Source: Flammeovirga sp. SJP92 (GTDB lineage Bacteria > Bacteroidota > Bacteroidia > Cytophagales > Flammeovirgaceae). From it: a stretch of 64,000 nucleotides of DNA. The stretch is taken from contig NZ_LQAQ01000093.1 of the NCBI RefSeq assembly GCF_001583495.1, positions 682,001 through 746,000 on the forward strand, read 5' to 3'. A model generated the notes under the pieces. It saw nothing but the letters and a program-made list of their open reading frames with translations, was not told the origin of the DNA and did not search any database. Of this stretch, positions 1 through 64,000 are shown piece after piece. The number at the start of each line of letters is the position of its first letter. Positions within the stretch are counted from its first letter, which is position 1. Both the position numbers and the translations under genes were made by a program.

Positions 1-486
1 GCTTGTAATTGTATTTAGGGGTTCCTGAAGGTCATGAGAGGTGATGTAAGCAAATTCTTCGAGTGATTTATTTTTCTCTTTGAGTACTATATTATTTTTG
101 ATTAATTCCCGTTCAGCTCTTTTCAACCTGGTGACATTATTACAAGTTACCATTACTTCTTGATGAGAAATTGGAATGGCTTTAATGAGATAGGTATTCT
201 TGCTGACTTTACAGTCTCCATATTCCACTTCTCCAACATCCACTACTCTCTGTTCTTTAATAGAGGTATAATACAATGAGGGTAATTTGGTCTCATATAA
301 TTCTGGAAAAGAAGATTTAAAGTCAGATCCTACAAAATCCCTCAAATCCGTCCCGATCACCTCCTTGTTTACTGAATTGGCATAAACAATATCAAAATTC
401 AATATTGCTCCTGACTTGAGGCGCAACACATATACCGCCGTATTCAAGTGATCAAGGAGTAAGGTCGTATTATAGGATGGTTTCAT
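1..486 (-). CDS. PAS-type sensor histidine kinase, cut by window edge
   Basis: The first 162 residues of a kinase whose C-terminal part lies beyond the left edge. It begins at the ATG complementary to 484-486 and is open to base 1. It has no signal peptide or membrane segment, so it is probably cytoplasmic. Residues about 10-125 are PAS-like and closely resemble the PAS parts of the kinases at 12343-13428 and 13723-14817. A short coiled coil then leads to the phospho-acceptor motif SHDLQEPLN, identical to the third kinase. The HATPase domain is not in the window. The signal it senses is unknown. Confidence 0.85.
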   Translation of the reverse strand, partial: MKPSYNTTLLLDHLNTAVYVLRLKSGAILNFDIVYANSVNKEVIGTDLRDFVGSDFKSSFPELYETKLPSLYYTSIKEQRVVDVGEVEYGDCKVSKNTYLIKAIPISHQEVMVTCNNVTRLKRAERELIKNNIVLKEKNKSLEEFAYITSHDLQEPLNTITS

Positions 487-979
487 AGGTTTAAGTGGAA
501 TAGTTATTTGGGGTTTTCGTAATAGAACAATTTAAAATAATCTAGAACTTTTACACTTTATCCTTTAAAGATTATAAGAAAGATGAAAGATATTCTTATT
601 TAAATACTTGATATTTTTGCTATAGTATAATGAATGGTTGAAGACTGATTTACATAAAAATTTATTCTTATAACACATTATATGATTAAAGGATTTCTAA
701 AAAATTTGATTACAAAATCTTTGGTAGTAAAGCCTCTTCTATCTTCAACCCATATCTTTGCTTACTTTACAAAAGCATAACGATACGAATACTGTTATGG
801 TTCAATTTAAACAGAATAAAACTACTTTAAGCGTACCCATCACACTAATCATAAAAAAAGGACAATTTATCATTAAAAATATACCTTACAGAACATCAAT
901 TGTCAGTAAGGTATGAATGTCAGGCTACTTTTATAATCTAACCCTTCCAACTTATAAAACCCCATAGCAATTGGTAGAG
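487..979. other. intergenic region with one stem-loop
   Basis: No convincing gene in these 493 bases. The only clear structure is the inverted repeat at 881-914, listed separately. The part next to 486 should hold the promoter of the edge kinase, but I could not pick a clear -7 element. Confidence 0.5.
881..914 (-). terminator. stem-loop downstream of the 980-1738 gene
   Basis: A perfect 9-bp inverted repeat (ATACCTTAC/GTAAGGTAT) with a 16-base loop lies just past the stop of the minus-strand barrel gene. On the minus strand it is followed by a T-rich stretch, so it may be an intrinsic terminator. The loop is long and the T run is interrupted. Confidence 0.45.
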
Positions 980-1738
980 TTAAAACTGCATATTCAATGC
1001 AGAATATAACTGAAAAATAGACTGATTATCACCATGGTGTAATACCGAGTACTGAGGTTCAACAAAGAAATTGCATACTGTGTTACCTACCTTCACTATT
1101 TTACCAATACCAAAGCCTACAGGAACGTTGTATTCTCCTTTCTCTAAATTGAAATTCCATGTTGGAGCCGTTCTGAAGTACAACCCATTGCTCACCTGCC
1201 AAAAGGCGAAAGGCTGGATCGCCATAAAATTGACATCGTTTTTATTCGCATCACCTCCTACATCGGTACGCCATATTGCTAAACCACCTACTTGGAATTG
1301 TGGTGATACACTGGCATAAGCAACTGCGGCAGCACCGGCTGTCCACTTACCTGTACCTAACGATGAATGAGTAGCTGTTGGAGCTGACACCGATGGTCCA
1401 ATACCTATTGATAAAGTGGGTTTTGAAACAGCTAGATACGCTCCGAATAAGTCAAAATCTCCAATACCAGATCGACTCACTCCTAATTCTGGATTCGAAT
1501 AAGTATTGATTGGTAAAGAGGCTCTCCATAACACTCGTCCGGTTGGTGTAGCAAATCGCATCCAATACGAACTTTGAGTAGCTTCACTATTTCCTGAAAG
1601 ATTTGGTGAATAATACTGTTGGAGATTAAATGCCGTGAGATTGGCTAAGGGATTATTTGCTTGTGCTTTTTCTTCAGCAGTTTGAGCAAATGAGAAAGAT
1701 GATACAAGTAGCAATACTGCTATAAATAGATTTTTCAT
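980..1738 (-). CDS. outer-membrane beta-barrel protein, transporter-like
   Basis: 252 residues. A signal peptide (about 1-18, ending SFA-Q) is followed by alternating hydrophobic and polar strands, many Gly and aromatic residues, and a terminal aromatic residue (NMQF), all typical of an outer-membrane barrel. The C-terminal half (QPFAFWQVSNGLYFRTAP, then VPVGFGIGKI and FVEPQYSV) resembles bacterial proteins often labelled transporter or neuromedin-U-like. The substrate cannot be told. It is a single gene with its own promoter module (1767-1838) and a CTCTC element 3 bases before the start region. The barrel class is well supported; the transport role is inference. Confidence 0.75.
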   Translation of the reverse strand: MKNLFIAVLLLVSSFSFAQTAEEKAQANNPLANLTAFNLQQYYSPNLSGNSEATQSSYWMRFATPTGRVLWRASLPINTYSNPELGVSRSGIGDFDLFGAYLAVSKPTLSIGIGPSVSAPTATHSSLGTGKWTAGAAAVAYASVSPQFQVGGLAIWRTDVGGDANKNDVNFMAIQPFAFWQVSNGLYFRTAPTWNFNLEKGEYNVPVGFGIGKIVKVGNTVCNFFVEPQYSVLHHGDNQSIFQLYSALNMQF

Positions 1739-1766
1739 GTTGAGAGATTATTGTTTTTTGATACTT

Positions 1767-1838
1767 CAAATCTCTTGAAAAATGCTTCCGCATAGGATAG
1801 AGAATTACTAATTATTCCTTTTTAGGTAAAATGCTTAC
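1767..1838 (-). promoter_or_regulatory. 72-bp promoter module (copy 1), for the 980-1738 barrel
   Basis: On the minus strand a TTTG -7 core (complement of 1767-1770) lies 28 bases before the start codon. Its palindrome occupies 1822-1838: left half TTAGGTAA perfect, right half degenerate (12 of 16 positions overall). The distance from palindrome edge to TTTG is 55 bp, as in the other five copies. The ACCTA half-site is degenerate here (ACTAA at 1807). Confidence 0.65.
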
Positions 1839-1863
1839 TACGCTCTTTGTCAGGAAATAGGGC

Positions 1864-1895
1864 ACAAAAAAAGACCTCATATAATGAGATCTTTA
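1864..1895 (-). terminator. intrinsic terminator after the pseudo-receiver gene
   Basis: Stem AAAGA-C-CTCAT / ATGAG-A-TCTTT (10 pairs, one mismatch, 3-base loop) at 1871-1895. On the minus strand it is followed by eight T. It ends the transcript of the two-component operon or of its last gene. Confidence 0.8.
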
Positions 1896-1952
1896 ATAGC
1901 GAAACAAACTACTGACAATAGTCTGCATGCAATGGGAAAATATCAAACAGTA

Positions 1953-2294
1953 TTATACCTCACCAAAAACATCATGGATAGAATCCGTGAAGTCTAAGAT
2001 TGATACATAAGCGTGATATCCTTCCTCCATTAATTTATTGATCATATGATCAACTTGAAAGCAGTGCATTGCCACAATACAATCATTGGGAAACTTTTTC
2101 CTTACAATTCTCAAAACTTCTGCGGAAGAAATACTTACATCCAGGAGATTTACAAAAATATATCCTTCAGATGTCAATTGATCATCTACGATTTCTTCTA
2201 AGTCCACTCTTTTGATGGGTGTCAAGGAATGAATTTGCTCTACAAGTTTATTATTTAGATTATTCTCTTTTCCAATTAATAAATTCATGTCCAT
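1953..2294 (-). CDS. degenerate receiver-like protein
   Basis: 113 residues if it starts at the ATG at 2294 (a second ATG follows at 2288). The longer frame begins at a TTG that is itself part of a -7 element (TAGATTFG-type, TAGATTTG on the minus strand, 2307-2314), so that start is unlikely. Predicted order is beta (MNLLIG), helix, a strand YIFVNLLDVS, helix, strand CIVAMHC, helix, strand HAYVS, like a response-regulator receiver fold. The acidic pocket and phospho-acceptor Asp are not in their normal places. It lies 63 bases downstream of the response regulator at 2358-3017, so it may be an accessory or phosphorylation-independent partner. The fold assignment is inference. Confidence 0.6.
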   Translation of the reverse strand: MDMNLLIGKENNLNNKLVEQIHSLTPIKRVDLEEIVDDQLTSEGYIFVNLLDVSISSAEVLRIVRKKFPNDCIVAMHCFQVDHMINKLMEEGYHAYVSILDFTDSIHDVFGEV

Positions 2295-2306
2295 AGGGTT
2301 TACACA

Positions 2307-2314
2307 CAAATCTA
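2307..2314 (-). promoter_or_regulatory. -7 element TAGATTTG before the pseudo-receiver
   Basis: A perfect TAnnTTTG match on the minus strand. It would place transcription start about 6-12 bases before the ATG at 2294 or 2288, giving a nearly leaderless message. Confidence 0.45.
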
Positions 2315-2357
2315 TTATCTAGTAAGGCTTCGTCTATTAGAGAATTACCTATTTTGA

Positions 2358-3017
2358 TTAAATATCATCAAATAATTCCCTGTCTATGGCATAAAGAATC
2401 AAACCTGCTAAGTTTTTACTACCTGTTTTATCCAGTAAATTACGTTTGTGAGCATCTACAGTTCTTACACTGATGAAAAGTTCTTCAGCGATTTCCTTAT
2501 TCGTTTTTTCTTTTAATATCAGATGGAGCACTTCTGTTTCTCTTTCAGACAATGGTACTTCCAAAGCAACATTTGACTTTTGAGGTTTTACTTTTCTGAT
2601 ATTATTAATGATGGCATTTGTTACTTCAGGAGAATAATAAGTCCCGCCCGAATACACAATTCTGATACCATTGATCAATTCTTGTTCACTACAGTTTTTC
2701 AGTAAATAGCCCATAGCACCCTCGCCCAGCATTTTCTTGATATGTTGACTTTCACCCAACATCGTGAGTGCTATAATTTTTATCGATGGATATTTCTCTT
2801 TTACATTTTGAACCAATTCCAAACCATCCATGACAGGCATATTCACATCTGTCAATAGTATATCAATATCACTATTTTTCTCTAATTGATCCAAACAATC
2901 TTTGCCGTGTTCTGCCTCACCTGTAATCTCAAAATCACTTTCATCCAATAAGAAATTCTTCAAACCTTCACGAATCATTTTATGATCATCCACCAAAAAC
3001 AGTTTAATCTTTCCCAT
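2358..3017 (-). CDS. NarL/FixJ-type response regulator
   Basis: 219 residues. The receiver domain (about 5-122) has acidic residues D10-D11, phospho-acceptor D57 in LLTDVNMP, the conserved T in ALTM, and K in YLLKN. The C-terminal LuxR-type helix-turn-helix (about 150-215) carries LSERETEVLHLI and NKEIAEELFISVRTVDAHK. It starts 7 bases after the stop of the sensor kinase at 3025-6486, so the two form one operon and almost certainly one phosphorelay. Regulators of this family bind short heptamers such as TACYYMT; the palindrome half TTACCTAA shared by six promoters here resembles that, making this protein the first candidate regulator (inference). Confidence 0.95.
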   Translation of the reverse strand: MGKIKLFLVDDHKMIREGLKNFLLDESDFEITGEAEHGKDCLDQLEKNSDIDILLTDVNMPVMDGLELVQNVKEKYPSIKIIALTMLGESQHIKKMLGEGAMGYLLKNCSEQELINGIRIVYSGGTYYSPEVTNAIINNIRKVKPQKSNVALEVPLSERETEVLHLILKEKTNKEIAEELFISVRTVDAHKRNLLDKTGSKNLAGLILYAIDRELFDDI

Positions 3018-3024
3018 TTTATCT

Positions 3025-6000
3025 TTATATATTTTTATTGATTTCTATTAATAATGTTGTTCCTCTCCCCTCTCTACTTTCTATTTCCAAAAAGCCGTCA
3101 ATAGCATCCAATCGGTTTTTCATTCCTTTGAAACCAAGTCCTGAATTTCCTTTCAAAACCTTTGATACATCAAAACCTACACCATTATCTTCTATGGTTA
3201 ACATATAAATATCTTCATAGTTTTTGAGTTGAATATCAACTTTGGTGGCTTTAGAATACTTGAAGATATTATTGACCCCTTCTTGCAATATGCGATACAA
3301 AATCACTTCAATTTGCTGGTTTTTAATTTGATGTCCATCGAAATTATGAAAAAACTGAAACTCAATATCCTCACTGCTTTTATCCGCTTCAGTGATCAAA
3401 CTTTCGAAAGCCGAAATAATACCAAAATCAGTGATCGCCTTAGGCATCAGACTATGAGCCACCGATCTGCTCTCTGTAATTGACTTTTGCAGGTAATCCC
3501 ATCCTGTTTCAAACTTTTCCCAAATGACCGGCGATATATCTTTAAGGTTCTTTTTTACGGATTGAAAGTTCAATGAAGAGATGGTTAGTGTCTGTTGCAA
3601 TCCATCATGAATATCCTTGGAAATTCTACTTCTCTCATTGTTTTCAGTTCGAATAATTGCCTCAATGAGATCTTGTGTTTTCTTCTTCTTTTCCGTGACA
3701 TCAATGTAAGTTCCGACAATACGTTGAGGGTTCCCTTCTTGATCTCTTTCCACAATTTTACACTTCACTAAAATCCAGATCAGCTTACCGTTTTTATGAT
3801 GAAATCTAAACTCTTGATCTTCTATTTCATCAATCAATTTTTGCCTTCTAGGTTCCTCATAAGTGACAATCCACAAGTCTCGATCATCTGGATGTATAAA
3901 GGGTAAAATACCAGTATGAGCATCACAATCTGCAAGTGTGTACCCTAACATTTCGGCAGAAGCATCACTGATTTTCAAGGTATCGTAATACACATTATAA
4001 TCCCAAATACCATCTTTTGTGGCTTCCAAAGCGTATTTCAGTCGTTCTTCACTTTCATACAGATGATCATTGAGTTCTGTAATTTCATGAGTTCTTTCCT
4101 GTACAATATTTTCAAGATTTTCGTTGAGGTGCTTCAATTCTTGTGTACGCTCATTGACCTTTACTTGTAATCTTCTTCTTTGGGCCTTCAGGACTCTTAA
4201 TCTCCATTGGAAAATCAGATAGATCAATAGTCCAAATAAAACGACATAACATGTTTTTGCTAAGGCTGTCTTATACCAAAACTCTTTTTTTACAAAATGA
4301 TAAGGGTTTTGGAGGTAAGTATAGGAGTCATCAGTGTTAAGGATTCGTGCGTTGAAGGTATATTCTCCAGCGGGCAGATTATTATAATAAGCTACCGTTC
4401 TTGTGCCCATTTTCACCCAATCTTTATCGTACCCTTCTATTTTATATTCATAGTTGAATCTTTCTCCTTGAGAAAAATCAAGAGTGGACAAGTAAAACTC
4501 TAATTGATTTAAATCCGCTTCAATTTCTGATGGAAATGTGTTTAATGACTCACCATTAATCGTCATAAGTTGTAAACTCAATACAGGTGGAGAATAATAC
4601 ACATCTCTTGGTCTGAAAAGATAAAGATTGTGTTTTGTCAATAAGTATAGTTCTGATTGATGTTTGACGAATTGTGGAGAGTATCCTAACTCATGAAAGG
4701 CTCCACCTAATAAAACCCATCGGAATTTTTTCCCTAAATTAATTCGATGTCCGTCTTTGTCTGAAATGGGAATGACTTCCTGTAAATAGGGCTGTCTGGA
4801 GTGTGCCACATAAAACCATTTTCCTTGTGAAGGTGACATCGCAATCATCATTGCCTGATTAGCAGGTAGATTGTTACGAGTATCATATTTTACAGCAGTG
4901 CTATCATTTATGATATGTACAATTCCACTTCCATACGTTCCCACCCAAAGCGTAGAATCCTCTTCCAAAGCCAGACTTACCACATATTTTTCTAAGGCAA
5001 AGTCTAATTTACTTAACTTCAAAGAGTCTCCTTCCACACTATAAACACCTAAATTTGTGCTCAACCAATCTTTACCCAACGTACGGTTCAAACCTTCTAT
5101 TTCAAGGAAACTATTTCTGACCTTTATCAAGGTATCTTGCTTTGCAATGTAAAATCCTGTAGGGTCGTTGAGAAGATAATCACCGTTAGAAAGCTGAAAG
5201 AAATCGTATACTTTTCCTTCTTTAAGGTGATGAATAACTTGGTAAATACCATTGATTTTTTGAAGTTCAAATGCTCCTTTGTCGGTGGATAAAAGAAGGT
5301 GATTATTGATAGAGATAGCCGTTTCATAAATTACACTTCCGATATCACCAACGACTTTCAGTTTTTCAATTTGATTATTCTTGAAGGTAAAAAGTCCATT
5401 TTCCCTTGATCCAAAAATAAGCTGTCCGTCTATATCAATAGGTCTTTGAAAAGCAACGTTTTGTGCTTCTTCAGATTTATTCATTTGGTGCAAAGCAGTA
5501 TTGGAAAAGTAGTTCAACCCTGCCATTGTGCCCAGCCAAAGGTTATTGTCTTTATCAAAAAAGATAGAGCGAATAGTACTGTTTGTCAATCCATCATCAT
5601 CATACATAGAAGAAACCTGATCTTTATAAATACGATGGAGACCAACACCGCCTCCCCAAATCGTACTGTCTTCTTGAATAAGTATTTTTCTAACAGGTGA
5701 TTTAGTATTGTTTTTCCCTACCCATTGCTTGATAAAACCTTTCTCTTTAGCGTATAAACATAGCTCACCCCAAAGCCCGCCAATCACATAATTATCACCA
5801 AAATCTTTAATTGAAAAAGCCATCATACCAACAGGATCGTCAAATAATTTATGAGTCTTATTTGTTTTTGGGTCCCATTTATAGAAGATGGATTCATTTT
5901 TAGAAAGGAACGTATGCAGTGTATAGATTTGCCCATCATCAGCAGGAAATATTCTAAAGAGTCGAGGTTTAGGGTAATTGTGTTCTTTCAAGATACTATT

Positions 6001-6486
6001 CTTAATCGAATACACTTTTCCATACCTCACAAACCAAATCACTCCATTTTTATCTTTGAAAAAGTTCATGATACGGCTCAGTTTCTGATGGTCTTGATCA
6101 TAAATTTGAACCGCTTTATTGTCTTCCAAATAAAAAACACCTCTTCGCGTCGCAAACCATAGTTTTCCATCATTATCGAACTCTATATACACAATAGACT
6201 CCGTTTCTATAATAGGATCTGATTTCAGATTGATCACCTTAATCTGCGAACCGTCAAACTTCAAGAGTCCTCTGTCCGATCCAATCCATAAGTAGCCTTT
6301 TGGATCTTGATTGATGGCAAAAACTCTATCGATAGGAGTTTCTAGTATTTCAGTCCATGTTTTTAATTCATATTCATCTAGGGGAATATTTGGATTTAAG
6401 GATTGAGAGAATACTATGCCTGAAAATCCAAGTAATAAAAGGAGCAGTATTTTAGTAGTTTTATATAAATAGTTCAGACAGTACAT
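3025..6486 (-). CDS. propeller-type sensor histidine kinase with PAS domain
   Basis: 1153 residues. Order: signal peptide (about 1-28); two seven-bladed-propeller sets of Reg_prop repeats (about 40-640), with blades such as DPKGYLWIGSDRGLLKFDG; a Y_Y_Y Ig-like domain (about 655-725); one membrane helix (about 745-765); a coiled coil; a PAS domain with PAC motif (about 815-930); HisKA_3 with the acceptor H960 in SKDIHDGLQQ; and a HATPase (DNGVGFD, GLGFKGMKNR). It is therefore a periplasm-sensing kinase of the Bacteroidota hybrid-like family, but without fused receiver or AraC domain; its partner is the separate regulator downstream. The ligand is unknown. Confidence 0.93.
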   Translation of the reverse strand: MYCLNYLYKTTKILLLLLLGFSGIVFSQSLNPNIPLDEYELKTWTEILETPIDRVFAINQDPKGYLWIGSDRGLLKFDGSQIKVINLKSDPIIETESIVYIEFDNDGKLWFATRRGVFYLEDNKAVQIYDQDHQKLSRIMNFFKDKNGVIWFVRYGKVYSIKNSILKEHNYPKPRLFRIFPADDGQIYTLHTFLSKNESIFYKWDPKTNKTHKLFDDPVGMMAFSIKDFGDNYVIGGLWGELCLYAKEKGFIKQWVGKNNTKSPVRKILIQEDSTIWGGGVGLHRIYKDQVSSMYDDDGLTNSTIRSIFFDKDNNLWLGTMAGLNYFSNTALHQMNKSEEAQNVAFQRPIDIDGQLIFGSRENGLFTFKNNQIEKLKVVGDIGSVIYETAISINNHLLLSTDKGAFELQKINGIYQVIHHLKEGKVYDFFQLSNGDYLLNDPTGFYIAKQDTLIKVRNSFLEIEGLNRTLGKDWLSTNLGVYSVEGDSLKLSKLDFALEKYVVSLALEEDSTLWVGTYGSGIVHIINDSTAVKYDTRNNLPANQAMMIAMSPSQGKWFYVAHSRQPYLQEVIPISDKDGHRINLGKKFRWVLLGGAFHELGYSPQFVKHQSELYLLTKHNLYLFRPRDVYYSPPVLSLQLMTINGESLNTFPSEIEADLNQLEFYLSTLDFSQGERFNYEYKIEGYDKDWVKMGTRTVAYYNNLPAGEYTFNARILNTDDSYTYLQNPYHFVKKEFWYKTALAKTCYVVLFGLLIYLIFQWRLRVLKAQRRRLQVKVNERTQELKHLNENLENIVQERTHEITELNDHLYESEERLKYALEATKDGIWDYNVYYDTLKISDASAEMLGYTLADCDAHTGILPFIHPDDRDLWIVTYEEPRRQKLIDEIEDQEFRFHHKNGKLIWILVKCKIVERDQEGNPQRIVGTYIDVTEKKKKTQDLIEAIIRTENNERSRISKDIHDGLQQTLTISSLNFQSVKKNLKDISPVIWEKFETGWDYLQKSITESRSVAHSLMPKAITDFGIISAFESLITEADKSSEDIEFQFFHNFDGHQIKNQQIEVILYRILQEGVNNIFKYSKATKVDIQLKNYEDIYMLTIEDNGVGFDVSKVLKGNSGLGFKGMKNRLDAIDGFLEIESREGRGTTLLIEINKNI

Positions 6487-6508
6487 AGTATAAATAAGAG
6501 GTCTAAAA

Positions 6509-6608
6509 AGGGAAGAGGGAAGAATTAAGAGGGAAGAAAAGTGGTTCGTGTTATGGTTCTTGAATCACTGCACGGGCCACCTTCCCTCATCCCTTTTAAC
6601 TCTTCCCT
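6509..6608 (-). terminator. large purine-rich inverted repeat between HdeD-like gene and kinase
   Basis: Arms at 6509-6536 and 6581-6608 pair at both ends (AGGGAAGAG with CTCTTCCCT, and GAGGGAAG with CTTCCCTC) around an internal loop. Inside lies a second stem GTGG..CGTG / CACG..CCAC. On the minus strand the outer arm is followed by TTTTTA. It could end transcription from the HdeD-like gene, or be a repeat. Function uncertain. Confidence 0.45.
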
Positions 6609-6687
6609 ATATTTTTTTCCTTGTGCTTATAATATTCAAGATAGTAAAAAAGGAAGATATAAGTAATACTTCTATCTTCCATATGTA

Positions 6688-7275
6688 TTATACTAACTCC
6701 ATCTTACTAACATCTTTAATAAAATTTTTAGCCTTCTTCAACTTCATCGAAAGCGATACATGATAAACTCCTAAAAGTATACATGTCACACCTGTTAAAG
6801 TGATGATGGTAAAGCCTGCAAAAACAGGATTCCATATTAAGATCAATGAGAAAATCAATCCTACAACTCCTATAAACATTAACGGATCGTGAGAGATCAA
6901 ACCAAATCTTCTCAAGTCTTGTGAAAAGGATATTGTACCTATGGCTCTGATCAAAAACGAAAAGCCTACATACATTGGTAATGTCACAATTGAGATTGCA
7001 GGATTCTTGATCAAGAAGATACCTAAAAGAGTATAGGTAAAACCTAATAACAACTGCCATCCCCAGCCTTTAATTGCTTTACGATTTAATATTGAAAAGG
7101 TAATATCTGAAATACCCATTATGATAAATGTAACACTGAATAAGGTGGATAATGCTACATAACTTTCAATAGGATAAGTGAACGTAAACACGCCTGCAAT
7201 GATAAATAATATGCCTGAAATAAGGGGAAGGTACCAATGCTTAATAGTTCTTTGCAATGAATTTTTAGTTTCCAT
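6688..7275 (-). CDS. HdeD-like DUF308 membrane protein
   Basis: 195 residues with six predicted membrane helices in pairs, matching the DUF308/HdeD layout: for example WYLPLISGILFIIAGVFTF near the start and GWQLLLGFTYTLLGIFLI in the middle. HdeD proteins are linked to acid resistance in enterobacteria; the mechanism is unclear and the role here is not established. It lies 70 bases downstream of the coiled-coil gene at 7346-7807 and has no promoter module of its own, so I read the two as an operon. A CTCTCTC element sits about 10 bases before the start codon. Confidence 0.85.
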   Translation of the reverse strand: METKNSLQRTIKHWYLPLISGILFIIAGVFTFTYPIESYVALSTLFSVTFIIMGISDITFSILNRKAIKGWGWQLLLGFTYTLLGIFLIKNPAISIVTLPMYVGFSFLIRAIGTISFSQDLRRFGLISHDPLMFIGVVGLIFSLILIWNPVFAGFTIITLTGVTCILLGVYHVSLSMKLKKAKNFIKDVSKMELV

Positions 7276-7345
7276 AATTTTTAAAGAGAGAGAAATATTT
7301 ATGCCTACTATTTAGGAGTTCGGCAATTCCTTTTTAAATAATTTT

Positions 7346-7807
7346 TTATCTGATCATTGATGATACTTTGTTATTCATTTTAGAAAGAAACTCCTCTCCT
7401 AATCTGAATGTAGAAGTTAAATATTCTTGAGTATCAACATTAATTTTTTCAATCTGGATCAAGTCTTCTTGGATCATCTCTTCAATCTCATTTTGAAGAA
7501 GATAGATGTCCAATAGGCTTTCCTGAAGTTTTAGTTCTTTCTGACGTTCTGTAAGTACTGTATCTTTCTGTACTTCAGAGATTTTTTGATATCTCATTTT
7601 ATTAAAAACATGACGAGTGATAATTTTTAAAGAGATCTCTTCAACACCTTTGACAATATCAAAGAGTTCATTTTTCACACCGCTTATCACTTCAAATTTC
7701 TCCGCGAAAGTAATTTCATTTTCTAATAAAACGTCGTCTATTCTATTGGGTAAATCCTTGCTATCAAAAGGTAAACTTGAAATCGAATTTTGTATAGAAG
7801 TATTCAT
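7346..7807 (-). CDS. hypothetical helical (coiled-coil) protein
   Basis: 153 residues, no signal peptide or membrane segment, rich in Glu, Lys, Ile and Leu, predicted to be nearly all helical. I do not recognise the family. It is first in a two-gene unit with the HdeD-like gene. Its promoter module at 7843-7914 is one of the best copies (palindrome 15 of 16), and a CTCTC element lies 16-20 bases before the start codon. By context it belongs to the envelope/stress regulon; a cytoplasmic structural or regulatory role is a guess. Confidence 0.7.
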   Translation of the reverse strand: MNTSIQNSISSLPFDSKDLPNRIDDVLLENEITFAEKFEVISGVKNELFDIVKGVEEISLKIITRHVFNKMRYQKISEVQKDTVLTERQKELKLQESLLDIYLLQNEIEEMIQEDLIQIEKINVDTQEYLTSTFRLGEEFLSKMNNKVSSMIR

Positions 7808-7842
7808 ATCTGTATTGATTTAAGAGAGTTATTACTACTATA

Positions 7843-7914
7843 CAAAGGTGGAGAAATAAGGGCTTTTCTATATTGCAGGCTTACCTAATTACCGTATTTA
7901 GGTAAATTACCTAT
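7843..7914 (-). promoter_or_regulatory. 72-bp promoter module (copy 2), for 7346-7807 and HdeD-like gene
   Basis: Minus strand: -7 element CACCTTTG (complement of 7843-7850), 35 bases before the start codon. Half-site ACCTA at 7883-7887. Palindrome TTAGGTAA-A-TTACCTAT at 7898-7914 (15 of 16). Edge-to-TTTG spacing is 55 bp. No good -33 TTG is present, which fits an activator-dependent promoter. Confidence 0.75.
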
Positions 7915-7955
7915 GTTGAATACTAAACTGTTTTACTTTGACTGAAATTAATATT

Positions 7956-8060
7956 CACTCATCATTTACATTACAATACATCACATTTGAAGGAGTACAT
8001 GTAGTAGCGGAATCTATTACGCTTCGTCCGAAATAAGCACTCATATATCATTTACATTAC
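7956..8060. repeat. direct repeat pair in the 7.8-8.4 kb intergenic region
   Basis: Two near-identical copies of CACTCAT(ATA)TCATTTACATTAC lie at 7956-7974 and 8038-8060, flanking a short GC-richer stretch. A further perfect hairpin, CACGTAGC-AGG-GCTACGTG, follows at 8097-8115. This may be the remains of an intergenic repeat element. Origin unknown. Confidence 0.45.
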
Positions 8061-8126
8061 TAATAACTTAAGTGTTATTTTATCTTTTAAAGAGGACACG
8101 TAGCAGGGCTACGTGGCTACAGATAC

Positions 8127-8151
8127 AAAAAAAGGGGATAAAATATCCCCT
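8127..8151 (-). terminator. intrinsic terminator after the 35-residue peptide gene
   Basis: Stem GGGGATA/TATCCCC with an AAA loop at 8134-8150; on the minus strand it is followed by seven T. It lies about 30 bases past the stop of the small gene at 8181-8288, which supports that gene being a separate transcript. Confidence 0.8.
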
Positions 8152-8180
8152 CCTTTTCAGCAGTGAAGTTTATACCTTCG

Positions 8181-8288
8181 CTACCTTTCTATAATTATTA
8201 CTACTGTCTCTGTTTGATGATGTACTTTGCTGACTTTAGTGATAAAAATGATCACTGCCAAAAGCAATATAAATGTTACTATTTTCAT
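8181..8288 (-). CDS. 35-residue single-helix membrane peptide
   Basis: A short gene: ATG complementary to 8286-8288, stop at 8181. The peptide starts MKIVTFILLLAVIIFITK, one membrane helix, then a polar stretch with VHHQTET and a hydrophobic end VVIIIER. Support comes from context: a promoter module with the same 55-bp spacing as five other copies lies upstream (8362-8433), a CTCTC element sits 6 bases before the ATG, and a strong terminator follows. The leader also holds a 7-bp inverted repeat (8319-8325/8351-8357). Function unknown; small membrane peptides often modulate a larger membrane protein, but nothing here shows a partner. Confidence 0.6.
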   Translation of the reverse strand: MKIVTFILLLAVIIFITKVSKVHHQTETVVIIIER

Positions 8289-8361
8289 GATCTTGAGAGC
8301 GTTTTCTTTACTTCTATTGTACCAGGATTATGTCCCCACATATTCCATCACTGGTACATTA

Positions 8362-8433
8362 CAAAGTTCCTTCTTTTATACCTCAACTCTTTTAGCTGAT
8401 TACCTAAATTAGCGTACTAGGTGTTTTACTTAG
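8362..8433 (-). promoter_or_regulatory. 72-bp promoter module (copy 3), for the 35-residue peptide
   Basis: Minus strand TTTG (complement of 8362-8365) followed by GTAAT, as in copies 4 and 5. A perfect ACCTA half-site lies at 8402-8406, exactly in register. The palindrome at 8417-8433 is degenerate (CTAGGTGT-T-TTACTTAG, 11 of 16) and runs into the last codons of the M48 gene. Spacing is again 55 bp. Confidence 0.6.
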
Positions 8434-9886
8434 AGAGGGTTATCTCATGGTCAATTTCCACTTCTGTAAAATATGGGAAGGCGTTGACTACCTTAATCCA
8501 CTCTCCATACTCCAACCTATCATTCGGTTTCTTATCATTCAAAACACTAATCAACTCAAGATTTCCTTTGTTGTCACTTCTGTTGCAAAGCTGTTTTAAC
8601 GTTTCACCTTTTCTAGCTTGAACTGCTACTATTTTATGCGTATGAATTTCTTTCAAATCCTTTTTCTCCAAAGGTTTTAAAGACGTAGCCACCTGTTCGA
8701 ATGCTATATCCTTAGGCTTATTAGTGAAGCTTGTTACTTTATAGACATAATTGTGAATCTTTACCCAGCCAATATTAGCGTACTTCTTTTCATTTTTCAG
8801 TTCTCCTTCAAATGTCATTAAGTAGCCTTCACTTTCTCCATTGGAGAAGTACCCTTTAGAAGTCATCGCATTTTTTTCTTTCTCCGATAACTCCTCCATA
8901 AACGCAAGGGCCGACTCCATTATATCTTTATCTTTTTCAATCGTTATGATAATGCCTTCCTTACCATTGGTACTATAACCACCTACAAAGTCAGGCTGAT
9001 TAACCAAGTTCCATTTTTCTGGGAAAGTCACCTTAAAATCAAAGACGGGGTGCATAAAAGTCTGACCTTCGAAAGTGCCTTTATAAACACTTTCACCGAA
9101 AAGCAGACCGTCTATTCTAGTCTGATAATTCTTCGTTAAACGTGCTGATGGCGCCTTTTCCATAAAAGTGGATTGAAGATCAATCGCATTGATTCTGTCT
9201 GGAGTATAAGGATGGTCATTAAAGTAACTTTTCTGTTCCGTTTCTCCGGTTACTAATTCAATGGAAGTTGACATTCTATGCAAAATATCTTTTAAGGCTG
9301 ATGGCTTGTACCCCGATTTAGCGGCAAGTTCCATACCTTCCAAGTCGGCTTCTGTTTCGTTTTTTCTACCATGAGAAGCCATATATAAAGCATTGGTTGA
9401 TTTGATCGGAGCATTGAAAATCGTCTCTAAGTCCTTACTTAAGATACCTAAGAGATTTCCAGGTACTTCCAGCAATCGAGGTAAAATTCCTTTTTTAAAC
9501 TGAGAAACTGTATGTCTGTTATGAGAATGAATAATTTCATGTGAAATAATACAGGCCAACTCATCCTCAGTCTGAATGATGGGCAACAAGCCAGTGGTGA
9601 TAAAAATATAGCCTCCCGGCAATGCGAAGGCATTCGGTTCAATATTTTCAACAATAAAAAACTGATAATCGAATTTCTTTTCTTCTAAATTTCCTACCAG
9701 TTTTTGTCCTACACTGTCCACATAAGCGGTTAATGCATGATCTTGATAAACACCCATGTCTTTGATAACACTTTGAGCATATTCATGCCCTACGGCTTTA
9801 TCAATTTCTATGCTTTGTGCATAACTGATATTTTGGAAAAACAGTACTGTAATAATGATCGATAGAAAGGCAGATAGATTTTTCAT
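8426..9886 (-). CDS. M48-family metalloprotease with LysM-like C-terminal domain
   Basis: 486 residues. Signal peptide about 1-23. The peptidase domain (about 30-225) carries the zinc motif HEIIH at 116-120 and the third-ligand motif ETEAD near 179, as in BepA/LoiP-type periplasmic proteases. A middle region (about 250-395) is like the stress-related domain often attached in this group, and the last 60 residues (VQARKGETLKQLC to GEWIKVV) resemble the LysM-like tail of such proteases. Likely role: quality control of envelope proteins. It is a single gene with its own promoter module and CTCTC leader. Whether it is anchored at either membrane is not visible. Confidence 0.9.
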   Translation of the reverse strand: MKNLSAFLSIIITVLFFQNISYAQSIEIDKAVGHEYAQSVIKDMGVYQDHALTAYVDSVGQKLVGNLEEKKFDYQFFIVENIEPNAFALPGGYIFITTGLLPIIQTEDELACIISHEIIHSHNRHTVSQFKKGILPRLLEVPGNLLGILSKDLETIFNAPIKSTNALYMASHGRKNETEADLEGMELAAKSGYKPSALKDILHRMSTSIELVTGETEQKSYFNDHPYTPDRINAIDLQSTFMEKAPSARLTKNYQTRIDGLLFGESVYKGTFEGQTFMHPVFDFKVTFPEKWNLVNQPDFVGGYSTNGKEGIIITIEKDKDIMESALAFMEELSEKEKNAMTSKGYFSNGESEGYLMTFEGELKNEKKYANIGWVKIHNYVYKVTSFTNKPKDIAFEQVATSLKPLEKKDLKEIHTHKIVAVQARKGETLKQLCNRSDNKGNLELISVLNDKKPNDRLEYGEWIKVVNAFPYFTEVEIDHEITLSK

Positions 9887-9944
9887 GATGATTTGTAATT
9901 TCTGAGAGATAATTTTTGTAGATCAGTAGTGATTGATCTTATTA

Positions 9945-10016
9945 CAAATCAACTGAATTTTGAAGGTGATTATGTGAGAAGAAAACCTAGAGTGAGAGAT
10001 TAGGTAAATTGCCTAA
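9945..10016 (-). promoter_or_regulatory. 72-bp promoter module (copy 4), for the M48 protease
   Basis: Minus strand TTGATTTG (complement of 9945-9952), then GTAAT. Half-site in GAAAACCTA at 9981-9989, the same 9-mer and register as copy 5. Palindrome TTAGGTAA-A-TTGCCTAA at 10000-10016 (15 of 16). Spacing 55 bp; the start codon is 58 bases downstream of the TTTG. The palindrome overlaps the stop codon of the upstream gene. Confidence 0.78.
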
Positions 10017-10537
10017 AACGCCTTTCCAATACCTACACTCAAAGAAAAAGTATCATATCCTTCTTTTATATCATAGAAAAGACCTACCGGAATAGACCAG
10101 TGTTTTCCTATCTCGAAATTATACTCTGTCCCTAATCTGAAAACACCTAGATTATGATGTTTTTCTAATTCTATTCCACCTCCTCCAAATACATTCCAGT
10201 GAGGAGTAATAGAATAAGCCAGCACACCTGCCACAACAAAAGCATGGTCCCTGACTAAATCATCTTTGTGAGGAATAATATAACGTCCTAATTCAAAATC
10301 AAGCATCACGCCCACTTCCAGTTTCGGTTTCACTCTGTAGAGATAATCAAAGCCAATACCTGGCACAAAATGACCTTTATGGTTCAGGTTATCCATATTG
10401 GCTCCTTTTGGAATAAAAGTTTGAGCAATAGTAATGGAGATAAATTGTTTCTTGTCATGACCTGCTTCTTCAGGATGCTGTGCAAATACAGATAAACAAG
10501 TCAGGCATGTGATAAAGAAAAGGGCTAGCTTTTTCAT
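10013..10537 (-). CDS. small outer-membrane beta-barrel protein
   Basis: 174 residues. Signal peptide about 1-19 (VFA-Q). The rest is a short eight-strand-like barrel with paired strands such as YRVKPKLEVGVMLDFELGR and HWSIPVGLFYDIKEGYDTF, and a terminal aromatic residue. Several His and acidic residues follow the signal peptide (HPEEAGHDKK). Family not recognised beyond OmpA-like small barrels. A CTCTC element lies 7 bases before the start, but no copy of the 72-bp promoter module is present upstream. Confidence 0.7.
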   Translation of the reverse strand: MKKLALFFITCLTCLSVFAQHPEEAGHDKKQFISITIAQTFIPKGANMDNLNHKGHFVPGIGFDYLYRVKPKLEVGVMLDFELGRYIIPHKDDLVRDHAFVVAGVLAYSITPHWNVFGGGGIELEKHHNLGVFRLGTEYNFEIGKHWSIPVGLFYDIKEGYDTFSLSVGIGKAF

Positions 10538-10651
10538 AATGATTGAGAGATTGATTTTTATTTGGTTTTATACTTTAAAAAAGGTGTTTTGCAACGCAAT
10601 ACGCATCTCAAAACAACATCAATAGTTGAGTAATTTCGGTCTATTTTTAAT

Positions 10652-10684
10652 AAAAAAAGGAATGTCAATCCTGACACTCCTTTT
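10652..10684 (-). terminator. intrinsic terminator after the sulfatase gene
   Basis: Stem AAAGGA-A-TGTCA / TGACA-C-TCCTTT (11 pairs, one mismatch, 4-base loop). On the minus strand it is followed by T7. It lies 28 bases past the sulfatase stop. Confidence 0.85.
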
Positions 10685-10711
10685 AATATATTATGAATAA
10701 TCCAATTTAGT

Positions 10712-12187
10712 CTACTCAACCCAAGATGCGGCCGCTTGTCTTGGTGGGAATTCTTTGAATGTTCCCATATATTCTTTTACTCTTTCAACTGTTGGTGACA
10801 TCAAGAACATGTGTTCGATAAAGAAGTCCATGTATCCTGCTTCATCAATTGCTCTTTCAAATGGATCTCTTCTTAAGTTGATGATCAATGGAGCTCTCAA
10901 CTTAGTAAAAGGTTTGATCCATACATCCAATCCTTCGTGTTCTTGGATAGAGAACATAAATTTCCAATCTCCAATTCTCACTGCGGATAAATCACCACCG
11001 TCTGTGAAGTAGAAGAAATCTTCTCTTGGACCTTTCGCTTCTTTACCTAAGAAATAAGGCATGAAGTTGTAACCGTCCAAGTGTACTTTATAAGTCATGT
11101 CACCAGCTTTGTGACCTTTTAATAATTTTTCTTTGATTTGATCATCACCTGCTGCCGCTACTAAAGTAGGCATCCAGTCTTCTAATGAAATGATTTCGTT
11201 AGATACTTGAGGAGCGATCGTACCAGGCCAGCTCACCATCATTGGGGCTCTGAATCCACCTTCCCAAGTTGTGTTTTTCTCCCCACGGAAAGGAATCATA
11301 CCACCGTCAGGCCATGACAGCACCTCTGCACCGTTATCTGTAGTATAAACTACGATTGTATTTTCAGTAATTCCCAGCTCATCTAATTTATTCAATAACT
11401 GACCAACGTGACCGTCGTGTTCTACCATACCGTCAGCATAAATACCTTGGCCTGTTTTGCCATCTGCTTCTTCTGTAAGGTGCGTCACTACGTGCATTCT
11501 TGTAGAGTTGAACCATACAAAGAAAGGCTCTTTTTCATCATGTGCTCTATCGATAAAATCTAATGAAGCAGCAAGGAATTCTCTATCCACAGTTTCCATT
11601 CTTTTCTTTGTCAATGGACCTGTATCAGAGATACGACCATCAGCATAAGAGTGGATAACTCCTCTTGGACCAAATCTTTCTTTGAAAGCGGGATCTTTTG
11701 GATAATCTGGGTGTTCTGGCTCCTCTTCCGCATTTAAGTGGTAAAGGTTACCAAAGAATTCATCAAAACCGTGATTTGTTGGAAGGAATTCGTCTTTATC
11801 ACCTAAGTGGTTTTTACCGAACTGACCAGTAGCGTATCCCATATCTTTAAGGATTTCTGCGATTGTTGGATCCTCCTTTTGGATGCCTAAATCATCACCT
11901 GGTAAACCAACTTTAGAAAGACCTGTTCTTTTAGCACTTTGACCAGTAACGAAAACTGATCGGCCTGCAGTACAGCTATTTTGTGCGTAACTGTCGGTAA
12001 ATCGGATACCTGTATTGGCTATTCTATCAATATTTGGAGTTCTATAGCCCATCATGCCGTCATTGTAAGCACTGATGTTATACATTCCGATATCGTCACC
12101 AAAAATTACTAAGATATTCGGCTTCTTCTGTGCCATTAACTGAGTGGAGAACAGTAGTACAATGACAAATAATGATAATTGTTTCAT
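10712..12187 (-). CDS. secreted sulfatase (arylsulfatase-like)
   Basis: 491 residues. Signal peptide about 1-19. Metal-binding D31-D32 in FGDDIG, and the formylglycine signature SCTAGR with C72, which a sulfatase-maturing enzyme must oxidise. Further conserved parts are GKNHLG, the TDNGAE metal site and an RxGDWKFMFS-like C-terminal segment. Such enzymes remove sulfate esters from small molecules, lipids or polysaccharides; the substrate cannot be read from sequence. Unlike most Bacteroidota polysaccharide sulfatases, no SusC/SusD or glycoside hydrolase genes are adjacent. No maturase (anSME) gene lies in the window. It is a single gene under a perfect promoter-module palindrome. Confidence 0.92.
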   Translation of the reverse strand: MKQLSLFVIVLLFSTQLMAQKKPNILVIFGDDIGMYNISAYNDGMMGYRTPNIDRIANTGIRFTDSYAQNSCTAGRSVFVTGQSAKRTGLSKVGLPGDDLGIQKEDPTIAEILKDMGYATGQFGKNHLGDKDEFLPTNHGFDEFFGNLYHLNAEEEPEHPDYPKDPAFKERFGPRGVIHSYADGRISDTGPLTKKRMETVDREFLAASLDFIDRAHDEKEPFFVWFNSTRMHVVTHLTEEADGKTGQGIYADGMVEHDGHVGQLLNKLDELGITENTIVVYTTDNGAEVLSWPDGGMIPFRGEKNTTWEGGFRAPMMVSWPGTIAPQVSNEIISLEDWMPTLVAAAGDDQIKEKLLKGHKAGDMTYKVHLDGYNFMPYFLGKEAKGPREDFFYFTDGGDLSAVRIGDWKFMFSIQEHEGLDVWIKPFTKLRAPLIINLRRDPFERAIDEAGYMDFFIEHMFLMSPTVERVKEYMGTFKEFPPRQAAASWVE

Positions 12188-12244
12188 GCGTTTCTATGTT
12201 AGAGAGAACTTTTAATAATTGTTTTATGATCGTTGATCACATTA

Positions 12245-12316
12245 CAAAGGTGCATGATTGTTACTCCCTATAAGTGAGCAGAAAACCTATTCGAAAAGTT
12301 TAGGTAATTTACCTAA
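12245..12316 (-). promoter_or_regulatory. 72-bp promoter module (copy 5), for the sulfatase
   Basis: Minus strand CACCTTTG (complement of 12245-12252), followed by GTAAT. Half-site in GAAAACCTA at 12281-12289. Perfect palindrome TTAGGTAA-T-TTACCTAA at 12300-12316. Spacing 55 bp; leader about 50 bases with a CTCTC element 14 bases before the ATG. Confidence 0.82.
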
Positions 12317-12342
12317 GGTGAAAAAATGAAATTGTGGATCGT

Positions 12343-13428
12343 TTATTTAGGAATTGTAAAATAAAAAGTACTTCCTTTACCTAGTTCAGATTCTACCCAA
12401 AGTTCTCCGTGATGTCCATCTACAATTTTCTGACAATTAGCCAAACCAATACCTACTCCTTCATACTCTTTATCCAAATGTAGACGCTGAAACATTCTAA
12501 AAATTTTCTTCTGATTTTCTTCTGCTATTCCAATTCCATTATCTTTTACTGAAAACACCCAATGATCTTGTTCTTCTTTAACCGACACTTCAATCTCAGG
12601 AATATTACCTTTCGGTTGGTATTTAATTGCATTAGTAATAAGATTCTGGAAAAGCATACGGATTTCTGATTGAGTGCCATTGATAGTGGGCAATGGATTG
12701 ATCTTTAAGTCTGCTTTATTTTCATCCAAAAGTTTTTTTAAATCGCTTCTGATCTCATCTAAAACAACATTACAATCGATATCTATTTTCTCCTTTTCAC
12801 TTCCCAATCTAGAATACTGCAAAATGTTATGCACCATTCCTTTGACTCGAAGCGTAGATGTACCTATATAATCAAGAATCTGTTTACCTTGGTCATCCAA
12901 AAGGTCTTTATAACCTAATAGAAGCATTTCTACGAAACTAGCGATTGTCCCCAACGGTTCCTGCAAATCGTGAGATGTGATATAGGCAAATTCTTCTAAG
13001 GATTTATTTTTTTCTTCAAGAATAGCATTTTTCTTTTTCAATTCATCTTCCGCTTCTTTCAACGAAGATACATCTTCATATAAAATCATCATTTCATCTC
13101 CACCAAGAGGGAATGCTTTTATACGGAAAGATCTTTTGACATAGTTTACTTTTTCATCTCCAAACTCAATTTCACCGATATCAACAATTTCCTGCGTTTC
13201 GATACACTGCAGATAAAGGCCCGGCAACCCCAAATCATAAATGCCAGGAAAAATATCAATAAGTCGCTTTCCCTCGAATTCTTTTATGTCCACTCTTGAG
13301 GCTTTTTGATTCGCTTTATTAGCATAAACAAACTCAAAATCCTTCGTTTCCCTATCCAATAGCTTGAACACTACTAATGGTATAGGTAACTTTTCTAGGA
13401 TGTTTAATGCATTTAAAGTTTCTCTCAT
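12343..13428 (-). CDS. PAS-type sensor histidine kinase
   Basis: 361 residues, no membrane segment. PAS-like domain about 10-125, short coiled coil about 125-145, HisKA with H153 in SHDLQEPLG, and a HATPase with NLITNAIKYQ, DNGIGIAEENQKKIF and GVGIGLANCQKIV. The block from the coiled coil to the C-terminus resembles phytochrome-like and Bacteroidota PAS kinases. It is the middle of three related genes (1-486, here, 13723-14817). No response regulator is next to it, so the partner is unknown. It may share the regulator of the neighbouring kinases. Confidence 0.92.
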   Translation of the reverse strand: MRETLNALNILEKLPIPLVVFKLLDRETKDFEFVYANKANQKASRVDIKEFEGKRLIDIFPGIYDLGLPGLYLQCIETQEIVDIGEIEFGDEKVNYVKRSFRIKAFPLGGDEMMILYEDVSSLKEAEDELKKKNAILEEKNKSLEEFAYITSHDLQEPLGTIASFVEMLLLGYKDLLDDQGKQILDYIGTSTLRVKGMVHNILQYSRLGSEKEKIDIDCNVVLDEIRSDLKKLLDENKADLKINPLPTINGTQSEIRMLFQNLITNAIKYQPKGNIPEIEVSVKEEQDHWVFSVKDNGIGIAEENQKKIFRMFQRLHLDKEYEGVGIGLANCQKIVDGHHGELWVESELGKGSTFYFTIPK

Positions 13429-13722
13429 AACTGGTGGTTTTTTTTAGATTTTAGCTATTCTTTTGCGTAAATACAAAATAACAGCGGGTATCATCCCATC
13501 AATAATGAAACATCAAAACACTTTGTATGAAAAATGCAAAATGTTAGAAAAGGATTAAGAGCATATTGGGAATATCTATTTTAGAAGTAAAAATTTTCCA
13601 TTTTGGGTTATCAAGTAATTAATTCCTAAGAAAATAGTGGTTCTATGGTTGAGGAAATTAATAAACTCACGATCTGAAAGGGTGAATTTTTTCTCAAAGA
13701 GATGTTTCAAACATGCTCTAAC
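13429..13722. other. intergenic region between the two kinase paralogs
   Basis: No gene seen in 294 bases. It should hold the promoter for the 12343-13428 kinase; TTATTTTG on the minus strand near 13485 is a plausible -7 element. No terminator hairpin with a T run was found. Confidence 0.4.
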
Positions 13723-14817
13723 TTAATAGGGTATTGTAAAGTAAAACGTACTACCTTGATTCTCTTCAGATTCCACCCATATTTTTCCTTTGTGACTTTG
13801 TACAATTTTCTGGCAGTTGGCTAAACCAATTCCTACCCCTTGGTATTCATCTTGCAAATGTAGTCGGTGAAACATTCTGAAGATTTTATTTCTATTACCT
13901 TCTGCGATACCAATACCATTGTCTTTCACACTAAAAACCCAAAAACCATCATGGCTATCTTTTACATTAACTGTTACTTCAGGGATACTATCTGCTTTTT
14001 GATATTTTATAGCATTACTGATTAAATTTTGAAACAACATTCTCATTTCCGACTCTGAACCATTGATCATTGGTAAATGATTGATTTGAAGATTTACCTC
14101 TTTGGTCTCTAACAGTTTTTTGAAATCATCTCTTATTTCTTGAATCAATCTATTACAGTCAATGTCTTTCTTCTCCTTTTTTGTTCCTAACCTAGAATAT
14201 TCCAACACACTTTTGATCATGTTTCTTAATCTAGCTGTCGAAGTGCTGATATATTTCAAAATTTGCCTGCAATTGTCGTCCATCCTTTCATCGTAAGTAA
14301 TGAATAGAATTTCCACAAAACTTGATATAGTATTTAAAGGTTCCTGAAGATCATGAGATGTGATGTATGCAAACTCTTCCAATGATTTATTCTTCTCTTT
14401 GAGCACACGATTTTGATGCAGAAGTTTTTGTTCAGCTTCTTTCAATGCAGAGATATCCTTGTATGTTATCATTACTGTATCCTCAGATAAAGGTGTCGCC
14501 TTACCAACATAGGCATTCTTATTAACATTCTCATCTCCGTAAATTACTTCTCCTACTTCCAGCACTTTCTGTGATTCAATACTCTCTAAGTACTTCTCTG
14601 CCAAACCTACCTCATAAATACCAGGAAAATGGGTACGAAGGTCCATACCAATAAACTTCTTGAGATCAACACCGCAAGCTTTAATATTGGCATCATTGGC
14701 ATAAACTAAGTCAAAGTTTTGTTTCTCGAAATCAGTCACTTTCAATACAAAGATGGGTGTATCTAACTTATCCAGTAGACTGTAGGTATCTAATGCATCA
14801 TACATGGTATATTTCAA
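13723..14817 (-). CDS. PAS-type sensor histidine kinase
   Basis: 364 residues, cytoplasmic. PAS-like domain about 12-125, coiled coil, HisKA with H155 in SHDLQEPLN, and HATPase motifs NLISNAIKYQ, DNGIGIAEGNRNKIF and GVGIGLANCQKIV. It is clearly a paralog of 12343-13428; the PAS halves differ much more than the catalytic halves, as expected if the copies sense different signals through a common output. A second ATG at codon 5 could be the true start. No adjacent response regulator. Confidence 0.92.
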   Translation of the reverse strand: MKYTMYDALDTYSLLDKLDTPIFVLKVTDFEKQNFDLVYANDANIKACGVDLKKFIGMDLRTHFPGIYEVGLAEKYLESIESQKVLEVGEVIYGDENVNKNAYVGKATPLSEDTVMITYKDISALKEAEQKLLHQNRVLKEKNKSLEEFAYITSHDLQEPLNTISSFVEILFITYDERMDDNCRQILKYISTSTARLRNMIKSVLEYSRLGTKKEKKDIDCNRLIQEIRDDFKKLLETKEVNLQINHLPMINGSESEMRMLFQNLISNAIKYQKADSIPEVTVNVKDSHDGFWVFSVKDNGIGIAEGNRNKIFRMFHRLHLQDEYQGVGIGLANCQKIVQSHKGKIWVESEENQGSTFYFTIPY

Positions 14818-15014
14818 ACTGGTTCTACACTATACAACAATATTTTTGAGGAATAGTTCAGTTTCATTACATGAGTGACAAAATGGAGATTTATGCTCAT
14901 TTTTGATTTTCACTTTAACACAAGAAGGTAATCTTACAATACAGTAAAAGAGAAAGGTGGAAGATGATAAAAATAAAACTTGTTCGTAAATTGTAACCCA
15001 AAATAATTGAAACT

Positions 15015-15755
15015 ATGAAAAAATTTGGTTTAATAGGATACCCTTTGGGTCATTCTTTTTCAAAAAAATACTTTACAGAAAAATTCCAGAAGGAAGGAAT
15101 TGAAGGGTGCGAATACGAACTTTACGAGCTTGAAAAAATTGACATTTTCTCTGATTTAGTTTCCAATACTGAGTTAACTGGCCTGAATGTAACTATTCCT
15201 TACAAACAGGATGTTATTCCTTACTTAGATCGATTGGACCCTGCCACTGCAGGTAAAATTGGGGCAGTCAATGTCATTAAATTTGAGGAAGACGGGACAA
15301 AAACAGGTTACAACTCAGATTATTACGGGTTTAAAACATCACTTTTAGAGTTTTTACCTCATACAAAATTCAAAGCTTTGATTTTAGGTACAGGCGGTGC
15401 TTCAAAAGCCATCAAAGTAACTTTAGAAGATTTGGACATCCCTTATCAATATGTGTCTAGAAATAGAACTGAGGAAAGTATTTCTTATGCTGATATTACA
15501 GAAGAGATTTACGCCACTCACACTTTAGTGATCAATACTACTCCTCTTGGTATGCATCCTAATGAAGGAATTGCTCCCAAGTTGCCTTATGAATTGACGA
15601 CTGAAAATCACTACTTCTTTGATGTAGTATATAATCCATCTATTACCGAATTCATGAAATTAGGTGCTGAAAATGGTGCAAAAACCTTAAATGGCTTGGA
15701 TATGCTAATTGGACAAGCAGAAGCCTCTTGGAAAATTTGGAACGGAGAGTTTTAA
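15015..15755 (+). CDS. aroE: shikimate dehydrogenase
   Basis: 246 residues. Reduces 3-dehydroshikimate to shikimate with NADPH in aromatic amino-acid synthesis, in the cytoplasm. Shikimate-binding motif GYPLGHSFSKKYF at 8-20, catalytic K64 in NVTIPYK, catalytic D102 in GYNSDYYGF, and the dinucleotide loop GTGGASKA at 125-132. The length is a little below the usual 270, common in Bacteroidota. It is a single gene, converging on the MazG-like gene with a shared terminator between them. Confidence 0.96.
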   Translation: MKKFGLIGYPLGHSFSKKYFTEKFQKEGIEGCEYELYELEKIDIFSDLVSNTELTGLNVTIPYKQDVIPYLDRLDPATAGKIGAVNVIKFEEDGTKTGYNSDYYGFKTSLLEFLPHTKFKALILGTGGASKAIKVTLEDLDIPYQYVSRNRTEESISYADITEEIYATHTLVINTTPLGMHPNEGIAPKLPYELTTENHYFFDVVYNPSITEFMKLGAENGAKTLNGLDMLIGQAEASWKIWNGEF

Positions 15756-15768
15756 ATTTGAATGAAGT

Positions 15769-15809
15769 ATGTAGAATGAAGAATGTAGACCTAATTCTTC
15801 ATTCTACAT
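15769..15809. terminator. bidirectional terminator between aroE and the MazG-like gene
   Basis: A perfect 16-bp inverted repeat with arms at 15769-15784 and 15794-15809 and a 9-base loop, in the 63-base gap of two convergent genes. It is made of GAATGAAG-like simple repeats and has A/T-rich flanks on both sides. Confidence 0.8.
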
Positions 15810-15818
15810 TCTTAATTA

Positions 15819-16145
15819 TTATTTCAATTTCTCATTATTTTTGTGTCGGTCAGCATCTCTGATTGATTTCTTTTCAAGATTCTTCTTTAATGCCTCTGTC
15901 AGATCAATACCCGTTTGATTCGCTAAACAAACCAATACAAATAGTACATCTGCCATCTCATCACCTAAATCCACTTCTTCGTCAGACTTTTTGAAAGATT
16001 GCTCCCCATATTTTCTAGACATAATTCTAGCCACTTCCCCCACTTCTTCCATTAAAATAGCAGTATTTGTCAGTTCATTGAAATAGCGAACGCCTGTAGT
16101 GTTGATCCATTCATCAACTACTTTTTGTACTTCTTCTAGTGTCAT
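15819..16145 (-). CDS. MazG-like nucleotide pyrophosphohydrolase
   Basis: 108 residues, the usual length of the single-domain MazG-like family that hydrolyses (d)NTPs to monophosphates. The metal-binding pattern is visible: EEVGE (about 29-33), then EEVDLGDEMADVLF with the acidic residues of the second helix. Cytoplasmic, a house-cleaning enzyme by analogy; its exact substrate is unknown. Start supported by the protein beginning with a helix that leads into the active-site helices. Not a toxin-antitoxin gene: the MazG name is historical and no mazEF is near. Confidence 0.88.
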   Translation of the reverse strand: MTLEEVQKVVDEWINTTGVRYFNELTNTAILMEEVGEVARIMSRKYGEQSFKKSDEEVDLGDEMADVLFVLVCLANQTGIDLTEALKKNLEKKSIRDADRHKNNEKLK

Positions 16146-16286
16146 GATTTCTTATTTTATTTTGGGGTAAAATAAAGGAATTAAAAATTAACAATGAAGA
16201 ATTAAGAAAATGAACGATAAAATATTACTCATAATTCATTAGTGATTTGATTTTTACTTGCAGTTTTCCTCCTAGTGGCATTGAAT

Positions 16287-16308
16287 GGAAAAGCGTTAAG
16301 AATTTCAT
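16287..16308 (+). repeat. 22-bp dispersed repeat, copy 1
   Basis: The 22 bases beginning GGAAAAGCG and ending AATTTCAT recur exactly, inverted, at 28554-28575. Both copies are intergenic. It is likely a fragment of a dispersed non-coding repeat. Confidence 0.6.
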
Positions 16309-16419
16309 AGATCAATGGAAAAAATGAAGAGGACAGTAATTTGGAAGGGTAAAAATAAAATTATGAGACGTGCTATTTTGAAATAGGTACTAGTTCTTAA
16401 TTGAAAAAAAATTGGGCAT

Positions 16420-16438
16420 AAAAAAAGCCCTCAAGGGC
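16420..16438 (-). terminator. terminator after the micro-ORF operon
   Basis: Short GC stem GCCC-TTGA-GGGC followed by T7 on the minus strand, about 54 bases past the last micro-ORF. Confidence 0.65.
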
Positions 16439-16458
16439 ATCAAATCATTATCATATTT

Positions 16459-16483
16459 CGACTTTCCACCGATTGGAAAGTCG
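16459..16483 (-). other. hairpin following the last micro-ORF
   Basis: Perfect 9-bp stem CGACTTTCC/GGAAAGTCG with a 7-base loop, located between the last micro-ORF stop and the T-run terminator. It may stabilise the 3 prime end of the small message. Confidence 0.6.
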
Positions 16484-16491
16484 GGTATTGT

Positions 16492-16614
16492 TTAAGCTCC
16501 TTGCTTAACCGTACCCTTTATCTCTTTAGAGATTGTTTCTACTTTTGCTTTTGGCTCTGCTACCGCAATTCTTACAGGAAAGCCTGCTGGTGTTACTGTT
16601 ATAATTGTTTTCAT
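16492..16614 (-). CDS. micro-ORF A, TPxGFPV-motif peptide (40 residues)
   Basis: Longest and last of four tandem small genes. The peptide begins MKTIITVTPAGFPVRIAV and continues with a Lys/Glu-rich tail of about 22 residues absent from the others. The core TP-x-G-F-P-V-x-I is shared by all four, and the codons for it differ mainly at third positions, a sign of selection on the peptide. The start lies 12 bases after the stop of micro-ORF B. There is no signal peptide or membrane segment. Family not recognised. Confidence 0.6.
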   Translation of the reverse strand: MKTIITVTPAGFPVRIAVAEPKAKVETISKEIKGTVKQGA

Positions 16615-16626
16615 AATTTTAAATAT

Positions 16627-16692
16627 TTATTTGTTTGTTTTAATTACTATTGGAAAACCTGACGGGGTTGTTGTGATTACTGTATTTTTCAT
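16627..16692 (-). CDS. micro-ORF B, TPxGFPV-motif peptide (21 residues)
   Basis: Peptide MKNTVITTTPSGFPIVIKT plus two residues. Third gene of the tandem set, 34 bases after the stop of C. Starts with MKNT like C. The alternating beta-prone residues on both sides of P-S-G suggest a small beta hairpin (inference). Confidence 0.6.
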   Translation of the reverse strand: MKNTVITTTPSGFPIVIKTNK

Positions 16693-16726
16693 AATTCTAA
16701 AATTTTAATTCTTGATATAGTTTTAA

Positions 16727-16786
16727 TTACTTTCTGATTACTACTGGGTAACCTGTCGGTGTTATTGTTACGAATGTATTTTTCAT
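16727..16786 (-). CDS. micro-ORF C, TPxGYPV-motif peptide (19 residues)
   Basis: Peptide MKNTFVTITPTGYPVVIRK. Second in the set, 28 bases after the stop of D. Tyr replaces the usual Phe of the core. Its codons for the shared core differ from those of B and D at silent sites. Confidence 0.6.
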   Translation of the reverse strand: MKNTFVTITPTGYPVVIRK

Positions 16787-16814
16787 GATTCTTTTATTTT
16801 AATTGTTATACAAA

Positions 16815-16889
16815 TTATTTTACTGTTTTAATTACAACTGGAAATCCTGTTGGAGTCATTATTACGATTGTGTTTTCTAACTTATTCAT
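16815..16889 (-). CDS. micro-ORF D, TPxGFPV-motif peptide (24 residues)
   Basis: First clear member of the set, with a slightly longer N-terminus (MNKLENTIVIMTPTGFPVVI, then KTVK). Its start codon overlaps the stop of a possible 13-codon Lys-rich leader frame (16886-16927) as ATGA. A -7 element lies at 16941-16948. Confidence 0.6.
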   Translation of the reverse strand: MNKLENTIVIMTPTGFPVVIKTVK

Positions 16890-16940
16890 TTTTCTTTTTG
16901 TTTAAATGTTTTCGATTTTGTTTTCATTATTATTACACGA

Positions 16941-16948
16941 CAAAGGTG
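16941..16948 (-). promoter_or_regulatory. -7 element CACCTTTG of the micro-ORF operon
   Basis: Minus-strand CACCTTTG, the same form as at 7843 and 12245. It lies 52 bases before the first micro-ORF start. Confidence 0.65.
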
Positions 16949-16964
16949 TAGGAAAGTTTCGAAT

Positions 16965-17037
16965 TAATAAAGTGTGTTTATACAATTAAAAGCTATATAA
17001 ACGAAATATTAATAATGCTCATTTACACACTTTATTA
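16965..17037. promoter_or_regulatory. 13-bp inverted repeat upstream of the micro-ORF promoter
   Basis: Perfect arms TAATAAAGTGTGT (16965-16977) and ACACACTTTATTA (17025-17037) with a 47-base spacer. The near arm covers the -33 region of the micro-ORF promoter, so it may be an operator bound by a dimer or by two dimers. Confidence 0.55.
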
Positions 17038-17221
17038 TATTTTATTTCGATATTTAAATTTATAAAAGGAAAAAGAAATAGAAGTGTACACGCATCATTT
17101 ATAGAATTGATGCAAGTGTCTGACTGTACACTTAATCGAAATTTTCAATGTTAATAAATTGTTAATGTTTTAATTTCTAGAATTTCCAATAAAATTTCTT
17201 CAAAAATGTAACTCTTTGTAA

Positions 17222-18703
17222 TTAAGTGACTTTTAGACGCTTTTTTACATGATGTGAATCTTGATAAGCTAAAATGTTTTTGGCCATGCCTGGAAAGACA
17301 AACATGTGTAATGGAAATACTAAGTACCAATACAATCTGCCCCAAACTCCCAAAGGCCTGAAAGTCGCTTTTTGTTCCAACCATTGTTTTCCGTCTTTGT
17401 TCTTCACTCTAAATTCCAGCCAAGCCTCACCCGGCAATTTCATCTCTGCAAACAACAATAGTCTTTGATGCTTTTTATCTGCTAAGATCACTCTCCAAAA
17501 GTCCAATGCTTCACCTGTTTTCAAATCGTATTGGCTTCTTCTTCCTCTTCTTAATCCAACACCTCCTACCATTTTATCCATAAAGCCACGAATTTTCCAA
17601 AGCCATGTACCATAATACCACCCTCTTTCACCACCAATAGCCCATACATTATCCAATACTTCATCAACAGGACGTTCAATTGGGTATTTCCTAAAATCCA
17701 CAAAACAGCCATATTTAGGTACTTGAATCATATCCAAGAAATCTTCACGTACTGGACCAATAATAGATTCTTTCCAACTTGATACTACTTCATTTTGAGC
17801 AATTTTCTGGAAAGCGCTTTCTAATGCTTCCTCATAAGTTAAGAGCTTTACAGGAACGATTTTTTGAATCTCACTATCATTACAGATCACTTCATTACCC
17901 ATGCTTTCTACTAAACTCCTTGCTAGAGAATAAGTCGTGGATGTCACGAAATACAACCAATAAGAAGACAGATTAGGTGTAAAGACAGGAACTACGAGAA
18001 TCCGTCTTTGTAATCCTCTTACTTTCGCAAACTGCAAAAGCATGTCCTTGTAATTCAATACATCTTTACCACCAATATCAAATACTTTATTATAGGCTTC
18101 TTCTTTTAGCATCACTCCCATTAAATAATCCATCACATTACGAATCGCTATGGGTTGGCATTTGGTCAAAAGCCATTTTGGGGCCACCATCACAGGCAAT
18201 TTTTCCACTAAATCTCTAATGATCTCAAAAGAAGCTCCACCTGAACCAATAATTATCGCTGCTCTTAATACCGTCAATGCACTACCGGATTCACCTAATA
18301 TATGCTCTACTTCTACTCTTGATTGAAGATGTCTTGATAACTTTGAACAATTGGCTATTCCTCCCAAATAAATAATTTGCTGACATTCTGTTGTCTTGAT
18401 AAAATCTCTAAAGTTAATCGCTGCTGTTTTCTCCATTTTCTCAAAATCAGCAAAAGAGTTACTCATGGAGTGCACCAAGTAATAGGCTACATCAAAATCT
18501 TTCGGAATATTTTCTAAGGAATCTGCATTAAGTAAATCACCTTTCACCACTGTCACCGAATCCAAGAAAGAATAATCGAAGTCTTCAAAATCAAACCGCC
18601 TCGGGTCTCTACACACACAAATAACTTCATGCCCTGCCTCTACTAATAAAGGCAACAAACGTCTTCCTATATATCCTGTTGATCCGGTAAGTAATATTTT
18701 CAT
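17222..18703 (-). CDS. SDR-type NAD(P)-binding protein with DUF2867 domain
   Basis: 493 residues from the ATG at 18703; the longer frame adds nine residues before the Rossmann start MKILLTGSTGYIGRRLL, so the inner ATG is preferred. N-terminal atypical short-chain dehydrogenase domain (about 1-290, GSTGYIG loop and YYLVHSM motif), then a DUF2867 domain (about 320-480, with GERGWYYGTWLWKIRGFMDK). Such fusion proteins are common in Bacteroidota and cyanobacteria; their substrate is not known. A hydrophobic segment (YWYLVFPLHMFVFPGM) near the C-terminus may touch the membrane. Confidence 0.88.
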   Translation of the reverse strand: MKILLTGSTGYIGRRLLPLLVEAGHEVICVCRDPRRFDFEDFDYSFLDSVTVVKGDLLNADSLENIPKDFDVAYYLVHSMSNSFADFEKMEKTAAINFRDFIKTTECQQIIYLGGIANCSKLSRHLQSRVEVEHILGESGSALTVLRAAIIIGSGGASFEIIRDLVEKLPVMVAPKWLLTKCQPIAIRNVMDYLMGVMLKEEAYNKVFDIGGKDVLNYKDMLLQFAKVRGLQRRILVVPVFTPNLSSYWLYFVTSTTYSLARSLVESMGNEVICNDSEIQKIVPVKLLTYEEALESAFQKIAQNEVVSSWKESIIGPVREDFLDMIQVPKYGCFVDFRKYPIERPVDEVLDNVWAIGGERGWYYGTWLWKIRGFMDKMVGGVGLRRGRRSQYDLKTGEALDFWRVILADKKHQRLLLFAEMKLPGEAWLEFRVKNKDGKQWLEQKATFRPLGVWGRLYWYLVFPLHMFVFPGMAKNILAYQDSHHVKKRLKVT

Positions 18704-18791
18704 GTCTATTGTGATTGGGTTGTACAACAATAAACAAGCTTAGTGAGTAATTTGTTGTCAAACACTCTATTTATTATGAAACTTATTCATT

Positions 18792-19646
18792 TTAATCTAT
18801 TTTATCCTCTAACACCCAATTAATCAAATAATTATGATCTAATATACTCCAAGAATGAGGATGTCGGGCTCCATTTTTTCTGAATCCTTTATCAATCGTT
18901 TTTTGAAAATCAACTTTTGCTTTTTGTGTCCTTAAGTATTCATCAAATAATGTAAGTGTATGGAAGTTTGTTTCTTCTAAAACTACTCCACGGTTTTCTT
19001 TCCACCACAATGGAGCGTATTCACTTATCAATAAAAATTTAGTATTTGAGATCAATGATTTAGAAAGCTTCGATTCTTTATTATTCTGGTTAAAGTAATT
19101 ATAATTATTGATCGTAATCTGACTTAAAATGGAATTAATGTACCTAGCTTCATTTACAGCGACTTTTGAAAAGTTCTGACGTATTTTCGTTTCATTTACT
19201 TTGTATAGGTTTTTTAAATCAAGAGGCGCATCAACAATAAAACACCCTTCAATTGAAACCATATTTGCTCTCTGCAAATAATCACTAACTATTAAAGCTA
19301 CATTTCCACCACTCGAAAAGCCCCCAATAAAAGCTTTATGATCAGTAAACTTATCTTGTATTAAACTGGAAATTCTTTTCCCCAGTGCTCTTTTTTCTTC
19401 TTCCTCCAAAAAAAGCCTTCGATTAAAACCTATATAAACAATTGATATATGATTGGCAATTGCTTTTCCATGAATATTCAAATGTTGTTCTATATGTTCA
19501 ATAGATTCTCCAAAACCTGGAAAAATAAAAAGGACATTATTGCTATTTTCAGCTTCATAAATTCTGACTTGTATATCATTTGAAACCACTTGAGCATAAC
19601 AATTGAAAATTAGAAAGAAAAAGAAAAGCGTTATATATTTTTTCAT
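18792..19646 (-). CDS. secreted alpha/beta-hydrolase-like protein
   Basis: 284 residues. Signal peptide about 1-19 (NCYA-Q). An FPGFGE loop follows a strand, then the nucleophile elbow GGFSSGG (Ser in G-F-S-S-G), and a late His in HPHSWSILDHNY that could complete the triad. This fits a periplasmic esterase or peptidase-like hydrolase of the esterase D type, but sequence likeness is weak. It lies 87 bases downstream of the metallo-hydrolase gene on the same strand, so the two may be co-transcribed. Both are more AT-rich than their surroundings, a possible sign of recent gain. Confidence 0.7.
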   Translation of the reverse strand: MKKYITLFFFFLIFNCYAQVVSNDIQVRIYEAENSNNVLFIFPGFGESIEHIEQHLNIHGKAIANHISIVYIGFNRRLFLEEEEKRALGKRISSLIQDKFTDHKAFIGGFSSGGNVALIVSDYLQRANMVSIEGCFIVDAPLDLKNLYKVNETKIRQNFSKVAVNEARYINSILSQITINNYNYFNQNNKESKLSKSLISNTKFLLISEYAPLWWKENRGVVLEETNFHTLTLFDEYLRTQKAKVDFQKTIDKGFRKNGARHPHSWSILDHNYLINWVLEDKID

Positions 19647-19733
19647 TGTTGTTGATGTTGAAGTCTAATTAAAAAACTAGAGCACAAATATTTGTAGAAG
19701 TGAGATTGTTAAGGAGACTAAGGCGATACTATT

Positions 19734-21137
19734 TTAGTTCTCAATTTTTTGCTTAACTGCTTTTTCAAAAGCTGAGTAATCACCAAACTTTTGCTGTCCG
19801 GTTAATGGCCAATTTGTATAGATTTTTTCTACAACTACTTTTGATGCAAGGATTGCTTCATAGAGACCTATTCCTCTCTTTCCTATTGTTAAGTTCTTTT
19901 CTTCAGGAAAAAGAATTAAATCTGCTACTATCACACTTTTTTCTTCCTCTAAATAAAAAATTAAGAACTCTTCTGTATGGCTTGTCTTTGCCCCTATTTC
20001 TTGGCATTTAATACCAAATAATTGCTGTATTTTACCTTCCTTCACTATTAAATATTGATCATAGCTTCCATTAGGTATAAATGGCTTTTCTAAACCAATT
20101 GAATGTTTATTTTTAGCTAGCTTCTTAAAGTACTCTACATTTTTACTCGTCGTTACAATAGGAATGTCATCTTCAACATAAGCCAGTACACCACCTGCAT
20201 GATCAGGGTGATGGTGAGAAATAAAGCACGCCTCTATCGGTAATTCAAACTTCGTTTTTATTGCTCTTATTAGTTTTCTATTGATAGATAACTCAACGGG
20301 AGCTTCAAATAATAATAGTTTGTCATAATTTTTATATAAGTAAGTTTTTACATTAAAGGCAGGTAGTTCAATTTGCCAAAAATCTTCAGTGATTTGATTA
20401 AATACAAAGTCATTTTGAATCTTTATTTCCAATTGAGTCAATACCTCATTTTCTAATCTGTCACTATATGAGTAGTGCTCTACCTCACTTACTCTCAACA
20501 ATAATTCATTTTCTCTATATTCTAATTGAAAAGGTAAAAGTTGATTTTTTACTTTCCTATAATCAGAAAATGAAATGCTCTTTTTTGAATCACCATATAC
20601 ATTATCATAGTAATAGTAAAAAATCTCATCAACTAAGTTTTCTTTATTGATATGAAAAAAATATTCAATCCCATTACTGATAAATGAAAAAATATCCTTT
20701 CCTTTTTTATTTATACAACATTGATTTCTATCTATTGCTTTCAAGAAAAGATAGATATTGCTGAAATACACTAATTGGTCCTCTAAAGAGGAAGCTTTTA
20801 CATCAACACTACCAAACTTTTTCACTATCTTTTTCTGCTGATGAGTATACGAATATTGATAAAAGTTATTTCCATTATACTCATAAATAACCTTCGAAAA
20901 GATCTTACCTTCAGAATAACGTGTTTCAGTATCAAACAGCAAAATTTTATATTCTTCAGGTTTTGAATAATGCCCAAACTGATGGATTGTTTCTCTACTT
21001 TTTACATGATATGAAATAGTACCATCCTGATAATTCATTTTTTTCAATAATACATCTATTTCAGGTAAGTCCGTTGAGTATACATTATTGATACAATAGA
21101 AAAATAAAAGAACTGAATTTAATAATGTCTTAGTCAT
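19734..21137 (-). CDS. secreted metallo-beta-lactamase-fold hydrolase
   Basis: 467 residues. Signal peptide about 1-20. A long N-terminal region (about 25-240) of unknown fold is followed by a metallo-beta-lactamase-fold domain with SHHHPDH at 307-313, the two-metal motif, and later conserved His (SHTEEF) and Asp (VIVADLILF). Bacteroidota carry similar two-part proteins of unknown substrate. Together with 18792-19646 it makes a two-gene AT-rich block between the DUF2867 gene and the Bat operon. Confident for the fold, not for the function. Confidence 0.8.
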   Translation of the reverse strand: MTKTLLNSVLLFFYCINNVYSTDLPEIDVLLKKMNYQDGTISYHVKSRETIHQFGHYSKPEEYKILLFDTETRYSEGKIFSKVIYEYNGNNFYQYSYTHQQKKIVKKFGSVDVKASSLEDQLVYFSNIYLFLKAIDRNQCCINKKGKDIFSFISNGIEYFFHINKENLVDEIFYYYYDNVYGDSKKSISFSDYRKVKNQLLPFQLEYRENELLLRVSEVEHYSYSDRLENEVLTQLEIKIQNDFVFNQITEDFWQIELPAFNVKTYLYKNYDKLLLFEAPVELSINRKLIRAIKTKFELPIEACFISHHHPDHAGGVLAYVEDDIPIVTTSKNVEYFKKLAKNKHSIGLEKPFIPNGSYDQYLIVKEGKIQQLFGIKCQEIGAKTSHTEEFLIFYLEEEKSVIVADLILFPEEKNLTIGKRGIGLYEAILASKVVVEKIYTNWPLTGQQKFGDYSAFEKAVKQKIEN

Positions 21138-21600
21138 TGAATTAAAAATTTATAGCATGTAAAACATACTCTATGTTTGAGTGATTGAAGTTGATATAGT
21201 TATTTTCTTAAAGTTTGAAATGTAATAATTACTTCCAGCTGTCTCTAATAGAAAAATAGTTATCTATACATATGATTATCAAATATTAATCAATTCATTT
21301 TACTCTTGATATTTTTAACCCTATTTAACATAAAAATAAGTATTACATATTAATTTAATAAGTATGTGGCTCAAAATAGAAAACAACTTATCTATTCATT
21401 GACAGATAGTCATGTATATTCCAAAAGTACAGGGCTTGAAAATAAGGCAAGAACATTAAACCCAATAAGTTTTTCTACTGTAAGTCTTATCAACTATAAA
21501 ATTCATATTTGAAAAAAAGCAGAATAAGAGCCACAATTTCTTTGGGACAGAAACTTAATTTTAGTAATAAATCATTAACTTCTAGTCATATAGAAAGCGG
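21138..21600. other. AT-rich intergenic region before the Bat operon promoter
   Basis: About 460 bases between divergent transcripts. No ORF with support and no repeat found. It should contain the promoter of the metallo-hydrolase gene on the minus strand; no clear element was chosen. Confidence 0.4.
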
Positions 21601-21672
21601 ATAGGTAAAATGCCTAACCATTAAAAATGAGAATTTTACTAATCTAAACCCCTTCTATTTCTAATAAATTTG
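21601..21672 (+). promoter_or_regulatory. 72-bp promoter module (copy 6), for the MoxR-Bat operon
   Basis: Mirror-image copy on the plus strand. Palindrome ATAGGTAA-A-ATGCCTAA at 21601-21617 (13 of 16) and a perfect -7 element TAAATTTG at 21665-21672. The palindrome edge to the last base of TTTG is 55 bp, as in the five minus-strand copies. The extra half-site is poor here. Confidence 0.65.
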
Positions 21673-21720
21673 AGTGTTCTCTTTTCATTCTACGGAATAA
21701 TAATTCTTAATGAAAAAACT

Positions 21721-21760
21721 TTGTTTGTCCTTAAACGTTATTTTGTTTAAGAACAAACAA
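21721..21760 (+). promoter_or_regulatory. leader hairpin of the MoxR-Bat operon
   Basis: Stem TTGTTTGT-C-CTTAAAC / GTTTAAG-A-ACAAACAA, 15 pairs with one mismatch, 8-base loop, 38 bases before the GTG start of moxR. No T run follows on the plus strand, so it is not an intrinsic terminator. It may control translation or message stability. Confidence 0.6.
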
Positions 21761-21797
21761 TTAAATAACTTAATTATATTTACAAAATATTACTACC

Positions 21798-22772
21798 GTG
21801 ACAGCATTAGAATCTATACAACAGTTACAAGAACAGATCTCCAAATCAATTATAGGCCAAGAGAAAGTGGTCAACCGAATTATTTCTTGTTTAATATCAG
21901 ATGGTAATTTACTGTTAGAAGGTCTGCCTGGATTGGCTAAAACAAGGGCCATTAATAGTTTAGCAAAAAATATGGATTTAGGGTTGAGTAGAATTCAATT
22001 CACTCCCGATTTATTACCTTCAGATATTACAGGTACAGAAATTTACCAAAGTCAAGGTGAAGAAAGCTTTGTGTTCCAACAAGGACCTATCTTCAACAAT
22101 TTAATCCTAGCGGATGAGATCAACCGTGCTCCTGCAAAAGTACAATCGGCTTTATTGGAAGCCATGCAAGAAAGACAAGTGACTGTAGCGGGTAATACCT
22201 ACGAGTTACCGAAACCTTTCTTTGTAATGGCAACACAAAACCCTATTGAGCAAGAAGGTACTTATCCTCTTCCTGAAGCTCAAATGGACCGTTTTCTAAT
22301 GCATGTTATCGTGAATTATCCTTCTGAAGAAGCAGAATTAGAAGTATTACGTTTGGTAAGAAACGAAGAGAAATCTGCCGGAGAAAAGAAAGAATCTAAA
22401 GCAAAAGATAAACTGCCAAAAGAAATTGTATTTGACGCTCGTAAAGAGGTACAAGAAGTACACGTTTCTGAGGCGATTGAAAAATATATCGTAGCATTAG
22501 TTTACGCTACAAGAACTCCTGAAAAATACAGCGAAGATTTAGCAAAATGGATCGATGTAGGTTGCTCTCCTCGTGCGACAATCGCATTGGACAAAGTAGC
22601 TAGAGTACAGGCTTGGTTGAATGGACGTGATTTTGTGAAGCCGGAAGATATTCAAGAGGTAATCAAAGATGTGTTCCGTCACAGAATTGTAAGCAGTTTC
22701 GAAGCCAACGCTTTAGGAATTTCCAAGGAACAAATCATTGATGAACTGATCAGCAAAGTAGCGGTCGCTTAA
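21798..22772 (+). CDS. MoxR-family AAA+ ATPase
   Basis: 324 residues, start GTG (no in-frame ATG near, and the family begins with this helix). Walker A-type loop EGLPGLAKT at 41-49, Walker B region LILADEINRAPAKVQSALLE, sensor 1 MATQNPIEQEGTYPLPEAQMDRF, and the C-terminal lid with SPRATIALDK. MoxR proteins act as chaperone-like ATPases with von Willebrand A (VWA) partners. First gene of a six-gene operon (to 28316) with overlaps or gaps below 12 bases. In Bacteroides the Bat operon is linked to oxygen tolerance; here its promoter belongs to the 72-bp module set. Confidence 0.95.
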   Translation: MTALESIQQLQEQISKSIIGQEKVVNRIISCLISDGNLLLEGLPGLAKTRAINSLAKNMDLGLSRIQFTPDLLPSDITGTEIYQSQGEESFVFQQGPIFNNLILADEINRAPAKVQSALLEAMQERQVTVAGNTYELPKPFFVMATQNPIEQEGTYPLPEAQMDRFLMHVIVNYPSEEAELEVLRLVRNEEKSAGEKKESKAKDKLPKEIVFDARKEVQEVHVSEAIEKYIVALVYATRTPEKYSEDLAKWIDVGCSPRATIALDKVARVQAWLNGRDFVKPEDIQEVIKDVFRHRIVSSFEANALGISKEQIIDELISKVAVA

Positions 22773-22783
22773 CCCTTTCTGCT

Positions 22784-23716
22784 ATGAGTAAATCAGAAAA
22801 AGAAAATCCAACATCGGGTTATGTCACCCTCCATGAATTGCACGGTATGCAGTTTGAAGCATCGGGCTTCAGCTTTTTACCAAAATACAAAGTGCAATCG
22901 CTTTTGGCAGGCCGACATAAATCAGCGATGAGAGGAAGAGGTTTAGATTTCAAGGAAGTTCGTCAATATGTTGCGGGTGATGATATCCGAAACATTGATT
23001 GGAAAGTGACGGCACGTACTCAAAAAACGCATACCAAAGTATTTTCAGAAGAAAGAGAACGCCCCGTTCTTTTAGTGGTGGATCAATCTTCTTCCATGTT
23101 TTTTGGAACACAAAGCTATTTGAAATCGACTGTTTCCGCTCACCTTGCAGCACTTGGTGCTTGGAGAACGGTAGATGTGGGAGACCGAGTAGGTGCGTTT
23201 GTTTTCAATGACACAAAATTTGAAAATATCCGACCTCAGAGAAGTTCAACGGCCATTCTTTCGATGTTGAAAACCATAGAAGTTTACAACAATCAATTGA
23301 ATGCTCAACAACCTCCTCAGTCCAAAACGTTGATTTTGGAAAGTGTTTTTCAAAAAGTTAGAAGTACAGTCAATCACGATTACCTGATCGTCATTTTATC
23401 CGATCTTAGAGGAATTTCAGACAAAACCATTCATCATATTTTCAACTTGAAAAGACACAACGATGTTATGATTTTTCATATTGAAGATGACTGGGAAAAA
23501 GAACTTCCATTGAGAGCCATTTCCCTTTCCAATTCGGACCGTCAGGTTTCTATTGAAAACAGTATGAAAAAAGTCCGAGAGAAACATCAAAAGGCTTTTG
23601 CGAACGAAAAAGAAATGCTCACAGATCAGTTTGCTGAATACGGTATACCTGTACTCACTTTCAATACCAACGAAAGACCGGCAGATCAGCTTCGTGATTT
23701 ACTAAAAGACCATTAA
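22784..23716 (+). CDS. DUF58 domain protein
   Basis: 310 residues, cytoplasmic. Conserved DUF58 block GRGLDFKEVRQYVAGDDIR followed by IDWKVTART, then a VWA-like fold whose first metal-site motif reads DQSSSMFF. Always found beside MoxR ATPases and thought to connect them to the membrane VWA proteins. It starts 11 bases after moxR and ends 2 bases before the next gene. Biochemical role unknown. Confidence 0.93.
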   Translation: MSKSEKENPTSGYVTLHELHGMQFEASGFSFLPKYKVQSLLAGRHKSAMRGRGLDFKEVRQYVAGDDIRNIDWKVTARTQKTHTKVFSEERERPVLLVVDQSSSMFFGTQSYLKSTVSAHLAALGAWRTVDVGDRVGAFVFNDTKFENIRPQRSSTAILSMLKTIEVYNNQLNAQQPPQSKTLILESVFQKVRSTVNHDYLIVILSDLRGISDKTIHHIFNLKRHNDVMIFHIEDDWEKELPLRAISLSNSDRQVSIENSMKKVREKHQKAFANEKEMLTDQFAEYGIPVLTFNTNERPADQLRDLLKDH

Positions 23717-23718
23717 TT

Positions 23719-24216
23719 ATGCCTCAAGATTCCTTACAATTCCTAAAGGACTCTACACAGCTTGCCAGCGAAGTATTGGACTTTATTCCTCCGGAAAAGG
23801 TAGACATGTCTCCTACCGGTCCAGGATGGTATATCTTGGGTGGAATAGCCGTCTTATTGGTACTGATCGTAAGCATCAGAGAGTACAATCGCTACCTTAA
23901 TTCTACTTACAGAAGAGTAGCGAATAAGGATTTAGATAAAATAATCAATCAAAAGTTATCCCTACAGGAAAGTGTTTTTCAGGTGAATAGCACGCTGAAA
24001 AGAGTAGCACTGACTTCCTACGACCGTGATCAGGTAGCACATCTGAACGGTGAAGAATGGGTTGCTTTTTTAAATACACATTGGAAAAATAATTTTTCTG
24101 ATAAAGAAAGTGATTTACTGATCAATGGAGCCTACATGAAGCCTTCCGCCGATCATGATGAAACACTGACGCAATTGATTCAATCATCAAAAAAATGGAT
24201 TAAAAGTCATGTATGA
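23719..24216 (+). CDS. DUF4381-type membrane protein
   Basis: 165 residues with one membrane helix (about 35-58, GWYILGGIAVLLVLIVSI) followed by basic residues and a soluble helical domain, the usual shape of DUF4381 proteins in Bat operons. Ends by overlapping the next gene by 8 bases, which suggests coupled translation. Likely a subunit of the membrane complex formed by the VWA proteins (inference from context). Confidence 0.85.
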   Translation: MPQDSLQFLKDSTQLASEVLDFIPPEKVDMSPTGPGWYILGGIAVLLVLIVSIREYNRYLNSTYRRVANKDLDKIINQKLSLQESVFQVNSTLKRVALTSYDRDQVAHLNGEEWVAFLNTHWKNNFSDKESDLLINGAYMKPSADHDETLTQLIQSSKKWIKSHV

Positions 24217-25198
24217 GTTAGCCTACCCGTGGATGTTTGCACTGCTTCCCCTGCCGATTCTTATATGGTGGTTAGTCCCTGCATACAAACAGAAAAAAGA
24301 TGCATTGTACTATCCTAAGTTTGATGAATTGACAGAAGCTACTGGTCTGAAACCTCAAAAAAGTGCCACAGTTTTAAAAAGAAAATGGTTTCAGTACCTC
24401 GTCAACTTTCTAGTTTGGTGTTGTGTAGTAACGGCAATGACCAACCCACAATACATTGGCGAACCTGCCAAAAAAGTAAAGAACGCGAGAAACATGTTGA
24501 TTGCTGCTGATATTTCGATGAGTATGAATACCACCGATTGGTTTGATGCCGACGGTAATCGTATCACGAGATGGAAAGCTGTTCAAAATGTATTGACTGA
24601 TTTTATAGATAAAAGAGAAGGTGACCGCATCGGTTTGATGATGTTTGGTAGTGATGTATTTGCCCTGCCTTTCACACCTGATTTGGATATTATCAAACAT
24701 ACCGTAGATGAAACAGGTATCGGTATGGCAGGTCATAAAACGGCGGTTGGTAATGCTATTGCATTGTCCACTCAAGTTTTTGAAGCAGATTCTATCGATC
24801 AAAGAGTGATGATTTTACTGACCGACGGTCAAGACAGTGGTAGTGAAATTGTACCGATCACTGCTTCTCAAATGGCGGCCGAAGACAGCATCAAAATCTA
24901 TACGATTGGTATTGGTACAAAGAAAAGTTCCCAATACGAATTGGATGATAAGACTTTGAAAATGATCGCTAAAAATACAGGTGGTGAATATTTCAATGCC
25001 GGAAATGTAGAGGAACTCAATACCATCTACGACAAGCTGAATGAAATGGAACCGATTCAATTTGAAGATGAGGGTTACAGACCTACTCGTTTGTTGTTCT
25101 ATATTCCATTAGCAGTTGGATTTGTCCTCGCACTTTCATTGCAGTTTATTACTATCACTGTTCAATTTTTCTCATCACTTAACAGACGAAAATCATGA
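24209..25198 (+). CDS. batA: BatA-like VWA-domain membrane protein
   Basis: 329 residues. Two membrane helices near the N-terminus (about 6-25 and 60-78), a VWA domain (about 90-280) with the metal site DISMS at the start and LTDGQDSGSE further on, and a C-terminal membrane helix (about 303-325). Matches BatA in size and layout. Overlaps the next gene by 4 bases (ATGA). The gene symbol follows operon position and domain; BatA and BatB are hard to tell apart by sequence alone. Confidence 0.88.
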   Translation: MYELAYPWMFALLPLPILIWWLVPAYKQKKDALYYPKFDELTEATGLKPQKSATVLKRKWFQYLVNFLVWCCVVTAMTNPQYIGEPAKKVKNARNMLIAADISMSMNTTDWFDADGNRITRWKAVQNVLTDFIDKREGDRIGLMMFGSDVFALPFTPDLDIIKHTVDETGIGMAGHKTAVGNAIALSTQVFEADSIDQRVMILLTDGQDSGSEIVPITASQMAAEDSIKIYTIGIGTKKSSQYELDDKTLKMIAKNTGGEYFNAGNVEELNTIYDKLNEMEPIQFEDEGYRPTRLLFYIPLAVGFVLALSLQFITITVQFFSSLNRRKS

Positions 25199-26946
25199 AA
25201 GAAATAGAAGCATTTTTCGAAGGGTTTTCGACCAACATTCACTTTATAAGACCCGATTATTTGTGGGCATTAGTTCCGGTAGGTATTCTGTTTATCCTTT
25301 CATGGATTTCTATTCGTGAATCTGAAGGATGGAAGAAATTGATCAACCCACAGTTATTGAATTTACTATTGATCAAAGGCAATAAAAAGAGAGCTTGGTT
25401 TCCTAAAATGCTGATGATTTTCACAGCAAGTATCTTAGTCATTGCCATGGCAGGTCCTACTTGGAAAAGGGTAGACAAGCCAGGTAATCAAACCGAAGCC
25501 AAAGTAGTCATTGTACTCGATATGAGTAGATCGATGTTGGCAACGGATATTGGCCCTAGCCGATTGGAAAGAGCCAAAATGAAGATCAAGGATTATTTGA
25601 AAATCAATCAGGGTGTACAAACCGGCTTGGTGGTATTTGCGGGTTCTGCTCACGAAGCACTACCTCCTACCAAAGATTACAAAACCTTCCGTTCTACTTT
25701 GGATGCTTTAAGTCCTAGTAGTATGCCATTGCAAGGAAGTAACTTGCCGGATGCATTAGATCTTACGGATAAAATCTTAGAAAATACAGATGCACCAAGT
25801 TTTGTATGGATCATTACGGATGATATCAACGCTTCTGATGTACAAGCTTTTGGTCAAAGAAGTAACACCAAAGATCAATACAACTTATTGGTATTGGCCA
25901 CTCCTCAGGGAGCACATATTCCTACGTATAGAAATCAAATTTTAAAAGATAAAAATGGTAAAGCAGTCACGGTTGGACTAAATACAGCTCAACTCCAAAA
26001 TGCGATTGCCATGCCACATGTCAACCTTACGCCTTTCACATTGGACAACACTGATGTGGAGCTTTACGCAAAGAATATCCAAGACAATTTGGTCTTCACT
26101 AAGGATAGCACAAAAGCGGAAGAGGATTGGGTAGATGCTGGGTATTACCTTTCGTTTGTGGTTGCGTTTTTCCTATTATTCTGGTTTAGAAAAGGACTTT
26201 TAGTACAATGGACTTGGATCTTACTCCTTCCAATGTTCTTTATCAGTTGTGATAGTATTGACCAATTGCCAAAAGACGATTTAAAAGCCAAAGACCTTTT
26301 TTATACGAGAGATCAACAGGCTCAAGAATTATTGGATAAGGGAGATACAGCCACAGCAGCAGTAACTTTCTCTGATCAATCTCAAGCAGGTTATACCTAC
26401 AGCAAAATGGGAGATTATGAGAAAGCGGCAGATGCGTATGCGGAAGACATCACCGCCAATAATATGTACAACTTGGGTGTTTCTCAAGCCAAATTAGGTA
26501 ACTGGGAAGCTGCTCAAAAAGCCTTTCAAATGGCTTTAGATATTGATCCTCAATTTAAAGAAGCGGAGAAAAACCTCAACATTGCATCTGAACAAGTTCG
26601 TATGATCAATATTCACATGTCAGAAGGCAGTAAAATCAACGAAAAAGATCCTTTAAAAGGAAAAATATACGAACCTGAAGCCGGAGAACTTGAACAGGAA
26701 TCTGCTCAACATTCTGACAGAAAAGGGGAAGGAGAAGGGGAAACCATTCAAGAAATGGGAGAAAAAGAAGTGAATCCTACTATGGAGGAACTCTTGGAGA
26801 TGCAGTTTTCTGAAACCAAACAGCAGTCCAAGGCAAGTATGATCCGTCAGGTGAAATTGGACCCTTCGATGTATCTCAAAAAGAAATTTCAGTATCAGTA
26901 CCTCACTGATGAAGACAAGCCTAAAAAATCAGATCAGTCATGGTAA
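25195..26946 (+). CDS. BatB-BatC-type fusion: VWA domain plus TPR repeats
   Basis: 583 residues. N-terminal membrane helices and a VWA domain with DMSRSM metal site (about 105-290), as in BatB; a membrane helix with cysteine (ILLLPMFFISCDS, about 345); then TPR repeats (about 380-470, YSKMGDYEKAADAYAED, MYNLGVSQAKLGNWEAAQKAF), as in BatC; and an acidic, Gln/Lys-rich C-terminus. In many Bacteroidota these are two genes; here they are one frame without an internal stop. The next gene overlaps by 7 bases. Confidence 0.9.
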   Translation: MKEIEAFFEGFSTNIHFIRPDYLWALVPVGILFILSWISIRESEGWKKLINPQLLNLLLIKGNKKRAWFPKMLMIFTASILVIAMAGPTWKRVDKPGNQTEAKVVIVLDMSRSMLATDIGPSRLERAKMKIKDYLKINQGVQTGLVVFAGSAHEALPPTKDYKTFRSTLDALSPSSMPLQGSNLPDALDLTDKILENTDAPSFVWIITDDINASDVQAFGQRSNTKDQYNLLVLATPQGAHIPTYRNQILKDKNGKAVTVGLNTAQLQNAIAMPHVNLTPFTLDNTDVELYAKNIQDNLVFTKDSTKAEEDWVDAGYYLSFVVAFFLLFWFRKGLLVQWTWILLLPMFFISCDSIDQLPKDDLKAKDLFYTRDQQAQELLDKGDTATAAVTFSDQSQAGYTYSKMGDYEKAADAYAEDITANNMYNLGVSQAKLGNWEAAQKAFQMALDIDPQFKEAEKNLNIASEQVRMINIHMSEGSKINEKDPLKGKIYEPEAGELEQESAQHSDRKGEGEGETIQEMGEKEVNPTMEELLEMQFSETKQQSKASMIRQVKLDPSMYLKKKFQYQYLTDEDKPKKSDQSW

Positions 26947-28316
26947 GAAAAAGCATTATAATCGTACTGACGTTGTTTTGGGCATTGAATACTTACGCTC
27001 AAAAGAAAGTCAACCTGTTTACCACTACGACCATCAATCAGAAGGAAGTAATGGTAGGACAGCCTTTCAAAGTGAAGCTTTCCATCTACACCACTACTTG
27101 GTTTACGGAAGGATTGAATTTTGAAGATTTTCAACTGCCTAATGCTTTAATGATTAAAGACGGCAGAGCGATTCCGAACTCTTTACAGATCGGCAAGTAT
27201 CAGTATTCAGGAGTGGAACAAACGTATTGGGTCTTTCCTTTTTCCGCTGGTGAAAACGTATTTCCTTCTTTGGAATTGGAGGTAACTACCCCTGACCCAG
27301 GAGACTTTAAAGGAAAAAAACATACGCTTCATACCAAAGAAAAGTCGATCAAAGTGGTTCCTCCACCTGTGGGTGAAGATCCAAAATCTTGGCTGGTCGC
27401 TTCTAGTGTAAGAATTTCTGATACTTGGAATAAAGACTTGTCTCAAGTAAAAGTGGGTGATGTTCTCAAAAGAACGGTGCGTATCACAGCGGGTAACACG
27501 CTTGGTCCAATGATTCCGGTGAGAACTTATGATTCATTAAACTGGGCTGGCGTTTATCCAGAGCACCCAACCAATAGTAATTACAATAAGGACAATTACA
27601 TTTCGGGTACGCAAACGCAAGTAATCACCTACCTTGTGCAAGAAGCAGGTGAATTTGAAGTATCAGGAATTACAGTTCGATACTATAATCCTTACACCAA
27701 AAAATCGAAAGATATTTCTTCAAAAAACAGAACCATCACCATTGAAGAAAATCCCAACTTGAGCATGTTGCAATCACTTCAGGACAGTTTGAATAAACTC
27801 AATCAAGTTCCGGAAGAAGTAGATACAACTCCTAAAAAAACATGGAGAGATTACGTACCTCAGCATTGGGAATATATTCTTTTAGGTCTAGTGATTCTTT
27901 GGTTATTGTATAAATACAGACCAATCACCAAGATCAAAAAGAAACTGGAGGATATCCGTTCGACTTCCACTTACAAGGAAAAACAAGCTTACAGTAAGCT
28001 AAGAAGTGATATCAAAAAAGGAAATATCGAGCAAAGCATTCAAAGTTTCTATCAGTGGATCAATACCCTGCCCAATCAAAGTGTAAGCAATTACAGAGAA
28101 ACACTTTATAAAGCTGTATTGACGCACAAGCTGAGTGATTTGATTTCTGAAATTTCCGATATCAAATACAGTCAAGGTGGAACGGTGATTCCAAAAAGCC
28201 TTCAAAATGCCTTATTGGACCAATTAAATTGGGATCGAAAAATTATTCTTCAAGTGAAAAAGAAGAAGAGTTATAAGGAAAGAAAAACGAAGCGTTTGGA
28301 GGAGTTGAATCCTTAA
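26940..28316 (+). CDS. batD: BatD-like oxygen-tolerance protein
   Basis: 458 residues. Signal peptide about 1-20 (NTYA-Q), a BatD periplasmic beta-rich region (about 22-280, starting VNLFTTTTINQKEVMVGQPF), a membrane helix (about 304-320, YILLGLVILWLLYK), and a basic cytoplasmic tail. Last gene of the operon; a terminator follows. Start chosen at the ATG that overlaps the preceding stop, as elsewhere in this operon. No batE-like gene follows. Confidence 0.88.
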   Translation: MVRKSIIIVLTLFWALNTYAQKKVNLFTTTTINQKEVMVGQPFKVKLSIYTTTWFTEGLNFEDFQLPNALMIKDGRAIPNSLQIGKYQYSGVEQTYWVFPFSAGENVFPSLELEVTTPDPGDFKGKKHTLHTKEKSIKVVPPPVGEDPKSWLVASSVRISDTWNKDLSQVKVGDVLKRTVRITAGNTLGPMIPVRTYDSLNWAGVYPEHPTNSNYNKDNYISGTQTQVITYLVQEAGEFEVSGITVRYYNPYTKKSKDISSKNRTITIEENPNLSMLQSLQDSLNKLNQVPEEVDTTPKKTWRDYVPQHWEYILLGLVILWLLYKYRPITKIKKKLEDIRSTSTYKEKQAYSKLRSDIKKGNIEQSIQSFYQWINTLPNQSVSNYRETLYKAVLTHKLSDLISEISDIKYSQGGTVIPKSLQNALLDQLNWDRKIILQVKKKKSYKERKTKRLEELNP

Positions 28317-28326
28317 TTATAGAAGA

Positions 28327-28358
28327 AAGGTTCTTGCAGAGATGTAAGAGCCTTTTTT
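28327..28358 (+). terminator. terminator of the Bat operon
   Basis: Stem AAGGTTCTT/AAGAGCCTT (9 pairs, one G-U), 10-base loop, followed by T7, just after the batD stop. Confidence 0.85.
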
Positions 28359-28399
28359 TAACTTTCAATCCATCTTACTACTGGAATTTCTACAGTCTA

Positions 28400-28640
28400 C
28401 TTTCAAGCTTCTTTCTTCTTCATTTTTCCATTGATGAAAAACGAAGCAAAAAATCTAGGCTTAGAAGTCAAAAGCTAAATTCCATTCCTCTCGCCTAAAT
28501 GATTTAAAACTCGCTGCGCTCAAACAGGAAAATCATTTTTAACGGCTCAATACATGAAATTCTTAACGCTTTTCCCTTCAAGACCGAGGAAAGCACTACT
28601 AACCGAATTGGGTAGAATGTCTAATGGCGTGAATGTTTTA
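28400..28640. repeat. intergenic repeat-like island
   Basis: A stretch of non-coding DNA including ACTCGCTGCGCTCAAACAG (28508-28526), AAAATCATTTTTAACGGC, and a 22-bp segment (28554-28575) that recurs inverted at 16287-16308. Its composition and short GC-rich palindromes differ from the flanks, like the dispersed intergenic repeats seen in many Bacteroidota genomes (inference). Confidence 0.5.
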
Positions 28641-28828
28641 AGCGTCAGTGTCATTCATGCCTTACAGATCACCGTAAATCTCCTGATTTCTAATAACCAT
28701 AAATATTCTAAAACTGAGTTTAAAGTTCAATAACAACCTAAAAATTAAACAAATATCAATTCTTAATTATAACGATTTCGTGTAATTCAAATCCCAATTC
28801 GTATAAAAAATTCCTTGCTAAAACCCGC

Positions 28829-28838
28829 ACCTTTGTAT
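28829..28838 (+). promoter_or_regulatory. -7 element CACCTTTG before the 33-residue peptide
   Basis: CCGCACCTTTGTATCG, the common -7 form in this window, about 36 bases before the small ORF at 28873. Confidence 0.6.
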
Positions 28839-28872
28839 CGTTCAAAAACAATAAGGAAACACTATTTTAAAT

Positions 28873-28974
28873 ATGAAGATTATTTCACAAGCATTGCAAT
28901 TCTTTAAATCGTTAATCCATGATTTAACATCAAGTACTTTATTAGAAGGAGATTATTATGATTCAGTAGATTAA
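28873..28974 (+). CDS. 33-residue acidic-tailed peptide, hypothetical
   Basis: ATG at 28873, stop at 28972-28974. The peptide begins MKIISQALQFFKSLIHDL (an amphipathic helix) and ends EGDYYDSVD, acidic. A good -7 element lies just upstream and no terminator separates it from the hydrolase gene 77 bases downstream, so both may be on one message. Family not recognised. It could instead be an untranslated leader. Confidence 0.45.
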   Translation: MKIISQALQFFKSLIHDLTSSTLLEGDYYDSVD

Positions 28975-29051
28975 TCAAAAACCTTCAAAAAATATTCTGG
29001 CTAAAATTCCAATAGCCGACATCAAATACATATTCAATTAATAGATAGAAA

Positions 29052-29555
29052 ATGAAAAAAGCATTAATCATCATCGACGTACAAAATGATTATTTTGAAG
29101 GAGGAATTTACCCTCAATTCAACACGACTGCAATAGTAGAACCTACCATAAAAGCGATAGAAAAAGCAAAACAAGAAGGAATCCTGATTGTATTTATCAA
29201 ACATGAAGCACCTGAAGGATTTTTGGTAAAAGGTACTGAAGGAAGTGAAATTCACGCTGATTTACAGCCTTACTTAAAAGATGGAGTTATCGTTACAAAA
29301 ACATTTGCCAACAGTTTTAAGGAGACTAATCTAGAAGCTGTTTTAGAGGAAAATAATGTGACTGATTTAATTATCACTGGTATCATGACTCAAAACTGCG
29401 TAACACATACTGCAATTTCACAAGAGTCTGAAAAATACAATGTCACTGTAGTGGGCAATGCATGTACTGCTCCAAATGAAATGGTTCATAATGTTGCATT
29501 GGTTGCACTTACTGAAAGAGTTACGGTGATCAATAGTATTGAAGATTATAAATAA
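29052..29555 (+). CDS. isochorismatase-like cysteine hydrolase
   Basis: 167 residues. Catalytic triad of the family is visible: D9 in LIIIDVQNDYF, K83 in VTKTFANSF and C116 in TGIMTQNCVTHT. The family includes nicotinamidase and streptothricin hydrolase; this protein is shorter than PncA and lacks its D-x-H-x-x-H metal site, so the substrate is open. Cytoplasmic. It is followed by a strong terminator. Confidence 0.9.
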   Translation: MKKALIIIDVQNDYFEGGIYPQFNTTAIVEPTIKAIEKAKQEGILIVFIKHEAPEGFLVKGTEGSEIHADLQPYLKDGVIVTKTFANSFKETNLEAVLEENNVTDLIITGIMTQNCVTHTAISQESEKYNVTVVGNACTAPNEMVHNVALVALTERVTVINSIEDYK

Positions 29556-29578
29556 GAATAGAATAGCTAATAGATATT

Positions 29579-29616
29579 GCTCTTATTCCTTTCAGAGGGA
29601 TAAGAGCTTTTTTTGT
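29579..29616 (+). terminator. terminator after the isochorismatase-like gene
   Basis: Stem GCTCTTAT / ATAAGAGC extended by four further pairs, 5-base loop, followed by TTTTTTTG. Confidence 0.88.
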
Positions 29617-29716
29617 TTTACATTTTAATGCTGATTTTTGTTCTCTGAATAGATTCATCTATCTTTAAACGAGCTAGAAATCAGTCTTTCAAGACTAAGA
29701 CTTTTTAATCATAAAT

Positions 29717-30529
29717 ATGCAAGCTAACAAAATCATCTCTTTCACTTCCTCTTGGAAAAACACTATTTTTATCACGCTTATTCTATCCGTTTTTATAAGT
29801 ATTATTTTGATATTGCTTCAACCTTTTGATACTTATACCTACAATGCTCCCTACAAAAATTTGAAACTTGCCGGCTATAGTTTATGTGTGATTATACCCT
29901 TATTAAGTATACATGCTGTTGAAAAAATATGGTATAAAAAACACAATCAAAAATGGAAGTTTCTCAATGAGGTACTCGTCCTTACTTTCGGTTTTTTCTA
30001 TATCAATTTATTATGCTATTTATACAACTGTTATGTGATGAATGATGTTCAACCTACTTTGGCTGGACTGTTCTATTGGAATATTTATTATGGCTTGCCG
30101 TTCGCGTGTATCTTCATCACATTTTGGGCTTACTTACGTTTCCGTTTTGGACAGATTTTGATGGGTGAAGAGAAAATAGAAAACAAACTGATCTGTATAG
30201 AAGGAGCTAATACCAATGAGCAAATTCAATTTGAATGGGATGAGTTTGTCATGGCGAAATCTCAATCCAACTATATTGATATTTTTCTCTATACAAAAAA
30301 TGGCGAACAGCAGAAGTTTACGTTAAGAAGCACATTAAGTAAACTTTTTGATCAACTGCCGATGGCTACTCAAGTACATCGTTCTTTTTTAATCAACACT
30401 GTTTTCATCAGCGAACTCAAAGGAAATACTAGAAAAGGTGCCGCCGTTTTAAATCACATAGAAATGGAAGTTCCGGTCTCACCAAAATATTTCTCCGCAT
30501 TAAAAAAAGAGCTTCAATTTCATCCCTAA
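29717..30529 (+). CDS. LytTR-type transcriptional regulator with membrane domain
   Basis: 270 residues. Four predicted membrane helices in the first 140 residues (for example TIFITLILSVFISIILILL), then a LytTR DNA-binding domain (about 170-268) with WDEFVMAKSQSNYIDIFL and QVHRSFLINTVFISEL. Membrane-bound LytTR proteins are common in Bacteroidota and often regulate the neighbouring gene; the S41 peptidase gene follows 123 bases downstream with its own -7 element. No receiver domain, so it is not a classical response regulator. Confidence 0.9.
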   Translation: MQANKIISFTSSWKNTIFITLILSVFISIILILLQPFDTYTYNAPYKNLKLAGYSLCVIIPLLSIHAVEKIWYKKHNQKWKFLNEVLVLTFGFFYINLLCYLYNCYVMNDVQPTLAGLFYWNIYYGLPFACIFITFWAYLRFRFGQILMGEEKIENKLICIEGANTNEQIQFEWDEFVMAKSQSNYIDIFLYTKNGEQQKFTLRSTLSKLFDQLPMATQVHRSFLINTVFISELKGNTRKGAAVLNHIEMEVPVSPKYFSALKKELQFHP

Positions 30530-30615
30530 CCCTTCAAAAACAGCCCTAGGCGTTCAATTTCGGCATTTAAACTTCAAGCTCATCACTCCCATTTTTTCAT
30601 AATAATTCATTGAAA

Positions 30616-30623
30616 TACCTTTG
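30616..30623 (+). promoter_or_regulatory. -7 element TACCTTTG of the S41 peptidase gene
   Basis: Perfect TAnnTTTG match 30 bases before the ATG at 30653. Confidence 0.65.
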
Positions 30624-30652
30624 AATCAGTGTTTAATCAAAACGAAATTATT

Positions 30653-31645
30653 ATGAAATCTATCACAATTCTATTCATCGCTTTATTTATTACTTTCTCA
30701 TCAATTGCTCAAGAAAATAAATCAGAACACAAAGCCTTTCTTGATAAAGTATTTCAACTATTAGAACAAAGAGTGGCAAATCCGAGATGGTTAGAAGAAG
30801 ACAGTTTTATCAAATTTAAGCATCATATGTACGCTGAAGAAACGTTGAATCTTGATGAAAAAGAATTTTATTTAACTTTCAACAGACAGTGTAATACCCT
30901 TTCTTTTACGCACTTTTATCTTAAAAAAGTAAAGTCAACGACAACAGCATCAGAAGATGAAATAGAAAAACTGTCATGGAAAAAAATGAACGATTCTACC
31001 GCTTATCTTGATGTTCGTTCTTTTGCTGGAGGGGCTCATCAAATGTACCAAGCACTTCAAGAAATTGGAACTGATACTTTCGAAAATTTAATTATTGATT
31101 TAAGAAACAACGGAGGAGGTTCGTTGGATGCTCCAGTTATTTTAGGTCAGTTTTTAACACACAATCCTATCGATGCAGGGGTTTACCTCACCAGAGGATG
31201 GTATACAAATCACACAAAACCTGCTACAGCTGAGGAAATCACTTCCCTGCCCTTTTTGATGGATTTCACTTATACTGGCATTTCAAAAATGTTTATGGAA
31301 AACCCTGCCTTTAGAATGGTGATTCCTTCTCATAATAATCCAACTTTTAAAGGAAAAGTATATGTACTGGTCAATGAAAATACAGCCAGTGCGTGTGAAC
31401 CATTGATCTACTTACTCAAAGAACAAAAAATTGCCACATTGGTAGGTACACCATCTGCAGGGGCAATGCTAAGTGGAGCTTCATTTGAAGTGAATGAGCA
31501 TTTTAATGTCTTTATTCCAATTGCAGATTATCAAACTTACAATGGATCAAGATTGGATAAAGTGGGCGTTGCTCCTGATGTCTATGTTGAATCAGATAAG
31601 GCACTTGAATATGTGTTGGAAAGTATCGATTTAAAGTCGAAGTAA
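30653..31645 (+). CDS. secreted S41-family peptidase
   Basis: 330 residues from the ATG at 30653, which begins a clear signal peptide (MKSITILFIALFITFSSIAQ); the frame extends 8 codons further upstream, but the -7 element at 30616-30623 makes that start unlikely. The tail-specific protease core is seen: DLRNNGGG, then VLVNENTASACEPLIYLL with the catalytic Ser, and GTPSAGAML. No PDZ domain, so this is a short S41 type. Probably periplasmic or surface-exposed. The Lys of the dyad is expected after the Ser (LLKEQK). Confidence 0.88.
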   Translation: MKSITILFIALFITFSSIAQENKSEHKAFLDKVFQLLEQRVANPRWLEEDSFIKFKHHMYAEETLNLDEKEFYLTFNRQCNTLSFTHFYLKKVKSTTTASEDEIEKLSWKKMNDSTAYLDVRSFAGGAHQMYQALQEIGTDTFENLIIDLRNNGGGSLDAPVILGQFLTHNPIDAGVYLTRGWYTNHTKPATAEEITSLPFLMDFTYTGISKMFMENPAFRMVIPSHNNPTFKGKVYVLVNENTASACEPLIYLLKEQKIATLVGTPSAGAMLSGASFEVNEHFNVFIPIADYQTYNGSRLDKVGVAPDVYVESDKALEYVLESIDLKSK

Positions 31646-31670
31646 TTCTAATTTTGACTTCGCTAAAAAG

Positions 31671-31712
31671 ACAAGACCTGCCTATATTTCTATAAGCAGG
31701 TCTTGTTTTTAC
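31671..31712. terminator. bidirectional terminator between convergent genes
   Basis: 11-bp stem ACAAGACCTGC/GCAGGTCTTGT with a 14-base loop, followed by T5 on the plus strand and A/T-rich sequence on the other side. Confidence 0.85.
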
Positions 31713-31730
31713 TTAAAGAGCTATTGTCTT

Positions 31731-33956
31731 TTAGTTCTCATTGTTTTTATCCACAAGCACAACAGTACTTTCAAAATAGATTGACTTATTTACTTTCTTC
31801 TCGAATTTCTGTCCTACTGTTTCCTTAGCGGCCGCTTCTGCCGCAGCTGCCGTTTGAGTTGGAGTCGTAATCACTGGTGCTGGCATCTTTGCAATCACAA
31901 TATTCACTCTATCATTTCTATCTAAGAAGATATCAAATACATCCTCATCTGTATAGAATTTATTGAGTGTAAATACCTCCCAATTTGTACCATCAAAATG
32001 ACCAATAATATTATCTTTTGTGGCTACCCAAAGCTGATTTTCTTTGTCAAAACACGCTTTCTTGACCATTGTAGAATTTGGTGCATCAGGGAATTTCTTG
32101 TCCAATGCCTCTTTTAATGCTTGGAAAGAAGTAATCTCATTTACTGCACCATCTTTTATTTGTGCTACTCCTTTTCCTCCAATACAGTTCGCTACACCAT
32201 TATAGTCTTCAATAATAAAGTTAGATAAATTGCCTTCTTTAGGGTTCTCATACACTTTGAAACCGTCTTTTGTAAAAGCACCTACCCCTTTTGAGTTACT
32301 CACCCAAAGCGTTCCTTTTTCATCCATTCTCATTTGGAACAAACCATATCCTGTTCCAAGTCCTGTCTCCTTTTTAGTGAAATACTTGATCTCTCCACCA
32401 TTCATTGGGTGGTAGACATAGCCTTTTCCTGTCGCTAACCACAATGCATCATTTACATTATCATAGACCATTAATTTGGCACTTTTACCACCAAGTTTTT
32501 TATCTAAAACAAAAGTGATCTGCTCAACAGACTCATCTGCTTTCATTTTAAAAGTGAGCTTTCTAGTGGGTGTAGTGATATAAAGAGCACCGCTTTTCTT
32601 ATCAATAGACCAGTTTGATGTATAAATTTTAAAGTCTGGATATTTGTAACCCGCTTTCTTCGTTAAATCTTCAATTGTAAATTCTTTAGTGTTTCCTTGA
32701 GCGTCAATCTTTCTGATTGATTCACCATTTACAGCTAAAATGTATTGGTTACCCAAATCGTCATTAAGATGATCTTGGCCTACTAATTCCAAGAACTTTT
32801 CATCTTTATCAGTATAAGAATTAAGTATTTTCAAACTGCTTTCAGATTGATAAGTAGGTAAATCAAGTATTACAACTGCACCTCCATTAAATGTTTGTTC
32901 CTCAATAAAACTTTTGTTCTTTCTGTTATATTTAGTAGAAACATTTGCAGTAGCAATCACAAAACGGTTTTTATCATCTACTTCTATATCTGTAATTTTA
33001 GGATAAGATGAACTTAATGTACCACAAATGATTGTCTTTGATTTCTTGAAGCTCATATCAATCTTTTTAGCATTGATATCATAAACCACTACATTGCCTG
33101 AAGCCATATCAATCAACGCCTCTCCTTTATCGTTAACTGCAAACGCTTTAATATTATCTGTTTTAATAGAGAATTGCTCTTCTAATTGTCCTTCCTTAAA
33201 AAGGAATACTTTGTTTTTACCAGTCACCCAATATCTCCCTTTTTTATCTTTAAAAATATCAGTCAGGATGTGTTCTCTTTCTGAAGCAGCAGACATCAAA
33301 GGGTTTTTATCGTTTTCACTAGGCTCCTTTGGTAGCTTTTCTATTTTGTAGTCTGTGCCATTGAAGTATACAAATCGATATTCTTCAGTACTTGAACCGT
33401 CTTTTCTTTTAATGACTTTACTTAAACCTGCAATAAACCCTTTGTCAAGACCAACGATATTATACAATGCCCAAGTACTTTTATAAGTATCCGGAATAGC
33501 CACGTACTTTCCTTTAACACCGGCTTCTTTCATTATTCTCAAGCCCATTTTCACATCTGGGATATACAAATTGCCTTCCGTATCCCAGCCTGCTGACTTA
33601 AGATCCATCAATTCATGAAAATCTGGATTAGGCTTATATCCTCTTACAAAGTTTTCCAAATTGACAATAGGATCTCCATGCTCTTCACTAGAAAATTCAT
33701 GAGCTTTTACATTTCTGACCTGGCCATTACTGACCAAAATAGCTCCCTGTTGACTTGTACCAAATATACGTCCGTCTTTTAGACGTTTTAGGGAAGAAAC
33801 ATGACTGGCAAGAGGGACTGTTAACTTTTCATCTTGAGAGTACTTTCCATTCTGATAGACAAAGTCATTGCCATAGATAGTCCAATGTTTAGACGATTGA
33901 GCAAATACACTGTTAGCAAACAACGCTAACAAAAGTAACATGAAGTTTGATTTCAT
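31731..33956 (-). CDS. secreted beta-propeller protein, hypothetical
   Basis: 741 residues. Signal peptide about 1-19. The rest is repeats of the Reg_prop type: D-x-x-G-x-L-W/Y-V-x-x blocks such as DEKGTLWVSNSKGVGAFTKDG, DKENQLWVATKDNIIGHFDG and DKKGRYWVTGKNKVFLFKEG. It resembles the sensor part of the kinase at 3025-6486 but has no membrane helix or kinase domains. An Ala-rich stretch (about 695-710) precedes a short C-terminal part. Likely periplasmic or surface binding protein; ligand unknown. Confidence 0.8.
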   Translation of the reverse strand: MKSNFMLLLLALFANSVFAQSSKHWTIYGNDFVYQNGKYSQDEKLTVPLASHVSSLKRLKDGRIFGTSQQGAILVSNGQVRNVKAHEFSSEEHGDPIVNLENFVRGYKPNPDFHELMDLKSAGWDTEGNLYIPDVKMGLRIMKEAGVKGKYVAIPDTYKSTWALYNIVGLDKGFIAGLSKVIKRKDGSSTEEYRFVYFNGTDYKIEKLPKEPSENDKNPLMSAASEREHILTDIFKDKKGRYWVTGKNKVFLFKEGQLEEQFSIKTDNIKAFAVNDKGEALIDMASGNVVVYDINAKKIDMSFKKSKTIICGTLSSSYPKITDIEVDDKNRFVIATANVSTKYNRKNKSFIEEQTFNGGAVVILDLPTYQSESSLKILNSYTDKDEKFLELVGQDHLNDDLGNQYILAVNGESIRKIDAQGNTKEFTIEDLTKKAGYKYPDFKIYTSNWSIDKKSGALYITTPTRKLTFKMKADESVEQITFVLDKKLGGKSAKLMVYDNVNDALWLATGKGYVYHPMNGGEIKYFTKKETGLGTGYGLFQMRMDEKGTLWVSNSKGVGAFTKDGFKVYENPKEGNLSNFIIEDYNGVANCIGGKGVAQIKDGAVNEITSFQALKEALDKKFPDAPNSTMVKKACFDKENQLWVATKDNIIGHFDGTNWEVFTLNKFYTDEDVFDIFLDRNDRVNIVIAKMPAPVITTPTQTAAAAEAAAKETVGQKFEKKVNKSIYFESTVVLVDKNNEN

Positions 33957-34424
33957 TTTTGAGGAATTTATTATTTAAAAAGTTTAAAGGCCTGAGTAAA
34001 CATTCTAATTAAGCTTTAAGTGAAAAGAGTTTACTCAATATTTACAGCTTGTAAGGATTTTAATACAAGTTTTCAATTGTGCATGCATCAGTTCCATTTC
34101 CAAAAAATGTTATACACTCATTGAAGTACACAAGCTATTTTTCATTGTTTTCATTTTTGATTTCATTTCCCTTTTCTGTTAAAAGAGAATTAGTCTTTAA
34201 ATACACTAAACAAGCGACATGTTTGATTTTATATTTCAATAGTTTTACTTCATTCATCATTTATGCCTTAAGCTTGTTAGTATAATTTTAGCAATTATAT
34301 AGACCAATTCAAAATCATTTTTACTACTTTTTATCATTACTGCTAACAAGAAGCAATATGAGAGTATGTTTAACGTCTTAGGCATGTATTAAGGTCAGCA
34401 GAAGTAGATTTTTAATGCATTATT
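33957..34424. other. intergenic region, two minus-strand genes
   Basis: 468 bases. The only structure found is an 8-bp inverted repeat GAGTAAAC (33994-34001)/GTTTACTC (34029-34036) upstream of the propeller gene, a possible operator. The plus-strand frame at 34079-34285 is hydrophobic and Phe-rich but has no supporting context. Confidence 0.4.
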
Positions 34425-35861
34425 TTAATAGATCTTACTAAAATTATTCCTTAATTTTTCTGGTAAGTTACCCACAAAAGTTTCGAAGGCTAACTCATTT
34501 TTCTCAAAGCGTTGAATATCGATCTCTTTTAAATTTCTATTATAAATTTGAAATAAATAATTGATTCTAATCCTATTATTTAAGTCAAGATCTTCATCCT
34601 CCAAAACAGAAAAGAACCGGGCATCAATCTGATCTAAATCACTAGCCCTTGATAGATTGGAACCCAAAGTATGTAAACAGGCATCGATTCCATTAGGAAC
34701 TGGATTAGATACATCTAATATTAAGCCTATAAAGAAATCAAAAACGTTGATATTCATCGCTTCCAATTCTTTTATTTTAGGTGAAAAATCTTCGAAAGAA
34801 GTGTATTTATGAACGTTTAGATCTTCATTATTAAAACAAAATTGAGCACAATCAGGGTAAGAAGGGCACATATTATTGACATGACACCTGAAGAAAATAT
34901 CTTTATTCAAAGTTTTAGTCACTAAACTGAATATTTCTTGATAATGAACATTATCTGCAGGGTCGGCAGCGCATGATAGAAAAAATTCTACACTCCTTTT
35001 AAAGAATAGAGCTAATTCTGCTGAATGATATTTTTCTACATAATATTCATAACTTCTTCGTTTGAACCCACCATCATATCCTTCTTTTATCGCTGCTGCT
35101 AATAGCTGTTCAAATTCTTCTGTCTGTGCAAACTCCTTTTCAGACTTACCTTGTTCTATCTCGGACTCTATGTAATTATAAAAACGTTCAACGGAAGGAT
35201 TAGATTTAAAAAGTTCTCCATCTTCAAATAAGATTGTATGATTTGTATCGATCAAACTATAACTATATTGAATCATCCGAGCATAATCTTCTTTTAGAGG
35301 TCTATTCTCAAAATCATCTATAATGTAGAAGATACTTATTGTACTCTCCTGCTTTAAAGCTTTATAGTCAATAAAGTTTGAACAAAGTTCTCCTTTTAGT
35401 TTGTCTTTTATGAACTTATTATAATCTAAGGAATCTTGTGCTGTACTTTTATATGACATATCAGACAGTGGAAAAAAATACTCTCCTGAAGGTTTAGTTA
35501 GGATAATAAATTTATCAAAGAGATGAACTTTATGCATCACTACCTCCTCTAACTCTTTACCTTTTAAGTATTTTGCTTTAAAATCCTCAAAGGTTATTCT
35601 ATGCTCAAAGTCTTTATTGATCTGTTCGGCAGTATCTCCTCTAAATTCAAAACAGTATCCTCTCGATTGTTTCTTTGAATAATAGATTTTGTTCAATGCC
35701 ACAGTATCAAATACAGCTGTTATGGAATCTACTATAGTTCTAAAGTGAGAAATTGTTGAGTCATGATAGACCATTCCATTCTCATGAACCTTGTGTTCTT
35801 GGGCATGAGCGAAAGAGAAGAAGGAGAAAAAAAGGAAAGTATAAAGTCGAAATTCTCTCAT
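34425..35861 (-). CDS. secreted hypothetical protein
   Basis: 478 residues. Signal peptide about 1-20 (SFAHA-Q). Mostly helical and charged afterwards, with a Cys-rich patch near 330 (CHVNNMCPSYPDCAQFCF) that could form disulfides or bind metal. No known domain recognised. The gene stands alone between terminators. It is AT-rich with many Lys and Glu, like other lineage-specific secreted proteins here. Confidence 0.7.
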   Translation of the reverse strand: MREFRLYTFLFFSFFSFAHAQEHKVHENGMVYHDSTISHFRTIVDSITAVFDTVALNKIYYSKKQSRGYCFEFRGDTAEQINKDFEHRITFEDFKAKYLKGKELEEVVMHKVHLFDKFIILTKPSGEYFFPLSDMSYKSTAQDSLDYNKFIKDKLKGELCSNFIDYKALKQESTISIFYIIDDFENRPLKEDYARMIQYSYSLIDTNHTILFEDGELFKSNPSVERFYNYIESEIEQGKSEKEFAQTEEFEQLLAAAIKEGYDGGFKRRSYEYYVEKYHSAELALFFKRSVEFFLSCAADPADNVHYQEIFSLVTKTLNKDIFFRCHVNNMCPSYPDCAQFCFNNEDLNVHKYTSFEDFSPKIKELEAMNINVFDFFIGLILDVSNPVPNGIDACLHTLGSNLSRASDLDQIDARFFSVLEDEDLDLNNRIRINYLFQIYNRNLKEIDIQRFEKNELAFETFVGNLPEKLRNNFSKIY

Positions 35862-35900
35862 AATAGTGTTGGTATCGTCTGCTTTTGACTTTAAGTAAAT

Positions 35901-35958
35901 AAAAATACCTCAGCACGAAAAAGAATACGCTTGTTTTCTTTTATGTACTGAGGTATTT
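35901..35958 (-). terminator. terminator after the paired barrel genes
   Basis: 11-bp stem AAATACCTCAG/CTGAGGTATTT with a 34-base loop; on the minus strand it is followed by TTTATTTA. The long loop makes it less certain. Confidence 0.6.
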
Positions 35959-35980
35959 ATTTGATTAAACTATAATAGAG

Positions 35981-36751
35981 CTACAGAAAGAATCTCAACA
36001 TTAGTCTGTATGAAGAATATTCCGAATTGGCTAACTGTCTGGAGAAACAGCCCACTTGCAATTTATTCTTTACCAGCATATAATTGAATTCTACCTCTCC
36101 TCCATAATCAAAGCTTTGCATCGTAGCAAAATCATTTTGAATAAGCATTGGCGTGACCAGCAAATAAATCTTTTCTGATATATTTATTGAGTTCATCAAC
36201 TGAAATGTCATTCCATGCTTCTCAATATTCTGTGCTCTCCCTTCTACTAAATTAGGATCAGCAAACTGATATCTATAGGATAAAATTGGCCAAATTGAAT
36301 AACTATCACTGACCATAATACCTGCTATAATACCTGGTGAAATACTCCAGTTGCCAGAACTAATACCTTCTATTCTATTGCCCATTGGAGCAAAAATATC
36401 CATTGATACACCTAAGCCTCCTAACGTTTTAGAATAATCTGTATACGGCACATAAAAAGTCCTTAACCTCAAATCACCCATTCCTACTTTCTGAGTAGTG
36501 TGATTGTACAGTAAAGGAATTTCTAATGTGGTCTGAAAATCACTTACCGCATAACTTAAATTAAAACGATATCCTGTTAGTTGTGTACCATCTTTGAGGT
36601 TTGTATGCTCAAAATTGTTATTAATGCGTGTATAAACATTAGTGGGCTTTGAGGGATCTATGACTTTTTCATCAGATTGAGCGTAAGTATTACTTACACC
36701 CAATATTGCCGAACATAAAACACATTGTACTACTTTTTTCATCCATCCCAT
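35981..36751 (-). CDS. outer-membrane beta-barrel protein
   Basis: 256 residues. Signal peptide about 1-24 (NTYA-Q). Barrel-like strands with aromatic belts, ending in RLMLRFFL, a typical barrel C-terminus. It lies 12 bases after the gene at 36764-37549; the two are probably co-transcribed and may be distant paralogs (both about 260 residues, both with FATM- or MLI-type strands). Substrate and family not recognised. Confidence 0.72.
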   Translation of the reverse strand: MGWMKKVVQCVLCSAILGVSNTYAQSDEKVIDPSKPTNVYTRINNNFEHTNLKDGTQLTGYRFNLSYAVSDFQTTLEIPLLYNHTTQKVGMGDLRLRTFYVPYTDYSKTLGGLGVSMDIFAPMGNRIEGISSGNWSISPGIIAGIMVSDSYSIWPILSYRYQFADPNLVEGRAQNIEKHGMTFQLMNSINISEKIYLLVTPMLIQNDFATMQSFDYGGEVEFNYMLVKNKLQVGCFSRQLANSEYSSYRLMLRFFL

Positions 36752-36763
36752 ACATTTCTAAAA

Positions 36764-37549
36764 TTAATAGGCGAGTGAAAGTACTACTTTATTGCATCTT
36801 GTCACCTTGTTAGGTTGCATGTCATAGATAAATTTACCATTTAAAAACAAGTGCTTACCAAGCGGGTGAGAGGTATCTACACCTATTCCACGGGTACCTG
36901 AAATGTCATTGAAAAGGGATCTTCCTTCAACAATTTCTTTTGATGTATTTGTATTATAATAACCGAAAACACCTACAGTACTCCCATTAGTAAAGTGCCT
37001 CGAAATATTAGCCTCAAAAACCATTGCACTTCCTAATGTCCGCCCTAATTCTGGTCTAGCAACTCTATGTTCATAAGTTACGCCTCCATTTATTGAGTAT
37101 TTTCCATCAAGAATATATTGAGTGGCTTTAACAGAAATTAAATGCGCGTCTACGGGCAATTCTCTTCCTATTAAGGCTGAATAGCTACCTTGTAATTTTG
37201 TAGTTCCTAAATCCCATGAAAGTTGAAGAGGCGTGATATAAACAACCGGGAAGAAATGATTCTGATAATTCCCATCCATCAACATAGGCTGTGCAATCAT
37301 CATTGAATACTTCGCCCCTAAAACATCCCAACCTGTATTCCATAACACAGAAGCTGATGCAAAATTTAAGTGTTGGGAGTGTAATGTTGCTACTCCCACA
37401 AATACACCATCGCCAGTATATGTACCTGCATGTGCATTCGTGCCTCCTCCTAAAGAAGGAATTGACATAGAAGGTAACATAGGTGATTGAGCGTAGATAG
37501 TTAAAGAGGACAAAAGCATTAATGTTCCAATAATAAATTTCTTAACCAT
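36764..37549 (-). CDS. outer-membrane beta-barrel protein
   Basis: 261 residues. Signal peptide about 1-20 (TIYA-Q). Mature part begins with SMSIPSLGGGTNAHAGTYTG, then repeated amphipathic strands like the MetA/SphA-type transporters linked to aromatic compound uptake, but the likeness is faint. Terminal residue is aromatic (LSLAY). First gene of a two-gene unit with 35981-36751. Confidence 0.72.
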   Translation of the reverse strand: MVKKFIIGTLMLLSSLTIYAQSPMLPSMSIPSLGGGTNAHAGTYTGDGVFVGVATLHSQHLNFASASVLWNTGWDVLGAKYSMMIAQPMLMDGNYQNHFFPVVYITPLQLSWDLGTTKLQGSYSALIGRELPVDAHLISVKATQYILDGKYSINGGVTYEHRVARPELGRTLGSAMVFEANISRHFTNGSTVGVFGYYNTNTSKEIVEGRSLFNDISGTRGIGVDTSHPLGKHLFLNGKFIYDMQPNKVTRCNKVVLSLAY

Positions 37550-37594
37550 TTTTCTTATTGTTTAAGTGAATTCATTATTAGAAGTGCAAAAAAT

Positions 37595-37639
37595 AAAGAA
37601 TTACCCTATTCTGCCTTTTGCTTACTAGAGTAATTCTTT
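37595..37639 (-). terminator. terminator after the dienelactone hydrolase gene
   Basis: 10-bp stem AAAGAATTAC/GTAATTCTTT, loop 25 bases, followed on the minus strand by ATTTTTTG. Confidence 0.65.
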
Positions 37640-37665
37640 GAATTGACAAGCTTGAGAGTGATCAA

Positions 37666-38538
37666 CTATTTAAATCTTTTCTTCAAATACATCAATGCTT
37701 CTTTATTCGCATTTTGAGCATCTGCCTCCATATATCTATCCGAAGAAGGATTTGCGAAAGCATGATTCGCTTTGTACATTTTCACTGTCAATCCTTTATC
37801 AGCTTCCTTCATATGACCTTCAAATTCTGCAACCACATCAGGATTGATCCATTTATCTTCCTCCCCAAAAATGCCCAATACATCACAGTTCAATTCTGAT
37901 AAGCGCTCCACATCCTGTACAGGCATACCATAATAAATGACACATCCTACGGCCTGCTGTTTTAAAAGCAAAGCGGATTGAAGTGACCAACCACCTCCAA
38001 AACACCAGCCAATAGTTGCTATTTTTGCATCTTTTCCCACATAAGCCATAGCCCCATTTACAATTGAAGCCGCTCTTTTGGGGTCACAAGCTTTCATGTA
38101 TTTACTTGCCTCTTCTCTTGTTGTCCCTACTTTTCCATCATATAAATCCAATGCAATAATATTGACGTCTTTCAGTTCTTTCGATAAACGGTCAGATTCA
38201 TTTCTCACATAGTCATTGAGTCCCCACCATTCATGGAAAACAAAAAGATACTTGTTTGACTTCTTTTTGGAAGAGACAAAGTAAGCTTCCCCTTTCGTTC
38301 CCCCTGCCACATCAAAAGAGATTCTTTTTCCAGAAAATTTATGGGTCTTCAATTCCCTAGTCATCGCATGTGCCTTTCTGAATTCAGCTTCTTCTGTAAA
38401 TAAAGCAAATTTTCGTACGGCCTCAATGTCTGCATGACAAAGCACCACTTTTTCAGGTTTGGAAGGATTGTGCAAAGCCAATAGTGCTGAAAGTCCACTG
38501 AAGAGTAAAAGAAGAGTAATAAATGTTGTGTTTTTCAT
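37666..38538 (-). CDS. secreted dienelactone hydrolase-family protein
   Basis: 290 residues. Signal peptide or anchor about 1-22. The family triad is visible: nucleophile C179 in IGWCFGGGWS, Asp in FGEEDKWINP and His in KANHAFANPSSDRY. Typical dienelactone hydrolases cleave enol-lactones in chloro-aromatic breakdown, but many secreted homologs have other unknown esters as substrates. It is transcribed away from the alpha/beta-hydrolase at 38671. Confidence 0.9.
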   Translation of the reverse strand: MKNTTFITLLLLFSGLSALLALHNPSKPEKVVLCHADIEAVRKFALFTEEAEFRKAHAMTRELKTHKFSGKRISFDVAGGTKGEAYFVSSKKKSNKYLFVFHEWWGLNDYVRNESDRLSKELKDVNIIALDLYDGKVGTTREEASKYMKACDPKRAASIVNGAMAYVGKDAKIATIGWCFGGGWSLQSALLLKQQAVGCVIYYGMPVQDVERLSELNCDVLGIFGEEDKWINPDVVAEFEGHMKEADKGLTVKMYKANHAFANPSSDRYMEADAQNANKEALMYLKKRFK

Positions 38539-38670
38539 TGTGTTTAAAAATTGTTGGTGTTGATAGCCTGATTATTCATTTTCAATATAACCTAAAAAAA
38601 TAATGTTTGTTTTAATCACCTCCCTTGGTTATTATTTGTGAGAAAATTTAATCATTAAAAACAAATTAAG

Positions 38671-39456
38671 ATGCTTTCGTACACAGATAATAAAGCTATA
38701 GATAAACCTGCATTAGTATTAATCCACGGATTTTGTGAAACCAAAACAATATGGAAAGACTTTATTCAGGTCTTCACACCTTATTATAGAGTAATATGTA
38801 TTGACCTGCCAGGCTGTGGTGAAAGTGATGCAATCCAGCAAGAACAACCTCAGTTAAGTGATTTTGCAGATGAGATTCATAATACACTACAAGATCTTTC
38901 TATTTCAAAATTTACCCTTGTAGGTCATTCTTTAGGTGGCTATGTAACTCTAGCATATGCGAAAAAATACGAAAGCAATCTTAATGGAATTGGTCTTTTC
39001 CACTCCACTGCTTTTGAGGATGACGAGGCAAAGAAAGAAGTAAGAAAAAAAGCAGCTGACTTTGTGAGAGATAATGGTATCCGCACTTTTGTTGCCCCTA
39101 TGATCGGTAATTTATTCGCTGAAAAACATAGAGAAAACCACAGACCTATTATTCAGGAAATTATTGATACAGCTTGTCATGAGAAAGTAGAAACTATAGC
39201 CAAAATATCTCTTGCCATGGGACTAAGAGAAGACAGCACCGCTTTGCTGGGACAACTGGAAATTCCTGTACTTTATATAATAGGAAAGAAAGACAATGCT
39301 GTTCCTCTTCGAAAAAGTATTGAAGAAATACACCTACCTAAAAACGCTCATATTTTTATCAAAGATGATGTAGGACACATGGGTATGTTTGAAGCTACTT
39401 TAGAAACACAGCAAGTGCTGCTTAACTTCCTTACACATGTCAATAACATGAATTAG
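38671..39456 (+). CDS. alpha/beta hydrolase
   Basis: 261 residues, cytoplasmic. Oxyanion motif VLIHGFCETKTIW, nucleophile S87 in VGHSLGGYVTL, acid in IGKKDNAVP and catalytic His in DVGHMGMFE. Same class as many esterases, epoxide- and carboxylester hydrolases (MenH/BioH-like); the substrate is not defined. Starts 132 bases from the divergent dienelactone hydrolase gene. Confidence 0.9.
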   Translation: MLSYTDNKAIDKPALVLIHGFCETKTIWKDFIQVFTPYYRVICIDLPGCGESDAIQQEQPQLSDFADEIHNTLQDLSISKFTLVGHSLGGYVTLAYAKKYESNLNGIGLFHSTAFEDDEAKKEVRKKAADFVRDNGIRTFVAPMIGNLFAEKHRENHRPIIQEIIDTACHEKVETIAKISLAMGLREDSTALLGQLEIPVLYIIGKKDNAVPLRKSIEEIHLPKNAHIFIKDDVGHMGMFEATLETQQVLLNFLTHVNNMN

Positions 39457-39530
39457 AACGATTTATTGTCAAAGGAAAATTAGCACAGCCTTCGGGTATT
39501 AAAGCATAACACTGCCTCTGGTTTATCCTG

Positions 39531-39538
39531 CATCTTTG
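39531..39538 (+). promoter_or_regulatory. -7 element CATCTTTG of the thioredoxin gene
   Basis: CATCTTTG followed by TATTG, the common local -7 pattern, 37 bases before the ATG at 39576. Confidence 0.6.
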
Positions 39539-39575
39539 TATTGTTCATTTAGATAAACAGATAAAAAACGATACG

Positions 39576-39896
39576 ATGAAAAAGATAAACAATTTTGAAG
39601 AGTACAATCAATTGATCAATGAAAGCAACACACCTATCTTAATTGATTTTTATGCAGATTGGTGTGGACCTTGTCAAGCTTTACTGCCCACTGTAGAAAA
39701 GCTTTCTGATGAATATGAAGGTAAAGTAGCTATTCAAAAAGTCAATATTGAAGAGGTGCCGGAATTGGCTACACTCTATAAAGTAAGAAGTATTCCTAAC
39801 CTTGTTTTCATTAAAAATGGAGAGGTTGTGAAAACACATGTAGGTATGGCAGCTGAGAAAGAGTTAAGAACTCATTTAGAAGCTATTGCAAACTAG
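39576..39896 (+). CDS. trxA: thioredoxin
   Basis: 106 residues, a full single-domain cytoplasmic thioredoxin. Active site WCGPC at 29-33 within DFYADWCGPCQ, the cis-Pro loop VRSIPNLVFIKNG, and the Gly near the end (HVGMAAEKEL). General disulfide reductase with thioredoxin reductase and NADPH. No signal peptide, so not a periplasmic Dsb-type protein. Own promoter. Confidence 0.95.
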   Translation: MKKINNFEEYNQLINESNTPILIDFYADWCGPCQALLPTVEKLSDEYEGKVAIQKVNIEEVPELATLYKVRSIPNLVFIKNGEVVKTHVGMAAEKELRTHLEAIAN

Positions 39897-39986
39897 AACC
39901 ACTAGTTTTTTTATAAAAATGTTGTTTAGCGAGTAGATATCCCTTTTATTAGGTTTCTCTACTCGCTTAACCCTATTTTTATTCCT

Positions 39987-40826
39987 ATGAAATTTTTGAA
40001 ATCAACAGGAGAATATCTCGAAATAAAGGAACTGACAGACGAAAAAAAATTATCACTTTTCGATGACAACAGCAGTAAACTCAGCGTAATCTGGTTTGCA
40101 GAAGAAAGTCAGCTTAGAATTGACGGGCGCTTATATTCCTTTTGTCCTAATGAAATTGTGTTTCTAACAGAATTCCATAAAATCGAGGAAATCAATATTA
40201 CCAAAGGTAAATTGCTACGTTTCAATAGGCCTTTCTATTGTATTCTTAATCATGACTCAGATGTGGGCTGTAAAGGCATCCTTTTCTTTGGTGCATCGTC
40301 ACTCCCAAAAATCAGTATTACAAATAATGATGGTGATACATTGATGTCGCTTTGGAAAGTTTTTGAAAATGAGATGGAGTCCACTGATGATCATCAACTA
40401 GAGATGCTTCAGATGCTATTGAAACGACTGTTGATCTTGTGTACTAGAATCATGAAAAAACAAACTTCACTATCTACATTAAGTGAAGATAAACTGACAG
40501 TAGTAAAGGAATTCAACTTCTTAGTAGAGTTGCATTTCAAAGAGAAAAAGTCTGTGGGTGAATATGCTGAACTATTAAACAAATCACCTAAAACGCTTTC
40601 TAATGCTTTCAAACTATTAGGACAAAAATCTCCTTTACAGTTTATCCAAGATAGAATCATTTTAGAAGCAAGAAGACAAATCATATACACTGATAAATCA
40701 ATATCAGAAATCGCCTATGAATTAGGCTACGATGATATTCAAGCCTTCAGCAGGTTCTTCAAGAAAATGGAAAAACTTAGTCCTAGTGACTATAGAAATA
40801 AATACACTGAAAAAGCGACGGCATAA
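39987..40826 (+). CDS. AraC-family transcriptional regulator
   Basis: 279 residues. N-terminal cupin-like ligand part (about 1-150) and two C-terminal helix-turn-helix units (about 180-275) with YAELLNKSPKTLSNAFK and the signature ISEIAYELGYDDIQAFSRFFKK followed by SPSDYRNKY. It lies 90 bases after trxA on the same strand with no clear terminator between, but trxA has its own promoter, so linkage is uncertain. Target unknown. Confidence 0.93.
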   Translation: MKFLKSTGEYLEIKELTDEKKLSLFDDNSSKLSVIWFAEESQLRIDGRLYSFCPNEIVFLTEFHKIEEINITKGKLLRFNRPFYCILNHDSDVGCKGILFFGASSLPKISITNNDGDTLMSLWKVFENEMESTDDHQLEMLQMLLKRLLILCTRIMKKQTSLSTLSEDKLTVVKEFNFLVELHFKEKKSVGEYAELLNKSPKTLSNAFKLLGQKSPLQFIQDRIILEARRQIIYTDKSISEIAYELGYDDIQAFSRFFKKMEKLSPSDYRNKYTEKATA

Positions 40827-40873
40827 TTCTCTCTTTAAAAAATCAATAATATCTGATCGAGAAAATTAGGCAT

Positions 40874-40914
40874 AAAAAAATAGGCTATCTTCTAGAAAAA
40901 GATAGCCTATTTTA
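40874..40914. terminator. bidirectional terminator
   Basis: 13-bp stem AAATAGGCTATCT/AGATAGCCTATTT with a 9-10 base loop, flanked by A7 and T4, between the convergent AraC and TPR genes. Confidence 0.9.
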
Positions 40915-40931
40915 TAAGAAAAGATTTATAC

Positions 40932-41663
40932 TTACTTCGCAGCTAAAACGGCTGCAAATTTCTTAGCGTCATTTACTTCTTGTGCCTTAGGATACTTAGC
41001 AACCAAATCGTTGTAAGTACTTAAAGCTTTAGCGTTGTCGCCAGCTGCTTCATATGTGAAAGCTAATTTCATCATATATGAAGGAGTGAATTCTTTGTTT
41101 GCTTTGTATGAGATAGCTTCTTTGTAAGAAGAAATTGCTTTTGAGTAAGCTTCTAACTCAACGTTAGCATCACCAATTAAAGCATAAGCACGAGCTTGAA
41201 CTAACTCATCTTTAGCTGAAAATGCTTCTAAGTGTGAGATTGCTTTTTCATACTCACCTAATCTCATAAATGAAACACCAGCATAGTAGTTGGCTAAGTT
41301 TGCAGCTTTTGTTCCGCTATATTCATCAGCGATTTCCAAGAAACCTCCTGTAAGGTTACCATCGCCGTTTAATGCTTTTCCTAAAGAGTCTTTTTCAAAA
41401 TAGAAAACTGCAGGTGACAATTCAGCCTGAGCTTCCGTGTTCTGCTTTTCAATGTTTACACCGTATAAGAAATAACCCGCAATTGCTGCTACGACAACGC
41501 CTAAAACAACAAGAACGACATTTTTATTCTTTTCAAAAAAATCTTGAGACTCTACTAATCTGTCCTGTAAAACCTCAGCACTCTCGAATACTTCATACTC
41601 GTTGTGCTCCTCATTTGTAGTTCCTTTCACTGTATTGTGTTTCTTTTCTTTCATGGTCGCCAT
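40932..41663 (-). CDS. single-span TPR protein
   Basis: 243 residues. A cytoplasmic acidic N-terminus, one membrane helix (about 48-70, NVVLVVLGVVVAAIAGYFLYG), then four TPR-like repeats (about 110-235, for example YYAGVSFMRLGEYEKAISHLEAF and AYALIGDANVELEAYSKAISSY). The layout is that of YfgM-type ancillary proteins near the secretion machinery, but the sequence is Bacteroidota-specific. A second Met at codon 4 may be the real start. Confidence 0.85.
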   Translation of the reverse strand: MATMKEKKHNTVKGTTNEEHNEYEVFESAEVLQDRLVESQDFFEKNKNVVLVVLGVVVAAIAGYFLYGVNIEKQNTEAQAELSPAVFYFEKDSLGKALNGDGNLTGGFLEIADEYSGTKAANLANYYAGVSFMRLGEYEKAISHLEAFSAKDELVQARAYALIGDANVELEAYSKAISSYKEAISYKANKEFTPSYMMKLAFTYEAAGDNAKALSTYNDLVAKYPKAQEVNDAKKFAAVLAAK

Positions 41664-41791
41664 GTATATATAAAATAGGCTAAGCCTAAAGTTTCAAAAT
41701 TATCAGTCGGCAAATTTAAAAAATATTCCCGAAACATAATATTTTTAAGTACTGTTTGCACTTAAAATTGATATTTTAATGTTTTTTTCAC

Positions 41792-41820
41792 AAAAAAAGG
41801 CATCCTAAAAAGGATGCCTT
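41792..41820 (-). terminator. terminator after pdhA
   Basis: Perfect 10-bp stem AAGGCATCCT/AGGATGCCTT with an AAAA loop, followed on the minus strand by T7. Confidence 0.92.
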
Positions 41821-41848
41821 ACGTATATTTTTAAATTTTCTAACTCGA

Positions 41849-42865
41849 TTAAGAATCTAAGAAAGGATAATCTGGCTCAACGTATACGTCAGTGTAAGCT
41901 TCTGATGCATCTGGGAATGGAGATTCCTCTGCGAACTTCACAGCATCCAATACCTTCTGCTTCATTTTCTTATCAAACTCTTTCAACTCTTCAGCTGTAG
42001 CATAACCTTTCTCGATTAATTTGTTTTTCACTTTCTCGATCGGGTCTTGTGCTTTGTACTCTGCAACTTCCTCTTTTGTACGGTATTTTGCAGGGTCAGA
42101 CATAGAGTGACCTTTGTAACGGTAAGTTCTGAATTCTAAGAAATAAGGACCTTTACCTGCACGGATGTGAGCCGCAGCTTCTTCCATTGCGATATGTACT
42201 TCTTCCACATCCATACCGTCTACTGGACGAGATGGGATATCATAAGCAGAACCTAATTCATAAAGGTGGTGTACATTGGAAGTACGCTCTACTGAAGTAC
42301 CCATTGCATAACCATTGTTCTCTACGATAAAGATTACTGGTAATTTCCAAGCCATTGCCATGTTGAATGCTTCGTGCATTGCACCCTGACGGATTGCACC
42401 ATCACCAAACATTGTCACGCAAAGGTTCTTAGTGCCTTTGTATTTTTCACTGAATGCAATACCTGCACCCATTGGAATTTGAGCACCTACAATACCATGA
42501 CCACCAGCAAAGTTTACTGATTTGTCAAAAATGTGCATTGAACCACCTTTACCTTTAGTAGTACCAGTAGCTCTACCATACATCTCAGCCATTACTGCAC
42601 CAGGGTCAGTTCCCAACATGATTGGGTGAGCGTGGTCACGGTAAGCTGTGATATAATGATCATCTTTAGTTAGAGCTGATACTTGACCTGCAGCACAAGC
42701 TTCTTGTCCAATATATAAGTGACAGAAACCTCTGATTTTTTGCTGACCGTACAACTGCGCCGTTTTCTCTTCAAAACGTCTAACTAATAGCATATTTTCA
42801 TACCATTCCCAGTATTGTTCTTTGGAGAATGCACGTTCTTCTTTCAGTACTTTTTCTTGAGACAT
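41849..42865 (-). CDS. pdhA: pyruvate dehydrogenase E1 component, alpha subunit
   Basis: 338 residues. Thiamine diphosphate motif GDGAIRQGAMHEAFN to VENNGYAMGT, and the conserved region FRTYRYKGHSMSDP with the phosphorylation-loop equivalent. Decarboxylates pyruvate as part of the E1 alpha2-beta2 enzyme feeding acetyl-CoA. The beta subunit (pdhB) and E2 gene are not next to it, a split arrangement common in Bacteroidota. Distinguished from branched-chain E1 alpha by GHSMSDP and length; that distinction is from family knowledge. Confidence 0.93.
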   Translation of the reverse strand: MSQEKVLKEERAFSKEQYWEWYENMLLVRRFEEKTAQLYGQQKIRGFCHLYIGQEACAAGQVSALTKDDHYITAYRDHAHPIMLGTDPGAVMAEMYGRATGTTKGKGGSMHIFDKSVNFAGGHGIVGAQIPMGAGIAFSEKYKGTKNLCVTMFGDGAIRQGAMHEAFNMAMAWKLPVIFIVENNGYAMGTSVERTSNVHHLYELGSAYDIPSRPVDGMDVEEVHIAMEEAAAHIRAGKGPYFLEFRTYRYKGHSMSDPAKYRTKEEVAEYKAQDPIEKVKNKLIEKGYATAEELKEFDKKMKQKVLDAVKFAEESPFPDASEAYTDVYVEPDYPFLDS

Positions 42866-43041
42866 CTCTTACGGTTGTTGAGTGTTAGCGCCTTCCATAA
42901 AGCGGTAAGAACGCTAAAAGATATTTTTAATTTTTCGTTTTCCCCCCAAATCTGCTAATAAATCGATAAAAAAACAATCAATATTCCCTTCAATTATATG
43001 TCATCCTCAATTTTTAATCAATTCTCCTAAAATCTAGCTCA

Positions 43042-43656
43042 TTAATTATTGCTGATCTTCGTCTCCCAAAGCAACTTTTCACAAGTACAGCCTGTTCCCA
43101 TGTGAAAAAGTGCTATTCTATCAAATTCAATATTTTTCATCAGCCATTCTTCACAAACTTGAGCATCACCCTGCCCTAAAGTAATGTGAGGTTGATAGTT
43201 GTCAAACGCATATTCTTCAAAAAAAACATTGAGATAATCCACGCCTGAAAAAGGCATATGAGGGTGAATAACAGTAAAATCTTTGTTTTCTTCTTTGGCT
43301 GAGTTGTCATTATGATAAGACTTCATTAAAGTAGATAAAGAATAATGCAGATGTTTTAGGGGAGTACTTAATGCTAAATTCCATCCTATCGTATTTATAT
43401 TATGCTGATAGATTGATGTAACATTCAGTGATAATAGCTCCGAAAGGTCCAAGACCTCCAAATAATCTTGTAATTTTCCTACTAAGTCATCATATCGGTT
43501 AGCCTCAACTCTACACATTGTAAGAGATAAATGAGGAACAGTTTTGTTTTTGCCCAGTTTCAATACTGTATCCGGAAGTTTGCTGTTGTACGCAACAATG
43601 GATTCAATACATGATGCTTTGGGAAGCAATACCAGATCTAATGCGATATGTTTCAT
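43042..43656 (-). CDS. 2H phosphoesterase-like protein
   Basis: 204 residues. Two HxTx-type motifs of the 2H/LigT superfamily are seen: PHLSLTM (about 41-47) and PHITLG (about 152-157). The spacing of about 110 residues fits. Members are 2-prime,5-prime RNA ligases/cyclic phosphodiesterases acting on RNA ends or cyclic nucleotides. Which substrate is used here is unknown. Single gene, divergent from the barrel gene at 43801. Confidence 0.82.
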   Translation of the reverse strand: MKHIALDLVLLPKASCIESIVAYNSKLPDTVLKLGKNKTVPHLSLTMCRVEANRYDDLVGKLQDYLEVLDLSELLSLNVTSIYQHNINTIGWNLALSTPLKHLHYSLSTLMKSYHNDNSAKEENKDFTVIHPHMPFSGVDYLNVFFEEYAFDNYQPHITLGQGDAQVCEEWLMKNIEFDRIALFHMGTGCTCEKLLWETKISNN

Positions 43657-43800
43657 AAAAAATGAGGTTAAAAATACTTTTGATGCAACCTACGTATTTT
43701 AACCTTGTCTTTTGATAATATACTAGTGCAAATTAATTCTAAAGCAGGAACTCTTTTCAAATTAACCTAAACCTGCTACCACTTCTAAAACTATAAGCTT

Positions 43801-44547
43801 ATGGTCAAATTAAGAAAACTACTATTTACCGTATTGGGGATTTGTATATTCTCACTTTCCAGTCATGGTCAAGAATCCAGAAGAACTGACTTTTATTTTT
43901 CTGGTGGAATGGAAATCATCTTCTCAGGCATGACTGCTGTCAAACTCAACAATCAGGAAATTCAGAATGACGTCATCCGATTTGCTCCTTTTTTTAATGG
44001 GCAATCCTATCTGAATATGGATGTGGGCAACCACTTTGGTCTTTTTGCCGGGTTATCGATCAGAAACATAGGTTTTATTTTTGATGTACCTGATGAATAT
44101 AAAGATGGAGAATTCTCCGGCACGATGAGAAAAAAAATGAGAACCTACAATGTAGGTTTACCTGTTGGCTTTAAATTGGGTAACCTGAATGGTTTCTTCA
44201 TTTATGGTGGCTATGAAATAGAACAGCCTATTCATTATAAAGAAAAGACATTTGTGGGAGGTAATAAACAAGATAAGTTCTCTGTATGGTTTAGCGACAG
44301 AGTGAACTTCCAGCAAAGTGTAATGTTCGGAATTCAATTTGGTGAAGGGACTAACCTTAAGTTCAAATATTACTTGACACCATTCTTCAACGAATCATGG
44401 GGAAGTGATCAAGAAAATATTAAAGGTACTACCCTAAACTATAATCAGCTTACTGGTAACGTATTCTACTTTTCTCTGAACTGCGATATTTTTGATACAA
44501 AAAGAAAAATTAATCGTGTAAAAAGAGCGAACATTACTTTTAACTAA
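43801..44547 (+). CDS. outer-membrane beta-barrel protein, hypothetical
   Basis: 248 residues. Signal peptide about 1-23 (SSHG-Q). Barrel-type strands with YF/W belts and glycine turns (HFGLFAGLSIRNIGF, YNVGLPVGFKLGNLNG). The last residues (RVKRANITFN) are basic rather than a typical barrel end. Family not recognised. A terminator follows. Confidence 0.72.
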   Translation: MVKLRKLLFTVLGICIFSLSSHGQESRRTDFYFSGGMEIIFSGMTAVKLNNQEIQNDVIRFAPFFNGQSYLNMDVGNHFGLFAGLSIRNIGFIFDVPDEYKDGEFSGTMRKKMRTYNVGLPVGFKLGNLNGFFIYGGYEIEQPIHYKEKTFVGGNKQDKFSVWFSDRVNFQQSVMFGIQFGEGTNLKFKYYLTPFFNESWGSDQENIKGTTLNYNQLTGNVFYFSLNCDIFDTKRKINRVKRANITFN

Positions 44548-44574
44548 TTAAGTGCTCCTCCTTAATAACTACCG

Positions 44575-44611
44575 GCATTGCATTTATTTTCATTAAGTGC
44601 AATGCTTTTTT
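44575..44611 (+). terminator. terminator after the 43801-44547 gene
   Basis: 8-bp stem GCATTGCA/TGCAATGC, 15-base loop, followed by T6. Confidence 0.85.
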
Positions 44612-44776
44612 AATGCACTTTTATTCCATCTTCAAAAATAAAAACTAGTCTGAGAGTATCAAAAACAAGCATTTCTATTTTTTTCTAAAAAAAATCATAC
44701 CCCAATGTAACATTTCCCAATAACTTGTATCTAAAGAGATGAAAACCAAAAGATAAACGCTCTCAATATTCGATAA

Positions 44777-45259
44777 ATGAAATTTGAAGAAATATATCAG
44801 AACTATTGGCAGAAAGTTTTTCGACTTGCAATGGGTTATGTCAACGACCGGGATCTCGCTGAAGATCTTACACAAGATGTTTTTGTCATTGTATATCAAA
44901 AGCTTTCCACATTTAATCAACAATCCAGCATTGGTACATGGATTTTCAGAATTGCATCCAATACTTGTTTGAGATCCGTTGAGAAAAAGCAAAAACACCA
45001 AACTACCGCGCTTAATCATGACTTGCCAACTACTGAAAGTCACTTTGAAGATAATGATCAAATTAAATTCCTATATCAATGTATTTCAACATTGGATGAG
45101 ATTGACAGATTGATTATTTCTCTTGAACTGGAAGAGGTACCGCAGAGTGAAATAGCAGAAATAGTAGGGATTTCAAATGGAAATGTCCGTACAAAAATCC
45201 ATAGAATTAAAGAAAAACTAAATAAAAAAATGTCACGTTATGAGTACTCTAGATCTTAA
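44777..45259 (+). CDS. ECF-type RNA polymerase sigma factor
   Basis: 160 residues. Region 2 (about 8-70) with DLAEDLTQDVFVIVYQKL and TWIFRIASNTCLR, and region 4 (about 95-155) with SEIAEIVGISNGNVRTKIHRIKEKL. Size and layout of an extracytoplasmic-function sigma factor. The next gene overlaps by 20 bases and encodes a small four-helix membrane protein, which is likely its regulator by position. It has no adjacent susC/susD pair, so a role in polysaccharide uptake is not suggested. Confidence 0.93.
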   Translation: MKFEEIYQNYWQKVFRLAMGYVNDRDLAEDLTQDVFVIVYQKLSTFNQQSSIGTWIFRIASNTCLRSVEKKQKHQTTALNHDLPTTESHFEDNDQIKFLYQCISTLDEIDRLIISLELEEVPQSEIAEIVGISNGNVRTKIHRIKEKLNKKMSRYEYSRS

Positions 45260-45815
45260 AAATTTATGGCAACAACAGTCAAGCAGCCAACCCAATATTG
45301 AAGTTGTATTAGAAAAAGCAAAAGCTTACAGAAAAAAAGCGACTCAAAACATAATCATACAAAACATTGTAGGCGTTGGCACTGCTATCTATTTATTATT
45401 TATAGCATTTTACTATGACCCAGAACTGTTATTGGCTAAAATAGGAATTGGATGCGGTATTTTGTCTCTAATCATTTATACAGTAGCTGTCAATAAATTG
45501 TACCGTCTAATCAATGAAATTGGTTTTGATACTGATACAATGGCATATCTTGACAAGCTGAAAGAAATAAAGCAGAAACAACGTAAAATTCAGACCACTA
45601 CTACTTCTTTATATTTCCTATTATTCTCATTAGGATTAGGATTGTATATGTACGAATATTTAATGGCACTTCAACCCAGTTACTCTATTCCTTTTGTGAT
45701 TGTTACAGTGGCTTGGGTTGCTGTAAATTGGTTTTACTTCAGACCAAAAGCAATAAAAAAGCAAACCGCAAAAATTGATGAATTGATTCAATATTTCAGC
45801 GATATTAAAAGTTAA
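45240..45815 (+). CDS. four-helix membrane protein, possible anti-sigma factor
   Basis: 191 residues with a cytoplasmic N-terminal part (about 1-35) and four predicted membrane helices (about 38-58, 66-86, 122-140, 148-166). The N-terminal part lacks the zinc HxxxCxxC motif of common anti-sigma factors. Overlap with the sigma gene suggests coupled translation and a regulatory pairing. The anti-sigma role is inferred only from position. Confidence 0.7.
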   Translation: MSTLDLKNLWQQQSSSQPNIEVVLEKAKAYRKKATQNIIIQNIVGVGTAIYLLFIAFYYDPELLLAKIGIGCGILSLIIYTVAVNKLYRLINEIGFDTDTMAYLDKLKEIKQKQRKIQTTTTSLYFLLFSLGLGLYMYEYLMALQPSYSIPFVIVTVAWVAVNWFYFRPKAIKKQTAKIDELIQYFSDIKS

Positions 45816-45833
45816 AAAGTCTGGTTATAAACG

Positions 45834-45880
45834 AAGAAGGGATCTTCTCTACATTTTTCATGTAAGGAAGATCCCTTCTT
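45834..45880. terminator. bidirectional terminator
   Basis: 14-bp stem AAGAAGGGATCTTC/GAAGATCCCTTCTT with a second inner stem ACAT/ATGT, between convergent genes. Confidence 0.88.
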
Positions 45881-45905
45881 TAATTATATCACTTAATGTA
45901 AAAAA

Positions 45906-47093
45906 TTACATTCTGTCAAATTTACTCAATTCAAATACCTTAGTAAGAATCTGACGATCATGCTCTGTAAAATCTGCTTTTCTTCTAGCAAACACTCTTT
46001 CTGCAATCTCAATCATTTTATCCAGCTGTGCTACTTCGTTCGAATCAATAGCACCCCAAGCAAATGAAGGAATATGTTTTGGAGGGAAACCACCACCGAA
46101 AATGTGTGCTGAAACACCCACCACTGTACCTGTATTAAACATGGTATTGATTCCTGCTTTACAATAATCCGCCATCATCATACCACAGAACTGCTGTTCG
46201 GTACTTACATATTTTCTTTCTTTATAACTCCAGATTCTTACTGGGCCATAATTGTTTTTAAGGTTAGAATTATTTGTGTCTGCCCCAAGGTTACACCATT
46301 CACCAACCACAGAATTGCCTAAGTAGCCATCATGTGCTTTATTAGAATAACCAAATACCACAGAATTATTGATCTCTCCTCCAATTTTACAATGCGGTCC
46401 GAATGAACAATCTTCACGGATTTTCGCCCCCATATTGATACGCGTTCCTTCACCAATGGCACAAGTACCTTGGATAATCACTCCCTCTTCAATCACGGCA
46501 TTTTTACCAATATAAATTGGACCTTTCTGTGCATTCAAAATAGAAGCTCTTACTTCCACTCCTTCTTCTACAAAAATATTTGCACGACCATACACCACAG
46601 TATGCGGATCTTCAATATGATGACTGATTCTACCTTTGGTCACCACTTCAAAATCCTGCATTATCTGCTCTCTATTGTGTGTAAAGATTTCCCACGGATG
46701 TTTAATTAAAACGACCTCTTCTGCCGGAACTTCAATTTTTTCGAAATCACCAGGTTCAGCTTCTAAGTGATCAAACTTAGCTGAAGTATGCAACACCAAC
46801 AAGTCCTCTCCACAAACTAAACCCTGCCCTTCTTTCAATTCTTGAATTTTCTGAATTAAATAAGGATTAGGACAAAGTGATCCATTGATATAAAACTGAT
46901 CTGCACCATGTTTTAATGGAAACTTTCCTTGTAAGTACTCTTCCGTTAAAAATGAGGTTTCAGCATTAAAAGCCTTTTCCCATTTTTCATATATTTTAAA
47001 AATACCCACACGGATGTCTGCAATTGGTCTTACAAACGTGAAGGGCAATAATTTAATTCTCGTCTTCGGATTGTCGAATAGTATGATATTCAT
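45906..47093 (-). CDS. GlmU-family sugar nucleotidyltransferase-like protein
   Basis: 395 residues. An N-terminal nucleotidyltransferase-like part (about 1-170, beginning MNIILFDNPKTRIKLLPFTF) and a C-terminal left-handed beta helix of hexapeptide repeats (about 175-330, I-G-x-x-x-x pattern such as GPIYIGKNAVIEEGVIIQGT). It is the Bacteroidota protein usually annotated as GlmU family; the N-terminal motif for nucleotide binding differs from true GlmU, so the reaction is not certain. Cytoplasmic. Confidence 0.88.
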   Translation of the reverse strand: MNIILFDNPKTRIKLLPFTFVRPIADIRVGIFKIYEKWEKAFNAETSFLTEEYLQGKFPLKHGADQFYINGSLCPNPYLIQKIQELKEGQGLVCGEDLLVLHTSAKFDHLEAEPGDFEKIEVPAEEVVLIKHPWEIFTHNREQIMQDFEVVTKGRISHHIEDPHTVVYGRANIFVEEGVEVRASILNAQKGPIYIGKNAVIEEGVIIQGTCAIGEGTRINMGAKIREDCSFGPHCKIGGEINNSVVFGYSNKAHDGYLGNSVVGEWCNLGADTNNSNLKNNYGPVRIWSYKERKYVSTEQQFCGMMMADYCKAGINTMFNTGTVVGVSAHIFGGGFPPKHIPSFAWGAIDSNEVAQLDKMIEIAERVFARRKADFTEHDRQILTKVFELSKFDRM

Positions 47094-47310
47094 AATAATT
47101 GCTTTGAACCATTTTTACACAAAATCGCAATGGTAAAATGGTGATTTACACCTGAAAAATAAATATCTCATAGGAGAGATATCACGGACAAAAAATGATC
47201 AATAGGAAACAGTGAAGAGCTAGGTAACTCTAAAGAGATAATTTATTTAATGCCAGAAGCTTTTTTGTTTCCTACCAACAACAAAGATGCAAGTAAGAAA
47301 GTTAGGCACA

Positions 47311-47348
47311 AAAAAAATCCACAACTTCGTATGAAATTGTGGATTTTT
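47311..47348 (-). terminator. terminator after rpmE
   Basis: 12-bp stem AAAAATCCACAA/TTGTGGATTTTT with an inner TTC/GAA stem and a GTAT loop; T-run on the minus strand. Confidence 0.9.
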
Positions 47349-47363
47349 GTGGATAAAAACGAA

Positions 47364-47606
47364 TTATTTTTTTCCGTATCTTTTGTTGAATTTATCAACA
47401 CGACCTGCAGCTGAGATAGCCGCTTTCTTACCAGTGTAGAACGGGTGAGAAGCAGAAGAAATCTCGACTTTGAATAAAGGATAAGTTTCACCTTCGAATT
47501 CAATTGTCTCAGATGTAGCTACTGTAGATCCAATAAGGAACTTTTCGTTAGAAGTCAGATCGTGGAATACCACTGGTCTGAAATCCGGATGAATGTCTTG
47601 TTTCAT
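47364..47606 (-). CDS. rpmE: 50S ribosomal protein L31, type B
   Basis: 80 residues from the ATG at 47606; the open frame extends 25 codons upstream without family similarity, so the inner start is used. [17 protein letters not shown] and [12 protein letters not shown] are typical of type B L31, which lacks the zinc CxxC motif. Part of the large ribosomal subunit. Terminator directly downstream. Confidence 0.95.
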
Positions 47607-47740
47607 CTTATTAATATTTTTTACTTTTTCTGTAATCCCAAATCGAAATGCAAAAGTAATATATTGAAACTTATAACACAAAATAACTGACTATTAATTC
47701 GATAACATCTTTGAATATGTTGAAAAAAGTGCTAAACAGG

Positions 47741-50700
47741 TCAATTCCAAGGAGCTACACTTACGATTTTTGTCTGTTCTTGACGGTTTCCATGGTGATC
47801 AACTAATTGATAATACACTAAAAATTTACCCATTACTCGTCTTCCTGACTGATCTACTCCATCCCATTTTACAAAATCCCTACTCGAAAGTTCATAATTG
47901 TTCAACCATTCATAAATTATTTTTCCATGAATGTCATAAATTTCCATCCTAAGAATTCTTAAAGGTGAATTGGAATTATTTTCAACTTTAAGATAATCAT
48001 CTATACCATCTCCATTGGTGGTGATCAGGTTAGGTGAAAAAACAAGTCCTGCTTCAAAGTTCTCATTTAATGTGTTATTTACTATTCTCGAATTCATGAA
48101 AGTAGGCGTAGCAAAACCACTGCTTTCGGTTGCCGATGTCCAATTATTAGCATTTGAAGAAGAAACATCAAAAGCAATTCTTTCTAATGAAATATCTTCA
48201 GAATTTTTCAAAAAGGATTGATGATGTTTTTCAGAATATTCATATACCTCTTGTATTTCACCCTTATACATCAGAACAACATTTCCATTTCCGTTTGGAA
48301 AAGAAGGAAGGTTGATTTCCTTTACATTTTCTATTTTGATTTTAGTGTACACATCCAATAGCTTCTCTTTTTCAGCAGTAAAAACGAGTAAATCACTTGA
48401 AAATAAATAATCATCCACTTTCGAGAGCAATACAACTTGCTCTATACTGTCGTTTTTTACCCTGCCAATAGACCATTCTTTAAGATTAATATAACTGCCT
48501 TTTTCTGTATCAAAATAAACTTCTAAGAAATCAGTATTGATGCTACTCGGGTCAAATAAAATTTCAGATAAGAATACATTTTCTGTGTGTGCTGGAACTA
48601 CAATTTCTGAATACATTACCCCTGAATTCAAATTTCCTGAGCAATCAGTAATATTTGAGATACTAACTTCAGCATATGAAAAATCATAAGGTACATAGAT
48701 AAGCAATTGATCTCCTTTCAACTCAACTTCATCTTTTAAAATAGATTCAAGGTCCAAACTGATTTCCGTCTGATCAGTAAAAGCAATAGGTTCTGAAAAC
48801 TGTAATAACACCTTGTGTTGGTCTTCAATAAATAAGGAGTACTCCAATGTAGGTTGATGATGATCTACGACAGTCTCCTCAATAGAATTTTTTATCGCAG
48901 GAGTTCCTCCATTTTCATTTACCGATGCTTGCCAATTTTCCACACCTACACAAGGACTCATCAGATCTCTCATTTCAATAGACCAACCTCCCTCTTCTTT
49001 GATTTTATCGTGATAATATTCCAGCGTATAATTTACAGTATGTATTTTTTCATTCTCCTCATTGATCAGCTCCACTTTTCCATTATCATTGACTAAAGTT
49101 TTCCAACCAGAAATTCCAACAGAAGGTATATCTAAACTGTCAAATAAAGGTTGGTTTCCTTTTGGAACCAGCACTGCATAATTTCTTGGTAAAATCCAAT
49201 TATCAGGTAATACTAATGTATCCTCATCCACTAACATTCTACACCTATCAAGATTAATATAATAATCACTGTTGTTATAAACCTCTATATATTCAGAATC
49301 AGGCATTTTATTAATAGGTGAATGATCAATCATCAACTCAGTTACCAACAAATGTTGATAGTTAACCTTTGGTTTAATTATGAAATTTGAAATTCCTGAT
49401 AATAATATGTTATTAAAACAGTCTTTGAAGTTATCAACAATCAGAGTTATCAACACTCCAGTCGGTAAATCTTCATTTATAAGCACATTAAGAGTTGAGT
49501 TATCAACAAAATGCCACTTATCAACATACTTATCAACACCATCAATACTATAACGAACAGCATTTTCAGTAGAAAACATATATAGGCTTTTATCAAAGGT
49601 TATCAACATATTATGCTCATCTACTACTTCAATGTTAATAATTTTTGCAGGTATAGTATCTTGGATAGTTTCAAAAACAGAATTTTGAAATCCTAAAGTT
49701 CCACCACTGTCATTCACACTTGCAGTCCAATTAATATAAGGATGACAATCAAAAAATAAATCCCGCTTTTCAATGGTATATCCTCCCTCTGCTTTTACAT
49801 CATCTTGATAGTTTGATAAGTCATAGTTTACAGAATCTACTAACTCTTCATTTTTTGTATCATACAACCGAATGATTTCTCCTGAATTATTCAATGCTTT
49901 CCAATTTCTAACACTTATAATTGAAGAATAGTCTGACCATAAATCAACTTTAGTTGAAGGAACTAAAACAGAATACGCTTCTGGAGCAATCAAATTATTT
50001 TCAAAAAAGAGTGTATCATTACCAACCATGAGATTCAATCCAAGCAAGGATAAAGTATCAGATGACGTGTTGTAAATCTCCAAAGCTTCACTATCTGGCA
50101 AACCTACCGAGGGAGTAGGATCAGCAAAAATCTCAGTGATCATTACATCTCCTTTTGAGACAGCTGGTATAGATATTTGTTCTTTTTCAATAATAGCCGT
50201 TGTCTTGTTTCCATATCTATCTTCTAGTCCTTCATAAATAGTCAAGTTCATATTTTCGTTCCAATATTCATTCTCAAATGTCAACTCAATCATTTGCTCA
50301 TCCACCTCAATAGTAAAACCTTTTATGCTTATTTCATTCTGAGATAAAACTAATCTACTTGTCAAAGATTGCTCATTCACAGCCTCACTAAATTCCAATA
50401 GCAGTTGATTTCTATTTTTCCATTTTGAATCAACTAAAGATGGAGCTTGAATATCTTTTATATAATTGAAAACACAGTGAGGCATACTTTTATTTTCACA
50501 GGAAATTAGACCTTCTATGCGAAAAGTATATTCAATATTTTCTAGAATTCGGTCTTTAAAGAATAGATGCAATTCATTTCCCTCTGAGATTATATTTTGA
50601 ATTTTAATCTCAGGTTTAGAAAAGAGTAAAGGAATATGATTATCCTGTAAATCTCTATCAAATTCAATGGTGAGAGAATGATCACTTGATAAGTGCGTAG

Positions 50701-52681
50701 ACTCGATCTCATTTTCTTCATAACTAACTAAAAATTCTACTCCTTGAAAAAACAATCTTCGCTGTTCTCCATTATTTAACTTTGGTGAAAAATATAAATC
50801 ATAGTTTTCAGGGAAAGCATGTATAGAATCAATTGTGACGTTCTCTAAATTAAATTGATCTATATAATGTGCTGTATTGATTCTGACTGTACTATCGGAA
50901 CTACAAAAAATATTTCTAACAGATAAAGTCTCATTAAAGCTAACATCAATAGAATCCATTATATTTTGATTTTCATCCTTGACTCCATACAGTTTTATAA
51001 AAGGGACACCATCCACTTGAATCATCGAAGTAGGGCAATCAATATTTCTATAATAATGAGATGCACTGTCTATTGATACAATCTTCTCATCAAAAAGAAT
51101 TGTATTATGGGTACTATTCTGGAAGGTATTTAAAATTTGAGCTTTAGTAGTATCATATTCCAATTCAATTGTTTTGGACTTCATGACATTTCCAAACAGA
51201 TCTTGAACTGTTTTAATATAAACTTTGTATGATGAATCTTGTTGAAAAGAGACTTCATTAAAAAATAAGTCTATTTGTTGCTCGACAATTTCAATTTCAT
51301 TTGGAACTTGATTTCCATCTACAACATAATCAAAAGGATCATCAAAGTGAGTGGCAATAGCCTCATCAAAAAGTAATGTAATCTGATAAGGATTTTTAAT
51401 CTCAAAGGATAATAATTTCGGAGAACGAGTATCATAATAAGCGACAAAGGATACATCTTGAAAATTTCCTTTTAAATCACTTAATGACTCAATGTGCAAA
51501 TCAAATTCTTTGTTAGAGGGAAGTGATTTTTGTAAAACAACAGTTCTTAGCAATTCATTATTCCCTGCCAAAGTATCAATGATAGAAATAGTATCACTTT
51601 TAGAAATCAGATAAATAGTTGAAAGATCTGTCAATTCTACTGCCTCATTAAAAAAAACATCGAGAATAAACTCGTTTTTAATATGAAGTGAATCAATAAC
51701 AGGGGGAAATTGATCCTGTACATAAACATCTATTACAGTGTCTTCCATCGCATTTCCCTCTACATCACAAAAATGTCCCAAGTGGAGTACATAAGTTTTA
51801 TCTATTTCAAAGTGCTGATTAATGGTTAGGGATAACGAATCTTGATTTACAAAAAAATCTACCAGCTGATTATCTATTTCAACCGTACCAGTGCATTCCT
51901 GATTTTTACTTAAAAATTCACTGAATTCTACTTTTAAAATATCCTGACCCTCTAAAAATGTGTCTAACACTTTTGGAGGTGTACTATCAATAGCCTTAGG
52001 TTTTATTAAATGGACAAAATCATCATATAAAAAATGTTGCCCCCTTGATGAAGCTGAAAAAGTAGACAGCAATCCTGTATAGTAGGTACCAGTAGAAAAA
52101 TTAGCATGACTACTCTCTATCAATAAATCATCATCTAGCATAATACTCCAATAATCGCCTGATTTTTGAATCTCAATATGATGCCATTGTGATGGTAAAA
52201 TACCTGATTCAACTTCAACAATTGTTACGACATTATCACTTTTATCTTCCACAAGTTTGACAGTATTGGAAATCTCCAGATAAATTAAAGTATCAGATGT
52301 CGAAAAATGGGAGGAATTCTGGAATAAAATCAATCTTGAATTATTCTTTTTCTGCAAACTTGATGATACACTAAAATCATGAAGAAAAGATACTTTCCAT
52401 ATTAACGTGTCCCTCGGCTCAGGGTACTTCAGACCTGCATTATGTATTACCGTTGCATATCTCTGGCCAGAACCTCCTGTTATATTTACTTGTAATTGTT
52501 TTTCAGGGTTGACCTCAAACCAACCTGAAGCTTCTTTACCAGTCGTAAAAGTTTCTCCACTCCAATGTTCCAAGTGATCAAAATTGGATTGGATCAAAAT
52601 ATTCTGCCCAAAAGAAAATAGAGAATAAAAATGCAGGATAAGAGCACATAGAATGTGTTTTTTATAAGAAATCGTCAGCAT
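47741..52681 (-). CDS. large secreted lamin-tail protein with type IX secretion C-terminal domain
   Basis: 1646 residues. Signal peptide about 1-25. Lectin/laminin-G-like N-terminal part (about 30-225), then repeated Ig-like modules that read like ...PPKVLDTFLEGQDILKVEFSE (about 235-830). Two lamin-tail domains (about 855-1020 and 1110-1260) contain ITEIFADPTPSVGLPDSEALEI and VTELMIDHSPINKMPDSEYIEV; a third partial copy follows. The C-terminal 95 residues (FSPNLITTNGDGIDDYL to KWDGVDQSGRRVMGKF) are the gliding-motility-associated (type B) sorting domain, so it should be exported by the gldKLMN-type system. Probably a cell-surface or secreted matrix-like protein. Single gene. Confidence 0.88.
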   Translation of the reverse strand: MLTISYKKHILCALILHFYSLFSFGQNILIQSNFDHLEHWSGETFTTGKEASGWFEVNPEKQLQVNITGGSGQRYATVIHNAGLKYPEPRDTLIWKVSFLHDFSVSSSLQKKNNSRLILFQNSSHFSTSDTLIYLEISNTVKLVEDKSDNVVTIVEVESGILPSQWHHIEIQKSGDYWSIMLDDDLLIESSHANFSTGTYYTGLLSTFSASSRGQHFLYDDFVHLIKPKAIDSTPPKVLDTFLEGQDILKVEFSEFLSKNQECTGTVEIDNQLVDFFVNQDSLSLTINQHFEIDKTYVLHLGHFCDVEGNAMEDTVIDVYVQDQFPPVIDSLHIKNEFILDVFFNEAVELTDLSTIYLISKSDTISIIDTLAGNNELLRTVVLQKSLPSNKEFDLHIESLSDLKGNFQDVSFVAYYDTRSPKLLSFEIKNPYQITLLFDEAIATHFDDPFDYVVDGNQVPNEIEIVEQQIDLFFNEVSFQQDSSYKVYIKTVQDLFGNVMKSKTIELEYDTTKAQILNTFQNSTHNTILFDEKIVSIDSASHYYRNIDCPTSMIQVDGVPFIKLYGVKDENQNIMDSIDVSFNETLSVRNIFCSSDSTVRINTAHYIDQFNLENVTIDSIHAFPENYDLYFSPKLNNGEQRRLFFQGVEFLVSYEENEIESTHLSSDHSLTIEFDRDLQDNHIPLLFSKPEIKIQNIISEGNELHLFFKDRILENIEYTFRIEGLISCENKSMPHCVFNYIKDIQAPSLVDSKWKNRNQLLLEFSEAVNEQSLTSRLVLSQNEISIKGFTIEVDEQMIELTFENEYWNENMNLTIYEGLEDRYGNKTTAIIEKEQISIPAVSKGDVMITEIFADPTPSVGLPDSEALEIYNTSSDTLSLLGLNLMVGNDTLFFENNLIAPEAYSVLVPSTKVDLWSDYSSIISVRNWKALNNSGEIIRLYDTKNEELVDSVNYDLSNYQDDVKAEGGYTIEKRDLFFDCHPYINWTASVNDSGGTLGFQNSVFETIQDTIPAKIINIEVVDEHNMLITFDKSLYMFSTENAVRYSIDGVDKYVDKWHFVDNSTLNVLINEDLPTGVLITLIVDNFKDCFNNILLSGISNFIIKPKVNYQHLLVTELMIDHSPINKMPDSEYIEVYNNSDYYINLDRCRMLVDEDTLVLPDNWILPRNYAVLVPKGNQPLFDSLDIPSVGISGWKTLVNDNGKVELINEENEKIHTVNYTLEYYHDKIKEEGGWSIEMRDLMSPCVGVENWQASVNENGGTPAIKNSIEETVVDHHQPTLEYSLFIEDQHKVLLQFSEPIAFTDQTEISLDLESILKDEVELKGDQLLIYVPYDFSYAEVSISNITDCSGNLNSGVMYSEIVVPAHTENVFLSEILFDPSSINTDFLEVYFDTEKGSYINLKEWSIGRVKNDSIEQVVLLSKVDDYLFSSDLLVFTAEKEKLLDVYTKIKIENVKEINLPSFPNGNGNVVLMYKGEIQEVYEYSEKHHQSFLKNSEDISLERIAFDVSSSNANNWTSATESSGFATPTFMNSRIVNNTLNENFEAGLVFSPNLITTNGDGIDDYLKVENNSNSPLRILRMEIYDIHGKIIYEWLNNYELSSRDFVKWDGVDQSGRRVMGKFLVYYQLVDHHGNRQEQTKIVSVAPWN
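49431..49608. repeat. cluster of six TTATCAACA 9-mers inside the large secreted-protein gene
   Basis: Exact copies at 49431, 49447, 49500, 49518, 49530 and 49600, all in the same orientation, within 178 bases. One base away from the DnaA box TTATCCACA. The 9-mer is read in two different frames by the gene (as V-D-K/N and as L-I-T), so it is not simply a peptide repeat. Confidence 0.6.
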
Positions 52682-52968
52682 AATCAGTTCAGTAAGAATA
52701 GAATCGTTAAAAAGTTAGAATTTGTGGCTGTAATTTAGTGATTTCTCTCATAATAGAGAACAACTTAAGTCATAAAGAGTTTCAATATAAGAATCTACTT
52801 TTGTGGTGGATAATTCTGATAAAAGCGCACAGTTGGGGACACATTTGGTTCTCAGCTGTGTTTTTTTTGCCAAAAAAGTAACTAAAATCATCTTTTTTTA
52901 GTAAATCTCTAATTTAGATATTACTTTTAGTGTGCTTTTATCAGAATTATCCATTTACTTAAACAAAG
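52682..52968 (+). promoter_or_regulatory. Crp/Fnr gene leader with long inverted repeat
   Basis: 287 bases before the regulator start. A -7 element TACTTTTG lies at 52796-52803. The predicted transcript begins with the left arm of a perfect 19-bp inverted repeat (GGATAATTCTGATAAAAGC, 52808-52826); the right arm is at 52934-52952, 17 bases before the ATG. Between them sits a terminator-like hairpin. This could be an attenuator or a small RNA pairing with the leader. Function not shown. Confidence 0.6.
52828..52868 (+). terminator. terminator-like hairpin inside the Crp/Fnr leader
   Basis: Stem CACAGTTGG/TCAGCTGTG (9 pairs, two G-U), 14-base loop, followed by eight T. It would release a short RNA of about 60 bases. 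Confidence 0.65.
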
Positions 52969-53655
52969 ATGAAATTGGTACAACCCTCTTGTGCTTGTAA
53001 AGCGAAGAGTAACCAATCTATGTTTTCTTGTCTTACCGCTGAGCAACTTGAGAAGCTTCAGACACACACATGTCACTTCTTCAAAAAAGGGCAACCTATC
53101 TTCCAAGAAGATTCTATGCCTACTGGAGTGTACTGTATAAGTGAAGGTCTCGTGAAAGTTACAAAGCTGGGAAGCAATGGAAAGGAACAGATTTTACGAA
53201 TTGCCAAACCTGGTGATTTTGTAGGTTACAAATCGCTTATTAAAGGGAGTCGCTACAGAGCTTCTGCCATAGCAATCGAAGATTCATCCATTTGTCTCAT
53301 ACCCAAAGCTATTTTTATGGAGCTTCTCCATGAGAATGTGGAATTTTACCAGCAGATTGTCCATTTATTATGCGAAGTAATTGACAACGCAGAAACTAAG
53401 ATTACTGACATCGCTTATAAACCTGTTCGAGGAAGAATAGCGGAAGCCTTATTGGTACTAGACAAAGCGTTTGTAGACAAAGAACACATTACACTGACAC
53501 GTGAAGATTTAGCAGGATTAGTAGGAACGGTAAAGGAAACTGCCATTCGTATTATCTCTGAATTTAAGCATGAAAAACTAATTGAAATCAACAAGAGAAG
53601 TATTAAAATTATCAATCCTGATGGATTAGTAAAAATTAGTCACCTTTATGATTAA
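52969..53655 (+). CDS. Crp/Fnr-family transcriptional regulator
   Basis: 228 residues. A Cys-containing N-terminus (C8, C10, C21, C35 in PSCACKAKS and MFSCLTAEQLEKL), a cyclic-nucleotide-type beta-roll (about 35-145, with GVYCISEGLVKV and KPGDFVGYKSLI), a long dimer helix and a winged helix (about 165-215, LTREDLAGLVGTVKETAIRII). The Cys spacing resembles FNR-type oxygen sensors, which hold an iron-sulfur cluster, but the fit is not exact. It has a long structured leader (see 52682-52968). Likely global respiratory or redox regulator (inference). Confidence 0.9.
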   Translation: MKLVQPSCACKAKSNQSMFSCLTAEQLEKLQTHTCHFFKKGQPIFQEDSMPTGVYCISEGLVKVTKLGSNGKEQILRIAKPGDFVGYKSLIKGSRYRASAIAIEDSSICLIPKAIFMELLHENVEFYQQIVHLLCEVIDNAETKITDIAYKPVRGRIAEALLVLDKAFVDKEHITLTREDLAGLVGTVKETAIRIISEFKHEKLIEINKRSIKIINPDGLVKISHLYD

Positions 53656-53837
53656 ATGAAGGTTTGATTTCATATGATAAAGTCATTAAAGTTAAAAGTT
53701 CAAATTGAGCTTACTTTAATGACTTTTTTGTTACCCGATTATGAAAAAAAGAGAAAGTAGAGAGCTTTTTTTCCTTTTTTTCAATGGATTAAACAATATT
53801 TTTTGTCATTTATAATTATTGAATAATAGGATTTTAG

Positions 53838-53845
53838 TAGTTTTG
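53838..53845 (+). promoter_or_regulatory. -7 element TAGTTTTG of glyA
   Basis: TAnnTTTG match that ends one base before the first in-frame ATG (53847). Transcription would start inside the longer reading frame, so a downstream ATG must be the start. Confidence 0.6.
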
Positions 53846-53918
53846 CATGTCTAAAAAGGTACAACCTCCTATTTACAATGGGATGAATCAACAAAACGAA
53901 CAAACCCCTTTTGCAACC

Positions 53919-55193
53919 ATGAAAAGAGATGACATCATCTTTGATCTTATAGATCGTGAAAAAGAAAGACAGATTTCTGGAATTGAACTTATCGCCTCAG
54001 AGAACTTTGTTTCAGAACAAGTGATGAACGCTATGGGCAGTGTATTGACAAACAAATACGCTGAAGGATTGCCTAGCAAACGTTATTATGGTGGCTGTGA
54101 AGTAGTAGATGAGGTAGAAAACCTTGCTATTGACCGTCTTAAAGAATTATTTGGCGCTGCTTGGGCCAATGTTCAACCTCACTCTGGTGCTCAAGCTAAC
54201 GCAGCAGTAATGTTAGCAGTATTGAAGCCAGGTGATAAAATCTTAGGTTTTGACTTATCTCATGGTGGTCACCTAACACACGGTTCTCCTGTAAACTTCT
54301 CAGGAAAACTATACAAGCCTACATTTTATGGTGTAGAAAAAGAAACAGGTTTTATCGACTTTGATAAAGTTGTTGAAACTGCTCGTGAAGAAAAGCCTCA
54401 ATTAATTATTGCAGGTGCTTCTGCTTACTCACGTGAGTGGGACTACAAAAAATTACGTGCTGTAGCTGATGAAATTGGTGCTTTATTATTAGCCGATATT
54501 TCTCACCCTTCAGGACTAATCGCTAAAGGTAAATTAGATGATCCTTTAAAGCACTGTCATATCGTTACTACTACTACCCACAAAACTTTACGTGGACCAA
54601 GAGGTGGTGTGATCATGATGGGTGAAGATTTTGAGAACCCTTGGGGATTAAAAACTCCAAAAGGTAAAGTACGTATGATGTCTTCTTTATTAGACTCAGG
54701 TGTTTTCCCTGGTACTCAAGGTGGTCCATTAGAGCACGTTATCGCTGCTAAAGCAATTGCATTTGGCGAAGCTTTAACTCCTGAATATGATGCTTATACT
54801 ACTCAAGTTCAGAAAAACGCTCAAGAAATGGCAAAACATTTCTTAGCAAAAGGTTATGATATCATCTCTGGCGGTACTGACAACCACATGATGCTAATCG
54901 ACCTTCGTTCTAAAAACTTGACAGGTAAAATCGCTGAAAATACATTAATCAAAGCTGATATCACTATCAACAAAAACATGGTACCATTTGATGACAAATC
55001 TCCATTTGTTACTTCAGGTATGCGTGTTGGTACTGCAGCCGTTACTACTCGTGGCTTAAAAGAAGCTGATATGGGTAAAATCGTTGACTTCATCGACCGT
55101 GTATTGATGAACCACGAAAACGATGCGGAAATTGATAAAGTGAGAGCTGAAATCAATGAGTGGATGCGTCAATTCCCATTATTCCAATGGTAA
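53919..55193 (+). CDS. glyA: serine hydroxymethyltransferase
   Basis: 424 residues from the ATG at 53919, where the protein aligns with the family start ([18 protein letters not shown]). In-frame ATGs also exist at 53847 and 53883, but the -7 element at 53838-53845 argues against the first. PLP-dependent conversion of serine and tetrahydrofolate to glycine and methylene-tetrahydrofolate. PLP lysine is in [26 protein letters not shown] and [13 protein letters not shown] are family marks. Cytoplasmic, single gene, with a terminator after it. Confidence 0.96.
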
Positions 55194-55230
55194 TTAAAAT
55201 ATACTTTTAGTACTAGCTGCTAAAAAAATA

Positions 55231-55265
55231 AAAAGCCAAGTTCAGCAATGGACTTGGCTTTTTTT
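55231..55265 (+). terminator. terminator after glyA
   Basis: 11-bp stem AAAAGCCAAGT/ACTTGGCTTTT with a 10-base loop, followed by T5. Confidence 0.92.
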
Positions 55266-55367
55266 ATTTCATCTCAATTTTCAATAAATTATAAAACAAA
55301 TATAAATCACACTCTACCTATTTTCTCTAAAATCGTTTAAAACGTTATAACATCTAATAATACTACA

Positions 55368-56207
55368 ATGAAAAACCTATCAATCATTATCCTATCTATT
55401 TTATCTGTACAACTATTTAGCTGTTCAAATAATGACAATAATGAAACGCCTAATAATTCTCCATCGGTTTCAATAGAAAATCAACAAGATATTTTAGAAG
55501 TCTACCCGCTGCAAGAAATACAGCTTGATGTTCTCGCTAAAACAAATAGCGATAAACCAATAAGCGATCTTGAAACGACAGGTGATGGCAGTTGTATTCA
55601 AGCACAAGACACTACATTAAATCAAAATGAAGGCTATTTAAATTATAGGCAATCAGCTCCTTACAGTAAAGGAGACTATACAATTACATTTACAGCTTAC
55701 ACTGATGATGGGAAAACATCAAATGTGGAACAAAAAATCAAAGTGGTAGCTGAACCTTTTATCATGGAAATTGACAGTACGAAAGTACCTTCTTCAGCTA
55801 CAGAAGGTGATAAGTTTACTGTAACAGGAACTTTTAAATCTGTACTCCCATACAATGGCACAACTACCTCTGTTGATATTCCCGGACAAACAGGCATTCA
55901 ATTTAAAACAAGTGTATTGGAAGCTGGGTTTGATGCTGTTGTAGACAATACTCCGGCTACGCTTCCTCATTCCAATAGAATTGGGTTTGAAGTAAAAGAA
56001 CATAACCTAGAAAAAGATAGCAACGGATATTATGTCTACAATTTCAACGTAGAATATACTGTAAGTAGACCTGGAGATAATTCAGAATTACCTCAAAATG
56101 AATTTACAATATCAATCATTTACAATTATTACAACTCCACTATTGGGTGTACTGAAAATAGTACTCCAATGTTTGGAACATGGTCAAAAACAGTCACTAT
56201 ACAGTAA
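55368..56207 (+). CDS. lipoprotein, hypothetical
   Basis: 279 residues. Lipoprotein signal with lipobox LFSC (Cys at about 19), then an Asn/Asp-rich linker and a beta-rich domain (about 30-275), with Ig-like features (for example YPLQEIQLDVLAKTNSDKPI). Cys at about 79 (GDGSCIQ) and 267 (STIGCTENS) may pair. Attached to a membrane by lipidation, probably outer. Family not recognised. A strong terminator follows. Confidence 0.78.
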   Translation: MKNLSIIILSILSVQLFSCSNNDNNETPNNSPSVSIENQQDILEVYPLQEIQLDVLAKTNSDKPISDLETTGDGSCIQAQDTTLNQNEGYLNYRQSAPYSKGDYTITFTAYTDDGKTSNVEQKIKVVAEPFIMEIDSTKVPSSATEGDKFTVTGTFKSVLPYNGTTTSVDIPGQTGIQFKTSVLEAGFDAVVDNTPATLPHSNRIGFEVKEHNLEKDSNGYYVYNFNVEYTVSRPGDNSELPQNEFTISIIYNYYNSTIGCTENSTPMFGTWSKTVTIQ

Positions 56208-56237
56208 ATTTACATTTAGTTTATAAAATATTAATTC

Positions 56238-56276
56238 ATAAGGTGTTCATTATCAATAATGAACACCTTATTTTTA
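56238..56276 (+). terminator. terminator after the lipoprotein gene
   Basis: Perfect 15-bp stem beginning ATAAGGTGTTCATTA with a 4-base loop, followed by TTTTT. Confidence 0.92.
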
Positions 56277-56343
56277 TGGTGCGATTATGAATTATTTAGA
56301 CATATATAATTGCTAAAGTATTGGTAATCACAAAATAATGTTC

Positions 56344-56351
56344 TACCTTTG
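56344..56351 (+). promoter_or_regulatory. -7 element TACCTTTG of the rplM-rpsI operon
   Basis: Perfect TAnnTTTG 112 bases before the rplM start, at the head of a structured leader. Confidence 0.75.
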
Positions 56352-56356
56352 CCCGT

Positions 56357-56432
56357 CGCATACGTTAACCCGTATTGCGTGTTCAGGTCGAGGTATTTGC
56401 AAGTAGCTGTATTTCAGTGATGTAAATACTTC
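56357..56432 (+). ncRNA. structured leader of rplM, candidate ribosomal-protein autoregulatory element
   Basis: Two hairpins: CGCATACG/CGTATTGCG (56357-56379) and a 12-pair stem GAGGTATTTGCA/TGTAAATACTTC (56390-56432) with an inner CTG-TATTT-CAG stem. It lies between the -7 element and the GTG start. L13 leaders that bind the protein itself are known in other bacteria; here it is inference from structure and place. Confidence 0.55.
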
Positions 56433-56462
56433 AAGTTTTAATAAATAAAACGAAGAATCACA

Positions 56463-56906
56463 GTGGATACACTCAGTTACAAAACTGTTTCAGTAAACAA
56501 GACAACTGCTCAAAAAGAGTGGATCTTGATCGATGCTGAAGGTAAAACATTGGGTCGTTTAGCTACAGAAATTGCTATGTACTTACGTGGCAAGAAGAAG
56601 CCTAGCTTTACACCTAACGTTGACTGTGGTGATAACGTAGTTGTTATCAACGCAGAAAAAGTGAAGCTTTCAGGTAAAAAGTGGGACGAAAAAGTATACC
56701 TTCGTTACTCTGGTTACCCAGGTGGTCTTAAATCAAGAACTGCTACAGAAATGAAAGCAAAGTTCCCAACAAGATTAGTTGAGAACGCAGTAAAAGGCAT
56801 GTTGCCGAAAGGACGTTTGGGCCGTGATTTATACCGTAACTTGTATGTATATGCAGGTGGCGAGCATAAGCATGAAGCACAACAACCAAAGAAAATTGAA
56901 CTTTAA
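56463..56906 (+). CDS. rplM: 50S ribosomal protein L13
   Basis: 147 residues, GTG start supported by the family beginning MDTLSYKT. Conserved parts: [31 protein letters not shown], and [17 protein letters not shown]. Assembly protein of the large subunit. First gene of an L13-S9 pair (gap 9 bases) as in most bacteria, preceded by a structured leader. Confidence 0.98.
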
Positions 56907-56915
56907 TAAAATTTA

Positions 56916-57305
56916 GTGATGGAAGTAATTAACACTTCAGGCAGAAGAAAAACTTCTGTAGCAAGAATTTACCTGTCTCAAGGTGAAGGAAAAATTACTG
57001 TCAACAAACGTGAGTTTGCGGATTATTTCCCATCTGAGGTTTTGCAAATCAAAGTGCAACAACCATTAGAATTGACTAATGAGTCTGGCAAGTACGATAT
57101 CAACGTAAACGTACAAGGTGGCGGTATTAACGGACAAGCTGAGGCTGTACGTTTAGCTATCTCTAAAGCGCTATGCGAAATTGACGCAGAACACAGATTG
57201 ACATTGAAACCAGAAGGTTTCTTAACTCGTGACCCTCGTATGGTCGAAAGAAAGAAACCAGGTCGCAGAAAAGCGAGAAGAAGATTCCAATTCTCGAAGC
57301 GTTAA
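56916..57305 (+). CDS. rpsI: 30S ribosomal protein S9
   Basis: 129 residues. Conserved VARIYLSQGEGKITVNKR, VQGGGINGQAEAVRLAISKAL, LTRDPRMVERKKPG and the C-terminal KRRFQFSKR-type tail that reaches the P-site tRNA (ends RFQFSKR). Directly after rplM. An 89-base structured gap separates it from rpsB. Confidence 0.98.
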   Translation: MMEVINTSGRRKTSVARIYLSQGEGKITVNKREFADYFPSEVLQIKVQQPLELTNESGKYDINVNVQGGGINGQAEAVRLAISKALCEIDAEHRLTLKPEGFLTRDPRMVERKKPGRRKARRRFQFSKR

Positions 57306-57315
57306 TCTGGATTAT

Positions 57316-57364
57316 GCAGTTATTTTGGCAAAGATGGTCTTATACAGACTATCTGCCATACTGC
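57316..57364 (+). ncRNA. structured leader of rpsB
   Basis: A long hairpin with stacked stems GCAGT/ACTGC, TGGC/GCCA, AGAT/ATCT and GTC/GAC, 41 bases before the rpsB ATG. It is not followed by a T run. S2-binding leaders that control rpsB-tsf are known in gammaproteobacteria; this may be an analogue (inference). Confidence 0.6.
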
Positions 57365-57405
57365 TTTAAATTACGTTTTGCAAAAAACTCTACTTGTTAG
57401 AAACA

Positions 57406-58167
57406 ATGAAAAATTTAGAATACAAAGAACTGCTTGACGCAGGTGTTCACTTTGGTCACTTGACCAGAAAGTGGAACCCAAAGATGGCTCCTTACATTTT
57501 CATGGAGCGCAATGGTATCCACATCATTGACCTGAACAAAACAAAGACATCTTTAGAGCAAGCACAAAATGCTTTAAAAAATATTGTGAAGTCTGGTCGT
57601 AAAGTGATGTTTGTTGCTACTAAAAAGCAAGCAAAAGACATCGTTGCACAAGAGGCTGCACGTTTAAAAATGCCTTACGTTACTGAGCGTTGGTTAGGTG
57701 GTATGTTAACTAACTTCCAAACTGTACGTAAGTCATTGAAAAAAATGACATCAATTGACAAGTTAATGAAGAGTGATGAGTACAATTCATTAGCTAAGCG
57801 TGAGCGTCTTATGATGCAACGTGAGCGTGAGAAGTTAGAAAGAGTATTGGGCGGTATCGCTGACCAAACTCGTCTTCCTGCTGCGTTATTCATCGTTGAC
57901 GTTAAGCGTGAGTCAATCGCTGTAAAAGAAGCTCAAAAATTAGGTATCCCAGTTTTTGCAATGGTTGATACAAACTCAAACCCTGAAGGAGTTGATTTTG
58001 TAATCCCTGCAAACGACGATGCATTCAAATCTGTAAGTGCTATCATGGGTGCTGTAGGTTCTGCAATCGAAGAAGGAATTGGCGAGCGTAAGAAGGAGCG
58101 TGACGAAGCTGCTAGTGCTGCTGCTGAAGCAGAGAAAAAAGCAGCTGATGAAGCTTCTGCTGAGTAA
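57406..58167 (+). CDS. rpsB: 30S ribosomal protein S2
   Basis: 253 residues from the ATG at 57406; a TTG four codons upstream is not needed. Conserved DAGVHFGHLTRKWNPKM, TERWLGGMLTNFQTVRKS, and the region VDTNSNPEGVDFVIPANDD. Extra Ala/Glu-rich tail (ERDEAASAAAEAEKKAADE), common in Bacteroidota. Followed by a small gene and tsf. Confidence 0.98.
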   Translation: MKNLEYKELLDAGVHFGHLTRKWNPKMAPYIFMERNGIHIIDLNKTKTSLEQAQNALKNIVKSGRKVMFVATKKQAKDIVAQEAARLKMPYVTERWLGGMLTNFQTVRKSLKKMTSIDKLMKSDEYNSLAKRERLMMQREREKLERVLGGIADQTRLPAALFIVDVKRESIAVKEAQKLGIPVFAMVDTNSNPEGVDFVIPANDDAFKSVSAIMGAVGSAIEEGIGERKKERDEAASAAAEAEKKAADEASAE

Positions 58168-58198
58168 TTCACCGTATTACCTTTAAAATTTGATTACA

Positions 58199-58378
58199 AT
58201 GGATATTAAAGATATCAAAGAGCTTGAAGCTAAACTTCACGACTTAAAAGTGAAGCAAGGCGACATCTTCAAAGCGAAGAAAGCTGAGCGTGATACTGCA
58301 GCTCTTGAGGCTATCCGTACTGAGATGGCTGAATTGAAAGCTAAAGTAAAAGAAGGCTTAGCAGCTAATAAGAAATAA
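58199..58378 (+). CDS. small coiled-coil protein between rpsB and tsf
   Basis: 59 residues from the ATG at 58199. Almost all charged and helical (MDIKDIKELEAKLHDLKVKQ..., ending LAANKK), with heptad spacing of Leu and Ile, so probably a single coiled coil. No known family. It lies 31 bases after rpsB and 127 bases before tsf, on the same strand, with codon use like the ribosomal genes. Its place in a translation operon suggests a ribosome- or EF-Ts-linked role (inference). Confidence 0.65.
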   Translation: MDIKDIKELEAKLHDLKVKQGDIFKAKKAERDTAALEAIRTEMAELKAKVKEGLAANKK

Positions 58379-58402
58379 TTCAAGCTTATTAGGGTTTAAA
58401 GC

Positions 58403-58437
58403 CGGACCCGCATCGTACTTAGTACCTTGCGGGTTCG
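58403..58437 (+). other. strong hairpin between the small gene and tsf
   Basis: 10-bp stem CGGACCCGCA/TGCGGGTTCG with an internal loop and an inner GTAC-TTA-GTAC stem. No T run follows, so it is not a classical terminator; it may be a processing or regulatory site ahead of tsf. Confidence 0.65.
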
Positions 58438-58505
58438 TTCGTAAATAAATTAAGGGTAGAGTATTTCTACCAATTTTCAACCATTCTTTTAAATCTTTTA
58501 TAGAG

Positions 58506-59336
58506 ATGGCTATCACAGCAAAAGACGTTAAAGAGCTACGTACTATCACTGGTGCGGGTATGATGGACTGTAAAAAAGCCCTTACTGAGGCTGAAGGCGA
58601 CATCGAAAAAGCAGTTGAAATCCTTCGTAAAAAAGGTCAAAAATTAGCTGCAAAAAGAGCTGACAGAGAGACTACAGAAGGTCAAGTTTTCGTTTATGAA
58701 AACGCTGACAACTCTAAATCTGTAGCTTTAGCATTCGCTTGTGAAACTGAACCAGTATCAGTTAACGACGAATTCAAAGCTTTAGGACAAAAATTACTTG
58801 ACGCTGCTGTTGCTGCCGACGCTAAAACTGCTGAGGAAGTACTTGCATTAGAAATCGACGGAGCTCCTGCTACTGAAGCAATCACTGCTTTAACTGCAAA
58901 AATGGGTGAGAAGATGGAAATTAGCGGTTACGCTAATGTTGAGGGTGCTGCTGTTGCTGCTTACAAGCACGGTAACGCTATCGCAGTATTAGTTGAACTT
59001 TCTGAGGCTGCTGACGACGCTGTATTAGAAGCTGGTAAAAACGTAGGTATGCAAGTTGCTGCTATGCGTCCATTAGCTTTATCTGAAGCAGACGTTGATG
59101 CAACTGTTGTTGCTAAAGAAAGAGAAATTGGTGTTGAGCGTGCTCGTCAAGAAGGTAAACCTGAGCATATCTTAGAGCGTATCGCTGAAGGATATGTGAA
59201 GAAATTCTTAAAAGAGAACACTCTTGAGAACCAAGACTACGTAAAAGAGCCAGGTCAATCTGTAAAAGCTTACGTAGGTTCAGTGAAATCAGGTATGGTT
59301 ATCAAATCATTCCACAGAGTTTCTACTGGTAAGTAA
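58506..59336 (+). CDS. tsf: elongation factor Ts
   Basis: 276 residues. N-terminal UBA-like domain with VKELRTITGAGMMDCKKAL and IEKAVEILRKKGQKLAAKR, and a dimerisation core (about 70-270) ending VYVGSVKS-like (AYVGSVKSGMVIKSF). Recycles EF-Tu by exchanging GDP for GTP. Last gene of the rplM-to-tsf cluster; a terminator follows. Confidence 0.97.
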   Translation: MAITAKDVKELRTITGAGMMDCKKALTEAEGDIEKAVEILRKKGQKLAAKRADRETTEGQVFVYENADNSKSVALAFACETEPVSVNDEFKALGQKLLDAAVAADAKTAEEVLALEIDGAPATEAITALTAKMGEKMEISGYANVEGAAVAAYKHGNAIAVLVELSEAADDAVLEAGKNVGMQVAAMRPLALSEADVDATVVAKEREIGVERARQEGKPEHILERIAEGYVKKFLKENTLENQDYVKEPGQSVKAYVGSVKSGMVIKSFHRVSTGK

Positions 59337-59341
59337 TGAAC

Positions 59342-59407
59342 TTCCTTCCAACGAAGGAATCAATTATATTAAGGCTATTCTATCTTTTGATGGAGTAGCC
59401 TTTTTTA
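59342..59407 (+). terminator. terminator region after tsf
   Basis: A small TTCCTT/AAGGAA hairpin (59342-59359) and then AAGGCTA/TAGCCTT (59371-59402) followed by TTTTTT. Confidence 0.85.
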
Positions 59408-59655
59408 TTTATCAACATTCCGATCTACAAGTTTATTACTTGCATCACAATTCTAAGCAGTTGAACATTTATAATCGGTTTAGTTGAACCTGTATTAGTC
59501 TAATCAAAGCCAAGAAGAGGAGTATACCATACATCTTGAGCAATTCAATCTATCCTAAGACATAATTATCTTTTTTAAATCTCCTTCCTCAAAATATCCA
59601 TTAAGAGAAAAAGAACATATATAAAGAAATCAATGAAGTTCAAAAACCTAAAAGC
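59408..59655. other. intergenic region between tsf and gldN
   Basis: About 250 AT-rich bases between convergent transcripts. No gene and no clear motif found. Confidence 0.4.
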
Positions 59656-59692
59656 AAAAAAAGAGAACCACTTTTACATGATTCTCTTTTTA
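59656..59692 (-). terminator. terminator of the gldKLMN operon
   Basis: 10-bp stem AAAAAGAGAA/TTCTCTTTTT with a 14-base loop and A/T tails on both sides, 20 bases past the gldN stop. Confidence 0.85.
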
Positions 59693-59712
59693 TATTTTAT
59701 TCTAATATTATA

Positions 59713-60600
59713 CTAGTTTGACCATAAGTCTGACTCGTACTCTACTAGATCATATTTGTATTCTAAGCCTTTCATCAAAGCGATATCACCTTTAGCATCA
59801 CCATACAATAAAGCAATATCTTTATCTTGTGTATTAGTGTACTTAGTAATCTTACCTTGATATAACAATAGATCAAATGCGTCAGATAAATTCTTACTTT
59901 CTGCCAAGTTTCTATCATTGTACCATAGAGCATCTCTGTTTTCTTTGAAAAGGTTTTCAACAACTTCCTTATAACTGAAAGATGCTACCATTCTCTCTAG
60001 AGTACCTCCGTTATTCTCTGCAGGAAGTACTAATGTGATCACTTGAATATCATGAACCCACTTTCCTCTTCTACGATCGAATAAGATATCTACTTTGATG
60101 TCCATAAGATAAATATCTTCTGGGTATAACTCATCATTTGCTTCAGCAACAGCAGCTCCTCCGCCACCGCTTCCGCCTGAGTCTCCCCAGCCTGAGTCAC
60201 CTGAGTCTCCCCAGCCGCCTCCGCCGCCCCAGTCGTCGCCACCACCCCAGTCGTCACCGTCTGAGCTGCTTCCGCCTTCATTAGGACGTTTGATACGCTC
60301 TTTGAATTCGTCTATTGTTAAACGCTTCTTTAAAGAGTCATTCTCATATGGTCTAAGTAAACTACTCTTTACCGCATCAATCATTAGTTTAGGTAACCAA
60401 CGGTTTCTAGCAAAGAACGGCTGATTGATTTTATCAGAAAGGTTTACTCTATACCAAACCGTTTTCTTAAACATTATATCTGCATTACGAACAGGTCTCA
60501 CGGAGTGTTTATTCCATTCACTCTCGTCAATCTCTTGAGCGTAAGTCATACTAGCAACTGCTACAAATGCTAGTAAAAGTAATCCTCTTAGACTTTTCAT
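59713..60600 (-). CDS. gldN: gliding motility/type IX secretion protein GldN
   Basis: 295 residues. Signal peptide about 1-21. N-terminal part (about 30-105) and C-terminal part (about 155-290) match GldN (PorN), the periplasmic partner of GldK in the type IX ring. Between them is an unusual low-complexity insert (about 109-148) of Gly, Asp, Trp and Ser (GDDWGGGDDWGGGGGWG and similar), GC-rich in DNA. Stops 12 bases after gldM on the same strand. Likely surface-loop or linker; role of the insert unknown. Confidence 0.93.
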   Translation of the reverse strand: MKSLRGLLLLAFVAVASMTYAQEIDESEWNKHSVRPVRNADIMFKKTVWYRVNLSDKINQPFFARNRWLPKLMIDAVKSSLLRPYENDSLKKRLTIDEFKERIKRPNEGGSSSDGDDWGGGDDWGGGGGWGDSGDSGWGDSGGSGGGGAAVAEANDELYPEDIYLMDIKVDILFDRRRGKWVHDIQVITLVLPAENNGGTLERMVASFSYKEVVENLFKENRDALWYNDRNLAESKNLSDAFDLLLYQGKITKYTNTQDKDIALLYGDAKGDIALMKGLEYKYDLVEYESDLWSN

Positions 60601-60612
60601 AATCTTGATTCT

Positions 60613-62226
60613 TTAGTTTACTGCGATTGTAGTAATTCCACCTACTCCAGAAACTTTTTCAGTTTGTCCCTGAGAGTTCTTACGAACTACTGTTTTCACA
60701 TCTACAACAATAACTACACCTGGTGTTCCTTTAGGTGCTTTTTTTAACAAGCTTCCGATATCGAAGTCTTGCTTACCACCCTTAATTTTAACTGGACCAG
60801 CCAACGGCTTAGTACCAAATGCAACTGTAACTTCCCACTCTACTACACGATAATTAGCCTCATCTGGTAATGCTGCCTTGAATTCTTCGTCTGGCTTAGG
60901 ACGAACTTTTAATGTTCTTGTCTTAGCACTTATACCTTTCTTCAAATCAACACCAGGGAACGTAATCGTTGGCTTTGGAACTCCTCTTGTTTTGAAATTC
61001 TTAGTACCAATTGTGTTACCGCTACTTCTTACAGTTAAAGCCACTGATTTAGCTTTTACACCTGGAATGATTGTAGCTACTTTACCAGAGCTCATCACTT
61101 TAGCATTAGATGCTGAGAACTGAGGATTATAAGCTTCACCTAAAGCAGGTACATCAACAACTAATTTGTTCGCTACGTTTCTATAAAGTGCATTTACAGT
61201 TGCAGAGTTCACCTCAATTGTAGGCTTAACTACTACATACTCCTCTTCTACTAATAATGTAGTATCACCAAATGGAGTAGTGTAAGTGATCTCACCCTGC
61301 CAAGACTGAGTAGAACGACCATTTTTATCATATTTAGCAGGTTTTACTGGGAATTTCACTTCACCAATACCATCTACTACTTTGATAGAACTACCGTTGT
61401 ATTTCATTCTAGGTTTAGCTGCTGAAGATGACGCTGCAATAAACATTGTAGCCTCATACTCTAAACCAGCTGCAACATATTTTGAAGTCGGTTTTACAAC
61501 CGCAACTACCTTATCAAATACTACTCTACCACCCACACGATCATTTAATACTTTCAACACTTTAGTTTCGTTTTGAAGTACTTCAGATGACATTTCAGAA
61601 AGAATTGCCATACATGCTGCTGTAGGAGTTTCTTCGAATTGGATATAAGCAAAATCTTTATTCTTATTGTCCTTATCGTCTTTGTATTGATCCATTTCCT
61701 TAGCAGGCTTTGCTAATTTACCAATAGCTTGCCAAGTTTTAGTAGTATCATGCTTCATTGCAACATCATCAAAGTGCTTCGCAAGAGCATTTAACTTCTT
61801 CTCTAATTCGTACGCTTTACCGTCTTTCTTACCTTCTAAACCGATTAATAATTCAGCTGGTTTTTGAGTATCACTTTTACCTTTAAGTTCTCCGTGATCA
61901 TAACCACCTGTCTTATCAACAATTTGTTTTTTAAGGTTATCGATATATGAAATTACTTCTGCAGTTTCCTTACGAAGTGCTTTAGCATCTTCTAAAACTT
62001 GCTTTGTTGTTTCATTTACTTTCTTTGCAGCTGCACCCTCAATTGCGTGTAACTGTCTATCATTTTCCTGTGCAGTAATATGATTAGAGTTTTCTAATGA
62101 TTGCTCGATAAAGATAAACTTATCAAGTACAGTATTACTCACGTTCAACGCTAACATGGCCATTAGTACTAAGTACATTAGACCAATCATCCGTTGTCTT
62201 GGGGTTTCTTTTGCTCCTCCTGCCAT
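60613..62226 (-). CDS. gldM: gliding motility/type IX secretion protein GldM
   Basis: 537 residues. A short cytoplasmic start (MAGGAKETPRQRMIGLMYL), one membrane helix (about 14-35, YLVLMAMLALNVSNTVLD) and a long periplasmic region with the D1-D4 Ig-like domains of GldM/PorM. With GldL it forms the proton-driven motor that powers gliding and type IX secretion. Operon position between gldL and gldN is the standard one. Confidence 0.97.
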   Translation of the reverse strand: MAGGAKETPRQRMIGLMYLVLMAMLALNVSNTVLDKFIFIEQSLENSNHITAQENDRQLHAIEGAAAKKVNETTKQVLEDAKALRKETAEVISYIDNLKKQIVDKTGGYDHGELKGKSDTQKPAELLIGLEGKKDGKAYELEKKLNALAKHFDDVAMKHDTTKTWQAIGKLAKPAKEMDQYKDDKDNKNKDFAYIQFEETPTAACMAILSEMSSEVLQNETKVLKVLNDRVGGRVVFDKVVAVVKPTSKYVAAGLEYEATMFIAASSSAAKPRMKYNGSSIKVVDGIGEVKFPVKPAKYDKNGRSTQSWQGEITYTTPFGDTTLLVEEEYVVVKPTIEVNSATVNALYRNVANKLVVDVPALGEAYNPQFSASNAKVMSSGKVATIIPGVKAKSVALTVRSSGNTIGTKNFKTRGVPKPTITFPGVDLKKGISAKTRTLKVRPKPDEEFKAALPDEANYRVVEWEVTVAFGTKPLAGPVKIKGGKQDFDIGSLLKKAPKGTPGVVIVVDVKTVVRKNSQGQTEKVSGVGGITTIAVN

Positions 62227-62280
62227 TAGTTCTTTTCTTTGTTAAGTTTTTACAAAATGTGAACGTCTAAAAGACTAAAA

Positions 62281-63105
62281 TTAGCCTTTCATTGCAGTAA
62301 GCATCTTACCATATACATTATTCAACGAAGTCAAGTTCGTTGTTAATGCAGTCATTTGAGTCTTGAATTTAGTAGCTTCTTTACTAGCTTCATCCATACT
62401 TTGAACAGCTGTAGCTAAGTTACCATGGAATTTATTGATTGTTTTAAGATGACTGTTTGCATCTTTTAATTCCATCTCATAAACTGCATTTAAAGCACCT
62501 AAGTTCTTAGTGATTGCTTGAACTTGTTGTTGGTGAGCTTTAGAATCAGCAGCAGTACCTTCCATAGTTTTCATTGCTGTAACTGTAGTAGCGAAAGACT
62601 TGTTTAAGTCTCCCATTGACTTAGTAGCTACTTGTAATGAACGAGAGTACTCATCAGAAGCACCTGCTACACTTGCAACAGACTTCATTTGACCTACTGA
62701 TTTATTTAAATTCTCCATTCCAGCACCAAAGTTCTTGAATACTTCAGGAGTTAATTTCGCATCTGCTAACATTTTATCCATTGCACCTAAAGCTGCAATA
62801 TCTTTCTTCGGATCTGCTTTTACCGCTTTCTTCTTAGGAGCCGCCGCTGCTTCTTCTGATAATAACTCAGGGTAAGCTAAAGCCCAATCGTAATGCTTCT
62901 CGAATGGAGCTGCTGGAGCGAATGCACCAATGAAGAATAATAATGCTTCTGTAATAAGACCAGCCGCAAGGATAGGTCCACCATTAGGTAGGTGAAGAAT
63001 CTTAAACATCGCACCTACAATTACTACTGCTGCTCCAAGGTTAGTTAAAATAGGAACGTATACTCTGTAGAATTTTGCTCTTCCTGTTTCGTGTAAATGG
63101 CTCAT
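62281..63105 (-). CDS. gldL: gliding motility/type IX secretion motor protein GldL
   Basis: 274 residues. Two membrane helices near the N-terminus (about 16-38 and 45-66, with GAAVVIVGAMFKILHLPNGG) containing a glutamate in the second helix (GLITEALLF) expected in proton flow, then a long cytoplasmic coiled coil (about 105-270). Forms the GldL5M2 motor complex by analogy with Flavobacterium. 54 bases upstream of gldM. Confidence 0.96.
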   Translation of the reverse strand: MSHLHETGRAKFYRVYVPILTNLGAAVVIVGAMFKILHLPNGGPILAAGLITEALLFFIGAFAPAAPFEKHYDWALAYPELLSEEAAAAPKKKAVKADPKKDIAALGAMDKMLADAKLTPEVFKNFGAGMENLNKSVGQMKSVASVAGASDEYSRSLQVATKSMGDLNKSFATTVTAMKTMEGTAADSKAHQQQVQAITKNLGALNAVYEMELKDANSHLKTINKFHGNLATAVQSMDEASKEATKFKTQMTALTTNLTSLNNVYGKMLTAMKG

Positions 63106-63173
63106 TTTGCTTTTAAAATTGTCTAAATTGATTGTTTTGGATAAACTTGTGTTCCTTGTTTAGGTTCACTTTT

Positions 63174-64000
63174 CTAATAATCTAACCCAGATGATCTACC
63201 TAGATTAATCATAACACACCTAAACCCTATATATGATCTTGCCTGTGTTTCGAACTCGTATGATCTTGTTCCCGTTTGGATGTAATATGGGATATCTTTC
63301 CAAGAACCTCCTCTAACGATTTTCTTTGGTTCGTTTGGATCTGTATATGTAGGGTTTAAGTCCCAAACAATTGGATATCCTGATGGATTATATGCATCAT
63401 CACACCATTCGGCAACGTTACCAGACATATCAAAAAGACCGAATCCGTTAGGGAAGTAAGAAGCTACTGGTGCAGTGTATGAATAACCATCATCATAATA
63501 GTTACCTCTACCTGGTTTAAAATTGGCTAAAGCACAACCTTTACCATTTCTTACATAAGGACCACCCCAAGGGTATTTTGCCATATCAAGACCACCTCTT
63601 GCTGAATATTCCCATTCAGCCTCTGTAGGTAATCTGAAAGCTGGCATTTCTGCAAGTCCTTGTTCAGTTCTGTAACCGTTATAGTGTCTTGTTCTCCATG
63701 CACAAAACTCTACTGCAGCTCTTCTTGTAACACCAACAACTGGGTATTCATCGAAAGCAGGATGACTATAATAGTAATCTTGCATTGGCTCACCCATATG
63801 GTAAGTAAAATCTTTTTCCCATACCGTTGTATCTGGGCGTAACTCCTCTTGAATTTGCTCAAAAGTCCAATCTGCACTTGTGTCAGATTCAGCTTCCATG
63901 CCTTCAATGAATTGACGGTATTCGTTATTTGTAATCTCTGTATCATCCATGAAGAAGCCACTAATTGTAACTTGCTTGTTCATGTTGATCATAGAGTACG
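63174..64000 (-). CDS. gldK: gliding motility/type IX secretion lipoprotein GldK, cut by window edge
   Basis: The C-terminal 275 residues or so of GldK (PorK), an outer-membrane lipoprotein ring component with a formylglycine-generating-enzyme-like fold (VTISGFFMDDTEITNNEYRQF, LPTEAEWEYSARGG, FGLFDMSGNVAEWCDD, IVRGGSWKD). The frame is open to base 64000, so the start and lipobox lie outside. A start at 63992 would be internal. First gene of the gldK-L-M-N set; the regulator of this operon is not visible. Confidence 0.95.
   Translation of the reverse strand, partial: YSMINMNKQVTISGFFMDDTEITNNEYRQFIEGMEAESDTSADWTFEQIQEELRPDTTVWEKDFTYHMGEPMQDYYYSHPAFDEYPVVGVTRRAAVEFCAWRTRHYNGYRTEQGLAEMPAFRLPTEAEWEYSARGGLDMAKYPWGGPYVRNGKGCALANFKPGRGNYYDDGYSYTAPVASYFPNGFGLFDMSGNVAEWCDDAYNPSGYPIVWDLNPTYTDPNEPKKIVRGGSWKDIPYYIQTGTRSYEFETQARSYIGFRCVMINLGRSSGLDY

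Follow-up and report, generated by a model that had tools for sequence, protein, structure and literature searches.

The six promoter modules found in a stretch of 64,000 nucleotides of Flammeovirga DNA (the window) are confirmed as real, recurring promoter modules, and they are very probably activator-dependent promoters of a class II-like kind under the NarL/FixJ-type response regulator encoded at 2358-3017, which would be phosphorylated by the kinase encoded at 3025-6486. The module, its spacings, its conservation and its linkage to one regulator subfamily are directly apparent in the DNA. The features concerned are:

980-1738, minus strand: 252-residue "barrel" (name of the earlier note), first gene after c1
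1767-1838, minus: module c1, with distal palindrome (12/16), proximal operator and -7 TTTG, upstream of the barrel gene
1953-2294, minus: degenerate receiver-like protein, 113 residues; AF2 pLDDT 84.6, receiver matches in the PDB
2305-2361, minus: seventh site, proximal operator and -7 box, distal palindrome absent, directly behind the regulator gene
2358-3017, minus: NarL/FixJ-type response regulator with RTVDAHKRN as its recognition helix; PF00072 and PF00196 both exceed their cut-offs
3025-6486, minus: sensor histidine kinase with Reg_prop, Y_Y_Y, PAS, HisKA_3 and HATPase_c (family scan)
6688-7275, minus: HdeD-like membrane protein (DUF308), encoded second behind c2; match to the NCBIfam HdeD model below cut-off
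7346-7807, minus: 153-residue protein of no assigned family, first gene after c2
7843-7914, minus: module c2, distal palindrome 15/16
8181-8288, minus: 35-residue hydrophobic peptide, encoded behind c3 and ahead of a terminator-like hairpin (8115-8097)
8362-8433, minus: module c3, distal palindrome 11/16, good proximal half
8426-9886, minus: M48 metalloprotease; NCBIfam BepA model below cut-off
9945-10016, minus: module c4, distal palindrome 15/16
10013-10537, minus: "second barrel", 174 residues; PF13557 just over cut-off
10712-12187, minus: sulfatase (family scan)
12245-12316, minus: module c5, whose distal palindrome (16/16) is matched exactly nowhere else in the genome
21601-21672, plus: module c6, distal palindrome 13/16, weak proximal half
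21798-22772, plus: MoxR-type ATPase, first gene after c6
22784-23716: Bat-operon-like gene after the MoxR-type gene

The names MoxR and Bat are putative and follow the earlier note; Pfam and NCBIfam scans of the 252-residue protein were without match. The second barrel has no module directly upstream, and a terminator-like hairpin separates its gene from that of the sulfatase. The membrane peptide that had been placed behind the third copy could be identified as the 35-residue product, which has orthologues of 74-91% identity in three other genomes. The HdeD-like target proposed for the second copy does lie in the downstream unit, but as its second gene, the first being that of the 153-residue protein. 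It is doubtful whether kinase and regulator are autoregulated from c2, because a hairpin with a T run, seen by eye, follows the HdeD-like gene.

All six copies claimed by the earlier note are present, and its palindrome scores (16, 15, 15, 13, 12 and 11 of 16) were reproduced, as was the identical spacing, TTTG being found at offset 68 in six of six copies with 51 bp in between, or 55 bp including TTTG. Among the 98 oriented palindromes of at least 11/16 in the window, offset 68 has six TTTG matches against a mean of 0.78 per offset (113 offsets) and three at the second-best offset, and TTTG stands at offset 68 in four of the ten palindromes of at least 13/16. With up to three mismatches TAGGTAANTTACCTA occurs 16 times in the window compared to 4.2 times in shuffles, none of 100 shuffles reaching 16, and the best three full-palindrome matches of the 8.49-Mb genome all fall inside the window. 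Genome-wide, however, the full palindrome at up to three mismatches is less common than its reversed control (73 versus 172 per strand) and the loose pattern of palindrome plus TTTG is near random (21+20 versus 16+11), so that the weak copies rest on the whole module, its conservation and the models. The genome-wide search that had been proposed therefore has a divided outcome, since the loose pattern fails to stand out whereas modelling sets the full module far apart from random sequence: the sequence-only model R1 recovers the six modules from the whole genome at E 1.2e-15 to 7.5e-10, all six being training members of R1. E-values of R1 and of a second model, R2, are rough, R2 having been trained partly on regulator-adjacent modules, and the module-finding models disfavour other spacings as a result of training on a fixed one.

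The striking palindrome is a distal operator centred near -68, and a weaker, degenerate proximal operator is found near -42. The ACCTA element reported at a fixed offset is indeed present, but it is the edge of this proximal operator. Likewise, the fixed distance from palindrome to TTTG holds within the window, whereas across lineages the fixed element is the proximal operator, which lies 41 bp from TTTG in 31 of 32 chosen modules, and the distal operator slides relative to it with a lineage-specific 22-26 bp between the two. These 32 modules are the 35 chosen minus G016 (TTTA for TTTG), L144 (no clear -7 box) and the proximal-only site, which was counted apart; outside the 35 are further G215 sites, the remaining sites devoid of TTTG (C19 and its orthologues, L129 and G156) and most Flammeovirga orthologues, whose spacing was already fixed by how they were selected. 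The proximal spacing is 1 bp longer in Crocinitomicaceae and also in G009 c3 and G006 c6. Most distant modules escaped a position-weight scan with rigid spacing, since the gap between the two operators is variable.

Of 26 modules, 24 retain the A of TAnnTTTG, a box placed at -12 to -5 in F. psychrophilum (PMC9723704). The modules share the -7 box with the -33/-7 sigma-A promoters of Bacteroidota (PMC9723704), but differ in that the proximal operator occupies the place of the -33 element, no -33 TTG being obvious by eye in the six modules, in agreement with the earlier note. An operator fixed just upstream of the -7/-10 box combined with a poor -33/-35 element is the class II arrangement, and it is found here with the 41-bp spacing in 31 of 32 modules and in eight of eight copies of the seventh site. 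TTTG was also considered as a -33 box and rejected, since the gene after c1 has its start codon 28 nt past TTTG, which would put it before the transcript start.

The regulator matches PF00072 at 96.5 bits (cut-off 30.2) and the GerE domain PF00196 at 62.8 bits (cut-off 23.5), and the adjoining kinase matches HisKA_3 (PF07730) at 36.3 bits (cut-off 24). At E<=0.001 the regulator has 58 matches in this genome, a number of which may cover the receiver only. Directly behind the regulator gene, the seventh site keeps 41 bp from TAGGT to TTTG in eight of eight Flammeovirga genomes, with 2-31 nt between regulator stop and operator. The 113-residue protein that follows carries N where receivers have the phospho-accepting D (strand position, by eye), and three of four of its remote homologues match PF00072 below its cut-off. 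As had been predicted for related genomes, the module is conserved upstream of orthologues in seven Flammeovirga genomes with an orthologous regulator, and c1 precedes the barrel orthologue in six other Flammeovirga genomes.

That the regulator at 2358-3017 is the first candidate, as the earlier note had it, is supported by the linkage of the module to its helix subfamily in other genera and families. With an HMM built from 26 Flammeovirga modules only, a module was found in the 1 kb downstream for 16 of the 29 regulators with the helix TVD[A/S]HKRN and for none of the 80 with other helices, a pattern noticed in mostly the same loci that were later scored; among the 80 are 17 regulators of the TVE.HKRN type (46-57% identity), all lacking the module. 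None of 327 shuffles has a module and none lies in the 1 kb upstream. The threshold of 8 bits was read from the score table, the best non-D regulator scoring 6.8 and the best shuffle 5.4. Regulators added after the helix pattern was noticed have a module in one of three TVD cases versus none of 13 others, and collapsing five related orthologues of one paralogue gives 12 of 25. The 109 regulators exclude the window regulator, its Flammeovirga orthologues and most loci fetched for module sites, as well as exact repeats and partial matches, and a further TVD-type regulator with a module, in G007, was found on rechecking beyond the 16 of 29. Thirteen of the 29 have no module within 1 kb, three of which have one elsewhere, namely before a kinase gene in Reichenbachiella and elsewhere in the genome in G206 and G013.

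Among the paralogues of this genome, the one on contig C15 (helix TVDAHKRN, 45% identity) is accompanied by a neighbouring module that scores 15.1 bits with the linkage HMM and 34.8 bits with R2, and the paralogues with TVEAHKRN, TIEAHKRN and TVETHKRN (53-57%) reach at most 5.7 bits by the linkage HMM. An unfiltered R1 scan of these regions gives no separation, with 12.4 bits at C15 versus 13.4 and 12.6 bits at two TVE/TIE paralogues, and R2 has weak matches near TVE/TIE-type regulators in L210 (19.3 bits), L288 (19.5) and L211 (16.2). At the level of the order, the module occurs at E<=1e-4 in 14 of 242 genomes, all of which belong to the 25 genomes where the regulator has a homologue (E<=1e-50), and in none of the other 217; leaving out the 11 model-training genomes, the counts are 3 of 14 versus 0 of 217 (Fisher 1.8e-4), and one of the three is G156, where the nearest regulator is TVE-type and the match, which has TTTA, lies on another contig. 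Weak matches in G084, G230 and G234 (E 2.4e-4 to 5.1e-4), where the regulator homologue is 35-37% identical at best or lacking at 1e-25, are probably background. The order scans used stricter filters and missed weak sites, among them the C15-type modules of G007 and of the own genome. The module is probably the operator of the TVD-helix subfamily in Flammeovirgaceae, Cyclobacteriaceae, Saprospiraceae, Crocinitomicaceae and other Bacteroidota, and a single residue, D or E, may separate two specificities.

The C15 paralogue has a recognition helix identical to that of the window regulator as well as an adjacent module, and could bind the same sites in this genome; that the modules are bound mainly by this paralogue, or by both regulators, is nonetheless improbable, since the gap between operators is 22 bp in five of five C15-type modules but 26 bp in those of the window, and since, of the ten sites located in this genome, seven are no more than 20 kb away from the window regulator. 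G007 is instructive in this respect, as it lacks an orthologue of the window regulator but retains a C15-type one (TVDAHKRN, 83% identical to the own C15 protein) with an adjacent module of 13.3 bits, and the genome scans give only a decayed window-type module, before the MoxR orthologue (E 0.046 with R1, 9.1e-4 with R2).

A metal-repressor box of the DtxR/IdeR/MntR type comes to mind because the DtxR box is a similar AT-rich palindrome with TTAGG and CCTAA ends, because DtxR papers rank near the top of a literature search for the half-sites and because the genome has a DtxR-family gene (C90:276808). That gene is however on another contig while the module tracks the regulator helix, TTAGG and CCTAA are separated by 9 bp in the DtxR box as opposed to 7 bp here, where the operators are moreover in tandem at a fixed promoter distance that suits an activator better, and none of the own-genome targets identified resembles a metal transporter; geometry, targets and regulator linkage thus make such a box highly improbable. 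Hardly more credible are promoters of an alternative sigma factor or copies of a mobile promoter element, to which the fixed spacing to the promoter box might point: the -7 box is of the ordinary TAnnTTTG type, and the operators are palindromic and lie some 35-75 bp upstream. Duplication of promoter DNA was rejected since the flanks look unrelated between copies by eye, which together with the lineage-dependent operator spacing also speaks against a mobile element.

Under the preferred reading, activation by the window regulator, the phosphorylated protein would bind as a dimer to the proximal palindrome near -42, beside the -7 box and in the place of the -33 element, and would recruit RNA polymerase in a class II-like manner, and occupancy would be raised by another dimer, bound to the strong palindrome near -68. 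The degenerate receiver, whose gene is preceded by the proximal operator alone, may serve in feedback. The predicted products (barrel-like, DUF308/HdeD-like, 35-residue membrane peptide, M48, sulfatase, MoxR-Bat and, elsewhere, a DUF1269 protein) point to an envelope or stress response.

The nearest solved relatives of the regulator by sequence are LiaR/VraR (5hev, 7ve6, 4gvp; 5hev is titled LiaR of E. faecium), and the HisKA_3-type kinase and plausible envelope targets are likewise reminiscent of LiaRS/VraSR. The kinase however scores 73.9 bits with the NCBIfam LiaS model against a cut-off of 450 and its sensor is of the Reg_prop/Y_Y_Y kind, the family scans of neighbouring proteins gave no LiaF match, and the operator is unlike any LiaR/VraR box we know of. 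E. coli NarL has the same receiver and GerE architecture, but its profile gives 122.7 bits against a cut-off of 250, its contact residues are K-V...K where the window regulator has D-A...R, and its 7-2-7 site begins its left half with TACC and ends its right half with GGTA, opposite to the orientation here; the resemblance to NarL heptamers invoked by the earlier note was not needed to assign the regulator. FimR of Porphyromonas gingivalis is a LuxR-type regulator. FimS/FimR is likewise a Bacteroidota two-component system but has different targets, expression of fimA and mfa1 being lower in fimR and fimS mutants (PMC5431200).

To our knowledge few NarL-type regulators of Bacteroidota have known sites, and titles, abstract openings and passages of the open-licence literature searched contain no description of this operator. 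A regulator subfamily recognizable by its helix is here paired with its probable operator across Bacteroidota families, which would make regulons predictable, and the architecture would explain promoters devoid of a -33 box. Sigma-70 genes are predicted targets in two Cyclobacteriaceae, as is a SiaC-family gene in G215, and an uncharacterised set of surface and stress genes becomes directly testable.

A CTCTC element is found shortly before the start codon, in the window on the minus strand at:

1742-1746: before the barrel gene, 8 nt from its start codon
7286-7292: before the HdeD-like gene, two overlapping copies
7824-7828: before the 153-residue protein gene
8295-8299: before the 35-residue peptide gene
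9904-9908: before the M48 gene
10545-10549: before the second barrel
12202-12206: before the sulfatase gene

It precedes six of eight genes of the putative regulon in the window versus one of 45 others, and 15 of 24 versus 2 of 140 in relatives; an overly strict genome-wide pattern gives two matches versus none in the control. We tentatively raise the possibility that the regulon is marked twice, by the promoter module and by CTCTC on its mRNAs, as a second, post-transcriptional layer co-evolving with the two-component regulon. CTCTC might pair with the GAGAG seed of a small RNA, be recognized by an RNA-binding protein or serve as a translation signal that does without a Shine-Dalgarno sequence; a GAGAGA scan of the window gave no small-RNA candidate by eye. 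If true, this would be an instance of post-transcriptional control, of which little is understood in this phylum. The element often reads AATCTCTCAA, lies mostly 8-26 nt ahead of the start codon, and is present also at genes that are not immediately preceded by a module, namely those of the HdeD-like protein and the second barrel.

All six promoter modules that the earlier note described are present in the window, each pairing a palindrome near TTAGGTAA-N-TTACCTAA with a TTTG at offset 68, the palindromes scoring 16, 15, 15, 13, 12 and 11 out of a maximum of 16. Among window palindromes scoring at least 11, this offset carries 6 TTTG matches, where the 113 offsets average 0.78 each. The top three palindromes of the whole 8.49 Mb genome (0, 1 and 1 mismatches) all lie inside the window, but the loose pattern is not rare: palindromes with up to 3 mismatches number 73 per strand and are in fact commoner in a reversed control (172), and palindrome plus TTTG is found 21+20 times compared to 16+11 in the control. 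Since the loose motif is not rare, the weak copies rest on the whole module and on its conservation. The six-module observation is real, and assignment to the window regulator, a NarL/FixJ-type response regulator (2358-3017, minus strand), is well supported by computation and in our view very likely.

An alignment of 26 Flammeovirga modules makes two palindromic operators visible, a distal one, TTAGGTAAWTTACCTAA, and 26 bp beyond it a proximal one close to TTAGGTWWYYCTAYA. According to PMC9723704, TAnnTTTG maps at -12 to -5 in F. psychrophilum, and if it is placed likewise here, the distal operator would be centred near -68 and the proximal one near -42; within this element, the A is kept in 24 of the 26 modules and the T in only 5. 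A role of TTTG as -33 element is ruled out, because the start codon of the barrel gene behind module c1 begins only 28 nt downstream of it. The notion that the palindrome is the fixed element was not borne out. Measured between the first T of TAGG and that of TTTG, the proximal operator sits 41 bp from TTTG in 31 of 32 chosen modules, drawn from Flammeovirga and other genera, and 42 bp from it in the remaining one. The two operators, by contrast, are 26 bp apart in 19 of these modules, 25 in 7, 22 in 5 and 23 in one. Furthermore, the gene behind the regulator has a promoter (2305-2361) with a proximal operator and no distal one, and there the 41 bp to TTTG are kept in eight of eight Flammeovirga genomes, while anything from 2 to 31 nt separates the operator from the regulator stop codon. 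The constancy of the 41 bp against the variation of the other distances argues that the proximal operator is the promoter-bound element, and the distal palindrome appears to be accessory.

An orthologue of the window regulator with 84-98% identity occurs in seven of the eight other Flammeovirga genomes, and the target genes are kept around it to the extent of the contigs. Conservation of the module before orthologous genes was confirmed, with the same spacing ahead of the barrel, 153-aa, 35-aa, M48, sulfatase and MoxR orthologues, albeit not for each gene in each genome; one extra bp before TTTG is found in the copy before the 35-aa gene (c3) of G009 and in that before MoxR-Bat (c6) of G006. 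A sequence-only model of the module (R1) was built from the alignment of the 26 modules with exact spacing, three matches judged to be chance being left out. Scanned against the SJP92 genome, it recovers all six window modules, the proximal-only promoter at 2305-2361 (E 0.0085), a site at C42:108448 upstream of a DUF1269 protein gene, which is also a training sequence, and C19:210156, with TTTA in place of TTTG, before a small uncharacterised gene; scores reach background at E 0.058. Genome scans of G007, the Flammeovirga genome without an orthologue of the window regulator, gave as sole match a decayed module before the MoxR orthologue (L221; MoxR 91% identity), at E 0.046 with R1 and 9.1e-4 with R2, a second model trained partly on regulator-adjacent modules, and this is perhaps a relic after regulator loss.

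R1 matches in two further genera of the family (G017, G016) lie close behind homologues of the window regulator, and those in G003, G004 and G010 close behind a paralogue in Flammeovirga that is about 45% identical to it. A search of named genomes returned 80 regulator loci, and in MAGs of Cyclobacteriaceae, Saprospiraceae, Flavobacteriales and Crocinitomicaceae R1 places a module no more than 0.6 kb behind the regulator, the Crocinitomicaceae regulator gene reading in two frames. The presence of a module follows the recognition helix, RTVDAHKRN in the window regulator, when 109 regulator genes are scored with one HMM from the 26 Flammeovirga modules only. Of these genes, 29 encode a TVDAHK or TVDSHK helix and 16 of the 29 have a module within 1 kb downstream, at 11.5 to 37 bits, while the best of the other 80, among which are 17 TVE.HKRN regulators with 46-57% identity to the query, scores 6.8 in that range, below the threshold of 8 bits; likewise, none of 327 shuffles (best 5.4) and no upstream kilobase reaches it. 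Fisher tests give p 1.1e-11, and 6.8e-5 when the comparison is restricted to the TVE type; counting the five orthologues of one paralogue once gives 2.7e-9 and 4.7e-4, respectively. These values are optimistic, since the regulators scored share ancestry and most had already been looked at by the time the pattern was noticed; among loci added afterwards, a module is found at one of three TVD regulators versus none of 13 others. It should also be mentioned that two observations are less favourable to a link with the helix, namely that an unfiltered R1 scan of paralogue regions in the SJP92 genome gives the C15 region 12.4 bits versus 13.4 and 12.6 for two TVE/TIE paralogue regions, and that R2 has weak matches of 16 to 19.5 bits near some TVE/TIE-type regulators. 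The C15 module (C15:333509-333576; L128:7510-7577) belongs to a paralogue with the same recognition helix as the window regulator and has 22 bp between its operators rather than 26; directed inspection of G007 revealed a further module of 13.3 bits immediately after its C15-type regulator, by eye also with the 22 bp spacing.

Across the order, the module is found at E<=1e-4 in 14 of 242 genomes, all of them among the 25 genomes that encode a homologue of the regulator at E<=1e-50. Without the 11 training genomes these figures become 3 of 14 genomes with a homologue versus 0 of 217 without (p 1.8e-4), and for one of the three, G156, the nearest regulator is of the TVE type and the match carries TTTA; at E<=1e-3 they are 5 of 14 versus 3 of 217. 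The proposal that the NarL-type regulator of the window is the candidate for binding these sites is supported by computation, with a module at 16 of 29 TVDAHK or TVDSHK regulators as opposed to 0 of 80 others. Judged from sequence, the system is a two-component regulon with predicted class II-like activation and as such of a known kind. The operator, the specificity-linked recognition helix and the promoter geometry are apparently new here, no description of them being found in the available text of the literature searched; operator-like strings in the accessible part of PMC12118408 are inverted repeats of phase-variable promoters and different from the Flammeovirga module.

A further shared element, CTCTC, is found in the leaders of regulon genes.

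CTCTC elements in the window, between 8 and 22 nt ahead of regulon start codons
1742-1746, minus strand, CTCTC element
7286-7292, minus strand, CTCTC element
7824-7828, minus strand, CTCTC element
8295-8299, minus strand, CTCTC element
9904-9908, minus strand, CTCTC element
10545-10549, minus strand, CTCTC element
12202-12206, minus strand, CTCTC element

Among window ORFs of at least 100 aa, 7 of 53 have CTCTC within 60 nt upstream, namely 6 of 8 regulon genes versus 1 of 45 others (p 8e-6), the eight being our own choice (barrel, receiver-like, HdeD-like, 153-aa, M48, second barrel, sulfatase and MoxR) and the later Bat-operon genes, which are without CTCTC, being counted among the 45. The 35-aa gene also has the element and is too short for this count. 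In other Flammeovirga loci, CTCTC lies within 30 nt of the first ATG in 15 of 24 regulon orthologues, drawn from six gene types picked from the window, versus 2 of 140 other genes, one of which is the G004 kinase gene. Most elements begin 8-26 nt ahead of the start codon, whereas their distance to TTTG is variable. CTCTC is present even before the HdeD-like gene and the second barrel, both of which have no module directly upstream, and it is missing from the window's kinase, regulator and receiver-like genes. Any reading is conjecture, the plainest being a translation signal and the boldest a target of a small RNA or an RNA-binding protein.

The predicted targets in the window encode a barrel-like protein, the degenerate receiver discussed below, a 153-aa protein with an HdeD-like DUF308 protein, a 35-aa membrane peptide, an M48 protease, a sulfatase and MoxR-Bat, and elsewhere in the genus a DUF1269 protein (PF06897), a phospholipase A1 (PF02253) and, by eye, another protein like the sulfatase and another like the 153-aa protein are found before or near sites, along with further proteins. 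This gene list, together with LiaR and VraR as the closest solved relatives of the window regulator, suggests that the regulon may serve an envelope or stress response. In two Cyclobacteriaceae MAGs, the regulator-adjacent module (L132:10657-10732, L142:5430-5504) is followed by sigma-70 genes with regions 1.2, 2, 3 and 4, and these two-component systems are apparently aimed at a housekeeping-type sigma factor. In genome G215 (L271, L272, L273, L274), several modules precede a SiaC-family gene (PF09345, family test on L272) or look-alikes, and near-identical copies occur on different contigs.

The protein encoded at 1953-2294 matched no Pfam family, and remote homologues are encoded at the corresponding position after the regulator gene in two Saprospiraceae, a Flavobacteriales and a Crocinitomicaceae MAG, where these receiver-like genes count among the predicted targets. 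Its AlphaFold model, computed with the four remote homologues, is good (pLDDT 84.6, pTM 0.79), and Foldseek returns receiver domains (40 matches at E<=0.001, best 9.9e-5), with TM-scores by query of 0.57-0.77 among the matches listed. The strand-end residue, which is the phosphorylated aspartate in receivers, is by eye replaced by N in this protein and in two homologues and by E in a third, the fourth having D. Going by the model, it is a degenerate receiver-like protein, and our guess would be that it acts in feedback. The regulator and kinase genes are adjacent in the window and in G005, and in six of seven relatives (L066, L067, L068, L070, L072, L074) 2.7-8.9 kb of other sequence lies between them, two of these six having a further kinase-like match adjoining the regulator.
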